Assembly: GCA_013343275.1 (NCBI GenBank)
Contig: CP046106.1
Location: 248,001-312,000 of the forward strand
DNA: 64,000 bases
Direction of reading: 5' to 3'
From: Candidatus Nanohaloarchaea archaeon
GTDB lineage: Archaea > Nanohalarchaeota > Nanosalinia > Nanosalinales > Nanosalinaceae
A program made the position numbers and the translations under genes. Below, one piece after another: positions 1 through 64,000 of the stretch. The notes under the pieces are model-generated. The model made no database searches. It was not told where the DNA came from and saw only the letters and a list, made by a program, of their open reading frames with translations. Within the stretch, counting starts at the first letter, position 1; every line of letters begins with the position of its first letter.

Positions 1-508
1 TCTGATCTGTAATTATGTCCATATAGCCTTCCTGGTTATTCGGTTCCGCTGATACCGCGAACTCTGGAGAGTAATGTTCTTCGAAGAGGTAGCCAGCGCC
101 GTTGAACCCGCCTTTTTCCTCGTCTGAGACTATCATCAGGCCTACGCTTGGTTGCTTATCTTTCAGATCCTTCATTACCTGCATGAGTGCGGCGACTCCT
201 GCCTTCATGTCGCCTGTTCCTCTACCATAAAGCTTTCCATCTTCTCTTTCTGGCTGGAACATTTCATCTGGTGCCTCTATTACGTCGATATGGCCGTGCA
301 GCATCAGATCAGGATTGTCATCGCCGAAAGTGATAACCATGGAAGGGATGCCCTCATTTTCATGTCTGTTGACCTCGAACTCTGGTTCGGAGAAGTAGTC
401 CTCGATAAAGTCCAGGCACCTGTTTATCTCCTTCAGGTCGTCGTTTGTGGATTTGAACTTCACAAGTTCCTCGGTAAGTTCCAGTATCTGGTCCTGTTTA
501 TCGGCCAT
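1..508 (-). CDS. M20-family metallopeptidase/deacylase, N-terminal part (runs off window)
   Basis: Reading from the ATG at 508 down to base 1 gives 169 open codons. The product carries the M20 (ArgE/DapE/ACY1/CPG2) metal-site signatures: HGHIDV near residue 71 (His73 and Asp75), GRGTGDMKAG near 95 (bridging Asp100) and SDEEKGG near 128 (general base and metal Glu pair). These are zinc-dependent amidohydrolases of the cytosol that deacylate amino acids or cleave dipeptides. The substrate cannot be told from the N-terminal half; succinyl-diaminopimelate, acetylornithine and LysW-lysine hydrolases all share these motifs. The dimerisation domain and C-terminal ligands lie outside the window. Confidence 0.88.
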   Translation of the reverse strand, partial: MADKQDQILELTEELVKFKSTNDDLKEINRCLDFIEDYFSEPEFEVNRHENEGIPSMVITFGDDNPDLMLHGHIDVIEAPDEMFQPEREDGKLYGRGTGDMKAGVAALMQVMKDLKDKQPSVGLMIVSDEEKGGFNGAGYLFEEHYSPEFAVSAEPNNQEGYMDIITDQ

Positions 509-560
509 ACCCAGTTATTACCGGAGAATTGTCTTAAATTTTCAGGAACAAACATGTAGT

Positions 561-821
561 ATGGAATTTGACTGGTTTGACCAAGCAGTTGACTATGCGG
601 AAGAAGAGTACGGAGAGCTCGAGGGCCGTGAGTTCGAGGCATCTGTCAGAAAATCTCTTTCAGCACTAGGTTTCGACACAACCTTTGTCCAGGATGTAGA
701 ACTTGATGAAGGTGTTGTCAACAGTTACCGGGTTGAAACCGATGAAGGAGATTACAGGATCGCAGTTCACAGAGATCAGTCTGAAATAGAGATCTATGAT
801 AGGCCTGACCATCTGGCGTAA
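561..821 (+). CDS. Small acidic hypothetical protein (86 aa)
   Basis: The ATG at 561 is preferred over the longer open frame from 447, because the extension is antisense to the M20 gene and because an AT-rich box (cttaaattt, about 532-540) sits about 25 bp upstream, as expected for a leaderless archaeal mRNA. The product is very acidic, starts MEFDWFDQAVDYAEEEYG, and has no membrane segment or known motif that I recognise. It diverges from the M20 gene. Function unknown. Confidence 0.7.
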   Translation: MEFDWFDQAVDYAEEEYGELEGREFEASVRKSLSALGFDTTFVQDVELDEGVVNSYRVETDEGDYRIAVHRDQSEIEIYDRPDHLA

Positions 822-853
822 AAGATAAATTTCTCATTCCTTCATTATTCTGC

Positions 854-1231
854 ATGAGCTCTCAAAAAGAAGCCGGAAATACTTTTGAAAGAGTTATAGA
901 TGCCGCACCAGACACGCTCTACGGCGATTACTCTGATGTAAGTGATCTTGAGGACAGGTACGTGATTTTCGAATATAAGGATATTGATGAAGGCATCAAT
1001 GTAATTTCCTCCGAGGAGATTGGAATGATTCTCGAGGCCGGAGCTGCGAATGACCAAGAATTTCCTCTTTTCAGAGGTATCGAGGCCAGCGAAGGATATG
1101 TCAGAAATGCCCTGGAGAATGGAGAGGGACTGATGGCTGCAAGAATAAGAGAAGGAGAAATTGATGATGCAGGTTACATGATTGAAGAAGGAGAGCTGAA
1201 AGGCCTCATGACCTTCGAATCAACTAACTGA
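854..1231 (+). CDS. Acidic hypothetical protein (125 aa)
   Basis: A 125-residue soluble acidic protein beginning MSSQKEAGNTFERVID. An AT-rich TATA-like stretch (aagataaattt, about 823-833) lies about 27 bp before the ATG, supporting this start and leaderless transcription. I recognise no domain. Its 3' end overlaps the convergent GNAT gene by 12 bases. It lies 32 bases after the 86-aa gene on the same strand but appears to have its own promoter. Confidence 0.65.
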   Translation: MSSQKEAGNTFERVIDAAPDTLYGDYSDVSDLEDRYVIFEYKDIDEGINVISSEEIGMILEAGAANDQEFPLFRGIEASEGYVRNALENGEGLMAARIREGEIDDAGYMIEEGELKGLMTFESTN

Positions 1232-2401
1232 AACATTTCTCACCCCTTCTACCGGTCCCTGCCCATGATCGCTGTATTCGGTGCCTGTGGCTTCAAGTGC
1301 TTCCTCAGCGGAATCGATTAACTGGATCTCACCGGTTCCGTCTTTATGGAACTGATAACCCATTGCATCGCTGACCTCATCACCGTAGTTAATGGCCTCT
1401 GGGCTGTATCTTTCTGGGTTAAATCCGGCATCGGAAAGCCTGTCTGCGACATCCCATGCTGACTGATGGTTGGCATCGAACTCTACGCCAACCCAGCGAA
1501 TGCTGTCGTCTTCAAGGGCCTGTTCAATGCTGTAGGCCTCGTCCTCCTCGCTTTCTTCAACCTGCTTTTCTGGGTCAAGTGCCGACATGACATCGTCAAG
1601 CGAATGTTCTCCTCCGTGGAGGATGCGGAAGCTGGCCATCTCACCGGTTTCATCGTCGTAGGTCTTCTGCTCAACTCGGTAACCCGTATCGGTAGAGCCT
1701 CCGGAACCCACTTCAAACTCTCTGGCCACACGCTCATCACGCTCCTCGTTTAAACTGGAGTGCACGTGATCCACTAGGCCTATATTCTCGTCAGTTACGT
1801 AGACCTCTCTGGAGTTCTCACCGGTGTACTCAAAGTTGCCGTCAGGATAAACCATAGGAACAACTGTCTCACGGCCTTCTCCAGCGAATACCTCAGGGTA
1901 CTTGTTCAGGCTGACTCCTTCAGGTACTGCTCCCTTCTTTTCATGGCCGTGCTGAGTCTTCGCATGAACAGAGGAGACAGGATGGGTAACATACCTGTCG
2001 GCGTCGGACTGTCTAGCTGTTTCAACCCTCTGATCCACGAGGTCCTGGTAGAAAGGTGCGCCATCCATTTCCTGAAACTCTGGATCCAGAACAATCCCTC
2101 CGAACTCGGCCTCATGGCCATCACGGTGATACTTTACAGATCCTGTACCGACAACAGTATCCTCCGGTATTTCTTCGCCTTCAACTTCTTGGCCTCCCGC
2201 TACTTCAACTACAAAGTTATCGCTGCCTTCTCCAGGGATTACTTCTTCCTCAACCATTTCAGGGTCTGTGAAGGCCACGAAAGGATAGTCCTCGTAGACT
2301 GCGTTGTAAGCTCCTGCTATGCCTTCGGCATCGAGTTCCTGTTCTCGGGCAGGTCTTACTTTGTACTCTACTGATTTCTGTTCTTGCTCCAAGTAGGCCA
2401 C
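1220..2401 (-). CDS. GNAT-fold N-acetyltransferase-like protein with C-terminal extension
   Basis: 393 residues from a GTG start at 2401. The N-terminal half has the layout of a GNAT acetyltransferase: an early helix (EGIAGAYNAVYEDYPF, residues about 27-42), then the strands VVGTGSVKYH and AEFGGIVLDPEF (about 84-110) that would form the acetyl-CoA-binding core, and a helix after DGAPFYQDLVDQRV. The C-terminal 180 residues are acidic and include IRWVGVEFDAN, possibly a second small alpha/beta domain. Acceptor unknown. The pyrophosphate-loop motif Q/RxxGxG/A is not clear, so the assignment rests on the general pattern. Confidence 0.62.
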   Translation of the reverse strand: MAYLEQEQKSVEYKVRPAREQELDAEGIAGAYNAVYEDYPFVAFTDPEMVEEEVIPGEGSDNFVVEVAGGQEVEGEEIPEDTVVGTGSVKYHRDGHEAEFGGIVLDPEFQEMDGAPFYQDLVDQRVETARQSDADRYVTHPVSSVHAKTQHGHEKKGAVPEGVSLNKYPEVFAGEGRETVVPMVYPDGNFEYTGENSREVYVTDENIGLVDHVHSSLNEERDERVAREFEVGSGGSTDTGYRVEQKTYDDETGEMASFRILHGGEHSLDDVMSALDPEKQVEESEEDEAYSIEQALEDDSIRWVGVEFDANHQSAWDVADRLSDAGFNPERYSPEAINYGDEVSDAMGYQFHKDGTGEIQLIDSAEEALEATGTEYSDHGQGPVEGVRNVSVS

Positions 2402-2631
2402 CTATAGCTGCTGTTTTCTTGCTGATTTTTGCCTGTTTGTGCGTTGCGTCGTGTTGTAATGATGTGTTGTAGTGTCATTGAATTTCACCTCAAAAAGCAG
2501 AATGAGACTGTAGAGGTCTTTAGCTCTACAGAATCAGGATAATCAGCAGGATAATAGAAATACCGGGTGCTAGCTGATCAAGATCTGAAACAGAATTAAA
2601 GCTTTGAGAGTCAAGGCTAGAGGTGAAGCTA

Positions 2632-2709
2632 TTACTTAGTCTGTAGAACGCGGCCACCCTTCTCGAGCTGGCCTTCAATAAAGCGTCCACCCGTGATTGC
2701 CTTGGACAT
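2632..2709 (-). CDS. Candidate leaderless 25-aa microprotein
   Basis: An ATG at 2709 opens 25 codons (MSKAITGGRFIEGQLEKGGR..., ending QTK). A perfect AT palindrome TTTTATAAAA at 2731-2740 is centred about 27 bp upstream of the A of the ATG, exactly where a TATA box for a leaderless transcript should be. A GGAGGT touches the ATG directly, too close to act as a normal ribosome binding site. The peptide is basic and glycine-rich, unlike its acidic neighbours. I do not recognise a family. Confidence 0.45.
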   Translation of the reverse strand: MSKAITGGRFIEGQLEKGGRVLQTK

Positions 2710-2730
2710 ACCTCCAGTTAGGTGATTACT

Positions 2731-2740
2731 TTTTATAAAA
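2731..2740 (-). promoter_or_regulatory. TATA box TTTTATAAAA for the 25-aa ORF
   Basis: Ten-base AT palindrome centred 27 bp before the ATG at 2709. Because it is palindromic it could drive transcription either way, but the psmB start is more than 110 bases away on the other side. Confidence 0.5.
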
Positions 2741-2854
2741 ATTCTGCTTAACAGGCCGTTGTGGAGGAGTTCCACATACCTATTTAAAGATAAGAGAGGA
2801 ATCTTTGCTTAGTAAGTTTTAATCCGTGAAAGTTTTTCTCGGGGATGATTTATA

Positions 2855-3505
2855 ATGGAAAATAACCAGGTTCAGACGAAACAGGACATGGACGAATTCA
2901 AAACAGGCACGACTACAGTAGGCCTAACAACCGATAAAGGAGTTATTCTGGCAGCTGACCGGAGAGCCTCAATGGGAAGGCTTACAGCTTCAAAGTACGC
3001 CAAGAAGGTGTACAAGCTGGATGATCAGATAGGCCTTACAATCGCTGGCAGCGTCGGCGATGCACAGAAGATTATCAGGATGATGAGAAGCCAGCTCAAC
3101 CTGCACAAGCTGGAGACCAAGGAACTATCGGTCAAAGGAGCAGGAACACTACTATCTAACATACTACACGGCCACAAAGCCATGCCGTTCTTCAACCAGT
3201 TCATCATGGGCGGAATCGAAGACGGCGAAGGAGTACTCTACGACCTGGATCCTGCAGGAGGCCTGATGAAGCACGAGAAGTTCACGGCCACAGGATCAGG
3301 AAGCCAGATGGCTTACGGAGTACTTGAGGACAAGTTCGAGCAGGAACTTGACCACGAAGAGGGAAGAAAACTTGCAACACGAGCAGTACAGGCTGCCATG
3401 GAAAGAGACACGGCCTCCGGAAACGGAATTATGGTAGCTGAAATCACTGAAGACGATGGCTACCGTGTGCTCGATGAGAAAGAAGTAGAGAGCGTTCTCA
3501 AGTAA
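2855..3505 (+). CDS. psmB: Proteasome subunit beta
   Basis: Catalytic beta subunit of the archaeal 20S proteasome, 216 residues. An 18-residue propeptide ends in Gly18, and autocleavage would expose the nucleophile Thr19 (motif GTTTVG). Mature Asp17 and Lys33, which complete the Ntn-hydrolase site, correspond to Asp35 (AADRRAS) and Lys51 (KYAKKVYKL). The GSGSQMAYG loop, SGNGI and the rest of the fold are intact, and length is normal for the family. An ATG ten bases upstream is in another frame. No alpha subunit is in the window. A pyrimidine-rich stretch follows the stop. Confidence 0.96.
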   Translation: MENNQVQTKQDMDEFKTGTTTVGLTTDKGVILAADRRASMGRLTASKYAKKVYKLDDQIGLTIAGSVGDAQKIIRMMRSQLNLHKLETKELSVKGAGTLLSNILHGHKAMPFFNQFIMGGIEDGEGVLYDLDPAGGLMKHEKFTATGSGSQMAYGVLEDKFEQELDHEEGRKLATRAVQAAMERDTASGNGIMVAEITEDDGYRVLDEKEVESVLK

Positions 3506-3545
3506 AGGTTTTCTCTCCTCTTCTCTTACTTACTTTATTTTACTT
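3506..3545 (+). terminator. T-rich terminator after psmB
   Basis: The 40 bases after the psmB stop are a run of T/C tracts (ttttctctcctcttctctt, then actttattttac). U-rich tracts of this kind are the cis signal for archaeal termination; no hairpin is needed. Confidence 0.55.
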
Positions 3546-3608
3546 CAGGGTTTCGTACATAGCAAAAATTTATACAGAGTATTTTAACAACAAGGATTGA
3601 TTGACAAA

Positions 3609-5489
3609 ATGGAAGAATTAGAAGACGTAAAAGATCTTTTGCCTCCAGAGGCAAACGTAGACGACATAAAGTTCGAAGCATCAGACATAGTGGTATACAC
3701 AAACAGCAAGGATTTTTTCCTTGACCACTCAGATGTTATTCAGGACATAGTATCACAACTCAAGAAAAGAGTGGAAGTAAGGCCTTCATCAAAGCTTTTC
3801 AACAAGCCTGAAACCGCTGAAGAGAAACTCAAAGAAATAGTTGAAGAAAGAGAAGAAGCAGAGATCGACAATGTTATCTTCCAGCCTTCTCTCGGAAAAA
3901 TGATAATCAGGACACCAAAGCCTGGAGCAATTATAGGTAAGAAAGGCTCAGGCCTACAGGAAATCAAGGAGGCAACTCTGTGGGCTCCGCAGGTGGAAAG
4001 AGTGCCATCTATCAGCTCGAAGGTAGTTGATAGAGCCAGAGAGCTGACTGTAGAGGATCCAGAGTTCAGGAAAGACTTTCTGCATGAAGTTGGGCAGAAG
4101 ATCCGCCTTGACAAATCTGTCGGCGATGAATGGATACGTACCTCCGCTCTAGGAGGGTTCCGGCAGGTAGGAAGAAGCTGTGTGCTTCTGCAGACCGAGG
4201 AATCTAACGTACTGATGGATGCAGGAATCGACCCTTCCGCAGAGTCAGGCACGAAGGACAACTATCCTTTCCTCAACGCGCCTGAACTTGATCTTCAGAA
4301 CCTTGACGCAGTAGTTCTCAGCCACGCACACATGGACCACGTAGGAATGATCCCATATCTATACAAGATGGGATACGACGGGCCTCTGTACTGCACCAAG
4401 CCTACAAGAGACCTGATGATCATGCTGTGCCTAGACTACATAGGCCTGGCACACAGCGAGCGAGCAAAAGCCCCTTACGACTCCTCAGACATCAAAAAGG
4501 CAGTTAAAAGAACAATCACACCGGATTATGGAGAAGTTACCGATATCACCCCTGATATGAGGCTTACGCTGAAGAACTCAGGCCACATTATCGGATCAGC
4601 TCTCTGCCACATCCACGTGGGTGAAGGCCTGCATAATCTGCTTTACACTGGAGACTACAACTACGATCAGACTGAGATGTTGAGTCCTGCAGATACTAAC
4701 TTCCAGCGTGTTGAGACCATGATTACGGAGTCTACTTACGGAGGCCGTGATGATAAACAGACGCCGAGAGATGAGGCGAACAAGAAGTTCCTCTCCCGGG
4801 TAAAGCAGACTCTGAATAAGGGGGGCAAGGTTATCGTACCTGTCTTCGCCGTAGGACGTTCGCAGGAGGTTCTAGGTCTCTTGGCTGACGAGATGAAGAG
4901 AGACTACTTTGACTACAATGTCTACATTGATGGCATGATTAACGATGTGAACGCTCTCCACACAGCCTATCCAGAGTTCCTCTCGGAGAAGGTACAGAAC
5001 AAGGTCCTGGATGAGGAATCGCCGTTCCTTATGGACAATATCAAGACTATCGGAAGCCATCAGGAGAGAAAGGAAGTGTATGAAGACGATTCCTGTATAA
5101 TTCTGACAACTTCAGGATCTATCACAGGCGGACCGGTAATGTCCTACCTTCAGGAAGAGGCCGAAGCTCCAGAAAACACTCTGATCTTCGTAGGTTACCA
5201 GTTCGAGGGATCGCTTGGACGTAAGATCCAGTCCGGAGCAGACAGGGTTGAGATTAACGGAGAGAAAGTTGATGTCAACCTTGATACCTACACGGTTTCA
5301 GGTTTCTCTGCACACAGTGACCGGCAGCAGATCATCAACTTCTCCAAGAACCTGAGAAGCACACCTAACAAGATCCTGACTAACCACGGCGAGGAATCAA
5401 AATGCTTCTCACTCGCCAGCTCCCTGCACAAGATCCTGAACATCGACACGTCAGCACCTCAGAACCTGGAGACAATCCGACTTAACTAA
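3609..5489 (+). CDS. fttA: KH-domain beta-CASP ribonuclease, aCPSF1/FttA termination factor
   Basis: About 626 residues matching archaeal aCPSF1, the nuclease that cleaves nascent RNA to terminate transcription. Order: two N-terminal KH domains (about 1-140, second with GAIIGKKGSGLQEI), metallo-beta-lactamase domain with LSHAHMDHVG (about 236-245) and TGDYN, then the beta-CASP insertion and closing VSGFSAHSD and NHGEES motifs. The frame is also open from a TTG at 3597, but the ATG at 3609 gives the usual family start MEELEDVKDLLPPEA. A TATA-like ttatac at 3569-3575 serves either start. It is the expected partner of the U-rich terminators seen in this window. Confidence 0.95.
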   Translation: MEELEDVKDLLPPEANVDDIKFEASDIVVYTNSKDFFLDHSDVIQDIVSQLKKRVEVRPSSKLFNKPETAEEKLKEIVEEREEAEIDNVIFQPSLGKMIIRTPKPGAIIGKKGSGLQEIKEATLWAPQVERVPSISSKVVDRARELTVEDPEFRKDFLHEVGQKIRLDKSVGDEWIRTSALGGFRQVGRSCVLLQTEESNVLMDAGIDPSAESGTKDNYPFLNAPELDLQNLDAVVLSHAHMDHVGMIPYLYKMGYDGPLYCTKPTRDLMIMLCLDYIGLAHSERAKAPYDSSDIKKAVKRTITPDYGEVTDITPDMRLTLKNSGHIIGSALCHIHVGEGLHNLLYTGDYNYDQTEMLSPADTNFQRVETMITESTYGGRDDKQTPRDEANKKFLSRVKQTLNKGGKVIVPVFAVGRSQEVLGLLADEMKRDYFDYNVYIDGMINDVNALHTAYPEFLSEKVQNKVLDEESPFLMDNIKTIGSHQERKEVYEDDSCIILTTSGSITGGPVMSYLQEEAEAPENTLIFVGYQFEGSLGRKIQSGADRVEINGEKVDVNLDTYTVSGFSAHSDRQQIINFSKNLRSTPNKILTNHGEESKCFSLASSLHKILNIDTSAPQNLETIRLN

Positions 5490-5545
5490 ATCTGGGTAGA
5501 AGGCCGTAAAAAGGTTTAAATCGGCCGCTCCCACATACTTTTTCT

Positions 5546-5815
5546 ATGGTTTGGGAAGTTAAATGCGATAACTGTGGAGAGATAATTAACTGGGGCGGCA
5601 GCGAGCCCTCGGAATACGGGCCTGGAGAGCCGGAGGACATGAAGCTTGGAGATGAGGCCATCAAGTTCGATGGAAATACTTACTGCAAGGCCTGTGTCAA
5701 GAAGTTTGTCAAGTTCGGCGTAGGAGATGTAGAAGATCGGGTTGACTACCTGGAAGATAGAATGAAAGAAGTTATGCAGGCTGTGGGCATGGAGAAAAGC
5801 ATTAACCCTGAGTAG
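5546..5815 (+). CDS. Small zinc-ribbon-like protein (89 aa)
   Basis: Starts MVWEVKCDNCGEIINWGG and contains a second pair YCKACVKKF (about residues 46-54), so two CxxC pairs that could bind one zinc. The C-terminal third is a charged amphipathic helix (VDYLEDRMKEVMQAVGM). A TATA-like ggtttaaatcg (5512-5522) lies about 28 bp before the ATG. No family is recognised beyond the zinc-ribbon pattern. It faces the DUF1059-like gene, with the two stops adjacent. Confidence 0.7.
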   Translation: MVWEVKCDNCGEIINWGGSEPSEYGPGEPEDMKLGDEAIKFDGNTYCKACVKKFVKFGVGDVEDRVDYLEDRMKEVMQAVGMEKSINPE

Positions 5816-5998
5816 CTATTTTTCGCTTATTCTTTCTCTAATCTCTTCTTCCTCGTAAGCAATATTGGGTTCAGCTACGTCCGTTTCTCGCTGGAGATCG
5901 TGTTCTCTTTTCATGTGCTGCTTGGCCAGCTGGACAAGGTCGTCTTCGTTTTCGTCCTCGAACTCCATGCCGCATATATCACAGGTAAACTGCTTCAT
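5816..5998 (-). CDS. DUF1059-like small zinc-finger protein (60 aa)
   Basis: MKQFTCDICGMEFEDENEDD followed by AKQHMKREHDL: two Cys (CxxC) and two His (HxxxxH) arranged as a single C2H2-type finger, the pattern of DUF1059/C2H2 small archaeal proteins. The tail is acidic. These proteins are of unknown function. A similar but shorter finger protein is encoded at 51332-51427. Confidence 0.7.
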   Translation of the reverse strand: MKQFTCDICGMEFEDENEDDLVQLAKQHMKREHDLQRETDVAEPNIAYEEEEIRERISEK

Positions 5999-6052
5999 CA
6001 GAAGTTACACCGACACTATTTATCGTCTCAACTAACTAAAAACTTGCGAAAC

Positions 6053-6820
6053 TCAATCCTGGAGAACTCTCTGAGCATCGTTCTCCTCCAAGGTATTGTT
6101 CATCTTCAGAAGTACTCTGTTCTCCGGCAGGAACGGTGGTGGAAGAAATCTAAGCCCGAGGAGACCGGCCTCAGTCATAAAGACAGGGAAGGGAACCAGG
6201 TGGCAGCTGTAACCTTCATCCCTGTAGATATCTTTCGCTAACTCTCCCAGTGATATCTCTTCGTCTCCTGCCACTTCTAGGACTTCTCCACTGTAGTTAT
6301 CCAGACAGCGGTATAGTATTTCGATCAGAGAGTCTTTTTCGATAGGCTGCATCTGCGTAGGTATATCCGGGAACACTCGCGTGAAAGAGATATTGCGGAT
6401 AGACTCCAGTAGACGGTTGCCTTCGCCAAGAACAGTTGAAGGCCTGACAATAGTATAGTCCACACCAGATTCCTGTATGATCTCCTCTGCTCTCTCCTTT
6501 GTGTTGAAGTAGCTGTGGTCTATCTTACCTACACCCAGAGCACTTAGATAAACTATCTTTTCAGTGTCTACACCTTTAACCAAGTGTTCTGTACCTCTAA
6601 CGTGCGTGTTGTAGTACTCTTTCTCACCGTAGAATCCGGGAGCCAGTCCTATAGTATGATAGACTACATCAAAGCTCTTGTCGATCCCAAACTCCTTTCT
6701 GATATCTATATGGTAATCTCCTCTAGTCCTGTCGAGATACTCTACGCTGTGGCCTTCGCTGGAAAGTCTCTTCCCTATATTTTTACCGATAAATCCCTTG
6801 CCAGCTACTAAAACATCCAT
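6053..6820 (-). CDS. NAD(P)-binding atypical SDR, NDUFA9-like
   Basis: 255 residues. The N-terminus MDVLVAGKGFIGKNIGKRL is a Rossmann glycine motif (GxGxxG), followed by VVYHTIGLAP and YLSALGVG in the positions usual for atypical short-chain dehydrogenases. HSYFNTKERAE holds the Tyr/Lys region, but with YFNTK rather than canonical YxxxK. VRPSTVLGEG is typical of the NDUFA9/NmrA-like subgroup. Substrate unknown; members act on isoprenoid or sugar-nucleotide substrates or serve structural roles. It stands alone on the minus strand. Confidence 0.78.
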   Translation of the reverse strand: MDVLVAGKGFIGKNIGKRLSSEGHSVEYLDRTRGDYHIDIRKEFGIDKSFDVVYHTIGLAPGFYGEKEYYNTHVRGTEHLVKGVDTEKIVYLSALGVGKIDHSYFNTKERAEEIIQESGVDYTIVRPSTVLGEGNRLLESIRNISFTRVFPDIPTQMQPIEKDSLIEILYRCLDNYSGEVLEVAGDEEISLGELAKDIYRDEGYSCHLVPFPVFMTEAGLLGLRFLPPPFLPENRVLLKMNNTLEENDAQRVLQD

Positions 6821-6897
6821 GAAATAACTTTCATGGCTTCCTAATTAATAAGTCCACTTGCTCTACAGTTTTTAACACGGATAACTAAACAATAGGT

Positions 6898-7389
6898 ATG
6901 GACCTCGACAACTCGGCCCTGGCATACCAAGTATTCCGATACACTTTTCTAGACGATAAAAGCTACAGCGTGCAGATGGAGCTAAAGCACGGAATAGAGG
7001 ACGAGAAAGCTGAACAGATTATACTACAGGCCTCGGAAGAAGGTCTACTCGATGTAGTAGAAGGTAGCGATCCCGAGGAGTACACTGTAGACTTCGATGC
7101 GCTTGTGGAGAAGTTCTACGAATACTGGGAGGAAGAAGTAGAGGAGTTGAATACGCCGGTAGCATTCGACGACTTCCTGAAAGGTTACATGAAGGCCTAC
7201 TTCAGAAACGAGGAGAACTCCTCAATCAACGAGATGCTTGTAGAGAAGCTTTATCTTGGTCTGGGCAACATGGAGTCATCAACAGGCCTGCCAAGAGGGC
7301 TTGATGAAATGCTGAACGAACTAAGCGAGAGGTATGAAGGCCCTAAAAAGTTCAGAGATTACGTACAGAAAGGTCTAGACAATTCATAG
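6898..7389 (+). CDS. Acidic hypothetical protein (163 aa)
   Basis: Predominantly helical, strongly acidic, with no transmembrane segment. The first 55 residues (AYQVFRYTFLDDKSYSV and EDEKAEQIILQASEEGLLDV) could form a small winged-helix-like unit, but no DNA-binding signature is clear. A TATA-like tttttaaca (about 6868-6876) lies about 27 bp before the ATG. The CsaA-like gene follows 9 bases after the stop, suggesting one transcript. Confidence 0.7.
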   Translation: MDLDNSALAYQVFRYTFLDDKSYSVQMELKHGIEDEKAEQIILQASEEGLLDVVEGSDPEEYTVDFDALVEKFYEYWEEEVEELNTPVAFDDFLKGYMKAYFRNEENSSINEMLVEKLYLGLGNMESSTGLPRGLDEMLNELSERYEGPKKFRDYVQKGLDNS

Positions 7390-7398
7390 GTGGCTTAA

Positions 7399-7722
7399 GT
7401 GACCGGCTCTCTTTTCGACACGGATTTCAAGGTAGGTACAGTGGAAAAAGCAGAGGACTTCTCAGAGGCTGAGAAACCTGAGATGGCCAAGCTCTGGATA
7501 GATCTCGGTGACGAAAAGGTCCAGAGTGCAGCCCAGACAGGCTACAATTATGGGCCAGAAGATCTGGAAGGCCGACAGGTAATATGTGCCACTAATCTCG
7601 GTAATGTAAGGATTGCAGGTTTCAAGTCGGAGGTACTTACAGTTGGAGTGCCTGACAGTGACGGAAACCCGGTGCTTGTAGGCCCTGACAGCAAGGTTCC
7701 TGAAGGCGGCAACCTCTACTGA
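7399..7722 (+). CDS. csaA: CsaA-like tRNA-binding (EMAP-II/OB-fold) protein
   Basis: 107 residues from a GTG start. The sequence follows the CsaA/tRNA_bind OB-fold: FKVGTVEKAEDFSEAEKP, KLWIDLG, VQSAAQTGYNYGPEDLEGRQV and the diagnostic RIAGFKSEVLTVGVPD with GPDSKVPEGG at the end. CsaA proteins are small dimers that bind tRNA and have chaperone-like activity. The gene is full length and lies 9 bases after the 163-aa gene, probably co-transcribed. Confidence 0.9.
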   Translation: MTGSLFDTDFKVGTVEKAEDFSEAEKPEMAKLWIDLGDEKVQSAAQTGYNYGPEDLEGRQVICATNLGNVRIAGFKSEVLTVGVPDSDGNPVLVGPDSKVPEGGNLY

Positions 7723-7759
7723 ATCATTTATTTAGATTTTTACATACGGAATACTTATT

Positions 7760-8173
7760 GTGAAAGCAGAGGAAATAGAGACAAGAATAGATGAAGTAGG
7801 AAATGAATGGAGAGGCCTCTACTCGCTTTTCGAGGACAAAGGAGATAAGGCAGTTGATATCCTCTACCATGCAGATCCTGAGGACTACAACCTTCCGTTG
7901 CCTGGAGAAGTTTACCAGGAAGTAGATGAAGACGGCCTTCTGCCTTCAGGAATTCCAGAGGGAGATTTCGAGAGTATTGTCAACTTTCTTTCCCGTGCGG
8001 AGATACTTCCGACCTGGAACGACTCCGCTCCCTTCAGAATATTGATGAATGATATCGATGAACAGGATCTGGCAACGGCCTATGAATATGTCTCAGGAGA
8101 ACAGTATAACTTTCCAGAAGACGGACTGGTTGCGGAAAGAAATGTAGATGTTCCAGACTACCTCAGTTCATAA
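7760..8173 (+). CDS. Acidic hypothetical protein (137 aa)
   Basis: GTG start at 7760 preceded by an AT-rich promoter-like stretch (atttatttagattttt, about 7727-7742). The product is soluble, acidic and mostly helical (MKAEEIETRIDEVGNEWRGL). No family recognised. The last 6 bases overlap the convergent mini-TFB gene. Confidence 0.65.
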   Translation: MKAEEIETRIDEVGNEWRGLYSLFEDKGDKAVDILYHADPEDYNLPLPGEVYQEVDEDGLLPSGIPEGDFESIVNFLSRAEILPTWNDSAPFRILMNDIDEQDLATAYEYVSGEQYNFPEDGLVAERNVDVPDYLSS

Positions 8174-8440
8174 ACTATTACGTTCTCTTATCTCCAGACC
8201 GAGTTTCTGCCGTGCACCGTAGATTGCTCTCCTGCTTACATCGAGCTCCTCAGCTATAGTATCCAGATTACTGTCATATTCTTCTGTCTCATAGAGACCT
8301 ACACCAACACATACCCGTGGATTGCCGCCTCTATCACTGTATTCTGCTGCGATCTCTAGACCTTTCTCATCGAGTTCTTCAACATAAACTTCACTGACAT
8401 ACTCCGAAAACAGCTTTTCGTAGTCAATATCCAGGTCCAT
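8168..8440 (-). CDS. TFB-like single cyclin-repeat protein (mini-TFB, 90 aa)
   Basis: Residues about 35-85 (NPRVCVGVGLYETEEYD, then TIAEELDVSRRAIYGARQKLGL) resemble one cyclin/core repeat of archaeal transcription factor B, with the closing helix-turn-helix (AEELDVSRRAIYGA) that contacts the BRE. There is no zinc ribbon and no second repeat, so it is far shorter than TFB (about 300 aa). It might be a small promoter-binding regulator or an HTH protein of another origin. The match is by pattern only. Confidence 0.55.
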   Translation of the reverse strand: MDLDIDYEKLFSEYVSEVYVEELDEKGLEIAAEYSDRGGNPRVCVGVGLYETEEYDSNLDTIAEELDVSRRAIYGARQKLGLEIRERNSL

Positions 8441-8481
8441 CGGAAAAATAGGTAGAAGAAAAAATGTAATAAGGCCTACAT

Positions 8482-8593
8482 ATGTTTCGCAGCGAACCTA
8501 GGTCTTGTAACAGTCTACCTGGCTCTGGCATCCGCACTTTTCATGGGTGATGTCTTGAAAGATATAGAAGATGGCTACATCTCTGTAGAATAA
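8482..8593 (+). pseudogene. Possible frameshifted small membrane protein (about 36 aa)
   Basis: Just after the ATG at 8482 the frame shifts. If one T of the TTT at 8485-8487 is skipped, the reading is MFAANLGLVTVYLALASALF followed by MGDVLKDIEDGYISVE and a stop at 8591, a credible single-pass membrane peptide. As written, the ATG frame ends after 22 codons. Either this is a broken gene, a sequence error, or a chance hydrophobic frame. Confidence 0.3.
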
Positions 8594-8604
8594 CCGATTT
8601 AACA

Positions 8605-8618
8605 TTTTACCGGTAAAA
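8605..8618. promoter_or_regulatory. 14-bp perfect palindrome TTTTACCGGTAAAA, candidate operator
   Basis: The palindrome ends 9 bases before the ATG at 8628. If the mRNA is leaderless it lies between the TATA element (gatttaaca, about 8596-8604) and the transcription start, a classic repressor position. A related ttttaccgg occurs at about 47346-47354 upstream of glmS. Confidence 0.5.
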
Positions 8619-8627
8619 ATTTACTGT

Positions 8628-9185
8628 ATGGCTCCGTGGGAAGATATGCTAGAGGACGAACAAGTTGAAGTAGATCGTGGAAAAGGCACTATCGATATTG
8701 AGGCACCTCCCAGTTTTGGAAGAAGCGAATACGAACAAATGGTAGAGAACCTGTGGGACGGAGGCCGATATCAGAACCTGACAGTCCTCGATAGAACTCT
8801 TGACGCTGTAAATGAGGCAGGAGCCCTTGTAGGAGAAAGCGCAGAAAAGATAGTTGAAACTACAGTTAACGGTAATCGGGATCGAGAACAGTACGGTCTT
8901 GGAGCTTTAGGGATTCTTCTAGGAGGTGGCGGCCTTGCAGCGACACCGATGCTAGCATCCATGGAATGGGGCGGTAAAGCCCTAGAAAACACTCTTGCCG
9001 CACCAGGAAACACTAAATCAAACAATATCTACGACACAACGCCCAGCATAGAGGAAGAGGCAGGAAAGATATTCTACAGCGAATCCTCCGATGGGAGATA
9101 CATAAGGATTACAGGGCCTGAGATCGGAGAACTACCTGAAGAAGAAATAGCAGAACAGGGCCTCGACTATATCAAGAACTTCTAG
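8628..9185 (+). CDS. Hypothetical protein with Gly-rich hydrophobic segment (185 aa)
   Basis: Acidic N-terminal 80 residues, then a glycine-rich hydrophobic stretch (YGLGALGILLGGGGLAATPM, about 90-110) that could be one membrane segment or a buried loop, then an acidic C-terminus. No signal peptide. No family recognised. A perfect 14-bp palindrome sits in its promoter. Confidence 0.65.
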   Translation: MAPWEDMLEDEQVEVDRGKGTIDIEAPPSFGRSEYEQMVENLWDGGRYQNLTVLDRTLDAVNEAGALVGESAEKIVETTVNGNRDREQYGLGALGILLGGGGLAATPMLASMEWGGKALENTLAAPGNTKSNNIYDTTPSIEEEAGKIFYSESSDGRYIRITGPEIGELPEEEIAEQGLDYIKNF

Positions 9186-9227
9186 AAGAGAGATCTAATT
9201 ACTGGAAGGAGGGGTTTTTCTCCCACT

Positions 9228-9794
9228 TTAATTTCCTTCCAGTGCATCGATTGTTACTGCTGCAGCGATGATAGTTTCCTTATTATCTACTCCTTCTTCC
9301 AGCTCTATCTCGTACTTATCTCTGAAGCTGAACTGGCCCTGAATTGTTCCGATCTGCTCTCCCTCCGCATTTTCAATTGTGTACCTGTGAGGGAATAGCT
9401 GGGCTATGTCGGAGAGCGATCTTAACAGGCCTACAAGTTTGCCTCTGCTCTCAATTTTTGCGATCAGGTTGCCTTCGGTGTCTTTAACCCTCCATTTGTG
9501 CACCAGGAAGCTGAAGTCCTGTGTAAGTACGGCTATCTTCTCGCCGGTACCGGAGTCGGTGATAGCATAGTCTCCGGCTATATCCATCAGGTTCTCGGCC
9601 TTTACAGTAAATACCTCGTTACCTTCCGGATCTGTGAAGGGGAACTCTTCTTTCATCTTGAACATTTTCTGCTTCGCACCGAGAACCTCCTCTCCACTTG
9701 AATCATACAGTTTATACGCATTTCTAACTGCTTTCTGCTTCAAAGTATACTTGTTATCCGAGAAATCGATCCTGCTCAATGCATCGCCTGGCAT
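9228..9794 (-). CDS. LURP-one-related (LOR/Tubby-like) family protein
   Basis: 188 residues of repeated beta-hairpins typical of the LOR/YxjI family: YTLKQKAVRNAYKLYDSSGE, then VLGAKQKMFKMKEEFPFTDPEG, DIAGDYAITDSGTGE, VHKWRVKDTEGNLIAKIES and YTIENAEGEQIGTIQG. The fold is a 12-stranded barrel around a central helix, related to Tubby and phospholipid scramblases. Biochemical role in archaea is unknown. Full length. Confidence 0.82.
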   Translation of the reverse strand: MPGDALSRIDFSDNKYTLKQKAVRNAYKLYDSSGEEVLGAKQKMFKMKEEFPFTDPEGNEVFTVKAENLMDIAGDYAITDSGTGEKIAVLTQDFSFLVHKWRVKDTEGNLIAKIESRGKLVGLLRSLSDIAQLFPHRYTIENAEGEQIGTIQGQFSFRDKYEIELEEGVDNKETIIAAAVTIDALEGN

Positions 9795-9892
9795 AACCAG
9801 ATATTATGCCTCCAATGGTTTAAAACCAGAACAAAACTCAGAGCATTTGCTACCGAACAGATATAAAAATTTAGCCAGGTCTATCGTGTGGT

Positions 9893-10990
9893 ATGCCTCC
9901 AGAGCTCCCGATCAGCCCGGAAACTGACGACTCTCTCGAGGATGAACTGGTGAGGTGGGCGACAGAGTTCCAGGTAAGGCCGGGAAACTACAATCCTGAA
10001 TTCGATGGAGACGACTCAATTGCAATCGTAAGGTCTATAGCAGAAGAAGGAAGTCTTGAGGAAAACATAGATCTTGTAGAGGAAGTTGATGAGAGAATAC
10101 AGGAGATAAGAAGTCAAACACACGATACTGACAGACTGCCGATGCTTCACGTATCAAGAGAAAACATGTCCGAAGTAGAACGTATTGGAGGGCTACCCGA
10201 AGGATTCCTGGATGACCTCCATGAAGTCGCAGCAGAATACATCGACGGATTCATGCCAGGACAGAAGATCACACCGCCCTCCAGTACAGAGTTCACCGAT
10301 ACCGACAAGAACTACGCTGGTAGCCACAGCTTCAGAAGAGACAGATCAAGCCTCTACCACACATTCGGAGGAATAAGCGAAGGATCACCAGCAGCCGAAG
10401 CAGCAGCACACGAAACAATGCACAAAAACAACGTAGAGGCCCTCATAGGAGAAGTAGACAGAGTCAGAGATCTCGCAACAGTATACGAAAACGATGTACC
10501 CGAAGAGTACGAGGAACTAATTGAAAATACCGAGGTACCTAGCGTAAAACACGATCTCCTTGGAGGCCTCTCACTTCTAGTCCTCGATGAAATATACAAT
10601 GCTGGAATTCTTTCTGCATACCAGGAAAACAGTAGAGAGGACATAGATTTCACTCAGTATATAGAAGAGTTCGAGAATGCTGCTGAAGTTATGAACGAGA
10701 AGTTTGGTCTAGAAGAGTATGATACACGTGATGAAACGATCTGTCAGGCCGTCAGCTACTTCATGAAAGGCCAGTTTGAGGAAGGGTTCGAGAAAGAACT
10801 CGCCGACACACGTAGCTCATACAACAGCCTCGATCATTACGGAGAGAAAGCAGGAGACATCATCGCATCACACCTGAATGGATTCCGGAAAGAAATGGAG
10901 CAGGCAGAAGGCCTTCGAGGCCAGAGATTCAAACAGGTAATGCAGAACAGAATACCCTTCCTGAAAGGAGAATACGAATTCGGGAAGTAA
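9893..10990 (+). CDS. Putative zinc metalloprotease-like protein (HExxH)
   Basis: 365 acidic residues. The central AAAHETMHKNN (about residues 172-182) is an HExxH zinc-binding motif inside a helix, with candidate third ligands downstream in LDEIYNAG (about 236) or DETICQAVSYF (about 285). There is no signal peptide or membrane segment, so it would act in the cytosol. I cannot place it in a named peptidase family. A TATA box atataaaaa (9861-9869) lies about 28 bp before the ATG, supporting the start. Confidence 0.62.
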   Translation: MPPELPISPETDDSLEDELVRWATEFQVRPGNYNPEFDGDDSIAIVRSIAEEGSLEENIDLVEEVDERIQEIRSQTHDTDRLPMLHVSRENMSEVERIGGLPEGFLDDLHEVAAEYIDGFMPGQKITPPSSTEFTDTDKNYAGSHSFRRDRSSLYHTFGGISEGSPAAEAAAHETMHKNNVEALIGEVDRVRDLATVYENDVPEEYEELIENTEVPSVKHDLLGGLSLLVLDEIYNAGILSAYQENSREDIDFTQYIEEFENAAEVMNEKFGLEEYDTRDETICQAVSYFMKGQFEEGFEKELADTRSSYNSLDHYGEKAGDIIASHLNGFRKEMEQAEGLRGQRFKQVMQNRIPFLKGEYEFGK

Positions 10991-11063
10991 AGATCTCCAA
11001 AGCGGCAGATCCAGGGCCTGCAGTAATCTATTTATAGTTTCTTTTCCTACTGAATTAGTTGCC

Positions 11064-11657
11064 ATGAAAAAACTTGCAATAATTATGATGCTCGCACTGG
11101 CAATGAGCACTGCAGTCCTCGGGAATCCTGTTTTTACGGATCGAGGAGCTGAAGCCAGCAACCCACTGTACGAGGGAATCGGCGGTGGAGACTGTGACGA
11201 CACAGATCGATGTATAAAGCCTGGTCAGATCGCCCTGACTGTCCAGACATGGAATGATCCTGACAGCGACGGAGATGGGATCAGCGATCTAGCACTGGAA
11301 AGCACAGAGATGATTGGAACAAACAGAGGGCAGGTAATATCCGCAGTTAAGGCCAACAAAAACAAGTTCAAGGCTGGAGCAGAGCTCTCCAAAACAGTAA
11401 ACTCAATGGATGTAGGAGACCTTGACGGAGACGGATACCCTGACATAGTTGTCGGCATTGAAAGAAACGAAGAAACTGTAACAGTTACAGGAACAGGGGT
11501 CGACAAGAGATCAGCCAGAACAGGCCTCTACAAGGTTAACACGATGAACAAGGCCGAACTTATCGAGGCAATGGCCAGTGAAGCAGGCCTTTCCAAGGCC
11601 GACTCCAAGAAAGCTCTTGACGCAGTAGGAGAGATTATCCTGGGAGAGGACCGTTAA
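11064..11657 (+). CDS. Secreted FG-GAP-type Ca-binding protein with HU-like C-terminal tail
   Basis: 197 residues. A Sec signal peptide (MKKLAIIMMLALAMSTAVLG) is followed by a mature domain with two DxDxDG loops, DPDSDGDGISDLAL (about 67-80) and DVGDLDGDGYPDIVVG (about 117-132), typical of FG-GAP/VCBS propeller blades that bind calcium. Residues 161-197 (MNKAELIEAMASEAGLSKAD then SKKALDAV) match the first two helices of bacterial HU/IHF proteins and then stop. HU is about 90 residues, so only the N-terminal dimerisation helices are present. TATA box tatttatag at 11029-11037 supports the start. Surface location is inferred. Confidence 0.72.
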   Translation: MKKLAIIMMLALAMSTAVLGNPVFTDRGAEASNPLYEGIGGGDCDDTDRCIKPGQIALTVQTWNDPDSDGDGISDLALESTEMIGTNRGQVISAVKANKNKFKAGAELSKTVNSMDVGDLDGDGYPDIVVGIERNEETVTVTGTGVDKRSARTGLYKVNTMNKAELIEAMASEAGLSKADSKKALDAVGEIILGEDR

Positions 11658-11713
11658 GACCTCTTTCTTTCTCTCAGTGGAACTTTTTACACTACCCAAC
11701 AAAATTCTCAATT

Positions 11714-12625
11714 ATGAAAGTAGAGAAAGCAGTCAAACAGGTACTCGGCAGAGAACCAGAAAAAGTTGAAGAGATTGCCGAGGGATTGAAACATGATACC
11801 TATTGGGCAACGGTAGAAGGCAAGGATTACATAGTGCAGTTCTCCGGCGACGACTACGATGACCATGCATCCCTCAGACACTGCCTGAAGATGTACGAAC
11901 TTCTCTCAGACACCGTCAAAGTTCCACACGCAGCGACCAGTGAAGTCCAGGAACTTGATGGAGAAAGATACATCATAGTAGAAAAACTGGAAGGACAATC
12001 AGGAGAAAAAAGTATCTCGAAGGAGAAAACACGGAAAGCAGGGAAAGAACTGGCCAAGATCCACAACCACACAACACTCGACAAAGCAGGCTGGATAGAG
12101 TTCAGAGATGAAGGTTACGAAATAGTGGAGTTCGAGGAAGGAGGCCTGAAAGAACATTTCCTCACACAGCTTGAAGAAAAACTACAGATACTCAGGGATG
12201 AGGGCCTGGAAGAGCTCGCTGACAAAGTAGACAGTTTCATCGAGGAAAGAGAAGAAGTCTGGCCCGAAAACTTTACACCTGTGATCTGTCACGACGACTT
12301 CACACCCGACAACACCATCTACCTCAACGGAGAAGTCAACGGAATAATCGACATAGACTACGCATTCTCAGGCCTCGACGCACGTAACCTAGTAAAGGCC
12401 GCCAACGCATTCTGGATGAATGATCCTGTCAAAGACTGGCCTCGCGACAAGTTTTACCAAGGCTATTCTGAGGAAAGGCCTCTGCCTGAGAATTTTGATG
12501 AGTTAGAGAAGTTCTTCCGTGTAGAAACACTGGTCCAAACAGTGGCCTCACTGATTGATATGGATGTTTTGACGGAAGATCAAATAGAATTTTATGAGGA
12601 AGAAATTATGGAAGAGCTAGAATAA
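11714..12625 (+). CDS. Aminoglycoside phosphotransferase (APH)-family kinase
   Basis: 303 residues with the choline/aminoglycoside kinase fold. The catalytic loop is CHDDFTPDN (about residues 196-204; HxDxxxxN with catalytic Asp), followed by the metal-binding GIIDIDYAF (about 213-221). The N-lobe includes DTYWATVEGKDYIVQF and EKLEGQ. Such kinases phosphorylate small hydroxylated metabolites such as sugars, choline-like molecules or antibiotics; the substrate cannot be told. Standalone gene. Confidence 0.82.
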   Translation: MKVEKAVKQVLGREPEKVEEIAEGLKHDTYWATVEGKDYIVQFSGDDYDDHASLRHCLKMYELLSDTVKVPHAATSEVQELDGERYIIVEKLEGQSGEKSISKEKTRKAGKELAKIHNHTTLDKAGWIEFRDEGYEIVEFEEGGLKEHFLTQLEEKLQILRDEGLEELADKVDSFIEEREEVWPENFTPVICHDDFTPDNTIYLNGEVNGIIDIDYAFSGLDARNLVKAANAFWMNDPVKDWPRDKFYQGYSEERPLPENFDELEKFFRVETLVQTVASLIDMDVLTEDQIEFYEEEIMEELE

Positions 12626-12654
12626 TTACCGCTAGACAGTAACCTCTTCTGTCT

Positions 12655-13155
12655 TTAGAAGTTTACTGATTTTGATATAGTCTCAACTCGTCTTACTATT
12701 GCCATTAGAAGTAGAGAATAATGAATTAGGGTAGAAAATAGTACAAAAGAAAGTACTGTACTTGAATTGGTTACTTTTATCATTAAAATTATTCCTAGGA
12801 GCATAATAACCAAGAAAATACTGGTTGTAGTATAATATCTAAGACTCCTAAAAAATTGTTCAAAATTGTTCTCAAATTCGGCCCTATTTTTGTCTTCAGG
12901 GACGTTAAGATCTTCTAAACAAACTTTGTTAGTTAAGGAAAAAATAGCGTTGATGGAGAACCCTGCTACTATAGCTAGTGTTGTGCCTAGATAATTCAGA
13001 ACCTCTGACTTTAATTCAATAAAATGAGTCATTATTGCTCCTAAAATAACAGGAAGAACTATAAACCAAGAGATCAGATATAGATAACTCTCTTCATTTA
13101 TTATTTCTTGGTACGTGTTCTTGATATTAGATTTAGGCGATATAAAGCTGCTCAT
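12655..13155 (-). CDS. Four-helix membrane protein of AT-rich cassette (166 aa)
   Basis: Four hydrophobic segments (about residues 28-46, 56-75, 112-130 and 133-152) separated by a charged cytosolic loop. No family recognised. The ATG overlaps the stop of the 327-aa gene upstream (ATGA), so the two are translationally coupled. The DNA is clearly more AT-rich than its neighbours and lysine/asparagine/isoleucine-rich codons dominate, which suggests acquisition. A membrane effector paired with a soluble sensor is one possibility, but that is an inference. Confidence 0.65.
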   Translation of the reverse strand: MSSFISPKSNIKNTYQEIINEESYLYLISWFIVLPVILGAIMTHFIELKSEVLNYLGTTLAIVAGFSINAIFSLTNKVCLEDLNVPEDKNRAEFENNFEQFFRSLRYYTTTSIFLVIMLLGIILMIKVTNSSTVLSFVLFSTLIHYSLLLMAIVRRVETISKSVNF

Positions 13156-14135
13156 TCTTTTGAACTCGGGAAATTGGTAATTTTTTCATCCTGGTAAGAA
13201 CTTATTAAGTCTTCAATTAGATTCTCAGAGAATTTAGATAAACTTCCATCCCTAACTCTTCCTTTTGTAATTCTAACTTCAGGGTCGCTAGGTTTGAGTA
13301 TATCTACCATTTTAACTGCATCACCCTCATCTAGTGAAACTGTTCTTTCTGATCCTGATTCATTAACTACTGCTCCAACATCCAGAATATTAAAATCATA
13401 TGCTCTCGAGAAACCAATTTTTTCATCGTTGCGAATCTTATCTATTAAATCACTACAGGAGAAAAAACCTCCTCCAGGATCGGGTTTTATCTCTATAGTT
13501 TGTCTGGTAATTTCGCTAGGCCCTCTTTCATCATTTATTCTTTCTTCATGATTAAGATTGAGATCGGGTCCTTTTTCCGTCTCTAGTTTAAATCTCAGTA
13601 ATTCATCGGCTTTTCTCAACTGCCTAACTATATCCTTGGTAAAAAGACGGTTTACTTCAACTTTTACTTTATTGCTGCCAATAAAAGCAGAAAGTTTTCT
13701 TTCAAACTCTGTCTTCGCCCCCATCCCCTTAAACTGTTCCATCACTAACACTGCAGATTCTTTGGGCAGATTGTTTGATCTTGTAACCTGGAAAAAGAAA
13801 TCAATCTCCATAGAATCCTTGACTCCAACTGCATTTTCTTCTCTATTTTCGTTATCTATATTGAATCTGTCTTGTTCGTAACCCCATTCTCCTGTCCTAA
13901 TTCTACCTATGACATTTTTGTTAGACTTATGGAAGTATTTTGCCGAGAACGTCTTTTTCCGATCTTTATCGGCATCAGAGGCTCCCTTATAGTTCTCTAG
14001 GAACTCTGCCATGAAATCCTCAAATGAGTCATAAGCATACAACTCAGGTATATTGTTGGTCCTCTGTAGGTTATAATACCAGCCATTAGGTTCATGCAGC
14101 TTTATCTCATAGGGGACTATTTTATGGGTAGACAA
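13152..14135 (-). CDS. Soluble protein of AT-rich cassette (327 aa), function unknown
   Basis: TTG start at 14135 with a ribosome binding site GAGGAGA about 6 bases upstream, so not leaderless as most genes here. Starts MSTHKIVPYEIKLHEPNGWY. FFFQVTRSNNLPKESAVLVM near the centre suggests an alpha/beta core. No catalytic signature that I can name. Upstream partner of the four-helix membrane protein (4-base overlap). AT-rich, without a single AGGCCT in the 1.5-kb cassette, although that palindrome is very common elsewhere in the window. Probably horizontally acquired. Confidence 0.65.
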   Translation of the reverse strand: MSTHKIVPYEIKLHEPNGWYYNLQRTNNIPELYAYDSFEDFMAEFLENYKGASDADKDRKKTFSAKYFHKSNKNVIGRIRTGEWGYEQDRFNIDNENREENAVGVKDSMEIDFFFQVTRSNNLPKESAVLVMEQFKGMGAKTEFERKLSAFIGSNKVKVEVNRLFTKDIVRQLRKADELLRFKLETEKGPDLNLNHEERINDERGPSEITRQTIEIKPDPGGGFFSCSDLIDKIRNDEKIGFSRAYDFNILDVGAVVNESGSERTVSLDEGDAVKMVDILKPSDPEVRITKGRVRDGSLSKFSENLIEDLISSYQDEKITNFPSSKE

Positions 14136-14158
14136 GGATATCTCCTCATAGCAGCGGG

Positions 14159-14479
14159 CTAATCTGATGCCACTCCTACTTTTGTATCGTTATAGGCCGT
14201 GATTTCTACTTGCTGGGTTTCAGGTGTTACTCCTGTGTCTAGTTCTGTTTGTTGGAACTGGTCGTAGTCTGAGCCTTCTGTTTCTCCTAGGTATCTAACA
14301 TGCCTATCGTCGTATCCTAGTTCTGTGTCGTCTTCTACTAGTTTGGCCTGTGTGGTTCCTTGGGCCATTGGTGTGCCTGGTGTCAGCATTGTTTTTACTT
14401 CGTCTGCGCTTGGGATTTGTTCCATTTCTGTGAGGTGGAATAGTTTGTACTGTCCAAGGTCGAGTTGTTTGTCTTCCAT
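14159..14479 (-). CDS. Acidic hypothetical protein downstream of nrdJ (106 aa)
   Basis: Soluble, acidic, starts MEDKQLDLGQYKLFHLTEME. No motif recognised. It lies 136 bases downstream of nrdJ on the same strand, with two overlapping hairpins between them, so it may be either a distal member of the nrd operon or separately expressed. Confidence 0.6.
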   Translation of the reverse strand: MEDKQLDLGQYKLFHLTEMEQIPSADEVKTMLTPGTPMAQGTTQAKLVEDDTELGYDDRHVRYLGETEGSDYDQFQQTELDTGVTPETQQVEITAYNDTKVGVASD

Positions 14480-14530
14480 AGTTGATCGAAAGCATTTCCA
14501 ACCGGTTAGATTGAAGAAATGCTGAAAGTT

Positions 14531-14563
14531 GACAGGAAATTAAAGGCTCCTGTCAGGCCTTTT
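14531..14563 (-). terminator. Two mutually exclusive hairpins downstream of nrdJ
   Basis: GACAGGA (14531-14537) pairs perfectly with TCCTGTC (14548-14554), and AAAGGC (14543-14548) pairs perfectly with GCCTTT (14558-14563). They share bases, so only one can form. In the nrdJ mRNA the AAAGGC/GCCTTT hairpin comes first and is followed by AATTT, like a terminator; the other stem would disrupt it. Confidence 0.4.
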
Positions 14564-14615
14564 CGGGATCCATTCTGTGAATGGTTTATTGCGTCCGACT
14601 CTCAGCGTAACGAGG

Positions 14616-17558
14616 TCAACACTTGCTCCAGCCACAGTCTGGGCATTTCTTGCATCCTTCTTGGAGGACTAGCATTCCTCCGCAGTCTGGGCATTCTGGG
14701 TTGCCGCCGTCGCTGACGATGCTTGCTGCGTCTCCTTTGTCGGCCTGTTCTTCTGTCTCTGTCTTTGGCTGAGTCTGCCCTTTCTGCTGTGTTTTCTGGG
14801 CCTGTGTGTCGAACTGATCGACCGTTTGCTGGCTGCCTTCGTGGTTTTCCAGGTGGCGTTTCATGGCCTCTGCGATTGCGTCTGGTACTGAGTGAATCTG
14901 TGTTCCCTGGTCCCATGCGATCTGCGGTGAGCGGATGTCGTCAAGCTGTTTGATGACGTCCTCTCCTGATGCACCGCTTCTCAAGGCCAGCGAGGTCATT
15001 CTTCCGAGGGCCTGTGTGAAGGATTGTGTGTATCCTCCGGATTTGCCCAAGTTGGCGAATACCTCGAAAGGCCCGTTGTTTTCGCTATTGTTGATTGTGA
15101 CGAACAGGTCGCCGTAGGCTGTTTCTATTTCCTGTGTTGTTCCCTGTGCGACTTTCGGCCTTTCCTTAATTCCTTTCTTCTCGTCGCCCATGTGTGTGGA
15201 CTGGCCTGTGTCCTGTGTGTCGGCCTCGATACCTTCCTGAGTGACTTCCTGTGAAAGGTCTTCTGTGTCTTCTTCCTGTACTTTGAGGCCTGTGTCGCCG
15301 ACTACTTCCTGGAACTCGTTGGACTGGAGTAGGTCTTCTGCGCCTCCGAATTCATCGATGATCTCTGAGAGCATGTCGACTTTGTCCATGTCGGTGAGCT
15401 GGTTTTCCTTGTTGGTCTGCATGACTTGTGTTTCTCTTGTTCCATCTCTGTAGACTGTCATGCCTTTGACTCCTTTGTCGTAGGCTCTCATGTAGGCCTC
15501 TCTGACATCGTCCTTAGTTGCTTCGTTAGGGAAGTTGCAGGTCTTGCTGATTCCGGAGTGGTTGTGTTTCTGGAATGCTGCCTGGATATCGATGTGCTCT
15601 TTTGGTGAGACCTGATCTGCTGTTGCGAAAATCTCTTTGACGTCGGCCGGCAGAACATCATCAGGAATGGATTCTACTCCTTCCCATTCATTGTTCTCCA
15701 TCTTCTCCTGTGCAGCTCTCTTGACCTCCTCTACGTCGACGTCGTTGGCTTCCAGGGCTTTGATGAAGTAGTCGTCGAACTCGACGAGCATGTCTTCTCC
15801 CTGGATGTCCTTTGCGACGTTCTTGAAGTAGGCCAGTGAGTAGATTGGCTCGCATCCTCCACTGGTGTTTCCGATCATGGAGGTGGTTCCGGTTGGTGCG
15901 ATGGTTACCGTGTTGTGGTTTCTCATCTTGAGGCCGTCCTCGAACTCTTCTGGGTCGAGGCCTCCGGTGTACTGTCTGAACCATTCTTCGTACTCGGTTG
16001 GGTTGGCCCATTTGGATTTCTCCCATTCCGGGAATTCTCCACGGATTTCTGCCAGTCTGTTGGATTCTTCTATTGAGAACCTTGTGATCAGTCGCTGGAT
16101 TTCTTCTGCTGCGGCTACTGATTCGTCTGATCCGTATCTGATTCCTAGCTGGATCATCATCTGTGCGAATCCCATAAGTCCGAGACCGACTTTTCTGAGG
16201 TCTGTTACTGTTTCTTCGATCTCTTCGAGTGGGAAGTCGGACATGGTTACTACGTTGTCGAGGAATCGTAGGCCTGTCTTGGCTACGTACTCGAACTCCT
16301 CCATGTCTACTGCTTGCTGGATGTACTCCTGCATTGCGGCCTGTAGATCGGCCTCGTTCTCGAAATCGTAACGATCCTGATTCTGTTCCTTCCATTCAGG
16401 GAAGGATAGAGCTGTTCCATCACCCTGATCGTCTACAAGGAGCGATAGATTGATGTGGCCGAGGTTACAGGCCTCATAGTTCTCAAGCGGCTGCTCACCG
16501 CAAGGATTTGTCGCTTCGATTCGATGTTCTGGGTGTTTTTCGGTGTCGAAGCTGTGCATGTCGTTAGCTTCGTCATACATGAAGAGGCCTGGTTCTCCGT
16601 TTCTCCATGCTCCGTCGATCAAGGTTTCCCAGATGAATCTTGCTGGGAGTTTCATTTCTTCTCCTGGCTCTAGATGGATGTCGAACTCCTCTATTTCGTC
16701 GCCAAAGCTTGATGCGTGATCTCTCCAGAAGTTTTCGTCCTTACCCTGGTCTGATCCTTCTGCTTCAGGGTACCATTCTTCGTCTCTGTTGTAGAACTGC
16801 GCTGTCTCCTTTGCTACCTCGAAAGGTTCTCCGGTTCTCGGATTGGTTAAGGTGTATTCTTCGTCGTTCTTGACAGCCTCCATGAACTCTTCCGTCAGGC
16901 CGACTGAGATGTTGAAGTTGGAGAGGTTGCCTTCTTTTCTCTTTGATGTTATGAATCTGAGGACGTCAGGGTGGTCGATCTTCATGATTCCCATCTGTGC
17001 TCCTCTTCTCTTGCCTCCCTGCTTGATCGTTCCGCACATTGTGTCGAAGACCTGCTGGAAGCTTAGAGGGCCGGATGCGATTCCTCCTGTTGAGGAGACG
17101 ATATCTCCTTTCGGTCTCATGAGGTGGAATGGGTATCCCATGCCGCCTCCGGACTGGAAGATCTTTGCAGCGTCGTGAACTTTGTTAAAAATACTATCCA
17201 TGTCGTCTTCTGGATGTACGACGAAACATGCGGATAACTGCTGTAGATCTGCTCCAGCGTTCATCAGTGTCGGACTGTTCGGCATGAATTTCTGATGTGT
17301 CATCAGGTCGTAGAACTCTTCCCATGAGTCCTCGAAGTCTACATCATCGTAGTTTTTGTCTGGTTGTGCGACGTTCTTCGCTACCCGTTCAAACATGTCT
17401 TCAGGAGCCTCTACTACCTCGCCATCTTCATCTTTCAGAAGGTATCTGGCTGGTAGAATTCTCTCATAAGCGTTCTCTGTTAATCGCTCTTCGACGGTTT
17501 CTCCTTTGACTCTTTTGACAGGTAACGTGAAGTCTGACTTCTGTTCTAGTTTTGCCAT
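14616..17558 (-). CDS. nrdJ: Class II (adenosylcobalamin-dependent) ribonucleoside-diphosphate reductase
   Basis: 980 residues. Makes dNTP precursors using a B12-generated thiyl radical. Visible marks: [11 protein letters not shown] and LSACFVV (first redox Cys), [11 protein letters not shown], the active-site NPCGEQP (Asn-Cys-Glu triad, about residue 352), and [19 protein letters not shown] (second redox Cys region). The tail ends in a zinc ribbon ECPDCGG...[12 protein letters not shown] typical of long class II enzymes. No intein. nrdR lies 38 bases upstream on the same strand, so the two form an operon controlled by the paired boxes at 18082-18129. B12 supply links it to the BtuF-like protein at 38081. 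Confidence 0.96.
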
Positions 17559-17596
17559 GTTAACACCATAGTGGAATACAGGTTCGCAATCATGAT

Positions 17597-18037
17597 TTAG
17601 TCCTCTTTCAAGGCCTTAACTTCTTTCTGGAATGATTCAACGTCTTCGAATGAGTCGTATACCGAGGCAAATCTGATGTAGGCTACTTTGTCTCTTTTCT
17701 GGAGTTCTTCCTTGACTTTTTCTCCTATTTTCTCGGCCTCTATCTTTTTGCGGCCTCGCAGCATGCTTTTGACCTCTTCGACTATTTCTTCTACTTCTTC
17801 GTCGGTTATGGAGGTCTTGTTTGCTGCTCTTTCGACTCCGTTCCTTACTTTTTCTTCCTGGAATTTCTCGTTCTCTTTGTCTCTCTTGACTACCGTGAGT
17901 TCGAGTTTCTCGGCTGTTTCGTATGTTGTGAATCTTCTGCCGCAGTTTTTGCACTCTCGGCGTCTTCTTACTTTGTCTTCGGCTTCTCGTGTGTCGACTA
18001 CTCTTGTCGAGTTTTCCTCACAGTAGATGCATTTCAT
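17597..18037 (-). CDS. nrdR: Transcriptional repressor NrdR
   Basis: 146 residues. N-terminal zinc ribbon [18 protein letters not shown] with [17 protein letters not shown], then an ATP-cone domain ([20 protein letters not shown]-like [13 protein letters not shown], and [13 protein letters not shown]). NrdR senses ATP/dATP and represses ribonucleotide reductase genes by binding two boxes per operator. Here it is the first gene of an nrdR-nrdJ operon and two NrdR-box-like sites lie just upstream, so autoregulation is likely. NrdR is mainly bacterial and patchy in archaea. Confidence 0.95.
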
Positions 18038-18081
18038 TGGGTATAGTTGGGTCTAGCTTGTTGAAATCAGTTTTGGAAGCA

Positions 18082-18129
18082 ACGCAATATATAGGGAGAA
18101 TTCTCTCCCTCCCCCACGATATGTTGTGT
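18082..18129. promoter_or_regulatory. Paired NrdR-box-like operator upstream of nrdR-nrdJ
   Basis: Box 1, ACGCAATATATAGGGA (18082-18097), and box 2, CCACGATATGTTGTGT (18114-18129), each match the NrdR consensus acaCwATATATwGtgt at 13 of 16 positions by eye. They are 16 bp apart edge to edge, 32 bp centre to centre, that is three helical turns as in known NrdR operators. Box 1 overlaps a tatata element that may be the nrdR TATA box. The spacer holds a 7-bp hairpin AGGGAGA/TCTCCCT. Confidence 0.68.
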
Positions 18130-18264
18130 TTTGTCTGTCAGAGTTTTTCTGGTGCATTCCTTAAATACCTGTCCATGTGAAGGCCGTTCGCACACCGAGA
18201 ATAATTATCGGGCAGTCACAACAGGATCGATGTTTATTTAATACTGGTACTGCTTCGGTTATCT

Positions 18265-19188
18265 ATGAGGAACTCTGCTGACGACGCCCAGAGAGTAATC
18301 GACCAGGCAACCGCAAAACTTGGAAACTTTGATGTCGACATCGAGGCCGTTCGTGAGCAGAAACCCGAAGGCAGCATGCAGACCCTAGATTCTATGGACG
18401 AACTCATGGAGCTCGCAGAATCCAGTATGCCGGACTCCGATATCGATATATCACGTGATATAGACACGGAAATAATGGATGAAGTATATTCTGCCCTGAG
18501 AACCAACGCCGATAGAAGAAACGATGGCTACAACCAGTTCAGAGGCCTTGCCGCTGTGGAGAAGGGAATCAATCCGGCAATGATTACAGGAGCAAAGCCC
18601 GAGACTGTAGATTCCTGGTACGAAAAGTTCAGGGACGCAGGCCTGACATACACCGAGAATGGCGATGAAATGCTTACTACAGAAGGAGAAATCTTCATGG
18701 ACGAGGCCTACGGTTTCCTGGACGCCATAGGTAAAGACCAGGATACACGGGAGGTACAGGAGTACATTGCGGAGGCCTTCGGCAGCTTCAGCAGAAGGGC
18801 CTCGAACCAGGAGGTTCCATTGACAGGTTTCATATATGCTGCGGACGAAGAGCCTTCAACCAGTCGGATAGCGGAGGCCTCCGATGTCTCCAAGAGAACA
18901 GTGTACAACTGGATGGAGAAATGGAACGGTGGGGAAGGCCTGGGATTCATCCGCGGGGAGCCTCGGGACCGCAAGCTTACTGGCAGAGGCCTTCGTGCTT
19001 ATGAAATGGTGGAGAACCAGCACCGTGCACTTGACGTGGCCTCGGAGATGAAGGCCTCGATGATCGAGGAGTTAGAAGAAGATAGAACTGGTTCTGATTC
19101 TCTGCCGTTTATTCCAGGTAATCAGCAGCTTGTGGAGCGGTACCTTGACGATTCATCGCTTGCAGAGAAGTATATGGAGCGAAACTGA
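18265..19188 (+). CDS. HTH-containing putative regulator (307 aa)
   Basis: Acidic helical protein with two candidate helix-turn-helix units: GINPAMITGAKPETVDSWYEKF (about 99-118) and TSRIAEASDVSKRTVYNWME (about 198-217), the latter followed by a wing-like GFIRGEPRDRKLTGRG. No known ligand domain. A TATA box tttatttaata (18233-18243) lies about 27 bp before the ATG. It diverges from nrdR. DNA binding is inferred from the HTH pattern only. Confidence 0.65.
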   Translation: MRNSADDAQRVIDQATAKLGNFDVDIEAVREQKPEGSMQTLDSMDELMELAESSMPDSDIDISRDIDTEIMDEVYSALRTNADRRNDGYNQFRGLAAVEKGINPAMITGAKPETVDSWYEKFRDAGLTYTENGDEMLTTEGEIFMDEAYGFLDAIGKDQDTREVQEYIAEAFGSFSRRASNQEVPLTGFIYAADEEPSTSRIAEASDVSKRTVYNWMEKWNGGEGLGFIRGEPRDRKLTGRGLRAYEMVENQHRALDVASEMKASMIEELEEDRTGSDSLPFIPGNQQLVERYLDDSSLAEKYMERN

Positions 19189-19239
19189 AAAACATCTTTT
19201 TGAAACTTGTAGACAAGTCTTGAGTAGAGTATACTAGCC

Positions 19240-21036
19240 ATGGCAAAGAAAATTATACCAGACACCTCTATCATAATCGACGGAAAACTCTCCTATCTTA
19301 TCGAAAAAGGAGATATAGAGGAAGACATAGTAATTCCGGAGTTTGTTGTAGACGAGCTCGAGAACCAGGCCAATGAAGGCAAAGAAACTGGTTACAAAGG
19401 TATCGAGGAGATCAAGGAGATCCGGATGCTCGCCGAGAGGGAAGATCTAGGCCTCGAGTTCAAGGGCAGGAAGCCTACATCCGAAGAGATAGAGATGGCT
19501 CACGCAGGAAGGATCGACGCACTGATCCGGGACATGGCAGAGGAAATGGATGCAACACTCTACACGGCCGATAAAGTCCAGGCGAAGGTTGCCAGGGCCA
19601 AAGGTATCGATGTCCGGCAGTTTGAACAGGAACGGAATGTAGAGTTTTCGCTGGAGGATTACTTTGACGATAAAACTATGAGTGTACACCTCAAGGAGGG
19701 AGCAACGCCGAAAGCGAAGAGAGGGCTTCCTGGCGAGTTCGAACTTGAGGAGATAGGTAAAGAAATACTTACACACGACGAAATGTACGACCTGATCAAC
19801 GAGACAATGGAGAAGGCCGAGATCTCCGATGAAGGTCTTGTCGAGATGGAGGAAGACGGTGCAACAGTTATCCAGCTTGGAGATTATAGAATCGCTATGA
19901 CACGGCCTCCTTTCTCGGAAGCAGCAGAGATTACAGCTGTAAGGCCTGTCGCAAAAGTTACGCTTGACGATTACGAAATGAGCGAGAAGCTATTGAACCG
20001 GTTGAAGACCGAGGCCGAGGGAATCCTGGTTGCAGGTGCGCCGGGACACGGTAAATCCACCTTCTCACAGGCCCTTGCAGAATACTACAGAGAGCAGGGA
20101 GAGGTCGTGAAGACCATGGAGAAGCCTAGAGACCTGGATGTCAGCGAGGATATTACTCAGTATACGGCTCTGGATGAGTCGATGGAGGATACCGGAGACT
20201 TCCTTCTGCTGGCTCGTCCTGACTACACAGTCTTCGACGAGGTAAGGAAAACGGACGACTTCGAGGTATTCTCCGACATGCGTATGGCAGGAGTGGGAAT
20301 GATCGGTGTTGTCCACGCTTCGGAAGCGGTCGATGCTGTTCAGAGACTGATCGGAAGGGTAGAGCTCGGAATGATTCCACAGGTCTGTGACACAGTAGTC
20401 TTCATTAGAGACGCCGAGATCGCAGAGGTCTACAAGATAGAGCTTACAGTTAAGGTACCGGAAGGAATGACGGAAGAAGACCTTGCAAGGCCTGTAATCC
20501 AGATCTCAAGGTTCGAAGACGATACACCTCAGTACGAGATCTACACATACGGAGAGGAAACAGTAGTAGTACCTGTATCCGACAGAGATGAAAGAGAGAC
20601 AGGAACACAGAAACTGGCAAAGGACCAGCTTAACCACTACTTCCAGCAGTACGCCGACAACCCCAGGATAGAGTTCCTGTCAGACAACCATGTACAGGTA
20701 GAGGTTGACGAAGACAATATCGCCCAGATCATCGGTAAAGGAGGCCAGAACATCGACAGGATAGAGGACGAGCTAGGCCTAGACATAACTGTCGAACCGA
20801 AGACAAACACCTTGAAGAGCGACACAGGTTTCAATGTCGAGGAAAGAGGCAACTCCGTAATAATCGGTGTCGGAGAGGAGATGTCGGGCGAAGAAGTGGA
20901 CATATATGACGAAGACGAGTTCCTCTTCGCAGCAACCGTCGGCAAGAACGGAGAAATCTCATTAACCAAGCAGTCCGACCTCGCAGGCCGTGTTCTTGGT
21001 GCAGCCGAGCAGGGCGATTTGAAGGTCCGGAGCTGA
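19240..21036 (+). CDS. PIN domain-ATPase-KH protein (PINA-like)
   Basis: 598 residues in the order PIN nuclease domain (about 1-125, with IPDTSIIIDG, VVDELE and TADK for the acidic metal site), secretion/VirB11-like ATPase (Walker A GAPGHGKST about 266-274, FDEVR as Walker B, HASEAVDAVQRLIGR) and a KH domain (IIGKGGQNIDRI about 497). Archaeal PINA works with Holliday-junction resolvase and branch migration; an RNA role is also possible given the KH domain. Broadly conserved in archaea. Length is normal. Confidence 0.88.
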   Translation: MAKKIIPDTSIIIDGKLSYLIEKGDIEEDIVIPEFVVDELENQANEGKETGYKGIEEIKEIRMLAEREDLGLEFKGRKPTSEEIEMAHAGRIDALIRDMAEEMDATLYTADKVQAKVARAKGIDVRQFEQERNVEFSLEDYFDDKTMSVHLKEGATPKAKRGLPGEFELEEIGKEILTHDEMYDLINETMEKAEISDEGLVEMEEDGATVIQLGDYRIAMTRPPFSEAAEITAVRPVAKVTLDDYEMSEKLLNRLKTEAEGILVAGAPGHGKSTFSQALAEYYREQGEVVKTMEKPRDLDVSEDITQYTALDESMEDTGDFLLLARPDYTVFDEVRKTDDFEVFSDMRMAGVGMIGVVHASEAVDAVQRLIGRVELGMIPQVCDTVVFIRDAEIAEVYKIELTVKVPEGMTEEDLARPVIQISRFEDDTPQYEIYTYGEETVVVPVSDRDERETGTQKLAKDQLNHYFQQYADNPRIEFLSDNHVQVEVDEDNIAQIIGKGGQNIDRIEDELGLDITVEPKTNTLKSDTGFNVEERGNSVIIGVGEEMSGEEVDIYDEDEFLFAATVGKNGEISLTKQSDLAGRVLGAAEQGDLKVRS

Positions 21037-21070
21037 ACAAATAAATACAGTATTCTCTCATTTTCTTTCT

Positions 21071-22237
21071 GTGAGACAGTTACAGGTAACAGTTCCCAAG
21101 GGATCCAAGGATATTACTAAGGAGGTACTGGAAGATTACTCTTCAGATATCTCTTCTTCAGAAGCCGAAAAGAATGAGGAAAAGGTTATAGAGTTCACGG
21201 CAACTGTCGACTCCGACGAAATCGACGAACTTACAGAAGACCTGAAGTCTCTAGATGATATCGATGTCGGCGAGCTCTCGATAAGAGTGCTGGAGCAGGA
21301 ATCTCTAATCCAGAAAGGCCAGAAAACAAAGGGTTCCAGCTCGGAGCTCTCGCAGGAGGAACTGTACAGCAAGGCCCAGGAGTTCTCAGGATTCTCCCGC
21401 CCACAGTGGGGTTTAATCGGTCTTTCCTCCGCAATTGCTGCATATGGCATCGCTCTGGACAACGTTATAGTTGTTATAGGTGCAATGATGCTGGCACCGA
21501 TGCTTTCACCTTTTGTCTCAGCAGCACTCTCACTGGCCGTCGGAGACAAACAATTACTGAAAGGCTCACTGCTTGCAGGCGTTGAAAGCATAGTAATCGC
21601 CGTAATTGTATCCACAGCAGCTCTTACAATCATACCTTTGAATAGAACAGCGGTTCTGGACATGATTATAGCTCCAGGCTTCCCTACTATAATGCTATCA
21701 TTACTTGTCGGAGCTGCCGCAGCACTAACATTTACCACAGGCCTGAGAGACCAGATAGCAGGAGTTGCCGTAGCCATCGCACTGGTACCTCCACTGGCAG
21801 CAGTAGGAGTAGGATTGAACCTACAGGACTACTACCTGGCCGCTCAATCAGCCTCTATAGCCCTTCAAAACGCTCTCTCGATTATAGTGGCAGGGTTCGC
21901 AGCATTCAAGATTCTAGGCGTAAAACCCAGCACATACTACAAGAAGAAGGAGGCGGAGAAGCTGAGGCCTGTCGTCACTGCAGCAATAGTGATCATGTTC
22001 GTGGTATCGGTACCTATCACATTTATCTCGTATCAGAGCCATGAACCGTACAGTATCCAGAAAGACGTTGAGAAGACTGCTGGAAACTTCTTCGGTGAAG
22101 ATCTTGTGTCAGTAAGCCTAGACAACTCAAAGGTCAGAGCTCTCGTAGTCGGAAACCACAGTGAACAAGAGTTCCGGCAGAGACTTCCAGAAGGCCTTGA
22201 AGTGAATATAGTCGAGCTACAGAGTTACAGAGAATAA
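21071..22237 (+). CDS. DUF389 integral membrane protein
   Basis: 388 residues from a GTG start with a TATA-like aataaataca (about 21040-21049) about 27 bp upstream. An N-terminal soluble alpha/beta domain (about 1-80; RQLQVTVPKGSKDITKEVLE) precedes about six membrane helices with the family signatures GAMMLAPMLSPFVSAALSLA and ALVPPLAAVGVGL. A soluble tail follows (about 325-388). DUF389 proteins are widespread in halophiles; function unknown. It lies 34 bases after the PINA gene. Confidence 0.88.
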   Translation: MRQLQVTVPKGSKDITKEVLEDYSSDISSSEAEKNEEKVIEFTATVDSDEIDELTEDLKSLDDIDVGELSIRVLEQESLIQKGQKTKGSSSELSQEELYSKAQEFSGFSRPQWGLIGLSSAIAAYGIALDNVIVVIGAMMLAPMLSPFVSAALSLAVGDKQLLKGSLLAGVESIVIAVIVSTAALTIIPLNRTAVLDMIIAPGFPTIMLSLLVGAAAALTFTTGLRDQIAGVAVAIALVPPLAAVGVGLNLQDYYLAAQSASIALQNALSIIVAGFAAFKILGVKPSTYYKKKEAEKLRPVVTAAIVIMFVVSVPITFISYQSHEPYSIQKDVEKTAGNFFGEDLVSVSLDNSKVRALVVGNHSEQEFRQRLPEGLEVNIVELQSYRE

Positions 22238-22275
22238 GAAACTAAAGAGAAGGAGTGGAGAAGGTAGAAAAGGCC

Positions 22276-23445
22276 TTATTTCCTGTGTTCTTCTCTCTTC
22301 TCTTTCTCCTTTCTGATCTGGGTGTTGATGTCGTTAAGTGCTGTGTCCAGCGTATCCATCATGTCCCAGCCTTCTTCCTGAGCGGTTACAACGCCGAACT
22401 CGCAGTCAAGCTTGACTGTGAACTCATATCGGTGCTGCTTGCCGTCTTTGTCGAACTTCCTTACTCTGACAGTGAAAGATTTAGGTTTCTCAACTTTTCT
22501 GCCAAGAGTTCCTCTCATCGTCTTCTCAATCTTCTCGTGGACGACAGCCTTCTCCTCATCTACATCAAGGCCTGTAATCTGTACCAGTAGCATGTCGCTT
22601 ACCTGGTAGCCAGCTACATGGTCGATGAAGTCCTTGACAGCCACAATACTGACAGGGTAGTCGTCGTCAGTTATGATTATCTGGCTGCTTTCGTGGTCGT
22701 TCATCAGTTCTACGGCTTCCCGTCCTTCCATATGGCCTTCATGTGTGAGAGGTGTTCTGTTCATGATCTCGCTGACATTGATATCCGTCATCTTCAGCTT
22801 CTTGTTGCCGCCAGCGATCTGTGTTTCCTTATCGGTAGGGCCTGATGTTCCTCCTGGCGAAGGGCTTTCCTTAGGGACGATTGTGGTGAGTATGTCCGTG
22901 CTGTCGACCATTCCTGTCAGGTTGCCGTTGTTGTCAAGTACTGGCAGTCGGGAGATGTTGTTGTCCAGCATCTTGTGACGTGCTTCTTCGATACTGTCTT
23001 CTTCAAATACTCGGATTACTTCGTTTGAACCTATGGTTCTGGTGTTGGTGTCGTCAATTTCCTCTGCTTCTGCAAAGGCCTCTCGGAACTCTGTATCGTC
23101 GATTTTTCCGACAAGCTTTCCTCCTTCCTCCAGTACAAGCATCTTGCGGCCGGAGTTGATCCTCAGTTCTGCGAGGTCAACGAGGGAGTCCTCTTCGTCG
23201 AATCTCGGAGGTTCGTGCATTACCTGGTCTGCCTTTGTTTTCTCTGGATTGAACTGGATGTGTCTGATTACATCTCTGTACCCTACAGCCCCTTTCAGAT
23301 TATCTTTTTCGTCTACTACGGGAACTGCTCTCAAGTCGTTCTCTTCCATTCTCGTCTTGATTTTGGATACCGCCATATCAGGTGAGACGGTTACTGGGTC
23401 TGCGTTCAGTACTTCTTCTGCCGTTATCTGGTTTACAGATTTCAT
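22276..23445 (-). CDS. Four-CBS protein with C-terminal HPF/RaiA-like domain
   Basis: 389 residues. Four CBS repeats: NADPVTVSPDMAV... (about 14-70), VMHEPPRFDEEDSLVDL (about 75-125), VIRVFEEDSIEEARHKML (about 143-190) and SEIMNRTPLTHEGHMEGREA (about 225-285). The last 85 residues (VHEKIEKTMRGTLGR, KSFTVRVRKFDKDGK, DMMDTLDTALNDINTQIRK) have the beta-alpha pattern of ribosome hibernation factors (HPF/YfiA). CBS domains bind adenine nucleotides, so it may tie ribosome dormancy to energy state. An SD (AAGGTGA) precedes the ATG. It is co-transcribed 14 bases after the NYN RNase gene. Confidence 0.78.
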   Translation of the reverse strand: MKSVNQITAEEVLNADPVTVSPDMAVSKIKTRMEENDLRAVPVVDEKDNLKGAVGYRDVIRHIQFNPEKTKADQVMHEPPRFDEEDSLVDLAELRINSGRKMLVLEEGGKLVGKIDDTEFREAFAEAEEIDDTNTRTIGSNEVIRVFEEDSIEEARHKMLDNNISRLPVLDNNGNLTGMVDSTDILTTIVPKESPSPGGTSGPTDKETQIAGGNKKLKMTDINVSEIMNRTPLTHEGHMEGREAVELMNDHESSQIIITDDDYPVSIVAVKDFIDHVAGYQVSDMLLVQITGLDVDEEKAVVHEKIEKTMRGTLGRKVEKPKSFTVRVRKFDKDGKQHRYEFTVKLDCEFGVVTAQEEGWDMMDTLDTALNDINTQIRKEKEKREEHRK

Positions 23446-23459
23446 TTTGTTAATTCACC

Positions 23460-23960
23460 TTAATCTACGAGGAACTTGTCCGAGTTTTCATCCATGTCGA
23501 TGAAGTTGGTGGCTGATTCTCTGATTTCCTTTGCGGATGATTTACCGAAGCTCATTACTTCCACTCGGCAACCCATGGACTTGAGATGGTCGACGAGGAC
23601 TGCAAAGTCTCCATCTCCCGTAACAAGTACGATAGTATCAAGCTTTTTAGCCTGCTGGATCATATCGACAGTCATGCCGAGATCCCAGTCTCCCTTCTTT
23701 TCTCCGCCGTAGAACTCTTTCAGCTGTTTGATTTCAACTTCATAACCAATCTTGCGAAGTGCTTCGAAGAAGTTGCTTTCGTCAGGCGTATCAGCTTTTA
23801 TAACGTAAGCTGAGGCCCTTACAAGCTTCCTGTTCATCACTGCGGCATCAAGAAGCTTTTCAAAGTCTACTTTGGAGTTGTAAAGATTTTTCGCGCTGTA
23901 GTACATATTTTGAACGTCAACGAAGACGCCTACTCTCTGATCTTTATGAATATTTGACAT
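23460..23960 (-). CDS. NYN-domain (LabA/DUF88) ribonuclease-like protein
   Basis: 166 residues of the NYN fold: VGVFVDVQNMYYSAKNLY with the first Asp/Asn pair, KGDWDLGMTVDMI with two Asp, and VLVTGDGDFAVLVDHLKSMG with the final Asp cluster. These acidic residues bind metal for RNA cleavage in this PIN-related family. First gene of an operon with the CBS-HPF protein. A strong 8-bp hairpin lies in its 5' leader (23982-24006). Confidence 0.88.
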   Translation of the reverse strand: MSNIHKDQRVGVFVDVQNMYYSAKNLYNSKVDFEKLLDAAVMNRKLVRASAYVIKADTPDESNFFEALRKIGYEVEIKQLKEFYGGEKKGDWDLGMTVDMIQQAKKLDTIVLVTGDGDFAVLVDHLKSMGCRVEVMSFGKSSAKEIRESATNFIDMDENSDKFLVD

Positions 23961-23981
23961 TAATTTAACCTCTAATTTCTA

Positions 23982-24006
23982 GAAAATCGATTCAAGAACG
24001 ATTTTC
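23982..24006 (-). promoter_or_regulatory. 8-bp hairpin in 5' leader of the NYN-CBS-HPF operon
   Basis: GAAAATCG (23982-23989) and CGATTTTC (23999-24006) are perfect complements around a 9-base loop. A TATA-like ttttaag on the minus strand near 24030-24036 would start transcription near 24006, so the hairpin would be the very 5' end of the mRNA, followed by an SD (AGAGGT) before the ATG. It could also act as a terminator for the alkA-like gene upstream. Confidence 0.45.
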
Positions 24007-24052
24007 GGTACAAAGAACTAAAGTCGGACGAAGCTTAAAAGGACTTTGGTAC

Positions 24053-24610
24053 TCAATCCACCGAACGCCAGAGATAAAGACTGGCGATACTTCTGTACGG
24101 TTTCCACTCCTCAGCCTTTTCTCTCATCTCGCTCCTGGAGTCGAGGCCGTACAGTTTCTCCATAGCCTTCCTGATACCTAGGTCCTCAACAGGGAAAACG
24201 TCCTCACGGGCCAGTACAAAGATCATAAACATCTTCGCAGTCCATTCGCCTACCCCATGAATATCCGTCAACTCTTCAATCACTTCTTCATCCGGCATCT
24301 TCGAGAATTTCTCTGGAGAAAGATTGTCTTCCTGGAAATGCTTTGCTGCCGACCTGATGTAATCTATCTTCTGCCTTGAAAGCCCTACATCAGAAAGATT
24401 CTCTTCATTGGCATCCAGCAAGGCCTCCGGGGTTATCTCAAAGTTTTCGAAAAGTCTTTCTCTGATGGCCTCTGCTGACTGTGTGGATAGCTGCTGGTTG
24501 ACAATCGAGACAACCATTCTCTCGAAGGGTTTATTGGAGGCCTCCAGTTCCAGCTCTCCGTGTTCCTCGATCAGAGCTCTCAGTTTTTCGTCTTCTTTCA
24601 GCGGTTCCAT
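24053..24610 (-). CDS. DNA-3-methyladenine glycosylase (AlkA-like, HhH-GPD)
   Basis: 185 residues with the helix-hairpin-helix and GPD motif: LTDIHGVGEWTAKMFMIF (about 112-129) and the catalytic Asp in FPVEDLGIRKAME (about 137-149). IVNQQLSTQSAEAI is the typical first helix. It removes alkylated purines in base excision repair. Compact for AlkA (no N-terminal TBP-like domain), as in archaeal enzymes. Its ATG overlaps the stop of the endonuclease IV gene (TAATG), so the two repair genes form one operon. Confidence 0.92.
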   Translation of the reverse strand: MEPLKEDEKLRALIEEHGELELEASNKPFERMVVSIVNQQLSTQSAEAIRERLFENFEITPEALLDANEENLSDVGLSRQKIDYIRSAAKHFQEDNLSPEKFSKMPDEEVIEELTDIHGVGEWTAKMFMIFVLAREDVFPVEDLGIRKAMEKLYGLDSRSEMREKAEEWKPYRSIASLYLWRSVD

Positions 24611-25452
24611 TATTCTCTGAGTTCCAGAACCTTCTCCAGGTTCTCCTTGTATCCGTCTCTTTCGTCGCTCGGTGTTTCAAGGATCATAGGCAGGTCTTCA
24701 AACTCCTCTGCGTTGACGATGTTGGAGAAGCCTTCATCTCCGATCTTCCCGCACCCTATATCCTGGTGGTTGTCTTTTTCTGAACCTTTCTCGTCTTTTG
24801 AATCGTTAAGGTGTAGAACTTTGATCTTGTCCAGGCCTATGTCTTCCCTAATTTCCTGAAGAAAGTCCTCGAATCCTTCCTCGGTTTTCAGGTCGTATCC
24901 TGCGGCGTGTGCGTGGCATGTGTCGATGCAGACTCCGATCTTCTCGTCCGGCGTGTCCGCGTGTTTGATCATATCTCTGAGTTCGCCCATCGATCTTCCG
25001 AGGGTTGTGCCTTTTCCGGCCGTATTTTCAAGTAGTAAAGTTACGTTTTCCGGTATGTTCAGTTCGTCGATTCCTTCGGCAATCCTCTTTACTCCTGTAT
25101 CTCTTCCGCTCCCGGTATGTGCTCCTGGATGGAATACAACGTATTCGACTCCTAAAGTGCTCGCGGCATCAAGTTCGCTCTGGAGACAGTTCAACGATTT
25201 CTCGAATAGATCGTCTTTCGGCGTTGCAAGGTTTACCAGATAGGTGGAGTGAATCACGTACGGGTTCTGGCCTTTCTCATCTCTGAGGTCTTGGAATTCC
25301 TGTCCGTCCTCTTCGTCGTATTCTGATACGCTCCAGGTTCTTGGAGATCCTGCAAATATCTGACCGCAGTTACCTCCTATCTCTTCCTGGCGTTCGATCG
25401 CTTTGTCAAGGCCTCCCGAAATACTGACGTGTGCACCTATTCTGATGTTCAT
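24610..25452 (-). CDS. nfo: Endonuclease IV (AP endonuclease)
   Basis: 280 residues from the ATG at 25452 (MNIRIGAHVSISGGLDKAIE), the family's usual start; the frame stays open 80 codons further but that part is low-complexity and antisense to the next gene's promoter. Zinc-site signatures are present: VVFHPGAHTGSG, LLLENTAGKG, VCIDTCHAHAAGYD and LHLNDSKDEKGS with NHQDIGCGKIG. It cleaves DNA at abasic sites, directly downstream of the AlkA-type glycosylase step encoded by the overlapping gene. Confidence 0.94.
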   Translation of the reverse strand: MNIRIGAHVSISGGLDKAIERQEEIGGNCGQIFAGSPRTWSVSEYDEEDGQEFQDLRDEKGQNPYVIHSTYLVNLATPKDDLFEKSLNCLQSELDAASTLGVEYVVFHPGAHTGSGRDTGVKRIAEGIDELNIPENVTLLLENTAGKGTTLGRSMGELRDMIKHADTPDEKIGVCIDTCHAHAAGYDLKTEEGFEDFLQEIREDIGLDKIKVLHLNDSKDEKGSEKDNHQDIGCGKIGDEGFSNIVNAEEFEDLPMILETPSDERDGYKENLEKVLELRE

Positions 25453-25541
25453 ACTGAAACCTGGAAGGGAGAACTTGAAATAATCTTTCGAAACAGGTAG
25501 GCCTGCCATTAAAAAGAGTTTGTGTAATATAGTTGAACTAT

Positions 25542-26609
25542 ATGTCACAGAAAATCTTGGATAAACTGACGCACCTTCAGGAGAACCATGCTCTGGAAGT
25601 CGTGCTTTTCTTCCTGTTGTTGACGGTGGCAATGATTCCGGGTATGGGCCGTGTTGAGACGATTGTGGCTCTGGAGAATATGATGCCGTCAAGTTCTGAG
25701 CCGGTCAGAGAGTTCAACAATCTCAGGGCAGAAGGAATAGGCAAAGACTCTATTGCTGTACAGATCACAGCAGGCAAGGGCGCGGACGGCGTCGAATCCA
25801 TAGGCAGTGAAACGGCCCGCCAGTACATCGAACAGCTTGCCAAGGATATCGAAGACATATACGGAGTTACAGAGGTCTATACACCCTACGAGATGGAAGG
25901 CCTGATAGATGACAGGAACAGGACGGCTGTGATAATTGCATATACCTATATGGGTGATTCTGGAAGCTCTATGGATAGAATATTCAATGAAGTAAAGGAG
26001 GAAACACAGTATAACAGACCTGAAGGAATTAAGGCGTCTGTTTCGGGAGTTCCTGCAGTTCAGCAGAGACTTTCCTCCATGGTCCAGCGCGATAAAAATG
26101 TTACTACAGCTATTTCTCTTTTCCTGGTGTTTCTGATAACTTTAGGCCTGTTTGAAGGCTCTTTAACCTCTTCGATCATGCCACTTATTGTTGTAGGCCT
26201 GAGCGTGGTCTGGCTTTATGGAACAATGGGTTACCTAGGTATACCTCTTTCAACGCTTGCAGGATCGGTAGCTGCGCTGGTTATAGGTATAGGTATCGAT
26301 TACTCGGTGCACATCCTGAATACTTACAGATTCCATCGTAGAGACAATACTGTGGGAGAGGCGCTCTCTGAGGCGGTAGGCGAGACAGGAGTAGCTATTG
26401 TTGCTACCTCTGTCACAACTATCAGCGCCTTTATGGCCTTTCTCTCAGGTAAAATGCCAGAGATGCACAGGTTCGGAATTATAATGTCGATAGGAATTGG
26501 CTACTCGCTTATTTTCAGCTTCTTCCTCCTGCCATCTGTATTCGTTTTGGAGGAGAAGTTAATCAACAAAATCCATGAATCTGTCAAGTGGAGGCATGAT
26601 TTCCGATGA
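25542..26609 (+). CDS. RND/MMPL-type exporter, first half (355 aa)
   Basis: One RND half-unit: a first membrane helix (LEVVLFFLLLTVAMIPGM), a large external domain (about 45-195) and five more helices of a sterol-sensing-like core with GIGIDYSVHILNTY and TTISAFMAFLSG. The ATG at 25542 is preferred over an in-frame TTG at 25533. Full MMPL/HpnN exporters carry two such units; here the second is a separate gene 52 bases downstream, so the pair probably assembles into one transporter of lipids or hydrophobic compounds. Confidence 0.85.
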   Translation: MSQKILDKLTHLQENHALEVVLFFLLLTVAMIPGMGRVETIVALENMMPSSSEPVREFNNLRAEGIGKDSIAVQITAGKGADGVESIGSETARQYIEQLAKDIEDIYGVTEVYTPYEMEGLIDDRNRTAVIIAYTYMGDSGSSMDRIFNEVKEETQYNRPEGIKASVSGVPAVQQRLSSMVQRDKNVTTAISLFLVFLITLGLFEGSLTSSIMPLIVVGLSVVWLYGTMGYLGIPLSTLAGSVAALVIGIGIDYSVHILNTYRFHRRDNTVGEALSEAVGETGVAIVATSVTTISAFMAFLSGKMPEMHRFGIIMSIGIGYSLIFSFFLLPSVFVLEEKLINKIHESVKWRHDFR

Positions 26610-26661
26610 TTAGAAGGTTAACATCTTCTGCTAAATCAGGAGAAACCTGGAGGTTTTTCGG

Positions 26662-27723
26662 ATGATTATTGAGGAGTTGGCAGCCCGGACAGTTGAGATA
26701 CAGTCTGAAAGCCCTTACAAGGTACTTATGGTTCTGGGAGTACTGACTGCAATGATTCTGCCGGGCACCATGATGCTTGATATTAAGCCCAGTACTGAGG
26801 CCATACTTCCTGCAGATGATCCTGTAGTTGAATCTCTAGATACTTTGCGGGCCAAGTTTGCAGGAGATACAACCTATCTCGTGATTAACGCTGAGAATGA
26901 TATACGGAAGGCAGAGAACTTCGAGAGCATGTTAAGGATTCAGAAAAGGGTTGAACTATCATCAAATGTTCTCTCTACGAGTTCGCCTGCTTCGATGCTG
27001 GAGAGACGGTACGGTGAGATTCCTGAAGACGCTGATAGGCTGAAACAGTTCAACTACAGGAATATGGTTACGGAAGATTACAGAACTGCGGTAGTGGCTA
27101 TACGGGCAGATACACAGGCCAGTTCATCGGAGATCAGAAAACTGCATAACCGGATTCAACAGGTGGCTAACTCCGAGTTCCGTAGATCACAGTATCATCT
27201 GACAGGATACAATATGATTAATCTGGCGACATTCCAGGTTATAATCAGAGATTTCATGACTATAACAGCAGTCTCCTTTACTGCGGTTCTCGGCGTGCTT
27301 TACGCAGTTTTCAGAGATCCACGGAAGATGATGTATCCGATTGTACCTGTGATGTTCTCTCTGATCTGGATGCTGGGCCTCGGAGGATACCTCGGAGCAG
27401 ACCTTACAATAATCTCTATGGTATCTGCAGCCATGATAATGGGCCTCGGTATCGACTTTGGCATCCATGTGACGAAGAAGTATTTCTCCACAAAGAGAGG
27501 TACTGAAGGAATGAGCGAGACAATGATAGAGCTTTCCAGAGGCCTTCTTGGAGGGGCTGCAACGACAGGAGTTGGTTTTCTGGCCTTACTTGCAGCTAAT
27601 CTTACAGGAATGCACTCTCTTGGAATATTTCTGTTTACAGGTATAATTTCGGCCTATATTGGTGCTACCATCCTGCTTCCAACCCTTATACTGATTTCAG
27701 ACGGTAAAGAATCGATTGTATGA
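26662..27723 (+). CDS. RND/MMPL-type exporter, second half (353 aa)
   Basis: Second RND half-unit: one N-terminal helix (VLMVLGVLTAMILPGTMML), an external loop (about 40-195), and a C-terminal five-helix bundle with GLGIDFGIHVTKKYF and TGVGFLALLAAN. The aspartate in GLGIDFG matches the proton-relay position in RND proteins. It is probably co-transcribed with the first half and with the COG1361 protein that starts 10 bases after its stop. Confidence 0.85.
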   Translation: MIIEELAARTVEIQSESPYKVLMVLGVLTAMILPGTMMLDIKPSTEAILPADDPVVESLDTLRAKFAGDTTYLVINAENDIRKAENFESMLRIQKRVELSSNVLSTSSPASMLERRYGEIPEDADRLKQFNYRNMVTEDYRTAVVAIRADTQASSSEIRKLHNRIQQVANSEFRRSQYHLTGYNMINLATFQVIIRDFMTITAVSFTAVLGVLYAVFRDPRKMMYPIVPVMFSLIWMLGLGGYLGADLTIISMVSAAMIMGLGIDFGIHVTKKYFSTKRGTEGMSETMIELSRGLLGGAATTGVGFLALLAANLTGMHSLGIFLFTGIISAYIGATILLPTLILISDGKESIV

Positions 27724-27733
27724 AAATGATACT

Positions 27734-28987
27734 ATGAAACGAACAACTACACATTCAACGGCTTTCAAGATTGGTCTAACCCTTACGATAATGATTATTG
27801 CTGCAGGACAGGGCCTTTCAGCGCCTCAACTGCAGGACGTCAGCTTTGATCCCGGAGTTATCTCTGCAGGAGACAGAGTCGACATTACGGCCTCGCTTCA
27901 TTACGATATCTACGATGGAGATGAGGAGGAGAAAAATGTGGCGGTATCGTTGAAGCCTGAGAACAGGCTCGCTGAGAGGTATGTAACTATTGAAGATGTT
28001 AACAGCGATAGTATCTTCATCTATCCTGGAGGAGGATGGAATCAGCAGTTCCAGGTCAAGGTTCACGGAGATGCTCCATCCGGAAACTACCGGTTCACAG
28101 TTGAAATTACAGAGACAGGTCAGAACTCAAGTACAACATATGAAGAGGAGTTCATCATGCCTGTTGAGAAAGAAGGCGTGGATCTGACGGCAGATGTTGT
28201 AAAGACCTCGCCAGATACACCTAGGGCAGGTGATAACGATGTTAGACTAGGCCTGAGAGTGTCCAATACTGGTAACAAGGATATCGAGGAGATAAAGGTA
28301 GTCCCGGAGTTTCCTGAAGGCGTTTCCTCTTCAAACGCTATGACAGAGAAGATACTGATCGACAGAATATCCAGGACCGGTTCCGCTAGAGAGCAACTTT
28401 CTGTAGACCTCAGAGACGATCTAAGGCCTGGAGTTTACTGGATTAACCTATCGGCAAGTTATGAGGACACAGAGAGCAACAGTTACAGCGAGAAACTTGA
28501 AATCCCTCTCAGAGTAGAAGGAAGGCCTGACCTCGAAGTCGTAAACTCCAGTATGGAGATGAAAGCAGGATCTACAGCCCAGCTGGAACTGACAGTTCTG
28601 AACACAGGAACTCAGGACGCAGAGGCTGTATCAGCCCGTGTTATCGCACAGAGATCTCAGCCTTTCTCACTGGCAGACAGATCAAACTATATCGGCGAGA
28701 TAAAGCCTGGAGAGAAAGGAAAAGCAGTACTCAGTATCTCCTCAGACAGGTCGGCATCACTGAAAGAGCATCAGCTAAAGATAGAGCTGAGAGCAAACGG
28801 AGACTCTGAAGAAGGCGACAACTCGGTCTATACCTTTACCGAAAACGTCGATGTGAGACTGGAGGATAGAGCCAGATCACCGCTCATCTATATTGGAACA
28901 GCAACAGCGCTTCTACTGCTGACGATAGGCCTTTTCAGGCACTTCCATGGAAGAAAAGATGACTCTGAAGGAGGTGAATCCCAGTGA
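27734..28987 (+). CDS. COG1361-type secreted surface/accessory protein
   Basis: About 417 residues from the ATG at 27734 (an in-frame TTG lies at 27716). A signal peptide (FKIGLTLTIMIIAAGQGLSA) is followed by repeated immunoglobulin-like NEW3/CARDB units (for example VRLGLRVSNTGNKDIEEIKV and LELTVLNTGTQDAEAVSARV), then a C-terminal membrane anchor (LIYIGTATALLLLTIGLF). Such COG1361 proteins sit beside exporters in archaea and may act like periplasmic adaptors. The DUF2892 gene overlaps its stop by 4 bases. Confidence 0.82.
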   Translation: MKRTTTHSTAFKIGLTLTIMIIAAGQGLSAPQLQDVSFDPGVISAGDRVDITASLHYDIYDGDEEEKNVAVSLKPENRLAERYVTIEDVNSDSIFIYPGGGWNQQFQVKVHGDAPSGNYRFTVEITETGQNSSTTYEEEFIMPVEKEGVDLTADVVKTSPDTPRAGDNDVRLGLRVSNTGNKDIEEIKVVPEFPEGVSSSNAMTEKILIDRISRTGSAREQLSVDLRDDLRPGVYWINLSASYEDTESNSYSEKLEIPLRVEGRPDLEVVNSSMEMKAGSTAQLELTVLNTGTQDAEAVSARVIAQRSQPFSLADRSNYIGEIKPGEKGKAVLSISSDRSASLKEHQLKIELRANGDSEEGDNSVYTFTENVDVRLEDRARSPLIYIGTATALLLLTIGLFRHFHGRKDDSEGGESQ

Positions 28988-29172
28988 GAAGCAAGAAAAA
29001 ATTCATGAGAAGGCTCGCAGGCACAACGATCCTGACAGGATTCATCGGCGGATGGTTTGTCCACCCATACTTCTATCTAATCGATGCCTTTGTAGGCCTC
29101 AACATGTGGCAGAGCAGCTTTACAGATTTCTGCCCGCCTGAAATGTTCTACGAGGAATATATCGCGGAATAA
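28984..29172 (+). CDS. DUF2892 small membrane protein (62 aa)
   Basis: GTG start overlapping the previous stop (GTGA). Two short hydrophobic segments and the DUF2892 tail signature NMWQSSFTDFCPPEMFYEEY. DUF2892 also forms the membrane part of some rhodanese proteins. Last gene of the RND operon. A second DUF2892 protein lies at 34391. Confidence 0.8.
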   Translation: MRSKKKFMRRLAGTTILTGFIGGWFVHPYFYLIDAFVGLNMWQSSFTDFCPPEMFYEEYIAE

Positions 29173-29202
29173 ATTTTTCTGTTCTCTTCTTTTTCATCTC
29201 CT
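29173..29202. terminator. T-rich bidirectional terminator region
   Basis: The 30 bases between the convergent RND and ABC operons are pyrimidine-rich on the plus strand (atttttctgttctcttcttt...), the expected U-rich terminator for the plus-strand operon. Confidence 0.5.
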
Positions 29203-29886
29203 TTATTTTTCCGGGAACTCTGAGAGCTCTCCGTCTTCCAGCCATATCACTCTATCAGCTTCTTTTCCGAGTTCTTTCTCGTGGTTGACAGTGATTACCG
29301 TCTGTCCCTGTTCAGCTAGATCTCTGTAGAGCTGCATCATCTTTTCTGAGACCTCTGTATCCAGCTGGGAAGTTGATTCATCCGCCAGCAATATTTCAGG
29401 TTCTCCAGCGAGAGCTCTGGCTACAGCCACTCTCTGCCTCTGTCCTCCCGAGAGTTCATCCGGGGAATGTTTCATCCTGTCGCTCAGGCCTACTTTTTCA
29501 AGAGCTTCTCTTGCTCTCTCTTTTGCCTCTGAGTCAGGTACGCCATCAAGTGTTAGAGGAAGGTATACCTGTTCCAGGCTGTTAAATCCTTTCAGCAGTG
29601 AGTAGAACTGGAATACGAAACCTATTTTCTCAAGCCTGAACTCTGATTTTTCATCCTCAGTCATACTTGATGTATTGGTGCCATCGACCGTGATTTCTCC
29701 ACTGGAAGGATCATCTAATAGGCCTATCAGATGCATTAAAGTGGACTTTCCAGAACCAGAAGGACCCATTATCGATACAAACTCCCCTTTCTCTATATCG
29801 ATACTTACGTCTTTCAAGGCCTCCACCTCTACTTCTCCCATGCTGTATATCTTCGACAGGTCTTCAGTTTTGATTGCGTAGTTCAT
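29203..29886 (-). CDS. ABC transporter ATP-binding protein (LolD/MacB type)
   Basis: 227 residues, full-length nucleotide-binding domain: Walker A GPSGSGKST (about 41-49), Q-loop FVFQFYSLL, signature LSGGQRQRVAVARAL (about 142-156), Walker B ILLADESTSQLD and switch VNHEKEL. The FVFQ and LPLTLDG pattern is typical of the LolD/MacB/FtsE group that works with FtsX-type permeases. Its ATG overlaps the permease stop by 4 bases. Confidence 0.93.
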   Translation of the reverse strand: MNYAIKTEDLSKIYSMGEVEVEALKDVSIDIEKGEFVSIMGPSGSGKSTLMHLIGLLDDPSSGEITVDGTNTSSMTEDEKSEFRLEKIGFVFQFYSLLKGFNSLEQVYLPLTLDGVPDSEAKERAREALEKVGLSDRMKHSPDELSGGQRQRVAVARALAGEPEILLADESTSQLDTEVSEKMMQLYRDLAEQGQTVITVNHEKELGKEADRVIWLEDGELSEFPEK

Positions 29887-31061
29887 CGGTTCTCGATCGT
29901 CTCGACTATCTCGGTTTTTGAAGCAAGATATGCAGGTACGAAGCCTGCTACCACGGAAGCTGCTACCATCCAGGCACTCCTTGTCAGCAGCAGGTTCGGT
30001 GAGATTCTCGTTGATATGGTCCCTACAGGCGAGTTTATCGGGTGGGAGGTGAGGAAAGAGTTTATCCCCAGCGTGAGCACGTTGCCGATCACTACTCCGG
30101 TCAGGCCGAAGATGAAGGCTTCCAGCACGAATATCTCCAGCACTCTCCTCTCCTTTGCTCCCACCGCCCTTACGATACCCATTTCCCTTACTCTCTTGCT
30201 GGTGTTGATGAATATGACGACGCCTATCGCCGCGAGAGCCACTATCAGGCCTACTATGGAAAGCACGTTGATCACTATAGCGAATGTTCCGGAGATTCCC
30301 TCCGCCATGTTTGACTGTTCTCTCCAGGTCTTGATCTCTCCCTGCGTGTTTAAGGCCTGGAGTCGCTTCTTGAAGTTGTCTGATGCTTCCCTGTCTTCAA
30401 GTATCACTTTGATCTTGCTGGCTCTGTTTTCGACTCCCAGCATCTGCTCTGCCTGTTCAAATGTTACGTATATCTTCTTGGACATGCCCGCTATCCCGCC
30501 TTTCGTGCCTATAACACCTCTAACCTTGAACTCGCGGCTGAAGTTCTCACCTTTTAGAGTGAGTATCTGACCGCGGTCGATTCCTAGGCCTTCGATTCCT
30601 CTTTTCTCGCTTTCAGCTGCGATAAATCTTCCTATAACTGTCTCATCGGAGTCCTCCTTCAGGAAGCTCCCGGATATCATCTTGGAGGTGTATCCTTCAA
30701 AATCTGGGGAGTCCGTACCTTTCACAGTTATGTGCGCTACTTCTCCACTGTAGACAGCGGAGGCCCTGAAGGTCAGGACTTTCTCCACATTCTCCACTCC
30801 AGCGAGCCTTGAAATCCTGTTCACCAGGGCCTCAGGGTTCTCAAGGTATCCTTCTTCCGCCTCAACTGCGGCGTGACCTGTCTGACCCTCTATCAGGCCT
30901 TCGGTGAAGGTATGGCTGAGGCCGGTGATGAATGCAGGGAAGAAGACCAGGTTCAGGAAGGCGAAGCTGAGCATCACCACAACTATCAAGGAAACTTTCT
31001 TGTCCTCGAATATGTCTCTCTTCGCCAGTTTCCAGACGAACTTCGCCTTGTGCAGCTTCAT
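29883..31061 (-). CDS. ABC transporter permease, FtsX/MacB family
   Basis: 392 residues: one N-terminal helix (VSLIVVVMLSFAFLNLVFFP), a large external MacB-like domain (about 50-255), then three helices (IVINVLSIVGLIVALAAIGV; REMGIVRAVGAKERRVLEIF loop; VFGLTGVVIGNVLTL; and a final helix). The REMGIVRAVGAK loop is the FtsX signature. With the ATPase it would form a mechanotransmission-type transporter or exporter. Starts 4 bases after the COG1361 gene. Confidence 0.92.
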   Translation of the reverse strand: MKLHKAKFVWKLAKRDIFEDKKVSLIVVVMLSFAFLNLVFFPAFITGLSHTFTEGLIEGQTGHAAVEAEEGYLENPEALVNRISRLAGVENVEKVLTFRASAVYSGEVAHITVKGTDSPDFEGYTSKMISGSFLKEDSDETVIGRFIAAESEKRGIEGLGIDRGQILTLKGENFSREFKVRGVIGTKGGIAGMSKKIYVTFEQAEQMLGVENRASKIKVILEDREASDNFKKRLQALNTQGEIKTWREQSNMAEGISGTFAIVINVLSIVGLIVALAAIGVVIFINTSKRVREMGIVRAVGAKERRVLEIFVLEAFIFGLTGVVIGNVLTLGINSFLTSHPINSPVGTISTRISPNLLLTRSAWMVAASVVAGFVPAYLASKTEIVETIENR

Positions 31062-31065
31062 GGAA

Positions 31066-32166
31066 TCACTCCTGCTTTTTTCTCCAGTAATATGTTCCTC
31101 CGACCAGCAGGACAGCCAGAACCCCTAGAATCGGTATCTTATCAGTTCTCTTTCGGGAGGCACTGATTTCAAATGATTGAGTGGCTTGTTCTTCCTTTGA
31201 GTCGGTGTAGCTTATTTCTACAGTACAGTTAACTTCGCCAGAGTTCGGTATCACCTGGTAGACTGTCGGAACGCTTTCCCCGGAGTCCAGTGATCCTGCG
31301 AACGCCTTTGAGTCCTGTACTTTGGCGTTTTTGCATGAGAGTTTTGAGGAAAGTTTCTCGGCCTCGCCAGGCCCTGTGTTCTCGAGTTCAACCATTACCC
31401 GTGTGTCCGATCCCATGTATGCCTCTTCTGTTTGGATCTGTGAAACTGTTATCTCTGCGTTTTCCTGTATGTATACCGAGCTGGAGGCTTTTTCCACATC
31501 TTTTCTGCTCTCGTCTCTGTACTCGGAGGTTATCTGAATATCATGAGTGCCTGAAGAGATCGCATCTGATGTTCGGATGCTTATATTTTTTACCGCGGTT
31601 TCTTCAGGCCTTAATGATCCGAGGTACATCTTTGAAGGATCAAAACTGGTGCTGGGCATTGAAAATGTTACCGATATCTGGGAGGCGGTATCTGTTCCGG
31701 TGTTTCTTATCTTCAGTGATGCTTCAGAGTCTTTTCCCTGTACTATTCCGGTGGTGTTTATCGAGATAAACAGATTAGGTTCTCCATCCACTACAATCGA
31801 AAAGGTTTCTTCCTGGCCGAATCCTGTATTGTAGGACGAGTCAGGTTCCAGATCTATTTTGTAGGTTCCGGAAGCTGTTCCCTCTTCTACCTTGATCTTG
31901 AAGGTTCTTTCAACGCTACAGTCAGCGCAAAGCTCTGTAAGGCCTTCATCAGGCTGGTTTATTACCTTGAACCCTTCCGGAAGATTTAATGTCAGAGGCT
32001 TGTATGTTGCGGACTCGTATTCTGAATTATGTATGGTAGCCTGAACAGTAAAGGTGTTTCCCGGCTTTACTTTTGCCTTTGAGATGTCGCTGATAGTTGT
32101 TGAGGCCATTGCAGAGCTGGAGACTGCCAGAAGGAGGGATGTAATCAAGACGACTTTCGCATTCAT
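31066..32166 (-). CDS. COG1361-type secreted surface/accessory protein
   Basis: 366 residues: signal peptide (VVLITSLLLAVSSSAMAS), NEW3/CARDB-like repeats (PNLFISINTTGIVQGKDSEA; VMVELENTGPGEAEKLSSKL), one Cys-pair loop ELCADCSVE, and a C-terminal membrane anchor (ILGVLAVLLVGGTYYWRKK). First gene of an operon with FtsX-type permease and ATPase, and a paralogue of the protein in the RND operon that converges on it. Divergent from the TetR gene, sharing a palindromic operator. Confidence 0.82.
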   Translation of the reverse strand: MNAKVVLITSLLLAVSSSAMASTTISDISKAKVKPGNTFTVQATIHNSEYESATYKPLTLNLPEGFKVINQPDEGLTELCADCSVERTFKIKVEEGTASGTYKIDLEPDSSYNTGFGQEETFSIVVDGEPNLFISINTTGIVQGKDSEASLKIRNTGTDTASQISVTFSMPSTSFDPSKMYLGSLRPEETAVKNISIRTSDAISSGTHDIQITSEYRDESRKDVEKASSSVYIQENAEITVSQIQTEEAYMGSDTRVMVELENTGPGEAEKLSSKLSCKNAKVQDSKAFAGSLDSGESVPTVYQVIPNSGEVNCTVEISYTDSKEEQATQSFEISASRKRTDKIPILGVLAVLLVGGTYYWRKKQE

Positions 32167-32185
32167 ATCTAACAGGTTCTTGATC

Positions 32186-32217
32186 CTAACTTATAAAGTT
32201 AGTGAGGACTAACTTAG
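32186..32217. promoter_or_regulatory. TetR operator: two palindromes over a divergent promoter
   Basis: CTAACTT-ATA-AAGTTAG (32186-32202) is a perfect 7-bp inverted repeat whose centre is the TATA-like ttataaa. ACTAA-C-TTAGT (about 32208-32218) is a second palindrome containing the same half-site. They fill the 55-bp gap between the TetR gene and the divergent COG1361-ABC operon. Confidence 0.65.
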
Positions 32218-32221
32218 TGGT

Positions 32222-32809
32222 ATGGGTGAGAGAAAGACTTCCGAGGAACGCCGCGAACAGATACTTGAGACAGCACTTGAGATCCTTCATGAGGAAGGAA
32301 GATCCCGCCTGACTGTCGGAAGAATTGCTGAAAAAATCAGTATTTCCGAGGCCGCAGTGTACAGACACTTCGACTCCAAGGAGGAGATTATCAGAAAGAT
32401 GGCGGAGAAAGTTTTCTCGATAGAGCTAGTCGATCCTGAGGAGCTGAGCTTTGAGGCGCCTAAAGAGCTTCTTGAGGAGATAATTAGAGGGATTTTCGCT
32501 AAACTTGAAGAGGACAGAAAGATCGCCTCAGTACTGTTCCACGACGAACTATTTACAGAGTATCCAGAAGTGGAGGAAATATTCAGAGAACACAGAAAAG
32601 AGAAGAAGGAGAAGCTGAAGAACCTCGTGATCATGGGAAAGACATCAGGCCTGTTTAACGAAGAAGTTGATCCTGACACGTTCGCAAGAACTATGATGGG
32701 CAGCATCAGGATAACAGTGCTTGAATGGAGAGATGCTGAATTCTCTCACTCTCTGGAAGAAGAAGTAAGGCCTCTTGCACAGCATCTGGCAAAAATTCTC
32801 CAGAACTGA
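32222..32809 (+). CDS. TetR-family transcriptional regulator
   Basis: 195 residues. The N-terminal TetR HTH is clear: REQILETALEILHEEGRSRL, GRIAEKISISEAAVYRHFDS, KEEIIRKMAEKV. The C-terminal helical ligand domain is not matched to a specific class. Divergent from the COG1361-FtsX-ATPase operon, with palindromes between them, so it probably represses both itself and that exporter. Confidence 0.92.
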   Translation: MGERKTSEERREQILETALEILHEEGRSRLTVGRIAEKISISEAAVYRHFDSKEEIIRKMAEKVFSIELVDPEELSFEAPKELLEEIIRGIFAKLEEDRKIASVLFHDELFTEYPEVEEIFREHRKEKKEKLKNLVIMGKTSGLFNEEVDPDTFARTMMGSIRITVLEWRDAEFSHSLEEEVRPLAQHLAKILQN

Positions 32810-32848
32810 GTTTATCTAGTATATTTATACAAAACTATTTAAATTTGC

Positions 32849-33169
32849 ATGCATGAGTGTGCACATATGCAAGTTTTCAAGGCGCTTTCGAGCGACACCC
32901 GGCTCCACGTGTTAGAGCTTATCATGGAGCATGAGCCGGTATGCATCTGTGAACTAGACGAGACGTGTCCACGCGATCGATCCGTGATCTCTCGCCACAT
33001 CAAGAAACTGGACGAGGCAGGAGTGATAGAGACTGAGAAAGACGGGAGAAAGCTTATCTCGACAATTCCGCAGAGAGAAGCAGTCGAAAATCTACTAGAA
33101 GCCAAGGAGGTGCTAGAAGATGAAGATTCAGATTCTGGGAAGAGGATGTCCAAAATGCAAGAAGCTTGA
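32849..33169 (+). CDS. ArsR-family metalloregulator
   Basis: 106 residues. Winged HTH: VFKALSSDTRLHVLELIMEH, CICELDETCPRDRSVISRHI, KKLDEAGVIETEKDGRKLI. The CIC...CP cysteines sit in the alpha-3 position that binds As/Sb/Cd in ArsR/SmtB proteins. An alternative ATG at 32867 fits the second TATA-like element (ctatttaaat, 32835-32844). First gene of an operon with a small thioredoxin (50-base overlap) and a permease; likely an autoregulated metalloid-resistance operon. Confidence 0.9.
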   Translation: MHECAHMQVFKALSSDTRLHVLELIMEHEPVCICELDETCPRDRSVISRHIKKLDEAGVIETEKDGRKLISTIPQREAVENLLEAKEVLEDEDSDSGKRMSKMQEA

Positions 33170-33389
33170 GAAAAACGCTGAAAACGCACTGGAGCAGATG
33201 AAGGAGAACGCTGAAGAAGCATCCGAAGGCCTCGAAAATGTTGAGATCGAGAAAGTATACGATCTGCAGGAAGCCAGCAAGATGGGCCTGATGTCTGCAC
33301 CAGGCCTTGCGATCGACGGCGAGCTCAAGAAGCAGGGCAGCGTCCTTAAACCCGATGAGATCAGGGAAGTCATACAGCAGGAAGCATGA
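33120..33389 (+). CDS. Small thioredoxin-like redox-active disulfide protein
   Basis: 89 residues: KIQILGRGCPKCKKLEKNAE holds the redox CxxC, and MSAPGLAIDGELKKQG carries the cis-Pro. This is the short (about 80 aa) thioredoxin family often found beside COG0701 permeases. The start lies inside the ArsR gene (50-base overlap, other frame), and the stop overlaps the permease ATG (ATGA). Confidence 0.88.
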   Translation: MKIQILGRGCPKCKKLEKNAENALEQMKENAEEASEGLENVEIEKVYDLQEASKMGLMSAPGLAIDGELKKQGSVLKPDEIREVIQQEA

Positions 33390-34291
33390 TCTCTTCACTC
33401 TCCTCTCTCCTTCTTTCGCTCGGAGTACCGCAGTCGATAGCCGGAGTCATATCCTTCTGGATCTTCGACTCCGTTAAGATACTGGCTTTGATGTCCGTAC
33501 TGTTCTTCGGCCTGAACTATCTGAGGACATACCTGACTCCGCAGAAGATCAGCGAGTACCTCGACAGGCACAAGTCTGTCCAGTACCCCTTGGCATCGGT
33601 TTTCGGAACGCTCTCGCCTTTTTGCTCCTGTTCCACGATACCACTCTTCATGGGTTTCCTGCGCGCAGGAGTCTCTATAGGCCCTACACTAACCTTCCTG
33701 CTGACCTCTCCGATAGTCAACCTTGTGGCGATACCGATACTCTGGACTGCCTTCGGCTGGAAGATAACACTGCTCTACACCGCGGTAGGCCTCACGATCA
33801 GCATGATAGCCGGTTACTCGCTCGAGAAACTTGGCTTCGAGAAAAACATCGAGAGAGGAGACGTCGCCGAGACAGAAGTAGACAACAGATGGAAGGAAGC
33901 GTACAGAGACACCTACGACCAGATGAAAAGATTCACTCCTTATGTCCTGGTAGGAACAGCTCTTGGAGCGTTGATCCACGGCTACCTGCCCACTGATTTG
34001 CTGAAGAGGTACGCCTCCACGGTCTGGGCGGTGCCTGTAGCGGTATTGCTGGCGGTACCGGTCTACACCAACATCTTCGCCGTCATACCGGTAGTTGAAT
34101 CACTGATGGAGAAAGGCCTTCCTGTCTCGGTAGCTGTCACCTTCATGATGGCGGCAGCAGGCCTTTCACTCCCCGAATTCATAATGCTGAAGGATGTCAT
34201 GGACAACAAGATGCTCGCGGCATTGATAGGAGTGGTTACGGCAGTCATAATTCTTACTGGATATCTGATCGCGGCAGTACCGAGTCTCTAG
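33386..34291 (+). CDS. COG0701 permease (ArsP-like)
   Basis: 301 residues with about eight membrane helices and the family motif GTLSPFCSCSTIPLFMGFLR (about 73-92), followed by TFLLTSPIVNLVAIPIL and, in the second half, VPVYTNIFAVIPVVESLMEK. ArsP-type members export organoarsenicals; others are uncharacterised. Context (ArsR plus CxxC thioredoxin) supports a metalloid or thiol-reactive substrate. Confidence 0.88.
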   Translation: MISSLSSLLLSLGVPQSIAGVISFWIFDSVKILALMSVLFFGLNYLRTYLTPQKISEYLDRHKSVQYPLASVFGTLSPFCSCSTIPLFMGFLRAGVSIGPTLTFLLTSPIVNLVAIPILWTAFGWKITLLYTAVGLTISMIAGYSLEKLGFEKNIERGDVAETEVDNRWKEAYRDTYDQMKRFTPYVLVGTALGALIHGYLPTDLLKRYASTVWAVPVAVLLAVPVYTNIFAVIPVVESLMEKGLPVSVAVTFMMAAAGLSLPEFIMLKDVMDNKMLAALIGVVTAVIILTGYLIAAVPSL

Positions 34292-34390
34292 AGACTAGCA
34301 AGGTGTCACATCTTCGCCAGTTTCTCTCTTTTTCTCGCTTTAACCAGGTCAATCTATTGCTTTATAACTCAGTTAGGCCAAAAGCTGCTT

Positions 34391-34618
34391 ATGGAAAAGA
34401 ACGTAGGTGACACGGACCGCAAGATAAGAATGGCTCTGGGGACTATCCTAGTTGCGCTGGGAGCAGCAGGGTATGCAGGAGTAATCCCTATAGCTAACGT
34501 TGCACCGCAGGCTCTGACCTCGGTGGCCTTAACGGTTGTAGGTATAGTGCTTCTGGTTACAGGTTACACCAGCAAGTGCGCGCTTTACTCCGCTCTGAGA
34601 ATCGATACCTCGGAGTAG
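34391..34618 (+). CDS. DUF2892 small membrane protein (75 aa)
   Basis: Two hydrophobic helices (RMALGTILVALGAAGYAGV and LTSVALTVVGIVLLVTGY) and the SKCALYSAL tail usual for DUF2892. TATA box tttataac (34361-34368) is about 27 bp before the ATG. Proteins of this family occur near sulfur-transfer and redox genes, as here. Confidence 0.82.
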   Translation: MEKNVGDTDRKIRMALGTILVALGAAGYAGVIPIANVAPQALTSVALTVVGIVLLVTGYTSKCALYSALRIDTSE

Positions 34619-34658
34619 ATTAGCCGATCTCTAGGTCTCCACTTTTTTGATCTTTGAG

Positions 34659-35024
34659 TCAGGTCACCCAGGCCTCTTCTTTTTCTCCTTCTCTGAGGTT
34701 GTCTCGGCCCCACTCTATCATGTCTTCGACAAGTGGCAGAAGCTTTTCGCCGAACTCTGTCAGTTCGTATGTGATCTTCACCGGTTTCTCATCCTCTACC
34801 TTCCTGTTGATTATGCCCTGTTCCTGCATTCTATCGAGGTTGTCGGAAAGAGTTTTGTTGGTGATACCTCCGATCTCATCCTTTAACTGGTTGAAACGTA
34901 CTTCTTCATTGTCTCCTACATGGAAGACAATTACCGGCACCCATTTGTGGCCCAGAATTTTTGAAGTAGATTTCAATGCACACCACTCTCCTCCTTTACA
35001 CCATACAGGAATTCTATCAGTCAT
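34659..35024 (-). CDS. HxlR-family transcriptional regulator
   Basis: About 121 residues from the ATG at 35024, chosen over the longer frame (35060) because GAGGAGGA lies 7 bases upstream as a ribosome binding site. HxlR winged helix: CALKSTSKILGHKWVPVIVF, FNQLKDEIGGITNKTLSDNL, DRMQEQGIINRKVEDEKPVK. Cys residues at WCKGGEWCAL near the N-terminus could sense thiol stress, as in YodB/HypR. It diverges from the DsbA-like gene across an inverted repeat. Confidence 0.88.
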   Translation of the reverse strand: MTDRIPVWCKGGEWCALKSTSKILGHKWVPVIVFHVGDNEEVRFNQLKDEIGGITNKTLSDNLDRMQEQGIINRKVEDEKPVKITYELTEFGEKLLPLVEDMIEWGRDNLREGEKEEAWVT

Positions 35025-35046
35025 CAGGTATCCTCCTCGAAACCTC

Positions 35047-35060
35047 GTGTAAAGGTACAC
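35047..35060. promoter_or_regulatory. Inverted repeat GTGTA-AAGG-TACAC, candidate HxlR operator
   Basis: Perfect 5-bp arms around 4 bases, 23 bp upstream of the HxlR ATG and in the divergent promoter with the DsbA-like gene at 35141. Confidence 0.45.
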
Positions 35061-35140
35061 ACTCCGGCCTTTAATATCTTCTGTAAATCAGGTATAGATA
35101 TGAAACTAATTTTGAGAGTCGGAGACGGAGGTAGAGAAAT

Positions 35141-35950
35141 ATGAGCGAAAATGAAGGTATCAAACTGGAGTTCACTGCAAAACAGGCTACTATTCTGTCC
35201 CTTGCATTAGGCCTTTTGGTTGGTGGTTTCGGAGGTTTTGCTTTAGGGACTGTAAGTGCTTCTCCAGCCGAGAGAGCCACAGTGACAGATAATTCACAGA
35301 ATACTAACTCGGATAGCGGTAGCGGTGATTCTACCAGCCTGGTAAGCCTGGAAGGTATAGAGTTCAAGGGAGAACCTGATCTCGGTAATGAAAGTGCCCC
35401 GATCAAGGTAGTGGAGTACACCGAGTTCGGATGTCCGTTCTGCTCGGAATGGGAAGGCTATGATGCGTCTTCCAGGATTCCTATAGATCGGTGGAACGTC
35501 AAAAAGAACCTGGTACAGGAGTATGTGGAGACAGGAGAAGTAGAGTTTATTCAGAAGAACTGGCCACAACCAAGACTGCACCCTAACTCTATTAAAGGCC
35601 ACAAGATCGCAAACTGCGTCTACAGGAATGCTAACGAATCCAAGTACTGGGATTATCAGGGCCAGCTGTTTGACCGTAGAGCTCAGTGGATGAAAGGAGG
35701 ACAGGACAATCCAAAACAGACATTCAGGCAGATCTCCAACGATCTCGGCCTTGATACGGAAACTATCCTGAGCTGTTACAACTCCTCGAACGCAGAGGAG
35801 GCCAAGGAAGATCAGAATGCATTGACAAGACAGATCGGAAGGATAGGCACGCCGACATTCTTTATCGGAAACAGAGAGCAGGGATTCATCAAAATCTCGG
35901 GCGCTCAACCTCTTTCAAGATTTAGAGAAGCAATTCAGAGATTCCAGTAA
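35141..35950 (+). CDS. Membrane-anchored DsbA-like thiol oxidoreductase
   Basis: 269 residues: N-terminal membrane helix (ATILSLALGLLVGGFGGFAL, about 15-34), Ser/Asn-rich linker, then a DsbA-type thioredoxin domain with VVEYTEFGCPFCSEWE (redox CxxC, about 98-103) and cis-Pro loop IGTPTFFIGN (about 240-249). It would act outside the cell on disulfides. A GGAGGT lies 8 bases before the ATG. The next gene overlaps its stop by one base. Confidence 0.9.
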   Translation: MSENEGIKLEFTAKQATILSLALGLLVGGFGGFALGTVSASPAERATVTDNSQNTNSDSGSGDSTSLVSLEGIEFKGEPDLGNESAPIKVVEYTEFGCPFCSEWEGYDASSRIPIDRWNVKKNLVQEYVETGEVEFIQKNWPQPRLHPNSIKGHKIANCVYRNANESKYWDYQGQLFDRRAQWMKGGQDNPKQTFRQISNDLGLDTETILSCYNSSNAEEAKEDQNALTRQIGRIGTPTFFIGNREQGFIKISGAQPLSRFREAIQRFQ

Positions 35951-36498
35951 TGACTATAGAAATCACTGTAAACCCAAAAATCACTGTAAACCCAAGGAGA
36001 TGGCCAGAAGGATTTAAGCAAGGTCTTGAAGGAGCCTCCCGTAACTGGAAGAGGGCTATAGGTGCCTCCTCTGTCGGCCTCTCTGCTTTCCTTCTTACTG
36101 TTTTCTCTTCGAGTCCCGAGTACTCAATGCAGATGCTTTCCTCAGGGATAAAGTACTGGAGCCTGGCCTTTTCAACACGGCTCTCAGGACTTCTAGCTAC
36201 CTCAGGTTATACAGGTCTTTCACTAACACTTCTGTTCTCGGCTCTTGTGGGCGTTACAATGACAAACACAGCAGTACAGCTGAGAAGAAACAGGCTAGAT
36301 TTCAGCAGTATAGGAGCTCTTCCAGGGTTTCTGGCCGGAGGATGTGCCTCCTGTGGTGTCGGAGTTCTCTCACTCCTTGGATTCGGAGGAGTACTTGCCT
36401 CCATGCCATATGAAGGAAATCTTCTCAGACTCGGAGGAGCACTCTTGCTGGCAGGACTGATCACAAGGACAGGAAATCCTGATACATGCAAAATCTAG
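35950..36498 (+). CDS. Membrane protein with conserved GCASCG motif (182 aa)
   Basis: About four hydrophobic segments and the motif LAGGCASCGVGVLSLLGFGG (about 133-152), whose CxxC could exchange disulfides with the DsbA-like protein encoded immediately upstream (start/stop overlap). Ends NPDTCKI. The N-terminus has a 6-residue tandem repeat (ITVNPK/ITVNPR) from an 18-base duplication. The frame continues after the TAG stop with a membrane-like stretch. Confidence 0.68.
   Translation: MTIEITVNPKITVNPRRWPEGFKQGLEGASRNWKRAIGASSVGLSAFLLTVFSSSPEYSMQMLSSGIKYWSLAFSTRLSGLLATSGYTGLSLTLLFSALVGVTMTNTAVQLRRNRLDFSSIGALPGFLAGGCASCGVGVLSLLGFGGVLASMPYEGNLLRLGGALLLAGLITRTGNPDTCKI
35961..35995 (+). repeat. 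18-bp tandem duplication at start of GCASCG protein
   Basis: AATCACTGTAAACCCAA occurs at 35961-35977 and again at 35979-35995, encoding ITVNPK then ITVNPR. Recent in-frame duplication is the simplest explanation. Confidence 0.8.
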
Positions 36499-36600
36499 AT
36501 AGATAATTACTTACTTCGAACCATTAAGACCTTATCTAGGAGTTGTTTCAACGGTGCTGATTTGGTTCTTCGTCTACAGGGATTTCCTAAAGAAAGAATA
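36499..36600 (+). other. In-frame membrane-like extension after the TAG stop
   Basis: After the TAG at 36496-36498 the same frame stays open to a TAA at 36598 and reads IITYFEPLRPYLGVVSTVLI then WFFVYRDFLKKE, one convincing transmembrane helix. It has no ATG, GTG or TTG early enough to include the whole helix. It may be a gene remnant, a separate small gene using a rare start, or stop readthrough. Confidence 0.35.
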
Positions 36601-36633
36601 AAAATTATCAAGAAAGGCGATGAAGGCTTGTAG

Positions 36634-37059
36634 TTATTCTAGTTTCAGTTTTACAGGTGTTTCATGGCTGATGTTATCTCTAACAGGGCATCTCTGCTCT
36701 ACTTTCTCGAACAGTTCTCTTTCAGTCTCTAGATCTGCATCTGTCTCTGCATCGATATTCATTTCTATCTGCTGGAACCCTGCTCTTTCATCGGTGTCCT
36801 CGCCCTGGAACTTAGCGGGGTTAAGCTCTCCTGAGGCCTTTATCTCCAGATTTTCAATCTCTACACCCATTTCATCTGCCACGACATGGGCCACTACATT
36901 GAAGCATCCTGTTAATGCCCCTAGTTCGTATTCTACTGGAGTAGGTGCTGAACCTGTGCCTCCGTGGGCCTCTGGCTCGTCTATTTCGAAGCTGTAACCT
37001 CTAACGTTTACCTCTACTTTTGTCGGATTCTTGCTCTCTGCATTTACATCAGATTTCAT
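36634..37059 (-). CDS. OsmC/Ohr-family peroxiredoxin-like protein
   Basis: About 141 residues from the ATG at 37059 (MKSDVNAESKNPTKVEVNVR); the open frame to 37170 adds an unlikely N-terminus. Both catalytic cysteines are present: ALTGCFNVV (about 66) and EQRCPVRDNI (about 125). OsmC proteins reduce organic hydroperoxides. Its upstream neighbour on the same strand is a glutaredoxin. Confidence 0.88.
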   Translation of the reverse strand: MKSDVNAESKNPTKVEVNVRGYSFEIDEPEAHGGTGSAPTPVEYELGALTGCFNVVAHVVADEMGVEIENLEIKASGELNPAKFQGEDTDERAGFQQIEMNIDAETDADLETERELFEKVEQRCPVRDNISHETPVKLKLE

Positions 37060-37159
37060 TAATTGAAACTGGAGATAGGCTGTTTTTATCAGATCTGGTA
37101 ATAAATTCAAAGAAGTTGAAGAATGTGAATAAAAGAAAGGAAAAATACTGGAAATGCTG

Positions 37160-37405
37160 TTATTCTTCAAGGTTTTCTATTGCTTCCTCAATTTTATCCG
37201 GTCGGTAACCAATCACTGCTTCATCGCCGACGAATACCTGTGGAACTCCTTTCTGACCAGTCTTCTCGATCATTTCACGGGCCTTATCCCTGTCTTCAGC
37301 TACGTTATGTTCCTCAAACTCGTAGTCGTTCTCGTTAAGCCACTGTTTGACTTTTGTGCAGTAAGGACATGTCGGTGTCGAAAAGACTTGTATCTCTGCT
37401 GTCAT
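37160..37405 (-). CDS. Glutaredoxin
   Basis: 81 residues: IQVFSTPTCPYCTKVKQWL with the dithiol CPYC motif, GVPQVFVGDEAVIGYRPDKI with cis-Pro (TVP/GVP) and the GG-like GY region. Full length. Promoter on the minus strand includes ttttatac (about 37428-37435, read in reverse). Reduces protein or low-molecular-weight thiol disulfides. Confidence 0.93.
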   Translation of the reverse strand: MTAEIQVFSTPTCPYCTKVKQWLNENDYEFEEHNVAEDRDKAREMIEKTGQKGVPQVFVGDEAVIGYRPDKIEEAIENLEE

Positions 37406-37445
37406 AGTTTGTGTAAGAGTGTTGAACTTTTATACAGTTTGGGTT

Positions 37446-37775
37446 TCAGAGTTCTTCAAGAACCTCTATCTTTTCCTCTTCCCACTCTCTCATCCTTTCC
37501 TTAACCTTGCTCTTCATCTCATCTTTGTCAGGTACAGAGTAGATGTAGTATCGGCCTCTCTTACCTTCCTCTACCTTGCTCTCCCTCTCGACAAGGCCTG
37601 TGCTCTGAAGCTTGGAGAGGTATCTCTGAACAGTAGAACGATCCTTGCCTAGTTCCTCAGCTATATCCGATGCGCGGGCCTCATTATCGCATAAATAGTA
37701 GAGCACTTCTGTTTCCGAAGATGAAAGATTATACAGCACCTTCAGCAACTGCTTTATCTCGGTTGGACACTTCAT
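37446..37775 (-). CDS. TrmB/MarR-like winged-helix regulator
   Basis: About 109 residues from ATG 37775 (MKCPTEIKQLLKVLYNLSSS); the longer frame from 37832 overlaps the neighbouring gene. HTH: TEVLYYLCDNEARASDIAEE, LGKDRSTVQRYLSKLQSTGL, with a wing VEEGKRGRYYIY. The MKCP Cys at the N-terminus and the surrounding thiol genes hint at redox or sulfur sensing. The arms TGCAACA and TGTTGCA occur at about 37788 and 37823, around its promoter. Confidence 0.78.
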   Translation of the reverse strand: MKCPTEIKQLLKVLYNLSSSETEVLYYLCDNEARASDIAEELGKDRSTVQRYLSKLQSTGLVERESKVEEGKRGRYYIYSVPDKDEMKSKVKERMREWEEEKIEVLEEL

Positions 37776-37812
37776 GCAGAAAGTTTGTGCAACAAGATGT
37801 AAAACACTTTTT

Positions 37813-38025
37813 CTAGATTTTGCCTGTTGCAACGGCGTATCCTATTGCCGAGAAGAACAGGGCCTCCATCACAATTATTGTCGATACTAGAAGCCCACTG
37901 CCAGAGTCTAGGAAGCCTATATTGAAGATATCGCCGAGAAATGCTATTGCAACTACCAGACCTACAGCTCCTATAGCGGCAACTATGTGGAGGCCTAGAT
38001 CTTTAAGGAAATCAGGTATCTGCAT
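37813..38025 (-). CDS. Small two-helix membrane protein (70 aa)
   Basis: Two membrane helices (LHIVAAIGAVGLVVAIAFLG and LLVSTIIVMEALFFSAIGYA). No family recognised. Upstream of the winged-helix regulator on the same strand. Confidence 0.65.
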   Translation of the reverse strand: MQIPDFLKDLGLHIVAAIGAVGLVVAIAFLGDIFNIGFLDSGSGLLVSTIIVMEALFFSAIGYAVATGKI

Positions 38026-38080
38026 GTATCTAAGATTCCTTCAGTAAGAGATGTAAAACTCGGACCAGCAACGGTTTAAT

Positions 38081-38818
38081 GTGAGAATAGTTTCTCTAGC
38101 TCCCTCCAACACCGAGATCCTCTACCGGCTGGGCCTAGGGGATGAGATAGTTGCTACTACTTCTCTCTGCGGTACTCCTGTAGAGGCATTGGAGAAGCCA
38201 AGTATCGGTGGCTGGACTAATCCGGATATTGAGAAGGTTAGGAGCTTTGATCCTGATCTTGTAGTGGCTTCTGACGACCTTCAGGACAACGCAATCGACC
38301 TTTTCGAAGACGAGAGCTTTGAGATTCTGCAGGTCAGGCCCCATACTGTAGAGGAAGTTTTTGACAGCATCAGGAGGATTGGGAGGGCTGTCGACAGAGA
38401 GAAGGAAGCGGAGAAGCTTGTTGAAGAAATGAAGAATAACTTGGAAGGCCTTGAGTTCGATAGCTCGCCCAGGATTTACTGTGAGGAATGGATGGATCCG
38501 CCGATGGCCTCCGGTAACTGGATTCCAGGCCTTGTTGAGAGATCTGGTGGAGAGTACTTTATTGATGAAGGTGAACGCAGCAGAGAGTTCGATTTGGAGG
38601 AGTTGAAGGATTTCGATCCCGAATATATTTTTCTGAACGTATGCGGTGCTGGTGAGAATGTAGATAGATCAGAGATCCTGGAAAGGCCGGAGTGGCAGGA
38701 AATTACCGCTATCAAGAAGGAGAACGTTTTTGTGGTAGATGATTCGCTGTTGAACAGGCCCGGGCCTCGACTGGTTGACGGTATCGAAGAAATAGTAGAG
38801 AAAGTAAATGAGGAGTAA
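38081..38818 (+). CDS. BtuF-like cobalamin/corrinoid ABC substrate-binding protein (no signal peptide)
   Basis: 245 residues from a GTG start. Follows the BtuF/FhuD helical-backbone binding fold: RIVSLAPSNTEILYRLGLGD, EIVATTSLC, KPSIGGWTNPDIEKVRSFDPDLVVAS. The two lobes are joined by a long helix (about 100-130). No export signal or lipobox is seen, which is unusual for a binding protein but known in archaeal COG0614 relatives. B12 scavenging would serve NrdJ. No BtuC/D is in the window. Confidence 0.75.
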   Translation: MRIVSLAPSNTEILYRLGLGDEIVATTSLCGTPVEALEKPSIGGWTNPDIEKVRSFDPDLVVASDDLQDNAIDLFEDESFEILQVRPHTVEEVFDSIRRIGRAVDREKEAEKLVEEMKNNLEGLEFDSSPRIYCEEWMDPPMASGNWIPGLVERSGGEYFIDEGERSREFDLEELKDFDPEYIFLNVCGAGENVDRSEILERPEWQEITAIKKENVFVVDDSLLNRPGPRLVDGIEEIVEKVNEE

Positions 38819-38819
38819 G

Positions 38820-39380
38820 TTAGGTGTCGTGGTCCTGGTAAGGTTCTCCGTACTTCTCGCTTAGAAGGTTGGCTGCTGCTTTCGTGCCGTCGCCTATTGC
38901 GAAAGATGTCTGGTGCACCCAGTAACGGGCCAGTCCTGCTGCATATACATTTTCTGCGGCCTTATTGTCCTCATCTGTGTCTATGTGCTCATCCATCAGG
39001 TATGGGTCGTCACGGCCTTCGACGAAGTCGAGATCCAGTTCTTCTAGGTAGTCATGCATTCCTGCAGAGGCCACGATGACGTATTCTGTTTCGTATTCTT
39101 CTTCCGAAGTTGTTACTTTGAGGCCTTCATCGGTTCTCTCTACTTTTTCGACTTCTTCCTCTTTGAATTCTCCTCCGAATTCGTCGAGTTTTTCCTTTCC
39201 TTTTTTGAGTAGTTCGCTGCCGCTTATAGAGTCGTGGCCTATCAGGTTCTGAATGTTTGAAGTGTTTAGAACCAGGGACTCTCCTGAATCGAGTACAAGC
39301 ACGTCTTCGCCCGCCTTTGCGGTGAAAGAACCTGCCTGTAGGCCGGATACTCCGCCGCCGATTACGATTACGTCTTTCAT
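38820..39380 (-). CDS. Short thioredoxin-reductase-like FAD protein
   Basis: 186 residues: FAD-binding VIVIGGGVSGLQAGSFTAKA at the N-terminus and the C-terminal AAENVYAAGLARYWV/AIGDGTKAA that closes the FAD site. The NADPH domain and the CxxC of TrxR are absent, so it is about 60% of normal length. Similar truncated flavoproteins are common in haloarchaea beside thiol genes. Convergent with the BtuF-like gene (1 base between stops). Confidence 0.8.
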   Translation of the reverse strand: MKDVIVIGGGVSGLQAGSFTAKAGEDVLVLDSGESLVLNTSNIQNLIGHDSISGSELLKKGKEKLDEFGGEFKEEEVEKVERTDEGLKVTTSEEEYETEYVIVASAGMHDYLEELDLDFVEGRDDPYLMDEHIDTDEDNKAAENVYAAGLARYWVHQTSFAIGDGTKAAANLLSEKYGEPYQDHDT

Positions 39381-39487
39381 ACTTACTGGAAATCTGGATA
39401 AATCTGTAAATAACTTCCGGAGAGAAAAATTTCTCTCGCAGAGCAGGCTTTTTTATTGCGGTTGAGGTAAAATTTCTTTAGAATAAT

Positions 39488-40123
39488 ATGTTGACTAAGA
39501 GGCAGAAACTTCTAGCTGCAGTACTGTTTCTGCTAAGTATCTCTCTTGGAGTTGCTGCTTCTCTAGTTACTGAAAGCTACGCTCAGTCTGTCGCCCTGAT
39601 AAACATGATCTATCTGCCTATCTTTGCAGTTCTGATTGTTGCAACAGTTGTAGGCATGATTCCTCTAGTTAAGCTCTCCACAACTACTGTCTTTACAACC
39701 AGTAAAGATGGAGAAGAGATACTGGAGGATATCAATAAAGACGATTCGCTTCTGGCCCTTGATACAGAGAGAGGTTTCGAACTTGTCAATAGAGATGAGG
39801 GGAAGGTAGAGCTGGAGACATACCCTACACTGGTACATAAATGGCTGGATAGGGAAGTCAGAGTTGTAAAAGAGTTTGAACAGGTCTCAGATAACGAGCT
39901 AACAGTTGAGGAATACGTAAATGATGATGAAGAGTCTGTTTCAAAGTTAGAGATCGATGAGTCCGGAGATAACACCAAGTTAATAGACCGGACGGACTAC
40001 AGCGGAAGAATCAGGTTTCTTTCAGTTATCGGGCTACGGTACGTCATCCTGCCGAAGACCAAGAATTTAATGAGTCAGAGAGGTTACAAGCTCGAAGACA
40101 CTTCCTTCGATATCAGCCTGTAA
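39488..40123 (+). CDS. Two-helix membrane protein (211 aa), unknown
   Basis: Two N-terminal helices (LLAAVLFLLSISLGVAASLV and LINMIYLPIFAVLIVATVVG) then a soluble beta-rich acidic domain of about 140 residues. No family recognised. Confidence 0.65.
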   Translation: MLTKRQKLLAAVLFLLSISLGVAASLVTESYAQSVALINMIYLPIFAVLIVATVVGMIPLVKLSTTTVFTTSKDGEEILEDINKDDSLLALDTERGFELVNRDEGKVELETYPTLVHKWLDREVRVVKEFEQVSDNELTVEEYVNDDEESVSKLEIDESGDNTKLIDRTDYSGRIRFLSVIGLRYVILPKTKNLMSQRGYKLEDTSFDISL

Positions 40124-40124
40124 T

Positions 40125-41351
40125 CTACCGTTCCTTCACGGAGACTTCTGCTTCGAGGCCTTCATTCATTTCCTGCTCCAGCTGTTCCATCCTGTCATCT
40201 AGAGAACTTCCCAGTTCATCAATCCTATCTTCTATGCTCTCTATCTCTCTTTCCTTCCGTTCTATCTTATCTTTCACAGCTTTAAGATCTCTTTCTGCTT
40301 TCTCTACCTCTTCCTTGATGTCCATGTCCTCGATCTTCCGTTCAAGCACCTCTATCTCGGCCTCAAGTTCGTCCTCTTCCTCCACAAGTTCCTGAAAGTT
40401 GGAGAGGTTTTCCGCTGCCTCTGCAAAGTTCTGGACTTGACGTATATCCAGAAGGTCCTCTTCCTTGACTTTTTCCTGGGCCTCCTCCAGTTCTTCCTGT
40501 ATTTCACCTGCTTGTGCGTATTTCTCCTCTGTTATCTTATCTAGCTTGCTGATATCTCCTTCAAACTCGATTTCTCCGCTTTCAACCTGGTAGATTAGTT
40601 TTTTTAGGCCTCTGCGCATTGTGGAGATGTTTTTGGATATCTTGGCCTGTATTTCCTCTCTTCTATCTTCTTTTTCCTCGAGTTCCTGCTGCATCTCCTG
40701 CATTTCCTGCCATTCACTGCTGTCTTTAAGCTCCTGGATCTCCTGCTCTATTCTCTGTTTCTCGTCTTCCTCTGTCGCTGTAGATATCTCGGTTTTCTCC
40801 CTTCTTTTTTCCTCGAGCTCTTCCTCTAGCTCGCTGATCTCTTCTTTCAGAGATTTAATCTTCCTGTACCTTTTCAGAGAGCTGTATTTAGACTTCACAA
40901 AGCTTTCAGTGTTGTCCAGATGAGATTCTATGTCTTCCAGAACGCTCAAGAGCTTGGTTCTCTTGTTGATCCGTTTCATTACCTGTCCCTGCTTCTCGGA
41001 CACGTTGTTGAACTTCTCAAGGAACTCTCTCAAGTCCTCCAGGTGTTCATCCATTTTCTCGGACAGATCGGTCTCTTTGACCAGCATTTTCTGTGACTGA
41101 GCGAAATCCTCTGCTACATCGTCGACAACCTTCAGGCCTTCACTGTCCTGATAGTCCTTCATTTCTTCAAGGTCTTCCTGAAGGCTCTGCAGGTATTCCT
41201 CGGTTCTATCTCTCAGTTCTTCAGCTCTGTTCCTTGCTGACTCAATCTCGTTCAGATTTCGCTCCTTGAAAACTTCTGGAGCTTCCTTGTAGCTGGTCTC
41301 TAACTCTTCCTGGCTGAAGAATCTGTCTTTCAGTTTATCAGTAAGGCCCAT
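40125..41351 (-). CDS. Long coiled-coil protein (408 aa)
   Basis: Almost entirely heptad-repeat, Glu/Lys-rich coiled coil (for example ISELEEELEEKRREKTEIST and EIEVLERKIEDMDIKEEVEK) with no ATPase head. Resembles the arms of SMC/Rad50-type proteins in composition, but that is expected for any coiled coil. Structural role inferred. Stop adjacent to the convergent gene. Confidence 0.72.
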   Translation of the reverse strand: MGLTDKLKDRFFSQEELETSYKEAPEVFKERNLNEIESARNRAEELRDRTEEYLQSLQEDLEEMKDYQDSEGLKVVDDVAEDFAQSQKMLVKETDLSEKMDEHLEDLREFLEKFNNVSEKQGQVMKRINKRTKLLSVLEDIESHLDNTESFVKSKYSSLKRYRKIKSLKEEISELEEELEEKRREKTEISTATEEDEKQRIEQEIQELKDSSEWQEMQEMQQELEEKEDRREEIQAKISKNISTMRRGLKKLIYQVESGEIEFEGDISKLDKITEEKYAQAGEIQEELEEAQEKVKEEDLLDIRQVQNFAEAAENLSNFQELVEEEDELEAEIEVLERKIEDMDIKEEVEKAERDLKAVKDKIERKEREIESIEDRIDELGSSLDDRMEQLEQEMNEGLEAEVSVKER

Positions 41352-41390
41352 AACCAGTTAACCCAGTTGAACAGGTAAAAACCTGAGGTG

Positions 41391-41410
41391 GGGGAGAAGA
41401 AAAAAAAGGG
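41391..41410 (-). terminator. Poly-T terminator after superoxide dismutase
   Basis: On the minus strand the region reads CCCTTTTTTTTCTTCTCCCC about 25-40 bases beyond the sod stop, a U-rich archaeal terminator. Confidence 0.5.
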
Positions 41411-41431
41411 AAATAGAGGGCGAAGGATTTT

Positions 41432-42034
41432 TTACTCGAATCTGCTGGAGAGGTCTTCAAACTTCTCCTGAGGATGCTCCCAGTCGACTACCTCGAAGAA
41501 GCTGTCGATGAATTCTCCTCTCTCAGGGCCGTAGTCGTGGTAATAAGAGTGTTCCCAGACATCGACTGCCAGGATAGGATGTGCTCCCCAGACTCCATGT
41601 CTGTCGTGCTTGTCAACTACTACATTATGTAGCTCGTCTTCTGCAGGGATGTAGACAAGCAAGGCCCATCCTCCGGCGCTTGATGCTGCGGCCTTGAACT
41701 CTTTCTTCCAGTTCTCGTAGCTTCCGAAGTCCTCTTCAATCTTCTCCAGTAGCTGGCCTTCTGGCCTTCCCCCGCCGTTAGGCCCCATGTTCTTCCAGAA
41801 AAGGTTGTGCAGTACTGTTCCTGCATAGTTGTGAGTGAAGTCTTTCAAGATCGAGGCCGTGGAGCTGTAATCATCGTTTTCTCTCTGCTCGTCCAGTCTT
41901 TCCTCTGCGGAGTTCCAGCCGTTGACGTAGCCCTGATGGTGTACGTCGTGGTGCCACTCCATAACCTGTTTGGAGATATGAGGGGTTAGAGCGTCGTATT
42001 CGTAAGGTAGTTTCATTAAACCGTGTTCTGCCAT
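41432..42034 (-). CDS. sod: Superoxide dismutase (Fe/Mn)
   Basis: 200 residues, full length. Metal ligands are in MEWHHDVHHQGYV (His), NYAGTVLHNLFWKNM (His) and VDVWEHSYYHDYG (Asp and His). GGWALLVYIP and WGAHPILAVDVWE are family blocks. Converts superoxide to peroxide and oxygen. An SD AGGTGA lies about 7 bases before the ATG, and a 12-bp palindrome sits at the promoter start, suggesting regulation. Confidence 0.96.
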   Translation of the reverse strand: MAEHGLMKLPYEYDALTPHISKQVMEWHHDVHHQGYVNGWNSAEERLDEQRENDDYSSTASILKDFTHNYAGTVLHNLFWKNMGPNGGGRPEGQLLEKIEEDFGSYENWKKEFKAAASSAGGWALLVYIPAEDELHNVVVDKHDRHGVWGAHPILAVDVWEHSYYHDYGPERGEFIDSFFEVVDWEHPQEKFEDLSSRFE

Positions 42035-42047
42035 AGAAAGTTCACCT

Positions 42048-42059
42048 ATAACATGTTAT
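42048..42059. promoter_or_regulatory. 12-bp palindrome ATAACATGTTAT upstream of sod
   Basis: Perfect palindrome 14-25 bp before the sod ATG. A TATA-like cttatacc (minus strand, about 42073-42080) would place the transcription start near it. It may be the operator of an oxidative-stress regulator. Confidence 0.5.
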
Positions 42060-42161
42060 CTTGGCTGGAGGTATAAGCAGGTTTTGGCCAAATCAAGACT
42101 AGGAAAGTTAAGTCGGCGAAAAATAATGAGGAAAGAAGAAAGAGGGAAAAGGTGTCCGGCC

Positions 42162-42818
42162 TTACTGTGTGGTGTTGCCGGATGTCTGGTTGTCAGGCTG
42201 CTGGTTCTGCTGCTGAGCAGCTTTGATGGCCTGACTGACATCGATGATCATGGACTGTCCTGTAAGAGGGGACTGCTTTGGAATAATCTGTGCGCCGTCC
42301 ATGGTCATGTAGAAACTCTGTGTCTGAGAGACAGTGGTTCCATTACGCTGTCCTGTAGTCGTAATGTTGAACTCGTAGAGGCCGTGCTGTGTCTGGAATT
42401 CAGAAACGTTGACACTTGGCCCTACAATCTGTGTAACCTTGTCCTGTGCAGCGGCAGGTGAGATCTGGCCACTACCTCCTGCTCCTGAGAGGCCCATTGC
42501 AACCAGGCCTACAAGTAGTCCTAGAAGAAGCCCTCCTGCGAATACGCTGTTTCGGGAGTAGCTTCCCAGGATTCCTCCTGCGGTCTCTTCTTCGATCTCC
42601 TCAAGTACATCGTCCTCTGTAACTTCATCGGATTCGGAATGCATTTCTTCGTCTACTTCTTCCCCGATCTTCTGCTCGATATACTCCTTGACGGTTTTAC
42701 GGTCCTTACCTTCCTCCTCTGACTGGAGGAGGGATTTGTAATCTAGATCCACTGCGTTGTCGATCTTCTCTTTGACCTCATCGACAGTGCCATCTAGTAA
42801 ATCATCATTTTTTGACAT
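42162..42818 (-). CDS. Single-pass membrane protein with extracellular domain (218 aa)
   Basis: Acidic N-terminal cytosolic part (about 85 residues), one membrane helix (SVFAGGLLLGLLVGLVAMGL), then an external domain with N-glycosylation sequons (NVS, NIT, NGT) and a Gln/Asn/Thr-rich tail. No family recognised; the external domain (VTQIVGPSVNVSEFQTQHGL) somewhat recalls N-terminal domains of DsbC/DsbG-like proteins. Confidence 0.65.
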   Translation of the reverse strand: MSKNDDLLDGTVDEVKEKIDNAVDLDYKSLLQSEEEGKDRKTVKEYIEQKIGEEVDEEMHSESDEVTEDDVLEEIEEETAGGILGSYSRNSVFAGGLLLGLLVGLVAMGLSGAGGSGQISPAAAQDKVTQIVGPSVNVSEFQTQHGLYEFNITTTGQRNGTTVSQTQSFYMTMDGAQIIPKQSPLTGQSMIIDVSQAIKAAQQQNQQPDNQTSGNTTQ

Positions 42819-42909
42819 ACCAAAGAATTATCTTGACATCCTTTTAAAAATTAGCAGAAAGCCGCTGTAACTCACATTTACGACAGAAATTTTACAGGAA
42901 GAAATTTGT

Positions 42910-43140
42910 TGGGGCCGGCAGGACTTGAACTTGCAACCTTCCGCTATCTCCGGAACTTCTGGAAGTTCCATCACCACGGAGCATTCCAAGGAATGCACCT
43001 CAAGATTTAATCATCGGCCATAAGGCCTCATTCCTCCAGATCCGTAACAGAACAGAGATGGTTCAGTGATCCATCAGGTACTGTCGACCTGCTACGGGAG
43101 TCGCTGGAGGCGGACGCTCTGCCAATTGAGCTACGACCCC
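42910..43140 (-). tRNA. trnW: tRNA-Trp (CCA) with 158-nt intron
   Basis: 5' exon 43140-43104 (positions 1-37) and 3' exon 42945-42910 (38-73), no encoded CCA. Acceptor GGGGTCG pairs with CGGCCCC; D stem GCTC/GAGC; anticodon stem TCCGC/GCGGA; loop CTCCAG+A gives anticodon CCA. T loop TTCAAGT; the T stem GCAAG/CCTGC has one A-C mismatch. The intron lies after position 37, the usual archaeal site. CTCC of the loop can pair with GGAG at the intron 3' end, as in the central helix of a bulge-helix-bulge splice motif. Confidence 0.9.
42946..43103 (-). ncRNA. tRNA-Trp intron, candidate box C/D methylation guide
   Basis: The intron contains GGATCTGGAGGAATGAGG. Its CTGGAGG is complementary to positions 31-37 (CCTCCAG). 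Taking ATGA right after it as a (variant) D' box, the fifth base upstream pairs with C34, the residue methylated in haloarchaeal tRNA-Trp by its own intron. C-box-like GTGATGG, CTGATGG and CGATGAT also occur in the intron. Box matches are imperfect. Confidence 0.55.
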
Positions 43141-43258
43141 AACCTGTCTGTATTGTTGATTTAGAGGTTGAAACTTTAAAACAGGTAGTGAACTGTCCAG
43201 GTTCTGACTCTACGCTTAAAGATTTTTGACTACAACAAATTTCTACAGTAAAAGGAAA

Positions 43259-44218
43259 ATGATTAGAGAGAAAGATGGGATCCATTTCGATCTTGAGGAT
43301 AAGGTTGTAGCTGACTCCCGTAAGGCCCGTGGAGATGTGAACTTTGTCTCCCACGCTCATATGGATCACGTTCACCGTGGAGAGAATCCTGTTATAGCCT
43401 CGGAGGTAACTAGAAAGCTTGCAGAGGCCCGTACAGAGAAAAATATAGCGGCAGCAAGCTCGGAGAGCTTCGAACTTATTCCTTCGGGACACATAATAGG
43501 TTCTACAGCAGCAAAGTTCGGAGAGGAGAAGGAGTATCTCTACACTGGAGATGTATCTCTGCGGGATAGGGCCTATCTTGAAGGTTTTGAACCTGTTTCT
43601 GCCGATGTTCTCGTGGTTGAGTCGACTTACGGGATTCCTGCCTACAGATTTCCGGATCAGAAGGGGATTGAATCATCTATCCAAGACTGGGTGCAGGACA
43701 ACGACAGGCCGCTGTTCCTGTTCGGTTACTCGCTGGGTAAGGCCCAGAAGATCCAGCATATCATGCAGGAGGCGACTGAGAGACCTATCGTGGCTCATGG
43801 ATCCGTGAAGAATATGAACAATGTTGTAGAAGAGGTTACAGATCTGAATTTCAGGGCGAAGCCTTACGGCGAGAACAAGGAGTTGCTGGAGGACAATGCG
43901 ATCTTTATCGGGCCTTCAAGTTTTGCACGTAACGATGGCCTGAACAAGTTTGTGGATAAGGTAGATGGTTTGAAGGCTGGTTTCTCTGGCTGGGCAGCTC
44001 AGGAGGCTTTCAAGCATCGTGGAGGGTACGACAAGACTTTTCCTTTCTCCGATCACTGCGACTTCGATGAACTGGTTGAACTAGTTGAGAAAGTAGGTCC
44101 TGAAGAGGTTTACACTCACCACGGTTTCGATGAGGCCTTTGCATCCTACCTGAAAAAGGAGAAAGGGATTAATGCCCGTGCATTAAAGCAGAATCAGAGC
44201 TCTCTTACAGATTTCTAG
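43259..44218 (+). CDS. Metallo-beta-lactamase/beta-CASP-like nuclease (aCPSF-related)
   Basis: About 319 residues from ATG 43259 (an in-frame TTG extension lies at 43226). Motifs: NFVSHAHMDHVHRG (HxHxDH), IPSGHIIGSTAA, LYTGDVSLRDRAYLEG, VESTYG, and closing FPFSDHCDFDEL and THHGFDEAFA. The beta-CASP part is shorter than in FttA. This matches archaeal COG1236-type exonucleases involved in RNA 3'-end processing. Lies next to the tRNA-Trp gene, divergent. Confidence 0.87.
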   Translation: MIREKDGIHFDLEDKVVADSRKARGDVNFVSHAHMDHVHRGENPVIASEVTRKLAEARTEKNIAAASSESFELIPSGHIIGSTAAKFGEEKEYLYTGDVSLRDRAYLEGFEPVSADVLVVESTYGIPAYRFPDQKGIESSIQDWVQDNDRPLFLFGYSLGKAQKIQHIMQEATERPIVAHGSVKNMNNVVEEVTDLNFRAKPYGENKELLEDNAIFIGPSSFARNDGLNKFVDKVDGLKAGFSGWAAQEAFKHRGGYDKTFPFSDHCDFDELVELVEKVGPEEVYTHHGFDEAFASYLKKEKGINARALKQNQSSLTDF

Positions 44219-44553
44219 TTTTCAAGTATGCCCTGTTCTTTTGCTGGTCTGAAAGCTCTTTCTTCCAGGTATTTCTCGAGTTCCTTCAGTTCTTCAACTG
44301 TTTCCCTGTCTCTGGTCTCGTTCATTACTGTTCTCTGAATGTTTTCCATCATGTTGAGACCTTCAATTGTTTCTACCATCTCCTCTTCGCTGTATGTACC
44401 ATCCCTGTTCACTGCGTATGGAAGGCTTTCAACCTTCTGAATTGCTTCCTCCACCAGTTCCTGGTATTCTTCCATGTTTTCAGCGAAGCTGTATGCCTCA
44501 TCTATAGCTTCTTCTACCTGGATAGGGTCGTAACCTGTTTCACTTACACTCAT
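44215..44553 (-). CDS. Helical acidic hypothetical protein (112 aa)
   Basis: All-helical, acidic, starts MSVSETGYDPIQVEEAIDEA. No motif recognised. Overlaps the convergent nuclease by 4 bases. Confidence 0.6.
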   Translation of the reverse strand: MSVSETGYDPIQVEEAIDEAYSFAENMEEYQELVEEAIQKVESLPYAVNRDGTYSEEEMVETIEGLNMMENIQRTVMNETRDRETVEELKELEKYLEERAFRPAKEQGILEN

Positions 44554-44586
44554 AGAAAGACTGATCGCTGACTAAACTTTTAATCA

Positions 44587-45012
44587 TCATCCCTCGAAGT
44601 AAAGGCCTGAGAGCTGGGCCTCAACAAACTTCTCGTCAGGGTCCTCAAACAGGGGTAGTGTGTCCTCAATGGTTCTCCTTCCTGTACTGGTCAGCTGAGC
44701 TCCGAAGTCTTTCCTGAGGGTATTGATGACATCTATCTCTTTGTCCAGCTCCCGGGAGATCTTCTTGTTCTGTTCTTTGCCATGTTCATCGAAATCGGTT
44801 AAAACTACGACTCTTTCTGCTCCACGGGCTACGTCCTCCACCAGGTCTTCAATAGTTCTCTCTGCTGACAGAAAGATCTTGGACTGGAAGCCCAGTTTCT
44901 GAAGGGCGATCTTATCGGAGAATCCTTCAACAATGGCGGCGTCAACATCCCTCTCAAGTTTCTCAACTTCTGCCTCCAGAAGGTTTTTCTCCCTGAATTT
45001 TTCCGTTTCCAT
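44587..45012 (-). CDS. Toprim-domain protein (RNase M5/primase-like, 141 aa)
   Basis: Small single Toprim domain: AAIVEGFSDKIALQKLGF holds the catalytic Glu, and ERVVVLTDFDEHGKEQNKKI the DxD metal pair. Matches archaeal short Toprim proteins of the RNase M5/small-primase group (COG1658-like). Lies between a helical hypothetical gene and the PD-(D/E)XK gene on the same strand. Confidence 0.82.
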   Translation of the reverse strand: METEKFREKNLLEAEVEKLERDVDAAIVEGFSDKIALQKLGFQSKIFLSAERTIEDLVEDVARGAERVVVLTDFDEHGKEQNKKISRELDKEIDVINTLRKDFGAQLTSTGRRTIEDTLPLFEDPDEKFVEAQLSGLYFEG

Positions 45013-45066
45013 GTTCTTCTACGGGTAAGATAAACTTTTTATCCATGAAAAATATTTCGGAACGGT

Positions 45067-46290
45067 TTAGACCATCTTCTTTACCTGTTTGCTGAGAACA
45101 GGGTTCAAGGCCGAGGAATAGATGCTTCTGACAGTATCCTTGTAGCTCTGCCATCCCTCGGTTCTCTCATCGTAGGAAATGCTCAGGTCTTCCTGAACTG
45201 AGAAACTGTGATGGAACTTCCTGCCCTCCATCTCGCCGAGTTCTTTACGGGCGTTGATAGAGTTATCCTTGATCCGGGAAACAGAGTTCTCAGGCAGTCG
45301 GGCAGAGATAGAGTAGTCAATATCGTTACCTGTTTCAACCTGCAGTATGAAGTCAAGGCCCTGCTTCCCACGCACTACGATACCTGAGTCGGTGTACTCT
45401 TTTTCGACAGGTATCTTCGGTGAGAAAATATCGACCACGTCCTCAGGCGAAACAATTGCGGCGGTCTCCTGCACCTCGCTCTCAAGTTCATCAAGACTGT
45501 AGATAAATCTACCATCCTTCTCTCTGGAAGTATCGATAGCTGCGTAGTACAGATCCTTGTCGAGGCCTTCCTCCATTCTCTTTTTGACCTCTTCCACCTT
45601 TTCTTCGACGTTTTCCAGGCCTTTACCTGTGTAAGGGATGTCGAACAGGAAGGCTTTCTCCCTGTCCTCGTGTACCAGGACGGCGTCGACAGGTACCTGG
45701 AAGTCAAAGCTGTCTAGAGGAGGTTTTTTCAATTTGAGGCCTACGTATTTTCTCTCTATTCTTTCCAGTTCCTTCATTGCTTTCTCGATGTTTTTCTCGA
45801 AAGGTTTCATCGATCTGAACAGTAGCCGGGCCTGGCTGTGGCTGAGCTGTTCTCTTTCAGCCATTTTTGCGATATCCCTGATAACTTTCTCGGTATCTGT
45901 GTATATTAGTTCTTTCTGGAGGAACTGGTGGAGCTGTGAGAACTTGAGTTGCTCGTATTCATCTAGCTGGATGCTTCCTCTGTTGGTAACGAATATTCCC
46001 CGGAACCTGTATTCTGATAGTTCTGATAGTTCCAGGCCTATATCGATCGGGTCGTTCTTCGCCATTTCCACGTACTTGTCCATGCGGGAAAGGTCCTCTT
46101 CGTCTATCTCGGCTTTGTTTTTGGCGTCGATCACCCAGACCTCTTTCTTGTCTTCCCTTGATATTCTGGCGAATGCGTCGGGTCTTGAGTTATCTCTCAG
46201 GCTGCCGATTCTCTCGAAGAAGTCGAAGAATCCTTCGTACTGTCTGAGGAGGTCCAGAACGTCTGTCTGGAATACTTCCCAGTTGCTCAT
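45067..46290 (-). CDS. Putative PD-(D/E)XK nuclease (407 aa)
   Basis: The N-terminal 110 residues have a restriction-like core: SRPDAFARI (first Asp), EVWVIDAKNKAEI (D-x-K), then IFVTNRGSIQLDEYEQLKFS. The next 120 residues are helical, and the C-terminal part (about 200-407) has no recognised domain. Could be a DNA-cleaving repair or defence enzyme. The Toprim gene lies 54 bases downstream on the same strand, so they may act together. Confidence 0.65.
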   Translation of the reverse strand: MSNWEVFQTDVLDLLRQYEGFFDFFERIGSLRDNSRPDAFARISREDKKEVWVIDAKNKAEIDEEDLSRMDKYVEMAKNDPIDIGLELSELSEYRFRGIFVTNRGSIQLDEYEQLKFSQLHQFLQKELIYTDTEKVIRDIAKMAEREQLSHSQARLLFRSMKPFEKNIEKAMKELERIERKYVGLKLKKPPLDSFDFQVPVDAVLVHEDREKAFLFDIPYTGKGLENVEEKVEEVKKRMEEGLDKDLYYAAIDTSREKDGRFIYSLDELESEVQETAAIVSPEDVVDIFSPKIPVEKEYTDSGIVVRGKQGLDFILQVETGNDIDYSISARLPENSVSRIKDNSINARKELGEMEGRKFHHSFSVQEDLSISYDERTEGWQSYKDTVRSIYSSALNPVLSKQVKKMV

Positions 46291-46319
46291 GGAGAGTTAC
46301 CTCTAGAATGTGTGGGCCT

Positions 46320-47225
46320 TCATTCTACCACTTCGTAGCTGTCTACTTCGCCGTCTCCGTCCATGTCAAGGCCTCTGACAATTTTATAGTATTCTCCCCC
46401 GCTGTACTGTTCAGTTATGTCTTCCAGGTTTTTGAAGGCTCTGACTGCTGCCTCTGTCCCCTGATTCCTGATACCGGCTATCAGGAAGAGTGATTTGCTG
46501 GAGTCTTCCGGGTGGTTGGTTCTGGCTATTACCCCGATATCTGGTTCGCTGTACGTTGCGTTCTCAGTAGAAAGCTCTCTGTACGGGAATTCTTCTCCCG
46601 AGAAGTGTGCCGGGAAATTCCCGTTGAATTTTTTGGTGACGGTGTTGGTCAGTACTCCGCCTACGAGTATCATGTTCTGGTTGAAGTTCTCGCTGCGGAA
46701 GATCTCCGTATCCAGCGAAATGTTTCTCTTGTCTGTGTTGCAGTATCGTCCGATTTCCAGCCCGATCTCTCCTGCAAGGTGGCCGTCTCTTGCCCTCACC
46801 TGGTCAGGTCCGTGCTGGTCCGGAGATCCTACCACTATGTTTCCATTCAGTTCTCCGTTCTGTACGAGGGGCGATAGAAAGTCCGCGGTGGTTTCGGAAA
46901 TGTTCTGTGCTGGTAGTCCTTCGCTGATCTCTGAGAGCAGTAGGTAGTAGGCCTTCGACTTGAGTCTGTAGTATGTTGCGGTGCCTCCGGATTTTTCCTC
47001 GCTTCTGGATTTTTCTATTATTCCTGCGTCTTCCAGTTTGTTGAAGTGGTAGTAGGCTTTCTGTTTGCTGAGATCTAGGGCCTTGGCTACTTCCGAGGTA
47101 TAGGCCTCTCCATCGCCTATTTCTTTCACTATTTCTCTCCGTGTTTCGTCGCTGAGTGCTTTGATTATTTCCGGTGATATTTCCTCTGCTTCTACTGCTT
47201 TTCCGTTTTCGACTACTCGGCCCAT
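46320..47225 (-). CDS. ArsR-like winged-helix protein with S-layer-related C-terminal domain
   Basis: 301 residues. N-terminal ArsR-type HTH: IKALSDETRREIVKEIGDGE, VAKALDLSKQKAYYHFNKLE, IIEKSRSEEKSGG wing. The C-terminal part (about 115-301) contains NMILVGGVLTNTVTKKFNG and SLFLIAGIRNQGTEAAVRAF, which resembles the conserved domain of archaeal S-layer proteins, and ends in an EF-hand-like DMDGDGEVDSYE. No signal peptide, so the domain would be cytosolic here. Confidence 0.7.
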   Translation of the reverse strand: MGRVVENGKAVEAEEISPEIIKALSDETRREIVKEIGDGEAYTSEVAKALDLSKQKAYYHFNKLEDAGIIEKSRSEEKSGGTATYYRLKSKAYYLLLSEISEGLPAQNISETTADFLSPLVQNGELNGNIVVGSPDQHGPDQVRARDGHLAGEIGLEIGRYCNTDKRNISLDTEIFRSENFNQNMILVGGVLTNTVTKKFNGNFPAHFSGEEFPYRELSTENATYSEPDIGVIARTNHPEDSSKSLFLIAGIRNQGTEAAVRAFKNLEDITEQYSGGEYYKIVRGLDMDGDGEVDSYEVVE

Positions 47226-47409
47226 TGTTGAACATGTTTTACTGGTACAATTTCTTTTTTACTGCTTTCGGTTGGAAACACCGGTGCTCTTTAAAAGGGT
47301 TCGAGCTGTGAACTGTTTTCCACTGTTCAAGTTAAAACCTCTCTTTTACCGGTTTTCGGGCAGTAGAGAAAGTATTTATAAACTCAGGGCTGCAATGTTA
47401 GGTTGTACT
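47226..47409. promoter_or_regulatory. Divergent promoter region upstream of glmS
   Basis: 184 bases between the ArsR-like gene and glmS. A strong TATA element tatttataaac (about 47372-47382) serves glmS. The region also holds ctttaaaag and ttttaccggtttt (about 47346-47358); the latter resembles the palindrome at 8605. Confidence 0.5.
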
Positions 47410-49152
47410 ATGTGCGGAATAGTTGGATACAGCGGCGAAGATGAAGCAGCCGAGAAAATCTACCGGGGACTGAAGAAACTGGAATACAGAGGCTACGACT
47501 CAGCAGGAATAGCAACAGCTGGCAACCCCACAGTCAAGGTAGAGAAAGGCACAGGAACAATTGACGAAGCAATCGACAGCATCTCAGAGGCCGAAATCGA
47601 CGGCAACGTCGGGATCGGACACACAAGATGGGCCACACATGGCGGAGTAACTGATGAGAACGCACATCCGCACAGAAGCTCCTCTGGAGCTATCGCAGTA
47701 GTACACAACGGAATAATAAACAATTACGAAGAACTGAAAGAAAAGCATCTCTCAGGCCACGACTTCAGATCGGAGACAGATACAGAGGTGATTCCAAGAC
47801 TGATCGAGGAGAAACACGACGAACTGGAAGACTTCCACAGGGCTGTTGAAGCAGTTGTGGAGATGCTTGAAGGTTCGTATGCAGTTGTCGCCGTGAAAGA
47901 CTCCGGCGAAATGGCTGCGTTCAAGGAGAGTTCTCCATTAGCCCTCGGGATCTCGGATGGAGAGCTCTTCCTTGCCTCCGACGTCACACCTTTCCTGGAG
48001 CACACCGACAAAGCAGTATTCCTGGAAGATGGAGACGTGGTCAGGATCGAAAACGGGGATTATACTATCAAGAATAGCGGCGAGGAAATCGAGCGGGAAG
48101 TCAAGCATATCGACTGGGATGCAGAGGAGGCCTCTAAGGAAGGCCACGACCACTTCATGCAGAAGGAGATCAAGGAACAGCCTGACACAGTGAAGAGAGC
48201 AGTATTCCAGGACAGAAGCGATGTAGAAGAGGCCATCGATATGATTGAGGAGGCCGACACAGTGTATCTTTCTGGCTGCGGTACCTCCAGTTACGCTGCG
48301 GATCTCGGGGCCAAGTACCTGCGAGAAGCTGGTTACGATGTTATTTCGGAGCAGAGCCACGAGATGGAGTACTGGAACGATCACGTAACTGAAGACGATC
48401 TCGTGATTGCGATCAGCCAGTCAGGTGAGACTGCAGACCTTCTTTCAATGCTTGGAGACGTTGATGCACCTGTCCTATCTATCGTTAATGTCGTCGGTTC
48501 GACACTCGCACGTAAAGCGGACCACACCATGTACATTAACGCAGGTCCAGAGATAGGGGTTGCCTCTACGAAGGCCTTCACAGCTCAGATAGCAGTCCTC
48601 AAACTAATTGCGGAAACAGCCGAGGCATCACTGAAGGAGGCCCGTAACTCATTGATCGATACAGCAGGGAAGATAGAGCAGACACTTGAAGACAACGAGG
48701 AGACGGTTGAGGAGGTCAGCGACTACCTGCAGGACCAGGATCACGTCTACTTTATCGGCCGTGGGAAAGGCTTCGAGGTAGCAAAGGAATCCTCGCTGAA
48801 ACTGAAGGAACTATCATACATCCACTCGGAATCGTTCCCCGGTGGAGAGTTCAAACACGGAACGATCGCACTGGTGGAGGACGGTACTCCTGTCGTCGCA
48901 TTCATGCGTGATGAAGGCCTTGAAGATATTTTCTCGAACGCTAAGGAGGCCGAATCCCGTGGAGCAGATATCATAGGCGTTGGCAAGGAGAATGTCGGCG
49001 ATTTCAAGTATTTCTTCGATATTCCGGAGGACGAGAACTCCGAGATACTTGAGGTAGCGGTCTTCCAGATGCTTTCCTACCGTACAGCGGTAAAGAGAGG
49101 TCACAACCCGGACAAGCCGAGGAACCTGGCAAAAAGCGTGACTGTGAAATAG
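47410..49152 (+). CDS. glmS: Glutamine-fructose-6-phosphate aminotransferase
   Basis: 580 residues from ATG 47410, chosen because the mature enzyme needs Cys as residue 2 (MCGIVGYSG). An in-frame ATG at 47395 and a longer open frame from 47161 would hide this nucleophile. N-terminal Ntn glutaminase (LEYRGYDSAG, GIGHTRWATHG, HNGIINNYEEL) and two SIS domains (SGCGTSSYAADLGAKYL; SQSGETADLLSML; FIGRGKGFEVAKESSLKLKE). Makes glucosamine-6-phosphate for surface glycans. Normal length. Confidence 0.96.
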   Translation: MCGIVGYSGEDEAAEKIYRGLKKLEYRGYDSAGIATAGNPTVKVEKGTGTIDEAIDSISEAEIDGNVGIGHTRWATHGGVTDENAHPHRSSSGAIAVVHNGIINNYEELKEKHLSGHDFRSETDTEVIPRLIEEKHDELEDFHRAVEAVVEMLEGSYAVVAVKDSGEMAAFKESSPLALGISDGELFLASDVTPFLEHTDKAVFLEDGDVVRIENGDYTIKNSGEEIEREVKHIDWDAEEASKEGHDHFMQKEIKEQPDTVKRAVFQDRSDVEEAIDMIEEADTVYLSGCGTSSYAADLGAKYLREAGYDVISEQSHEMEYWNDHVTEDDLVIAISQSGETADLLSMLGDVDAPVLSIVNVVGSTLARKADHTMYINAGPEIGVASTKAFTAQIAVLKLIAETAEASLKEARNSLIDTAGKIEQTLEDNEETVEEVSDYLQDQDHVYFIGRGKGFEVAKESSLKLKELSYIHSESFPGGEFKHGTIALVEDGTPVVAFMRDEGLEDIFSNAKEAESRGADIIGVGKENVGDFKYFFDIPEDENSEILEVAVFQMLSYRTAVKRGHNPDKPRNLAKSVTVK

Positions 49153-49188
49153 CCAAAGGATAAATATCTGCAGAGTTAATCTTGCTGC

Positions 49189-49650
49189 ATGAAATGGAAA
49201 CTTGCACTTGCTGGACTACTGCTGGCAGCCCTTATGACAGGGACTGCGTCAGCACAGTCGAACTCTACAGATCTTAACCTTCAGAAATACAATCTCTCGG
49301 AGTACGAGAGCACGATCAACAAGCACACAGATGAGCTTCCAGGATGGATCAAGGACCTGGTAGGCGACCAGGACCTGAACATCTACATCGATCAGGGTCA
49401 GAACGACTCCTACACAGTCAGTATCAAGATGAATGGCCTGAAAGTTCAGAACATCAGCGACTCCGCTCTGGAGAACCCTGATATAGAAGTATGGACTTCC
49501 TCAGAAGTAATTCAGAAGATTATCGAGTCGAAGAACCCTGTCGAGGATATGAAACAGGCAATAAATAATGGAGAAATAGAGTACCAGGCGAACGATGCCT
49601 GGACAAAGATCAAGCTCTTCTTCGCCGACCTTCTAATGGGGCTTCTCTAG
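49189..49650 (+). CDS. Secreted small protein (153 aa), unknown
   Basis: Signal peptide MKWKLALAGLLLAALMTGTA-SAQS with N-glycosylation sequons NST and NLS in the mature N-terminus. The end IEYQANDAWTKIKLFFADLL resembles the closing segment of SCP2-like archaeal proteins, but the match is weak. TATA-like taaatat at 49161-49167 is about 25 bp before the ATG. Confidence 0.68.
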   Translation: MKWKLALAGLLLAALMTGTASAQSNSTDLNLQKYNLSEYESTINKHTDELPGWIKDLVGDQDLNIYIDQGQNDSYTVSIKMNGLKVQNISDSALENPDIEVWTSSEVIQKIIESKNPVEDMKQAINNGEIEYQANDAWTKIKLFFADLLMGLL

Positions 49651-50327
49651 GATTCCAGCACGACAACCTCGCTGCTGGTCTCCTCCTCTACATCTTCTTT
49701 AAACCTTTCAGTGTCCGCAGTAGTCTGCTCTACAGTACCGAAGTGGATCGGAACAACCTTTTTCGGATGGAACTTCTTAACGGCCTCGACAGCTTCATCC
49801 TGATCCATAGTGTAGTGCCCTCCGACAGGAAGGAACGCCACATCTATATCGCTAGGTAAGTCCTCCATCTCATCTATCGGATCGGTATCCGAGGCATGGT
49901 AGAACTTTGTACCATCCATCTCGAAGATCACACCGGTACAGAAGCCTTCAGGGTGGAAAGGCTGGCCTGGCTCCCTGAACTTGTCAACGTTGTAAGCAGG
50001 AACACCTCTAACTCTGAGGCCTTTCGCCTTCACTGATGAACCTGGCTGAAGCACTTTGTAGCTCAGGTCTTCAGGAACCTCTTCCTCCGACTCCTCGGTA
50101 CACACCAGCACAGTATCTCTCTTCTTGAGACTCTGTATCATCTTCTTGTCGAAGTGATCGAAGTGGTCATGCGTCGAGATAATCACGTCAGCTTCCTCGT
50201 GCTCGCCGCTCATGACATCGCTCCAGGGATCGATGTACACGGTTTTACCATCGGAGTCAGTAAGTTTTACAGAGGCATGTCCCAGCCATTCAACGTCGAC
50301 AGAGCCGAAGCTTGTAGAATTATTCAT
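49647..50327 (-). CDS. UPF0173 metallo-beta-lactamase-fold hydrolase
   Basis: 226 residues with an intact zinc motif STHDHFDHFD, VFYHASDTD and PIHFGT, and family blocks EWLGHASVKL, FLPVGGHYTMDQDEA. UPF0173 proteins are metal-dependent hydrolases of unknown substrate. A diverged paralogue with altered metal ligands lies 42 bases upstream, and the two are probably co-transcribed. Confidence 0.9.
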   Translation of the reverse strand: MNNSTSFGSVDVEWLGHASVKLTDSDGKTVYIDPWSDVMSGEHEEADVIISTHDHFDHFDKKMIQSLKKRDTVLVCTEESEEEVPEDLSYKVLQPGSSVKAKGLRVRGVPAYNVDKFREPGQPFHPEGFCTGVIFEMDGTKFYHASDTDPIDEMEDLPSDIDVAFLPVGGHYTMDQDEAVEAVKKFHPKKVVPIHFGTVEQTTADTERFKEDVEEETSSEVVVLES

Positions 50328-50369
50328 TACAGTTTCACCAGTAGAACATTAGGTCTCAAAAGACTTCAA

Positions 50370-51011
50370 TCATTCGGTATCCATAATCCTGCATTCCAGA
50401 TTCCTTCTCTCCAGCTCTGCCTTAAACCCACGCAGGTCGATATCCTTGTCGTCGAAGAAAGGCTCGCCGTAATGGTAAGGAACTGTAACCTTTGGCTTGA
50501 TCTTCACCGCCATACTGGAGGCCTCATCAATATCCATAGTGTACTCTCCCTCAACCGGAAGGAAAGCATAGTCAACACGGCCTTCAAGATCCATAACCTC
50601 GTCGAAAAGCCCTGTGTCACCTGCAACGTAGAAACTGGTGTCAGCCATTACAAAACGGTAGCCAAGACCCTGACCTCTCTCGTGGTACTCGTTACACATA
50701 GGAACTCCCTCGATCTCGACATTGTAGATATCGATTCTCTCGCCGACACCCAGGTACTCAACATCGTTGACAGGTACTTCAACATCCTTCATAGCATCCG
50801 GCAACAGTAGAACAGTGCGTGAAGTGGAGATCTCATCGATAATATCTGGGTCGAAATGGCCTGAATCCTGATGAGTTACAAGAATGATATCAGCCTCGAA
50901 ATCAGGGGATACACGTGAATAAGGATCGACAGCAACAGTAAAGCCGTTATCAGCTACACGGACAGAAGCATGTCCATCCCAGAAAATCTCCAGGCCATCG
51001 TCCTCTATCAA
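50370..51011 (-). CDS. UPF0173-like paralogue with degenerate metal site
   Basis: 213 residues, clearly related to its downstream neighbour (FWDGHASVRV, FLPVEGEYTMDIDEA, VPYHYGEPF), but the canonical HxHxDH is THQDSGH: the first and last His remain while the second His and the Asp are replaced. FYVAGDTGLFDE keeps the Asp. It may bind metal differently or be a non-catalytic partner. Confidence 0.85.
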   Translation of the reverse strand: MIEDDGLEIFWDGHASVRVADNGFTVAVDPYSRVSPDFEADIILVTHQDSGHFDPDIIDEISTSRTVLLLPDAMKDVEVPVNDVEYLGVGERIDIYNVEIEGVPMCNEYHERGQGLGYRFVMADTSFYVAGDTGLFDEVMDLEGRVDYAFLPVEGEYTMDIDEASSMAVKIKPKVTVPYHYGEPFFDDKDIDLRGFKAELERRNLECRIMDTE

Positions 51012-51142
51012 AGATTTATACCCCTCAAAAAACTCTGCCGGGCCCGACGTTTAAATCCATTCCGCCGACACAAGGCCCGTAGACAATTCCTATTAAAAGA
51101 CTTAACCATCAGTAATTCTTTACACAGGTTACCAATTCTCAT

Positions 51143-51225
51143 GCGGGGGTAACCAAGTGGCCAAAGGTGCAGGATTTAGGCTCCTGTCCGTTAGCGGTTC
51201 GCAGGTTCAAATCCTGTCCCCCGCA
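51143..51225 (+). tRNA. trnL: tRNA-Leu (UAG)
   Basis: 83 nt without CCA. Acceptor GCGGGGG pairs with CCCCCGC; anticodon arm GCAGGA-TTTAGGC-TCCTGT gives anticodon TAG; long class II variable arm (CCGTTAGCGG); T arm GCAGG-TTCAAAT-CCTGT with one G-U pair. No intron. Confidence 0.95.
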
Positions 51226-51240
51226 TACTTTCCAAGTATG
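51224..51240 (+). terminator. Hairpin immediately after tRNA-Leu
   Basis: CATACTT-TCC-AAGTATG is a perfect 7-bp hairpin beginning in the last two bases of the tRNA. It may stop transcription or guide 3'-end processing. Confidence 0.45.
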
Positions 51241-51331
51241 CTTTGAGAAGATTGTACTGATAATAGCCAGTTCTTGAGAGTACAGCACAAACTAGATTTG
51301 AGAAAAAAGAATAGGAGAAATTAGATTAAAT

Positions 51332-51427
51332 TTACTTGTGTTCTTCTTCAGCATGTTCCTCTAGTTCTTCTTCGGTGTCGAAGCTTGAACCGCAGGCCTT
51401 GCATACTTTGTCATCGTCGTCTCCCAT
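51332..51427 (-). CDS. 31-aa C2H2-type zinc-finger microprotein
   Basis: ATG at 51427 with a strong ribosome binding site GGAGGTGA 8-9 bases upstream. The peptide MGDDDDKVCKACGSSFDTEE-ELEEHAEEEHK is a single C2H2 finger (CxxC and HxxxxH) with an acidic N-terminus. Last gene of the redox operon on this strand. Too short for routine gene callers. Confidence 0.75.
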   Translation of the reverse strand: MGDDDDKVCKACGSSFDTEEELEEHAEEEHK

Positions 51428-51475
51428 AGTTTAATTCACCTCCTTTAGCTATTCTCTGATTTTCTATACCGGCAT

Positions 51476-51745
51476 CTAGTTTACTTCGCTGCCTTCTGCC
51501 CATGTCTTCAGTTTTTCGAAGTCAGCTTCGCCACAGATCCATTCTTCAGATTCTGTGTTGTAGAAGAAAGGTACTCCACCGCACTTTCCGTTGTCAAATT
51601 CTTGCTGTTTTTCAGCATTTTCCTTGTTGTTCCAGACTTCCAGCTGTTCGACTTCAACATCTTCTTCGTCCTCTAGTTTCTCAACTTTTGGCGCCATTTT
51701 CTCACAGTGTGGGCAGCCGTCGCCGTAGAACTCGTATAACGTCAT
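51476..51745 (-). CDS. Thioredoxin-like protein (CPHC, 89 aa)
   Basis: Start at ATG 51745 (MTLYEFYGDGCPHCEKMAPK) rather than the longer frame, whose extension overlaps the HxlR gene. CPHC is the DsbA-type redox motif; GGVPFFYNTESEEWICG has the cis-Pro and a further Cys. No signal peptide, so cytosolic. Member of the redox operon, 55 bases after the HxlR gene. Confidence 0.85.
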   Translation of the reverse strand: MTLYEFYGDGCPHCEKMAPKVEKLEDEEDVEVEQLEVWNNKENAEKQQEFDNGKCGGVPFFYNTESEEWICGEADFEKLKTWAEGSEVN

Positions 51746-51800
51746 AGGTATTATACAGAATTTTTTGGTTATTAAACAGGTGCTTACTTCAGCGAAAGCT

Positions 51801-52148
51801 CTACAGCTTCGAGGCGTTTTCCTGCCCCCATTCAAACATTGGGTTGATAACTTCGTGAAGCGATCGCCCAACTTCTGTCAATGAGTACTCGACCTCTTTC
51901 GGCCTCTTGCTTATAACCTCCTTCTGCACAACACCTTTGTCGCAAAGATCTTCCAGACTGTCGGACAGTACTTTATCAGAGATGTGATGTACTTCTCTCT
52001 GAAGTTCATTGAACCCCATCGGTTCCTGCAGAAGCCTGTGGATTATAACAGGATGCCATTTCCGGCTCAGTAGCTCCGCTGTAACTGTTACAGGACACCA
52101 TTCCTGTGTCTCACACCATTCAGGCATATCTTGTTTACTCATGTTCAT
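51801..52148 (-). CDS. HxlR-family transcriptional regulator
   Basis: 115 residues: WCPVTVTAELLSRKWHPVII, LQREVHHISDKVLSDSLEDL, DKGVVQKEVISKRPKEVEYS. Cys residues in WCETQEWCPV near the N-terminus match the layout of the other HxlR protein here and could sense thiol-reactive compounds. Its ATG overlaps the stop of the Cys-rich 54-aa gene (ATGA), so the two are coupled. Confidence 0.9.
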   Translation of the reverse strand: MNMSKQDMPEWCETQEWCPVTVTAELLSRKWHPVIIHRLLQEPMGFNELQREVHHISDKVLSDSLEDLCDKGVVQKEVISKRPKEVEYSLTEVGRSLHEVINPMFEWGQENASKL

Positions 52149-52309
52149 CCACTTCGTTCCATAGACTTCCTGGTTATCTCAGAGTTGCACATTCCTTCTT
52201 CCCTGCAGTATTTCTCACATCTTTCAGCCAGTTCCTCTTTTCTGTAGTGCATACCGCATTCTTCGCACATGTAGGCCTTCTCGCCGTCGTACTCTGTTGT
52301 AGTTGTCAT
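52145..52309 (-). CDS. Cys-rich small zinc-binding-like protein (54 aa)
   Basis: ATG at 52309; 54 codons. CEECGMHYRKEELAERC, then EKYCREEGMC: five Cys and one His that could bind zinc or act as a redox sensor. Its stop overlaps the HxlR start by 4 bases, so it is real coding sequence with good likelihood. Upstream neighbour is the disulfide reductase, 35 bases away on the same strand. Confidence 0.72.
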   Translation of the reverse strand: MTTTTEYDGEKAYMCEECGMHYRKEELAERCEKYCREEGMCNSEITRKSMERSG

Positions 52310-52344
52310 ATTATGGAAACCTCGATTCTTTCTGTACCATGATT

Positions 52345-53709
52345 CTAGAGCTGGTTGAAAGCTCTCTGCACAACCTCATTCAAAGCCGGGTGGATGTGGA
52401 TAGTGTCTTTGATATCATCCACGGTTCCGGTTCCTGCCTTCATAGCTACAAGAACTTCGTGGATCTGCTGTGAGGCGTGAGGCCCGATGATGTGGCAGCC
52501 CAGGATTTCTCCGTCTTCAGATGCGAGCACTTTCACGAATCCGTCTTCCTCCTTCAGTGCCATACCCATACCTGTGTCAGCGTAATCGTAGGTGGCAGAA
52601 ACGTACTCCACATCCTCTTCTTCCAGCTCCTGTTCCGTCTTCCCGACTCCTGCTATCTGTGGAGAGGTGAATACTGCGTGAGGCATTCCCGGATAGTCTA
52701 CATCGTACTGGTCTCCGGTCACGATGTTCTTGAAGACAATCTCTGCTTCATGGTTTGCGGAGTGTTTGAACATCCAGTTATCGGCGATGTCTCCCAGAGC
52801 ATAGATTCCATCGATACTTGTCCGCATCTTTTCATCTGTTTTGACGAAGCCTCGCTCTGTGGTTTCTATACCTGCTTCCTCGACTTTAAGCGAGTCTGTG
52901 TTCGGTACTCTTCCCGTGGCGAAAAGTATTTCGTCTCCGGCGAACTCTACTTTTTCTCCTTCGCTGTCCTCGGCTATAACCTTTTTCCGGCCTCCTTCCT
53001 CTCTTATCTCGGTTGCCGAGACTTCCAGTTCCACGTTGTATCTATTCTTTGCGATCTCCGTGATCTTCTCAGATATCTCTCTGTCCTCTCTTTCCAGAAC
53101 CTTCTCTCCCATCTCCAGTACTGTGACCTCTGTCCCCATGGCGTCGTAGAAGTGGGCCAGTTCAAGCGAGATATAGCCTCCTCCAACCATGATCAGTTCA
53201 TCAGGCTGGTAATCCGGGTTCAGTGCGTCGGTGGAGACCCAGTAATCGACTTCATCGGTGCCATCGATAGGAGGTACGAAAGGCCTTGAACCTGCTGCAA
53301 CAACTATAGTATCGGAGATTATCTTTTCCCCACTCTCCTTCAGCTCGATAATTTTCTCATCGACAAACCGGGCCTCTTGCCTGTAGAGAGTGTGTCTGCT
53401 GGAGTTTCTCAGGCCTTCTTCAATGTTTTCGGAGTCGCTGTGGACTTCGTGGTTTACCTCTTCGATTATATCATTGAAATCTACTTCCTCAAGTTCTGCG
53501 TGGAGGCCGAACTTCTCCGAGTCCCTGATGTCTTCCGCCAGGTCCGCTCGGTGTATCAGCATTTTGGAGGGTATGCAGCCTCTGTTCAGGCAGGTGCCTC
53601 CCAGCCTTCCCGGCTCTACTACTGCTACGTCCTTCCCCTTGTTTGCGATCCCTGAGGCTATATCCAGCCCGGAACCTGAACCAATTACGATCAGGTCGAA
53701 TTCTTTCAT
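52345..53709 (-). CDS. Class I pyridine nucleotide-disulfide oxidoreductase (Lpd/mycothione-reductase-like)
   Basis: 454 residues: FAD motif IVIGSGSGLDIASGIANKG, redox disulfide GGTCLNRGCIPSK (CxxxxC, about 38-50), NAD(P)H motif IMVGGGYISLELAHFYDAMG, second FAD motif GIYALGDIAD and catalytic HIHPALNEVV at the C-terminus. The GSGSG start is typical of mycothione reductases; in halophiles a related enzyme reduces bis-gamma-glutamylcystine. No 2-oxoacid dehydrogenase genes are nearby, so a thiol reductase role fits the operon (HxlR, thioredoxin) better than lipoamide. Confidence 0.9.
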   Translation of the reverse strand: MKEFDLIVIGSGSGLDIASGIANKGKDVAVVEPGRLGGTCLNRGCIPSKMLIHRADLAEDIRDSEKFGLHAELEEVDFNDIIEEVNHEVHSDSENIEEGLRNSSRHTLYRQEARFVDEKIIELKESGEKIISDTIVVAAGSRPFVPPIDGTDEVDYWVSTDALNPDYQPDELIMVGGGYISLELAHFYDAMGTEVTVLEMGEKVLEREDREISEKITEIAKNRYNVELEVSATEIREEGGRKKVIAEDSEGEKVEFAGDEILFATGRVPNTDSLKVEEAGIETTERGFVKTDEKMRTSIDGIYALGDIADNWMFKHSANHEAEIVFKNIVTGDQYDVDYPGMPHAVFTSPQIAGVGKTEQELEEEDVEYVSATYDYADTGMGMALKEEDGFVKVLASEDGEILGCHIIGPHASQQIHEVLVAMKAGTGTVDDIKDTIHIHPALNEVVQRAFNQL

Positions 53710-53748
53710 AGTATTAATTAGATAATTTTTCTTCGTTAAATTTTTCGT

Positions 53749-56538
53749 CTAGGAATTACCGATGAACGGATTTTCTATACTGAATATGCGGCCTTCGTTG
53801 TCAGAAACACCGTAGAACTGGTAGTATCCTTGCATCTTCTCGGTATCTGCCTTCAGAATATTTTCTAAGGTTCTTCCAAGATCTCTGTGGCTCCAGTAGA
53901 GGCCGGAATAGTAGGGCTCCCCCTCAAGTTCTTTCTTGTCATCTGGATTTACTCCTCCGATCCTGATGCTGACTCCGATATCGAAGTCTCCGTTTTCAAC
54001 TGACTCTCTGGTCCTGTGTTCGGTTTCTACCTTTGATTCTCCGTAAGGACTGTCTGGTTCTTCCGAACGAGGGTCAAGAAGCTTCCCAGGATCCTGTTTT
54101 CTCATTTCATAACCGTCTTCAGGATCGATACTGCTTCTGTAAGGTTCTGGAGTATCTTCCAGACTTGCTTCTGCAGTGTAGGCAGGAATATTTCCTGTTC
54201 CTGCATGAATTGAAGACCCGTTGATGAATATCGGTACTCCTGCTTCTTTTGAAGCTTCTAGTGTATTCTCGAACATCTCCATGTTGCCTTCCCATTTCTT
54301 GCCGGTGTCGAAGTTCTCCTGCTGCGTATTCCAGGCCAGATGGAAAACTGCATCTACATCACCCATTAAGTCCCGGAGCTTGTCAATATTCTCATCATCT
54401 GTCAAGTCCAGCATGTGTATCTTGGTGTAGCATGCTTCATCGCACTGCTGTAATCCAACACCTATTACCTCGTATCCGTGGTTCACTAGGTATCTGCCTG
54501 CGGCCTCGCCTACAGTGCCTTCAGCACCTGTGATCAAGATTCTCTTTGTCTCACTACCGGTTACTTCCTCCTTTTTCTCCGAGTACTTCAGAGCAGTCTC
54601 GATGAATGTAGTGTGTGACCAGGTTAGAGGACTGACAGACTTGCCATCCCCCGTGAAAGGATCGACCTGCTCTGGCAGCAGGCCTGTCTCCAGCGAATTC
54701 TCGCAAGTCCAGTGCATGTACTCCTTCGCCTCCTTCAGGTCTTTCACATTCTCTGCCGTCTCTATCAGGTGCTGCGCAACCCAGAGAGTGCAGATAATCC
54801 ACGGGTTTCCAGGAACCCGGTCAAAGTCGTCAGTGACATTATGATAGTAGTCGCCCTTGTATCGGGCGATACCGCCTATCCCTGTATCCGGCGACAAGTC
54901 GTGCTGGATCGCATTCATCGTGTTCCGGAAATACTCATCGTCTTCATCTACAAGGCCGAATCTTTCAAGGAAGAAAAGTGGTGCTGAAACCTCGTCCAGC
55001 TTTTCTCCGTCCGCAGCATTCTCTCCGAGACTGCTGCTTTGAGCAGCTTCCTCTTCAGAGGAAGATGCGTCCTCTATTCCTCTGACATATCTCTTGGTTT
55101 CCTCCGACTTCAGGTTTTCAAGCCCATCTTTCTTGATCTCTTCAGCTCTATCTAAGTATTTCTGTCCGTCTTCTCCAACTTCATCGGCTATCTCTCCAGC
55201 AGCTTTCAAACCCGCGTAAACCCCTGCTACAGTAAATGTCGAGATATAGTGTTTTTCCTCCCACAGATCGTAGCTTGGTCTCGGAAGAGAAAGTTCCTCA
55301 TCGAAGTACTCATGCATGAACTCAGCCGCTGGTTCTACCAGCGAACTCCATTTTTCCTCAAGTATTTCTTTGTTGTCTGTTTCTTCGTAGTATCTTTTGA
55401 GCGCCCAGATTACAAGCGCGGTCTCGTCCTCCTGTATCGGCAGCCGCTTGTTTCCTTCTTCATCTATCCATGAATGCCAGGAGCTTCCAAGAGACTTGTC
55501 GGGATTGTACTTGTGCATCATGTAGCCGTCGGAATGGATCACATCCTCGCAGAAGTCGAAGAACGGCTTCACTAAGTCAGGATAGCCTGCTTCTGTCATG
55601 ACCTCTGCGACTAGAGCCCCGTCACGCGGCCACATATAACCGTATTTATCCTGATTGTACTCCAGGTTCGATGAGTCGTTAGCCGCTGTGATAGCTCCGT
55701 TATCGTTTGTCTGTCCTCTTACAACCAGGACTGAACGCTTGAACTGTTCTGTGATATGGTGATCCAGTTTATCTATCCCTGCAGCTGTCTCTCCGATAAA
55801 TCCTCTCCAGCACATCTCTGTCTGCTCGAAGAAGTCCTCGATTCTTTCATCAACTTCTTCGTTAAGCTGCAACACCGAGTCAAGGTCTTTGCCTGTGTTG
55901 AGCCAGTAGTATATCTTCTCCGAGCTGTTCGCCCCAATCTGAACTTTGATGCTGATAGCTGACTGAACATTTCCCTGGGCTATTGAGTTACCGTTCAAGT
56001 TTCCTGACTCGATTTCTCCTGAAGGACTGTCTCTGTAGATTCCGTACTGCTCCAGATCGCCGCACTGGCCGTTCTGATGCTTGACTTCTGCCATCACATA
56101 CCGGTTTTTCTTGTAATGGATCATGCCAGAATGATCCGGATGGTAGAAACAGGTGTCCGCCATTCCTGTGCCGTAGAGGTCGAAGTCTTGATGGAAGAAT
56201 ATCTCGACTTCTCTACCATAGTCCTCCTCGTTCCTGACCTCGATTTCCCGGAGGAAGACGTTTTTCTCGCACTCTACTGTGTCTCTGAATGTCATTTCCA
56301 GGCCTTCCATCTCGTTTCTGGCTTTTGATTCTCCCAGAATTGTATCCTGTTTATACTCTGGGTTGGTGTCCCAGTTCTCAATCCATGAGAAGCCGTTGGC
56401 CTGTACACCTATCCGGTGTTTTCTCCCCTGGACGTGATTCTCCTGTCCTGCATACGGAAAATAGAGGTCTCGCAACCTGAGCGAGTCATCCAGGTTCACC
56501 AGCAGGGAACCGTTTCCCAGGGAAAGATGTCTTACCAT
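53749..56538 (-). CDS. GH15 glucoamylase-like domain fused to NAD-dependent sugar epimerase/dehydrogenase
   Basis: 929 residues in one frame. Residues about 1-650 are a GH15-type (alpha/alpha)6 glycosidase with its N-terminal beta-sandwich: GYMWPRDGALVAEVMTEAGY, LPIQEDETALVIWALKRYY (general acid region), and SLETGLLPEQVDPFTG (catalytic base). Residues about 660-929 form a Rossmann dehydrogenase: RILITGAEGTVGEAAG (GxxGxxG), VFHLAWN, FINGSSIHAG and SPYGESK (YxxxK), most like uronate dehydrogenases. The linker is KYSEKKEEVTGSETK. No signal peptide, so it would act on internal alpha-glucans or imported sugars. Fusion order is unusual. Confidence 0.85.
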   Translation of the reverse strand: MVRHLSLGNGSLLVNLDDSLRLRDLYFPYAGQENHVQGRKHRIGVQANGFSWIENWDTNPEYKQDTILGESKARNEMEGLEMTFRDTVECEKNVFLREIEVRNEEDYGREVEIFFHQDFDLYGTGMADTCFYHPDHSGMIHYKKNRYVMAEVKHQNGQCGDLEQYGIYRDSPSGEIESGNLNGNSIAQGNVQSAISIKVQIGANSSEKIYYWLNTGKDLDSVLQLNEEVDERIEDFFEQTEMCWRGFIGETAAGIDKLDHHITEQFKRSVLVVRGQTNDNGAITAANDSSNLEYNQDKYGYMWPRDGALVAEVMTEAGYPDLVKPFFDFCEDVIHSDGYMMHKYNPDKSLGSSWHSWIDEEGNKRLPIQEDETALVIWALKRYYEETDNKEILEEKWSSLVEPAAEFMHEYFDEELSLPRPSYDLWEEKHYISTFTVAGVYAGLKAAGEIADEVGEDGQKYLDRAEEIKKDGLENLKSEETKRYVRGIEDASSSEEEAAQSSSLGENAADGEKLDEVSAPLFFLERFGLVDEDDEYFRNTMNAIQHDLSPDTGIGGIARYKGDYYHNVTDDFDRVPGNPWIICTLWVAQHLIETAENVKDLKEAKEYMHWTCENSLETGLLPEQVDPFTGDGKSVSPLTWSHTTFIETALKYSEKKEEVTGSETKRILITGAEGTVGEAAGRYLVNHGYEVIGVGLQQCDEACYTKIHMLDLTDDENIDKLRDLMGDVDAVFHLAWNTQQENFDTGKKWEGNMEMFENTLEASKEAGVPIFINGSSIHAGTGNIPAYTAEASLEDTPEPYRSSIDPEDGYEMRKQDPGKLLDPRSEEPDSPYGESKVETEHRTRESVENGDFDIGVSIRIGGVNPDDKKELEGEPYYSGLYWSHRDLGRTLENILKADTEKMQGYYQFYGVSDNEGRIFSIENPFIGNS

Positions 56539-56630
56539 GTTGGAATCTTAAGTTTCTCTGGCTTTTATTGGGGTTGCTTACTTCAAGCTCAGTTAACCCT
56601 TTTTTATCGAATCAGTTCAAAACACAGGTT

Positions 56631-56978
56631 ATGCCAGAAGAACTTTCTTCAAAGGTCTGCAGTGCTTGCAGCGGCGACGAGGATCCTCTAAAAGCAACTG
56701 AATCTGTCGAGAAGATGGAAGAACTGGATGACAGGTGGGAGCTTGAAGACAACCATCATATACAGAGGAAGTTCAAGTTCGAAGACTTCCAGGAAGCACT
56801 GGACTTCGTGAACAAAGTCGGAGAAATTGCTGAAGAACAGGGACACCACCCGGTAATCAACGACTTCACATGGGGAAGGGCCACAGTCAAGTTGTACACC
56901 CACAAGATCGACGGACTGCACGAAAACGACTTCATAATGGCAGCAAAGATAGATGAAATGCACGAAGAATACTTCTAG
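56631..56978 (+). CDS. Pterin-4a-carbinolamine dehydratase
   Basis: 115 residues from ATG 56631, with a TATA-like ttttttatc (about 56600-56608) 27 bp upstream; the open frame from 56568 is not needed. Family motif EEQGHHPVINDFTWGRATVK, with FEDFQEALDFVNKVGEI before it and THKIDGLHENDFIMA after. The His-His-Pro active site is intact. Recycles pterin cofactors or acts as a DcoH-like partner. Confidence 0.92.
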   Translation: MPEELSSKVCSACSGDEDPLKATESVEKMEELDDRWELEDNHHIQRKFKFEDFQEALDFVNKVGEIAEEQGHHPVINDFTWGRATVKLYTHKIDGLHENDFIMAAKIDEMHEEYF

Positions 56979-57011
56979 GAGGCCTTAATAGTTCAAAGCT
57001 CCGATACAGGG

Positions 57012-57545
57012 TCAGAAATCTGTACGGTCAGGGATATCTATATTCAGGTCATCGGGCAGGGTATCAGGAGAGGGCGAAGGCTCCTCCAGAGAAGGGGCGG
57101 AAACTGTAGAGGTATCGGATCTCATGGTTGGTCGGCTGAAAGGGATCTCAAACCGGATATTATCGGTCTGGATATCTGATGGCTCGGCCTCAACTTCAGG
57201 CTGATTTATCTTAAGCAGTGTATGATCGATATCAGGTACGAGCACATCTCCATGGTAGGCCCGGAAGTCTTCCCTGTACATCCCTGCGGCATATCTCTCG
57301 AAATCTCCTGCTACAGCAAGGACCACCTGATCGCCTTGAGCAATTTCCGTATTCATAAGCAGTGAGTCCAGTGTCTCATCGGTAGGATAGACCTGAGGTT
57401 CCTCGTAGACTTCTTCGAAGAGATCGTCAACCCTTTGAACTCTTTCCTCAAAGTAGTCTCTGCCACTGCCGTAGTTCGGTACAGAGTCCTTCTCCTCGAA
57501 GAGACTTATGTCATCCAGGTTTTCATAATGGTCTTTCATAGTCAT
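57012..57545 (-). CDS. Acidic hypothetical protein with Pro/Ser-rich tail (177 aa)
   Basis: Soluble, acidic, no motif recognised; the last 45 residues (SLEEPSPSPDTLPDDLNIDI) are likely disordered. 32 bases downstream of the 287-aa gene on the same strand, so the two may form one transcript. Confidence 0.62.
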   Translation of the reverse strand: MTMKDHYENLDDISLFEEKDSVPNYGSGRDYFEERVQRVDDLFEEVYEEPQVYPTDETLDSLLMNTEIAQGDQVVLAVAGDFERYAAGMYREDFRAYHGDVLVPDIDHTLLKINQPEVEAEPSDIQTDNIRFEIPFSRPTMRSDTSTVSAPSLEEPSPSPDTLPDDLNIDIPDRTDF

Positions 57546-57577
57546 TGATTATCCCTCAAATATTAAGAATGAATATT

Positions 57578-58441
57578 CTAGAAATCTTCAGGCCTGTAAA
57601 CAACCTCTGAGCCGCTTTCAGCGACATCTATTTCATCCACAGGATCTATACCGTACTTGAGAAGGCCGTAAGCCCTGAACCTGTCTCTGGCCTTCTTGAA
57701 GTCGGCAACAACATCCTTGCCCTTGGCACCGCCAGAGGTAACGTTCTTCTCCTTGCTGGCCTCGTACTTGTTGTCCTTATTATTCAACGTAATCTCTCTC
57801 ATTACCTTGTCAAAACGGGACTTCAGGACATCTCTCTTGCCTTTATCGGCCTCAGAGTAGTTCCAGTCCTCCACCTGATCAGCTGCCCTGTTAAGAGCCC
57901 ATAGCTGCTGCTGGAAGTCAACTACCTTGTCAAACTTGGCCTTGTGCCTGGCAGGGTCAACGTCCACCCAGCCGTCCGTATCAGAGGAGTTCCTGTACTG
58001 AAGTTCGTCCTCAACAGTGTCGTACATCCATATAATGCCGTTACCGTCCTTTATGGCGGCCTGTCCCTGGTAGACACCGGCCAGGAAGTAGGTTAGCTCG
58101 TTGCCATCGTTCGACTCCAGGGTGACGCTGCCGTCCTGGTCAACACCAACCCTGTCAATACCGTGATAGCTATCGGTCATAACCGAGAAATCGTTCTCCA
58201 CCGAATCAAGGCCTGGCAGATTATCGAGCTCGAACTCGTCAGCGTTAACAAGTTCATATGCTGCTCCGTCATCGTCTTCCTCGCTGAACTCGTATACAAA
58301 ATCGCTGTCATCAACAGTTCTCTCCTCGACATCGCCCTCAAGGAGATCTTTGACCTCTGCCTCAAAATCTTCACGACTGTCCGGACGTTCATCTCCTTCC
58401 AGACGCGGTACAATAGATCTTTCAGCTCGTGCCGACATCAA
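57578..58441 (-). CDS. Acidic hypothetical protein (287 aa)
   Basis: N-terminal 65 residues disordered and acidic; the middle (VGVDQDGSVTLESNDGNELT, AGVYQGQAAIKDGNGIIWMY) is beta-rich; the C-terminal 110 residues are helical and basic (FQQQLWALNRAADQVEDWNY, KARDRFRAYGLLKYGIDPV). No family recognised. Possibly co-transcribed with the 177-aa gene. Confidence 0.62.
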   Translation of the reverse strand: MMSARAERSIVPRLEGDERPDSREDFEAEVKDLLEGDVEERTVDDSDFVYEFSEEDDDGAAYELVNADEFELDNLPGLDSVENDFSVMTDSYHGIDRVGVDQDGSVTLESNDGNELTYFLAGVYQGQAAIKDGNGIIWMYDTVEDELQYRNSSDTDGWVDVDPARHKAKFDKVVDFQQQLWALNRAADQVEDWNYSEADKGKRDVLKSRFDKVMREITLNNKDNKYEASKEKNVTSGGAKGKDVVADFKKARDRFRAYGLLKYGIDPVDEIDVAESGSEVVYRPEDF

Positions 58442-58647
58442 AACCCAGACCTCCTGATATGTTGTTACTCATCGATGATTAAATACTTTGTGATAGAGTA
58501 CATCGAAAATTAGTAAACCCTGTATTTAACAGTTAAGCAAGCTATACCCGTAGCCGAAAGGCGAAAAGCAAACACATATCTAAGGAGAAACAACTTATAC
58601 CGCCTTTTTAACTGTTCTACGTCAATAAATGTTGAGCAGCACGGATA

Positions 58648-58968
58648 ATGGATACAGAAACAGTAATTTTCGGGAAATGGGACAACCACGGCAACAGCAA
58701 GAACCTCAGGCTTTCAGCACAGAACAGCCAGAAAGTAGACGAAGAAGTAGAACTGGTCTTCAAACACGGCAACAAACACGTACGCACAGTAGACGACATC
58801 GCCACACTCAAGAAAGTAATACAGTTCACAGCTAACCAGAAAGTAGAAGGCCTCACAATCGAAAAAGCCCACAAAGCAGTCAAACTATACAACAGCTACC
58901 ACAGAATAGACATGAACCCGGAAGAAGCCATCAAAGGCTGGAAACTAGCTGATAAGATAAAAGACTAG
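58648..58968 (+). CDS. Hypothetical protein converging on mcrC-like gene (106 aa)
   Basis: MDTETVIFGKWDNHGNSKNL with a beta-rich N-terminal half and helical C-terminus (LTIEKAHKAVKLYNSYHRID). More basic than its neighbours. Overlaps the end of the McrC-like gene by 4 bases. No family recognised. Confidence 0.62.
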   Translation: MDTETVIFGKWDNHGNSKNLRLSAQNSQKVDEEVELVFKHGNKHVRTVDDIATLKKVIQFTANQKVEGLTIEKAHKAVKLYNSYHRIDMNPEEAIKGWKLADKIKD

Positions 58969-60317
58969 ATAGAGATTTTCTCAGAAATCAAATCCTCAAT
59001 ACTATCCTCTAACTTGGAGGCCTCCACAATTCTGATAGGGCCGTTCTGCTCTTCCAAGTTCTGAGTATCTCTGCCTTCTTCAAAGTCCTGGACCACGAGA
59101 AGGCCTGATTTCTCTCCGCCGAATACTTCCGGCTTATTCAGGAACTCATCTTCATCCCTCAGGAACGCCAGATATTCCAGGGCCTCTTTGATGCCTCTCT
59201 TGATGGTTTTCTCGTTGGTGGAGTTCTTGACCTCTGCGATGAAGTACTCTCTGTCCTCTGAATCTTTATCGATAATTTCGACCAGTATGACATCAGGCCT
59301 TCCTGTGACTTCTCTTGTATCTTTGTCAAAGTAGTCACTGATGATTTCACGGGACTTTAACTCTACTTCTTCAGGCCTTGAGTAAGGTTCATCGCTGTCT
59401 TTTTCAGGATCGAATTTGAACTCTATATCGAGATCTCGGGCGGAGCTGTCGTGGTATACTGCAATCTCTTTTTCCTCGCTTTCCATTGTGGCGATTCTCT
59501 GTGATCCGCTCTCGATGGTTGCCAGGTTGAAGTCCTCGGATTCTATATTATCTATAGTAGATATGAACCTGAACAGGACGAAGAGTTCGAGAAGGGTTTC
59601 CTCATCATCCGGTGTTATAGCAGTGTCATTGAGTAGTTCTGTGAGTTCATCCTCGTTGCCGTCAAATATCCTGTTTCGCTTGTTCAGTAAGCCGGCCGCT
59701 TCCCTGTAGATCTGCTGCCGGGAATTTTCCGCAGTGTTAAGCATTCTATTGGTTGGTTCGTACTGTTCTGGTTTGCTGATTCTCTTCACGTGGACGTCTC
59801 GCTCGAAAATTCTTTCCATTTCCTCCACGAGATCTTCCTCTTCCTTCCATCTATCGTTCACCCAGGCATAATCCCTCTCAAAGTATTCACGGGCCTCCTG
59901 CAAAGTCTCGTAAATTACCGAGAGCAATCTCTTTAGAACAATATTTTCATCTATGTCGTAATGCTCTGTCCTGTTATCTGTAACAAAAAGAGAGTTATCG
60001 CCGGGATTCCCGGAGTACCTCTCCTTGATGGTTGAAGACCAGTTAATCCTGCCCTCAACCGTCCCTCTCCTGGTCTTGGAGACGTTTTCCGTCTGTGTCT
60101 TGATGCTGCGAATCCTTTCCGGAAGTCTCTGGACAAATTCGACAACCTCAGGTTTCAGGATAAAATGCAGATCCATGAGAAGCTCGTAATCCTCGAATCT
60201 CTCATCGAGGCCTTCATGTTTCAGATCTGCCGCTAACTGATCCTCCGGAAACTCTCCATGCATCACATAGGATACAATATCATCCGTCAGGCCGTCAATC
60301 AGTTCAGTTTTCTTCAT
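58965..60317 (-). CDS. mcrC: McrC-like nuclease subunit (DUF2357/PD-(D/E)XK)
   Basis: 450 residues. The central part (VEGRINWSSTIKERY, YDIDENIVLKRLLSVIYETL, NDRWKEEEDLVEEM) follows the DUF2357/McrC pattern, and the C-terminal nuclease core shows GRPDVILVEI (Asp342) and YFIAEVKNS (Glu362-x-Lys364). McrC-type subunits cut DNA when driven by the McrB NTPase. Its start overlaps the end of the McrB gene by 14 bases. Confidence 0.82.
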   Translation of the reverse strand: MKKTELIDGLTDDIVSYVMHGEFPEDQLAADLKHEGLDERFEDYELLMDLHFILKPEVVEFVQRLPERIRSIKTQTENVSKTRRGTVEGRINWSSTIKERYSGNPGDNSLFVTDNRTEHYDIDENIVLKRLLSVIYETLQEAREYFERDYAWVNDRWKEEEDLVEEMERIFERDVHVKRISKPEQYEPTNRMLNTAENSRQQIYREAAGLLNKRNRIFDGNEDELTELLNDTAITPDDEETLLELFVLFRFISTIDNIESEDFNLATIESGSQRIATMESEEKEIAVYHDSSARDLDIEFKFDPEKDSDEPYSRPEEVELKSREIISDYFDKDTREVTGRPDVILVEIIDKDSEDREYFIAEVKNSTNEKTIKRGIKEALEYLAFLRDEDEFLNKPEVFGGEKSGLLVVQDFEEGRDTQNLEEQNGPIRIVEASKLEDSIEDLISEKISI

Positions 60318-62802
60318 CGAACTTTACCTGCAGCATGTCTCGAGCGACATTTCTCAACCTCGTCTCCTCAACGTGTTCGGATTTGGCAATCTCCTTCACG
60401 ATATCTCCATTATTCCTGACTCCCTCCAGCTGCGGGAATACAAAGTTCAACACTGCTTCTGTGCCAGAGGAGCCTTGAGCAACAAAGCTGAGCATATCCT
60501 CTGCGATTGCCGGGCCAATCTTTCTACCTTCAACTGCATTGTTGGTTCTCTCCCAGATATCGGCGACAGTATCAATATCCTCTCCATCTGCATTAATTTC
60601 CCATTTTTCATCGTAGCTGCGAAGTAGCTCATTATCGATATCTTCCGGAGCTTCTACACGAATAAAGGCAAATCTTCTCATGAAGGCATAACTCATCTCG
60701 TAGAGGGAAGTTTTGTCGTACGAGTTCATCGTCGCCAGAATCTTCCAGGACTCGGGAACAACGTACTGATTTTCATCAGGCCGCTCTGAAGCATCTTCAT
60801 GCTTACCTGGAATAACCTCGATCTCCTCACCGTTATCAGCTGTGTAAGGCAGCTGGACCTTCTGACCGGAAAGAACCGTGAAAAGCTGTCCAAAGGCCTT
60901 GTCGATATCTGAACGATTGATCTCATCAACCACAAGCAACTCGTTTTTCAGAGCTCTCTCATCATCCTTGAACCTCTTCAGAATCTGACCAGAGTTAAAC
61001 TCGAGATCGCCATCACCTTCCTTCTCAGGCATAAAACCTCCAACAGTATCAAAAGTCGACCAGTCAGCAGTAGCAGTAGTCAACTGATGACCTGTGAAGA
61101 AATCCGTACCCTCTAGTTCCTCGGCAACAGCCTCGGCAATCTCGGTCTTGCCTGTGCCCGGAGGCCCTGTAAAGATAATATGCTTACCCGAGTTAAGCGC
61201 AGCCTCAACCTGCGAAACAATACTCTCTCCCTGCCCATCAGGATAGTAAAGGCCTCTCTCCTCGAGAATGTTTTCTGGGAGATCGATGTCAAGCTTATCT
61301 TCTATCTCAATATCAGTGCTGTGAATCCTGTCAGCGCTCTTACCACTGATAGCTTTAATCTGAGAATCATCTTCTGAACTGTAATCCAGGAAATCTGTCT
61401 CAGGACTTGCAGGCCCTGTCTTTTTCTCCTGCAGGAATTTTCTGACGCTGCCATACCTGTCTCTGATGCTACTAATCCCCTGATCATTCAGGGACTGGAA
61501 ACCCATGAGATTGTAGTTATCGGAGTAGTCTGCCAGATCATTGATTTCGTCCTGTGACAGATCCATCTTGAACGGTTCCTTCAGGTAGATAATATACTTC
61601 CACGGATCACCGTCATCGTCTGGCCATAGCTCTTTTGCAAGTTCAGTATTTGTCTCAGTATCAATAATTTCAGCACCGTAGATGTACTCTCCCTGCCTGT
61701 AGAAGAGCAGGAAATCTCCTGCTTCAATCTTCTTCCAGCTGGACTTGGTTCCCTCACGGTTACCCCATACAGAAACCACGTCATGATCAAAACTCCGATC
61801 AGAGGACTCATTAACCTTTTCAGTCGGAACACGCCGTATAACAGTATCTCTCAAATGTGCGTATGCATCATCATTGCTGCATGGAGCAAGGAAAAGCTGA
61901 GGTTCGTCTTTTTCTGAATAATTTACCTCGTTTTTCACGGAATCACCTGCATTATCTAGAAATAGACTTGATATCTCAGCTATATCTCTTTCCAGCTCGT
62001 CCTCATCCATAGAGCCTGCCTGATATTCTTTGTAATAAACTGTCGCAGGACCGTATTTTTCACCTATTCCACTAGCATCTAATTTGATTGGACCAGGCTT
62101 GAAATCCTCGAGATCATATTTTTCTCTTAACTCTGCACCTTTTTCTTTGAGATCAGAATTATTTCTATTTCCCTGAGCATTTTCTCTTTTGACTCTCTGA
62201 TTTAGAGTGAGATATACTTTATCCTCTTGAGGATCAATTAGAAAAACTGGATTTGTGCCATGTTCTAGGGTCTCGCCATCTCTATTTCTTATACTGATCC
62301 ATGGTATACTCGACCAATTACCTTGACCAGCCGACCCTTCAGTTTCAACGTCGAAACTATTGTAATCAGATGAAACTCTGTTAGCGATATGTTTTAGTAG
62401 TGCAGGACCTTTTTCCTCTATAAGTTTGTAAACTTCTTTCTCGCTATTTAATTTTCCTAAATCTTGGACATCATATTTACTAAGGATTTCTTCTAAGGTG
62501 TCTACGAAAAGCGATGTTGAATAATCTCGTACGTTAAAAAGCTGTATATCCAGATTTTTCAGAAATCTCTCAGCGTCATTTGTCGTGAAATCGCTTTTGG
62601 AGAAGCCTTCACTCTCTATCTTCTCAATATTCTCGAAAACGTCCTTTACAGGTTTCCTTTCTCCATTTAATTCGATGTAATGCCATGGAGAATAATTATA
62701 TTCACTAAATTCGGCCTTGGTTTCGTTAAAAGCATTTTCGACATCTTCAACTGTTATCGTTAACTCGACACCATTAATAGAGCTAGTAAACTCATCCGCC
62801 AT
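60304..62802 (-). CDS. mcrB: McrB-like AAA+ restriction NTPase with DUF3578 and EVE-like domains
   Basis: 832 residues. Residues about 100-210 match MrcB_N/DUF3578 (GQGNWSSIPWISIRNRDGET then FLIDPQEDKVYLTLNQRV). About 300-420 is an EVE/PUA-like reader (LFLAPCSNDDAYAHLRDTVI; WKKIEAGDFLLFYRQGEYIY). About 520-832 is the McrB AAA+ core: HIIFTGPPGTGKTEIAEAV (Walker A about 545), LLVVDEINRSDIDKAFGQLF (Walker B about 624), ILATMNSYDKTSLYEMSYAF and FMRRFAFIRVEAP. Type IV restriction system that attacks modified DNA together with the downstream nuclease. The first 270 codons are AT-rich and lack AGGCCT. Confidence 0.88.
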   Translation of the reverse strand: MADEFTSSINGVELTITVEDVENAFNETKAEFSEYNYSPWHYIELNGERKPVKDVFENIEKIESEGFSKSDFTTNDAERFLKNLDIQLFNVRDYSTSLFVDTLEEILSKYDVQDLGKLNSEKEVYKLIEEKGPALLKHIANRVSSDYNSFDVETEGSAGQGNWSSIPWISIRNRDGETLEHGTNPVFLIDPQEDKVYLTLNQRVKRENAQGNRNNSDLKEKGAELREKYDLEDFKPGPIKLDASGIGEKYGPATVYYKEYQAGSMDEDELERDIAEISSLFLDNAGDSVKNEVNYSEKDEPQLFLAPCSNDDAYAHLRDTVIRRVPTEKVNESSDRSFDHDVVSVWGNREGTKSSWKKIEAGDFLLFYRQGEYIYGAEIIDTETNTELAKELWPDDDGDPWKYIIYLKEPFKMDLSQDEINDLADYSDNYNLMGFQSLNDQGISSIRDRYGSVRKFLQEKKTGPASPETDFLDYSSEDDSQIKAISGKSADRIHSTDIEIEDKLDIDLPENILEERGLYYPDGQGESIVSQVEAALNSGKHIIFTGPPGTGKTEIAEAVAEELEGTDFFTGHQLTTATADWSTFDTVGGFMPEKEGDGDLEFNSGQILKRFKDDERALKNELLVVDEINRSDIDKAFGQLFTVLSGQKVQLPYTADNGEEIEVIPGKHEDASERPDENQYVVPESWKILATMNSYDKTSLYEMSYAFMRRFAFIRVEAPEDIDNELLRSYDEKWEINADGEDIDTVADIWERTNNAVEGRKIGPAIAEDMLSFVAQGSSGTEAVLNFVFPQLEGVRNNGDIVKEIAKSEHVEETRLRNVARDMLQVKFDEEN

Positions 62803-62844
62803 AGGATCGTATTGATTACCACAGTTAAGAATTTGTTGAAACGT

Positions 62845-63201
62845 TTAGGATCTCCATTCCTCAAGGCCTTCAGTTATTTCCTCTGCTGTTTCTTCATCAA
62901 ATCTTTCCCTGTTTTCGTCCAGCTTCTCCAGAACTGCCTCTTCAATATCTATGTCCAGTCGCTGGGCCATGCTCAGGGAGTACAGGATTACATCTGCCAG
63001 CTCCTCTCTAACTCCAGCCATTAATTCCTCGTCCTGTTTGATTTTCTTGACAGGTACATTGTCTTTCCACTGGAAGTGCTCCATCAGTTCTGAGGCCTCT
63101 ATGGAAATCGACATGGCGATGTTCTTCGGTTCATGGAACTTCTCCCAGTCACGTTTCTCCTTGAACTCTGCGTATTCCTCCTGAAGTCTGTCAATTCCCA
63201 T
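62845..63201 (-). CDS. MazG-like nucleotide pyrophosphohydrolase (dCTPase type)
   Basis: 118 residues: FHEPKNIAMSISIEASELME (ExxE) and EELADVILYSLSMAQRLDID (ELxDVxxY) give the two acidic metal motifs of the all-alpha NTP pyrophosphatase family. Acts as a house-cleaning enzyme on non-canonical dNTPs. Directly upstream of the McrBC locus on the same strand. Confidence 0.9.
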   Translation of the reverse strand: MGIDRLQEEYAEFKEKRDWEKFHEPKNIAMSISIEASELMEHFQWKDNVPVKKIKQDEELMAGVREELADVILYSLSMAQRLDIDIEEAVLEKLDENRERFDEETAEEITEGLEEWRS

Positions 63202-63351
63202 ATCTCATTCTTGGTTTCAACTCTTTACTGTTTTACGGAAATCTGGCCAAGATCTGAAAAACTTTCCGAAGTTGTTTGATATGTAGGGATCGAGGTGCAA
63301 GAAGGATTACTGGATGATAGGGTAGAAAGCGGAGAGTATCTAATACTATTT

Positions 63352-64000
63352 TTATGAGAATCTGTCGATGCTTTTCTGCTTTTTAGGGAGCTTGTCTCCC
63401 TTTACGAATCTGTATGCTCTTTCCAGCCAGTAGAGATCTTCTGAAAACTCAAGGTTATCTTCTTTTCTTTGCAGATATTTCACTCTGACACTGAAGGATA
63501 GATATGGCATCAGCATTCCCTGGCTGGGGTTTATCTGCAGCATGACCTCGATATCTACAGGATATCCAGAATGTCTATCTGAATAGTCTAGTTTCAGAAG
63601 TTGTTGTTCTACATCGTAGTTTTTGTCAATGTCTTCTCTTATGTTCTCCATCACACTCGAGTAGGATAGCTTGTCAATCTCTACAGAGCCATTGTTTTTG
63701 TTGTCCTGTAGGCGGACAATTTGCGTTTGTATTCCTTGTTCTTCTGCAAGTTCTTCTCTGTTTGATAGTTTATTCTCTGAGAATCGGAATATGTCATAGT
63801 CGAAAGGTGTTTCATCTTCAAACAGTTCTGTGAATAAGTCTTGGACGGATTTTATTTTGAAAGTTCTATCTCTGGCTATTAGTATTACATTATCCTCAGG
63901 CACTGGCTTGAATAGAAATGTGCTCTTAGTCTTTCTTTCCGTCTCTGAGTCTTCATCTACTCCTAGCATTCTGTTGTATCGTGAAGTTGGTCTAGTTGTT
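63352..64000 (-). CDS. Hypothetical protein, probably continuing past the window end
   Basis: ATG at 63969 gives 205 residues (MLGVDEDSETERKTKSTFLF), but the frame stays open upstream to base 64000 with plausible protein (TRPTSRYNR), so the true start is probably outside. Alpha/beta pattern with no recognised family. Next to the MazG and McrBC genes. Confidence 0.6.
   Translation of the reverse strand, partial: TTRPTSRYNRMLGVDEDSETERKTKSTFLFKPVPEDNVILIARDRTFKIKSVQDLFTELFEDETPFDYDIFRFSENKLSNREELAEEQGIQTQIVRLQDNKNNGSVEIDKLSYSSVMENIREDIDKNYDVEQQLLKLDYSDRHSGYPVDIEVMLQINPSQGMLMPYLSFSVRVKYLQRKEDNLEFSEDLYWLERAYRFVKGDKLPKKQKSIDRFS

Follow-up and report, generated by a model that had tools for sequence, protein, structure and literature searches.

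Why should a six-letter palindrome, AGGCCT, occur about twice in every kilobase of a nanohaloarchaeal chromosome? The question was raised by a stretch of 64,000 nt, referred to here as the window, for which a first-pass annotation made from the letters alone had noted a strong excess of AGGCCT and had suggested a DNA-level role such as a methylation mark, an uptake sequence or a chromosome-organising site. Below we follow the word from the window to the genome, to the proteins and to the phylum, and then weigh what might drive it. Our overall reading is that one nanohaloarchaeal lineage carries AGGCCT, with a preference extending to RAGGCCTY, as a highly iterated palindrome that acts on double-stranded DNA.

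The word and its sites

The window holds 129 copies of AGGCCT, about 2 per kb, against expectations of about 14 from base composition and of 16, 43 and 76 from Markov models of first, second and third order. Successive 10-kb blocks contain 20, 25, 25, 21, 17 and 16 copies, and the final 4 kb contains 5; the hand counts of the annotation (about 20 in 1-10000 and about 25 in 20001-30000) are reproduced at 20 and 25. Among the 4,096 hexamers, AGGCCT ranks first for over-representation in the window at Markov orders 0-3, and over 464 kb of the genome it leads again at orders 1-3 (z = 99, 51 and 23). It had been argued that the excess would fall if a model of order 3 or more predicted about 2 copies per kb; order 3 does not, and order 4 does (O/E 0.99 in the window), although this prediction is circular rather than a refutation, because the 5-mers AGGCC and GGCCT are already inflated by the AGGCCT sites. 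The excess is also genome-wide: the single contig of 915,886 bp carries 1,803 AGGCCT (1,969 per Mb), compared with 419 of the backwards word TCCGGA. The O/E is 7.2 in this genome (G000) and 16.2 in Nanohaloarchaea archaeon SG9 (G003, CP012986). In the part of the literature on archaea that was covered, no earlier report of an AGGCCT excess was found.

GGCC with other flanks had been described as much rarer. This is right in so far as AGGCCT accounts for 129 of the window's 391 GGCC, but it has to be tempered, since half-sites (NGGCCT) are enriched in the genome as well, 2.6- to 4.7-fold in G000 and its rich relative G001, with core one-offs at 0.6-1.0x. The outer one-offs of G000 stand at 3.8x (CGGCCT), 2.9x (GGGCCT) and 2.6x (TGGCCT), and those of SG9 are weaker (1.1-1.9x). 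One-offs by transversion (AGTCCT, AGCCCT) are no commoner than those by transition, and the alternatives at glycine sites include GGA as well as GGT. Between genes the word is preferably preceded by a purine and followed by a pyrimidine, and in SG9 a T precedes it in 8% of intergenic cases against a background of 30%. SG9 needs the dyad, with A at position 1 in 85% of cases when the far T is intact and in 51% when it is broken, whereas in G000 and G001 the halves are independent and A1 stands at about 55% with the far T intact or broken.

Within the window, 117 of the 129 sites touch predicted genes and 12 are intergenic, and one of the latter falls, as had been noticed from the letters, inside a tRNA-Trp intron. 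The features concerned are as follows.

138, 801, 5688, 8472, 14555, 29094, 33302, 37991, 43023, 51394, 52273 and 56980: AGGCCT outside predicted genes
complement 42908-43141, minus strand: tRNA-Trp(CCA) with a 158-nt intron at tRNA position 39 (ARAGORN; seen only with introns allowed)
43023..43028, no strand: AGGCCT within that intron
18265-19188, plus strand: helix-turn-helix protein, 307 aa, HTH_23 E = 8e-7, 8 AGGCCT
18543..19057: the tightest grouping of sites, with 8 AGGCCT within 515 bp (phases 1 and 2), in the helix-turn-helix gene
12476..14560: longest stretch of the window without AGGCCT, site starts lying 2,079 bp apart

With several hundred genes in play, the cluster at 18543..19057 is probably no more than a chance maximum. 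The helix-turn-helix gene itself was considered as the source of a binding factor and rejected, its cluster density being within chance for a genome this large and its protein having just weak 70-aa matches at another locus of its own genome, in G001 and in SG9.

The annotation had proposed a check on spacing regularity. Intervals between sites proved random (CV about 1.0, range 0.94-1.11), with no helical or regular spacing beyond the 3-bp codon period, except that distances of up to 20 bp are under-represented. Pairs 6-20 bp apart occur about half as often as in within-gene permutations in three genomes (6 vs 13, 8 vs 16 and 29 vs 47; z = -2.4, -3.0 and -3.9), values that come from small counts and from a permutation that does not control local amino-acid context. 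Diminishing returns between sites act mainly within about 20-40 bp, and beyond about 40 bp each position behaves independently. Along the genome the density is nearly Poisson, apart from a few near-empty islands (genome coordinates).

135,001-140,455 (135-140 kb): GC 0.38, AbiTii-like gene, 0 AGGCCT
390,001-400,620 (390-400.6 kb): copper genes, 1 AGGCCT in 10.6 kb
785-790 kb: almost no AGGCCT

The second of these encodes a C2H2 zinc finger with a weak copper-binding domain, DsbA-like proteins, DUF305 and a P-type ATPase, and was presumably acquired recently; recently acquired islands are without AGGCCT.

Coding independence and the imprint on proteins

When synonymous codons were shuffled in the window genes, which leaves the amino-acid sequence and the codon usage as they are, the 116 sites there fell to 21.9 ± 4.2, with a maximum of 35 in 200 shuffles. 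About half of the genome gave 791 AGGCCT against 155 in such shuffles, the excess being roughly five-fold in each codon phase, and across the genomes tested it was 5- to 8-fold. Coding and noncoding DNA, a comparison the annotation had called for, carry the word at equal density in G000 (1.98 vs 1.97 per kb), and the values for SG9 are 3.92 and 4.37. Window genes use it on both strands and in all three phases, as had been described, with phase-2 sites (xxA GGC CTx) forming the majority of coding AGGCCT. That majority is all that speaks for the excess being a by-product of codon usage or amino-acid composition, an account to which we give practically no credence and which the shuffles, the density between genes and the reversed-peptide controls below refute, just as the annotation had argued.

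The positions at which the protein permits the word (Arg-Pro; [KQE]-Ala-[FLSYCW]; xxA-Gly-Leu) approach saturation: AGGCCT fills 50% of them in G000, 60% in G001 and 74% in SG9, compared with 6% and 4% in the motif-poor genomes SVXNc and G010. In SG9, glycine in the context A|GGN|CT is encoded by GGC in 695 of 748 cases against 29% overall (odds ratio about 30), and alanine in AG|GCN|T by GCC in 441 of 462 against 26% overall. G000 and SG9 belong to different genera with 72% DNA identity, and 64% of G000 sites are also sites in SG9, compared with 14% for other palindromes. Much of this sharing is independent refilling, because 62% of the permitted positions that are empty in G000 are filled in SG9.

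The word also leaves its mark on the proteome. Arg-Pro has an O/E of 1.09-1.62 in rich genomes against 0.73-0.81 in poor ones, Gly-Leu of 1.21-1.54 against 0.94-1.03, and [KQE]-Ala-[FLSYCW] of 1.21-2.11 against 0.94-1.01. The reversed peptides are flat: Pro-Arg shows no split between rich (0.73-0.85) and poor (0.76-1.09) genomes, Leu-Gly stays at about 1 and the reversed tripeptide at 0.83-1.02, so that it is the motif-permitting peptides alone that are raised, 1.5- to 2-fold. In addition, poor relatives conserve the motif-encoded Gly-Leu of SG9 less well than they do Leu-Gly controls (0.45 vs 0.66 and 0.35 vs 0.55). Taken together, the conservation of Gly-Leu and the peptide frequencies therefore show that the DNA-level force is strong enough to fix amino-acid changes, and a force that overrides protein sequence matters for protein-based inference in nanohaloarchaea.

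Distribution and modification genes

The comparison with related Nanohaloarchaeota that the annotation had recommended sets seven AGGCCT-rich genomes, reaching about 4 per kb in SG9 (4,013 per Mb), against 21 of the 28 phylum genomes that hold 32 to 338 copies each (0.05-0.4 per kb). One of the poor genomes, G006, matches Candidatus Nanohalococcus occultus SVXNc. The counts of the rich ones, of which G000, BNXNv and SG9 are complete genomes and G002, G016 and G018 are MAGs, are as follows.

G000, the window's genome: 1,803
G001, matching Candidatus Nanohalovita haloferacivicina BNXNv: 2,466
G002: 3,601
G003, SG9: 4,489
G016: 2,095 (0.6 Mb)
G018: 1,481 (0.5 Mb)
G011: 762

An FttA tree, weakly resolved, places the seven rich genomes in one group of ten (support 91/96), the distribution within which is patchy: the poor genomes G010, G012 and G017 are nested in it, and G002 (rich) and G017 (poor) are sisters with support of 100/99. 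AGGCCT richness has therefore come or gone more than once. Loss appears to be under way in G011, as 8 of 11 sites of G016 aligned to it are gone, mostly through transitions, and none is unique to G011 in this small sample. The FttA gene of G011 (G011:C12, 7009-10590) also carries an in-frame insertion of about 1.7 kb within a 1,225-aa open frame, which suggests an intein in this transcription termination factor. Viral contigs were scanned for triple RAGGCCTY clusters, which gave 93 stretches, and among the 80 examined there was no clear carrier; a virus sharing the word was accordingly set aside.

Whole genomes of 19 members of the family were searched with HMMs for DNA methyltransferases (PF00145, PF01555, PF02086, PF07669 and PF02384). 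Four rich genomes, G000, G002, G016 and G018, hold no convincing enzyme of these five Pfam families; the weak matches there are non-DNA enzymes, one Trm-G10-like and the other about 170-180 aa in length. When 90% of G000 was scanned for motifs, no DNA methyltransferase appeared among the few matches either, of which two read as a probable MscS-type channel and an rRNA-methylase-like protein and the rest are marginal and non-methylase. The methyltransferases of G001 and SG9 differ from each other, and PF00145 enzymes above the cut-off occur only in motif-poor genomes. A DNA-level cause is strongly supported, as the annotation had supposed; of its suggestions, the methylation mark is disfavoured by the four rich genomes, with an uptake sequence and a chromosome-organising site left as candidates. 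The Eco57I-type methyltransferase region of SG9 (G003:C1 490951-491995) appears broken, with a TAA inside the match. In the motif-poor SVXNc, the published methylome has only GDGCHC modified (PMC10266531). The mismatch-repair protein MutS (PF00488) is absent from all 19 family genomes. At its right end the window contains the following genes, the first a candidate for modification-dependent restriction.

60304-62802, minus strand: McrB-like protein (MrcB_N E = 3e-23, AAA_5 E = 2e-13)
58965-60317, minus strand: 450 aa, in the McrC position beside the McrB-like gene, no Pfam match
62845-63201: MazG-like gene adjoining the McrB-like gene

Candidate drivers and known systems

The best explanation that we can offer, tentatively and as a serious possibility rather than a probability, is a DNA-binding factor, specific to the lineage and probably dimeric, that recognizes AGGCCT, with weak selection or biased conversion maintaining its sites. 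The putative factor would bind AGGCCT or its extended form, and each site would arise and persist through a weak pressure acting across the genome, be it selection that favours binding or a conversion that tends toward the word, with log odds of about 1.8 in G000 and about 3.5 in SG9. Such a pressure would fill most protein-permitted positions, change amino acids where possible, and lapse once the factor was lost. A dimeric factor leads one to expect a palindrome with graded specificity, dependence on the dyad (SG9), relaxed outer bases (another genus) and neighbouring sites shut out within about 20 bp, and the deficit of pairs at 6-20 bp is as the footprint of a bound protein would give. The independent half-sites of G000 and G001 fit a strict dimer poorly, and most of these statistics could also arise from a bias in repair or mutation; we infer the factor, its nature, and selection as opposed to mutation. 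If the model is true, specific dimeric binding is expected on AAGGCCTT against ATGGCCAT. For the broader proposition, a methylation-independent motif drive in DPANN archaea in which a gained-and-lost DNA-binding or repair factor forces a palindrome on the genome and remodels the dipeptides of the proteome, we see the scales as level. With related rich and poor genomes that include a cultivated member on each side (BNXNv rich, SVXNc poor), the driver becomes tractable by gene-content comparison, and selection versus drive becomes testable.

A neutral bias, in which a lineage-specific repair or polymerase activity turns near-sites into AGGCCT without benefit, would suit the uniformity of the word over coding and noncoding DNA, phases and genome position, and also the independence of positions beyond about 40 bp. 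We consider it unlikely: the bias is not of deamination type, since one-offs by transversion are just as low and glycine alternatives extend to GGA, two-step paths such as Arg-Pro to AGG-CCT are needed, and MutS is lacking. We hold quite unlikely a methylation-linked iterated palindrome, in which a GGCC or AGGCCT methyltransferase (of an undetected family, host-supplied or recently lost) and repair ratchet near-sites into the word. It has the closest precedent, the over-represented words of cyanobacteria all having a matching methyltransferase (PMC4390886), deviations are biased to the outer bases (2.6-3.8x vs 0.6-1.0x in the core), and methyltransferase transfer between nanohaloarchaeon and host has been proposed (PMC11001535), yet the searches above for methyltransferases and MutS run against it.

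We rate as improbable a DNA uptake sequence, accumulated by uptake drive through preferential import and recombination of AGGCCT-bearing DNA. Like the DUS and USS of Neisseriaceae and Pasteurellaceae, AGGCCT is a short genome-wide word at uptake-sequence density, with dialect-like differences between genera and missing from foreign genes, and its patchy gain and loss and its proteome effect would fit as well. Known uptake sequences are 9-12 nt, asymmetric and not palindromic, however, and AGGCCT is a hexamer palindrome with one preferred base per side; saturation would also be expected at the scale of a fragment, not mainly within about 20-40 bp. Environmental DNA uptake has been suggested for nanohaloarchaea (PMC10266531).

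The binding factor stays our preferred reading, and other known systems can be set beside the word. A Chi-type recombination signal is an asymmetric word with strand bias, whereas AGGCCT is its own reverse complement. Dnd phosphorothioate modification occurs at GGCC in Streptomyces; DndC (TIGR03183, E <= 0.001) is absent from all 19 family genomes, and phosphorothioation was rejected as the cause. The restriction enzymes StuI (AGGCCT) and HaeIII (GGCC) recognize the same words, but restriction sites are typically avoided in genomes, not enriched, whereas AGGCCT is far above expectation in G000 and SG9, and the searches of G000, G002, G016 and G018 turned up no cognate methyltransferase.

The likeness is greatest to HIP1 (GCGATCGC) and the alternate HIPs of cyanobacteria, likewise short palindromes with hundreds to thousands of copies per Mb and extreme O/E, shared by related genomes but lost here and there. 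As there, the palindrome is the top over-represented word (1,969 per Mb, and 4,013 in SG9) and its one-nucleotide deviations fall at the outer bases (2.6-4.7x in G000 and G001, weaker in SG9). In cyanobacteria, a genome in which a word is highly over-represented always has a methyltransferase that can modify it, and a methylation-directed repair ratchet has been proposed for HIP1 (Elhai 2015, PMC4390886); in our genomes we found neither a matching methyltransferase in G000, G002, G016 and G018 nor, in any of the 19, the MutS for such a ratchet. Because the methyltransferase association fails, we describe AGGCCT as HIP-like in behaviour and do not file it as a HIP. What HIP1 does and how it arose has stayed unclear, with methylation as the leading clue, and AGGCCT supplies a similar and denser case, in very small archaeal genomes, without detectable methyltransferase or MutS. 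It differs further in that its host is a DPANN archaeon, its density in SG9 exceeds the 500-2,500 per Mb of HIPs other than rCCGGy (PMC4390886), and its effect on peptide frequencies is demonstrated.

What the first reader, a model, noticed from the sequence alone, without database searches (positions are those of the whole stretch)
42910..43140. tRNA-Trp intron that could guide methylation of its own C34
CTGGAGG in the intron pairs with positions 31-37, and the base five nucleotides before a D'-like ATGA faces C34, the known target of haloarchaeal tRNA-Trp intron C/D RNAs. The intron is longer (158 nt) than the about 105-nt haloarchaeal ones, the boxes are degenerate, position 39 is G rather than U (so the second known target is absent), and the T stem carries an A-C mismatch.
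Basis: partly seen in the sequence, partly recalled or inferred. Interest (0 to 1): 0.62.

Follow-up and report, generated by a model that had tools for sequence, protein, structure and literature searches.

The report
tRNA intron methylating its own anticodon
A transfer-RNA gene in this small, salt-adapted archaeon carries a removable insert that very probably acts as a built-in guide for adding a methyl group to the tRNA's own decoding base; relatives share a stripped-down form of the same device, including in a second tRNA (methionine) where such a built-in guide was known only as one tentative case.

Summary
On the minus strand, 42910-43140, lies a tRNA-Trp(CCA) gene with a 158-nt intron after G37. 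CUGGAGG in the intron pairs with positions 31-37, and the fifth base before AUGA faces C34. The boxes are not degenerate: AUGA, a flush hairpin and AUGAUUA form a standard box C/D K-turn in which the usual C-G closing pair is A-U. All 14 tRNA-Trp introns recovered from the same family keep the guide (with K-turn in 13 of 14; 0.008 expected from shuffling), although intron length runs from 55 to 194 nt. The genome encodes fibrillarin, Nop5 and L7Ae. The layout differs from the haloarchaeal dual guide: one K-turn, one guide, usually just 3' of the anticodon loop, no position-39 guide (G39). The elongator tRNA-Met intron of the same genome has the same core aimed at its own C34, as do 47 further tRNA-Met introns from this order and 17 other families, some only 37 nt long. 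Predicted folding pairs guide and anticodon in cis in most precursors, never in haloarchaeal ones. Methylation itself is untested. I rate it a new variant of the intron-encoded C/D guide.

The parts
42910..43140 (-). tRNA-Trp(CCA) gene: 5' exon 43104-43140, intron 42946-43103, 3' exon 42910-42945 (includes A73)
   Evidence: ARAGORN with introns; coordinates; homologues in 13 other genomes of the family
43107..43107 (-). C34, inferred 2'-O-methylation target
   Evidence: faces the 5th base upstream of the D box
43042..43098 (-). closed 5' insertion domain of the intron (CCCGUA...UUACGG), absent from the short relatives
   Evidence: predicted fold; comparison of intron lengths
43033..43039 (-). 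guide CUGGAGG, antisense to positions 31-37
   Evidence: TGGAGG present in 14/14 family introns
43032..43032 (-). unconstrained spacer base (guide position 1)
   Evidence: A, G or T across relatives, no pairing with position 30 required
43028..43031 (-). D box, AUGA
43016..43027 (-). K-turn C-stem hairpin GGCC-UUAU-GGCC, flush with the D box
   Evidence: stem pairs standard in 12/12 aligned relatives, with changes on both sides
43008..43014 (-). C box, AUGAUUA (one L1 base, 43015, completes the 3-nt bulge)
42981..42996 (-). accessory hairpin GCAUUCC-UU-GGAAUGC
   Evidence: sequence and predicted fold; accessory, not in short introns
42952..42969 (-). accessory hairpin GGAACUUCCAGAAGUUCC, copy of a repeat found in other tRNA introns and beside tRNA genes
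42948..42951 (-). GGAG, 3' strand of the splicing BHB helix, pairs with C32-C35 and so competes with the guide

Best explanation
The intron of this tRNA-Trp precursor is a single-guide box C/D RNA that directs fibrillarin to 2'-O-methylate C34 of the tRNA it sits in. L7Ae binds the K-turn made by AUGA, hairpin and AUGAUUA, then Nop5 and fibrillarin join; CUGGAGG pairs with 31-37 and places C34 at the fifth base from the D box. The guide most likely pairs in cis, before splicing; the precursor then refolds so that 32-35 pair with GGAG at the intron 3' end, forming the bulge-helix-bulge for splicing. Shown: anatomy, conservation, covariation, protein genes, predicted fold. Inferred: methylation, cis action, order of events. 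The 5' domain and the two 3' hairpins are accessory decoration. The confidence given is for the C34 guide function; for the cis step alone it is about 0.55.
For: Guide in register in 31/31 tRNA-Trp and 48/48 tRNA-Met introns parsed (17 of the Trp and the 27 out-of-order Met sequences were found by patterns requiring the guide, so the unbiased sets are the 14 Trp and 21 Met: 14/14 and 21/21 observed, 0.19 and 0.35 expected). Position 31 and guide base 2, left free in the pattern searches, covary: Trp C-G 14, G-C 16; Met G-C 26, A-U 21; haloarchaea A-U 30. K-turn pairs: 100% standard, 13 double changes, covariation 0.852 against 0.315 shuffled. Fibrillarin, Nop5, L7Ae in the genome. Fifth-base rule: PMC7089733. 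Cis fold: P(C34:guide)=0.96, P(C34:BHB)=0.03 for the window; >0.5 in 29/31 Trp and 38/48 Met, 0/36 haloarchaeal. A stable, abundant tRNA-Met intron RNA resembling a C/D sRNA was sequenced in Nanoarchaeum equitans (PMC3491384).
Against: No methylation or RNA data for this organism. Guide duplex is only 6-9 bp. Known archaeal C/D guides have two C/D motifs and the second is described as essential (abstract of PMC8413462); the shortest introns here have room for one. In Haloferax the intron guide acts in trans (PMC4090602). Folding used no K-turn or protein terms. Permutation tests ignore shared ancestry.
Confidence: 0.82

Rival explanations
1. Same guide, but it works only in trans: the excised, probably circular intron (or the intron of a second precursor) methylates C34 of another tRNA-Trp molecule, as in Haloferax.
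For: Trans action was shown for Haloferax (PMC4090602). The circular tRNA-Trp intron was found in all organisms re-analysed in PMC12558985. In the window the extra U-A38 pair forms only with spliced tRNA.
Against: Target and guide are 3-15 nt apart in most relatives, where cis pairing is the predicted ground state, unlike haloarchaea. The U-A38 pair is not conserved. In the window itself the distance is longer (64-65 nt) but closed by a stem.
Confidence: 0.35
2. The antisense segment and K-turn are not a methylation guide but a folding device: the anticodon hairpin hides the splice site until L7Ae binds the K-turn, so the intron times splicing.
For: The same anticodon bases pair either with the guide or with the BHB strand.
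Against: A folding device would not need C34 exactly five bases from the D box in two different tRNAs, nor leave the base next to the D box unpaired. Cm34 is known in archaeal tRNA-Trp (PMC7668247).
Confidence: 0.1
3. Chance complementarity in an ordinary intron.
For: A 6-bp match in register occurs in about 3% of shuffled window introns.
Against: 13/14 and 19/21 observed with K-turn against 0.008 expected each; covariation of guide and target.
Confidence: 0.01

Closest known systems
Haloarchaeal tRNA-Trp intron dual-guide box C/D RNA (Haloferax volcanii), C34 and U39
   Same: intron at 37/38; guide aimed at C34 by the fifth-base rule; BHB splice site; C34 guide reads TGGAG-NN-CCGA in haloarchaea, TGGAGG-N-AUGA here
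   Different: haloarchaea: two guides, two C/D motifs, C34 guide about 75 nt from the anticodon loop, BHB predicted as ground state; here one guide, one K-turn in D-hairpin-C order, G39 instead of U39, cis pairing predicted
Pyrococcus sR50 (tRNA-Trp intron) and stand-alone tRNA-Met C34 guide sR49
   Same: same targets, wobble C34 of tRNA-Trp and tRNA-Met (PMC7994747, PMC2584109)
   Different: there the tRNA-Met guide is a separate RNA, reported as always outside the intron in 2008; in this order it sits in the tRNA-Met intron
Nanoarchaeum equitans 66-nt tRNA-Met intron RNA
   Same: C/D-like RNA in an elongator tRNA-Met intron, sequenced as stable and abundant (PMC3491384)
   Different: reported as one case with a potential, unspecified target; no guide register, covariation or spread described in the passages read

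Membership tests
Archaeal tRNA-Trp intron-encoded dual-guide C/D RNA | located in tRNA-Trp intron at 37/38 with BHB | tested here: met
Archaeal tRNA-Trp intron-encoded dual-guide C/D RNA | guide placing C34 at the fifth base from box D | tested here: met
Archaeal tRNA-Trp intron-encoded dual-guide C/D RNA | second guide aimed at position 39 (U39) | tested here: not met
   G39 in 14/14 family members; the 55-nt relatives show no second guide
Archaeal tRNA-Trp intron-encoded dual-guide C/D RNA | two C/D motifs in one RNA | tested here: inconclusive
   short relatives have room for one only; the window has a weak UUGA...GUGAUGG second pair with imperfect geometry, judged by eye
Box C/D guide RNA (general) | K-turn: 3-nt bulge, tandem G-A/A-G, U-U, closing pair | tested here: met
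   sequence pattern and pairing only; standard described in PMC5689011
Box C/D guide RNA (general) | C/D proteins encoded in the genome | tested here: met
   fibrillarin, Nop5, L7Ae
Box C/D guide RNA (general) | 2'-O-methylation of the target | not testable with these tools
   needs RiboMeth-seq or mass spectrometry
Box C/D guide RNA (general) | match to a curated Rfam family | tested here: not met
   only tRNA hits at E<=1

The most novel reading that the evidence does not exclude
Across many archaeal families the introns of tRNA-Met and tRNA-Trp are minimal, cis-acting methylation switches. The unspliced tRNA folds its anticodon onto an adjacent guide beside a single K-turn, methylates its own wobble C34, then refolds into the splicing structure, so that splicing is timed by modification and one 37-60-nt intron encodes both.
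Probability: 0.45. Interest if true: 0.78.

Novelty: new variant of a known kind. Interest (0 to 1): 0.58.

Why it matters
It gives a reason why archaea keep introns in exactly these two tRNAs: both read a single codon with C34, and the intron would supply the mark. It extends the only well-established intron-encoded modification guide (tRNA-Trp) to tRNA-Met in at least 21 families (4 in this order, 17 elsewhere), against a 2008 statement that the tRNA-Met guide is never intronic. It also offers natural one-K-turn guides as short as 37 nt to test whether two C/D motifs are needed, and cis versus trans action.

Tried and rejected
Pattern GAGNATGA...GATGATTA over the phylum was mis-designed (one base short after GAG) and its hits are ignored. 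One search's exon pattern fixed the longer D loop, so it missed the window itself. One search looked for tRNA-Trp in the other families of the order and found no tRNA-Trp; their status is unknown. Rfam gave no guide family. The first guide scripts used a wrong index or an over-strict tRNA parser and were replaced. I considered a second K-turn in the window intron (UUGA...GUGAUGG) and left it open: the bulge is too long and the boxes are not kept in relatives. The pairing of D box base 1 with C box base 6 is strong in tRNA-Trp (22 Watson-Crick of 27, 10.9 expected) but weak in tRNA-Met (20 of 39, 14.4 expected; 7 C-C), so I do not claim it for all. One structure count had a bracket one column off and was redone.

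Full report
Observation. On the minus strand, 42910-43140, a tRNA-Trp(CCA) gene carries a 158-nt intron between G37 and A38. Default ARAGORN and Rfam scans of the window miss it, and in the genome-wide tRNA search it scores only 16 bits. The intron holds CUGGAGG, antisense to positions 31-37, one spacer base, AUGA, the hairpin GGCC-UUAU-GGCC and AUGAUUA. The fifth base before AUGA faces C34, which is where box C/D RNPs methylate (PMC7089733).

The genome is one 915,886-base contig. Its phylum holds 28 genomes in the collection, all of one order, and window proteins are acidic (median pI 4.7). I infer a nanohaloarchaeon; no name is given by the tools.

The boxes are a proper K-turn by sequence. 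A standard K-turn has a 3-nt bulge followed by tandem G-A and A-G pairs, and archaeal box C/D K-turns add U-U and G-C pairs (PMC5689011). Here the G-C is U-A: D box C1 to A and C box G6 to U change together. One relative with CCGA has AUGACGA, restoring C-G. In 12 aligned cores the three stem pairs next to the D box and this pair are standard in 100% of cells, with 13 double changes; the covariation score is 0.852 against 0.315 for shuffles, and every slid version is worse. The stem is flush with the D box and followed by one base before the C box, giving the 3-nt bulge.

Conservation. tRNA-Trp introns from 14 genomes of the family range from 55 to 194 nt and differ widely, but all contain TGGAGG and GGAG. 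Guide of at least 6 bp in register: 14 of 14, 0.19 expected from dinucleotide shuffles; with flush K-turn: 13 of 14, 0.008 expected; for the window alone 0.002. The 55-nt introns are little more than the core, so the window's 5' domain and two 3' hairpins are additions.

A second tRNA. The elongator tRNA-Met of the same genome has a 70-nt intron with guide UUUAUGAGC, spacer A, AUGA, hairpin, AUGAUUA, again with C34 at the fifth base. The parsed tRNA-Met introns of the order, found by exon similarity, all carry the guide: 21 of 21, and 19 with K-turn, against 0.35 and 0.008 expected. A pattern search over 394 genomes then gave 27 further tRNA-Met introns from 17 families outside the order, and a matching search gave 17 tRNA-Trp introns from 12 families. 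These later sets were chosen for having a guide, so they do not count as independent proof of the guide. They do test bases left free in the patterns. Position 31 and guide base 2 are such bases, and they follow each other: tRNA-Trp C-G 14, G-C 16; tRNA-Met G-C 26, A-U 21; haloarchaeal tRNA-Trp A-U 30. Base 1 shows no required pairing. The permutation tests ignore ancestry, so the several pair types across many families matter more than the numbers.

Machinery. The genome encodes fibrillarin and Nop5 side by side (540427-541038 and 541089-541709, minus) and L7Ae (517581-517856, plus).

How it probably works. Guide and BHB strand both need 32-35, so methylation-ready and splice-ready folds exclude each other. 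In the window's precursor the predicted probability of C34 pairing with the guide is 0.96 and with the BHB strand 0.03. The guide fold exceeds 0.5 in 29 of 31 tRNA-Trp and 38 of 48 tRNA-Met precursors, but in 0 of 36 haloarchaeal ones, where the BHB exceeds 0.5 in 31. The distance from base 37 to the guide is 3-15 nt in most compact introns and about 75 nt in haloarchaea; in the window it is 64-65 nt, but the 5' domain closes into a stem that brings the two together. I therefore favour cis methylation before splicing, with trans action, shown for Haloferax (PMC4090602), as the main rival. This step rests on secondary-structure prediction only.

Known and new. tRNA-Trp intron guides are known in Pyrococcus, Haloferax and at least 29 archaea (PMC2584109, PMC7994747). 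The 2008 paper states that the tRNA-Met C34 guide is always outside the intron. One paper reports a stable C/D-like RNA in the tRNA-Met intron of Nanoarchaeum equitans (PMC3491384); phrase searches of the held library found no other report of a guide there. So intronic tRNA-Met guides are not wholly new. The explicit self-target at C34, the spread, the single K-turn design and the cis prediction appear to be, within the papers I could read; subscription papers were not available. The window fails the second-guide feature of the haloarchaeal type, so I call it a variant, not a member of that type.

Limits. No RNA or modification data exist here. Status of tRNA-Trp in the other families of the order is unknown. 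Whether one K-turn suffices for catalysis is open.

Noticed in passing
own genome G000:C1:497424-497566 minus (L083:324-468): Elongator tRNA-Met with a 70-nt intron carrying the same guide and K-turn aimed at its own C34.
   Followed up: yes
window 42952-42973; L005, L027, L028, L029, L016, L026, L383, L384, L387, L388: Repeat hairpin TGAT[G/C][A/G]AACTTYCAGAAGTT: 14 copies in 7 of 28 genomes, none in the reversed control, in both orientations, in introns of tRNA-Trp, Met, Arg, Thr and near other tRNA genes; its outer pair varies as G-C, A-T or C-G.
   Followed up: partly
L054 (tRNA-Leu CAG), L026, L005, L019, L095, L090, L097 introns: Recurrent module TTTGAGAA-stem-loop-TTCGA that reads like a K-turn (UUU bulge, tandem G-A) inside tRNA introns of this order.
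   Followed up: no
L089, L095, L096, L098 tRNA-Met introns: Loop of the D-C hairpin is complementary to sequence after the C box (e.g. TTTTTTCTGGA with TCCAGAAAAAA in L089), suggesting a pseudoknot.
   Followed up: no
L282, L284: tRNA-Met genes with the intronic guide also seem to carry an extra insertion in the T loop, perhaps a second intron.
   Followed up: no
window 42911-42934 (T arm): T-stem A-C mismatch of tRNA-Trp is shared by genomes G001 and G004.
   Followed up: partly
L080, L081, L082 (own genome): tRNA-like genes with probable introns at non-canonical positions, which ARAGORN seems to misread.
   Followed up: no
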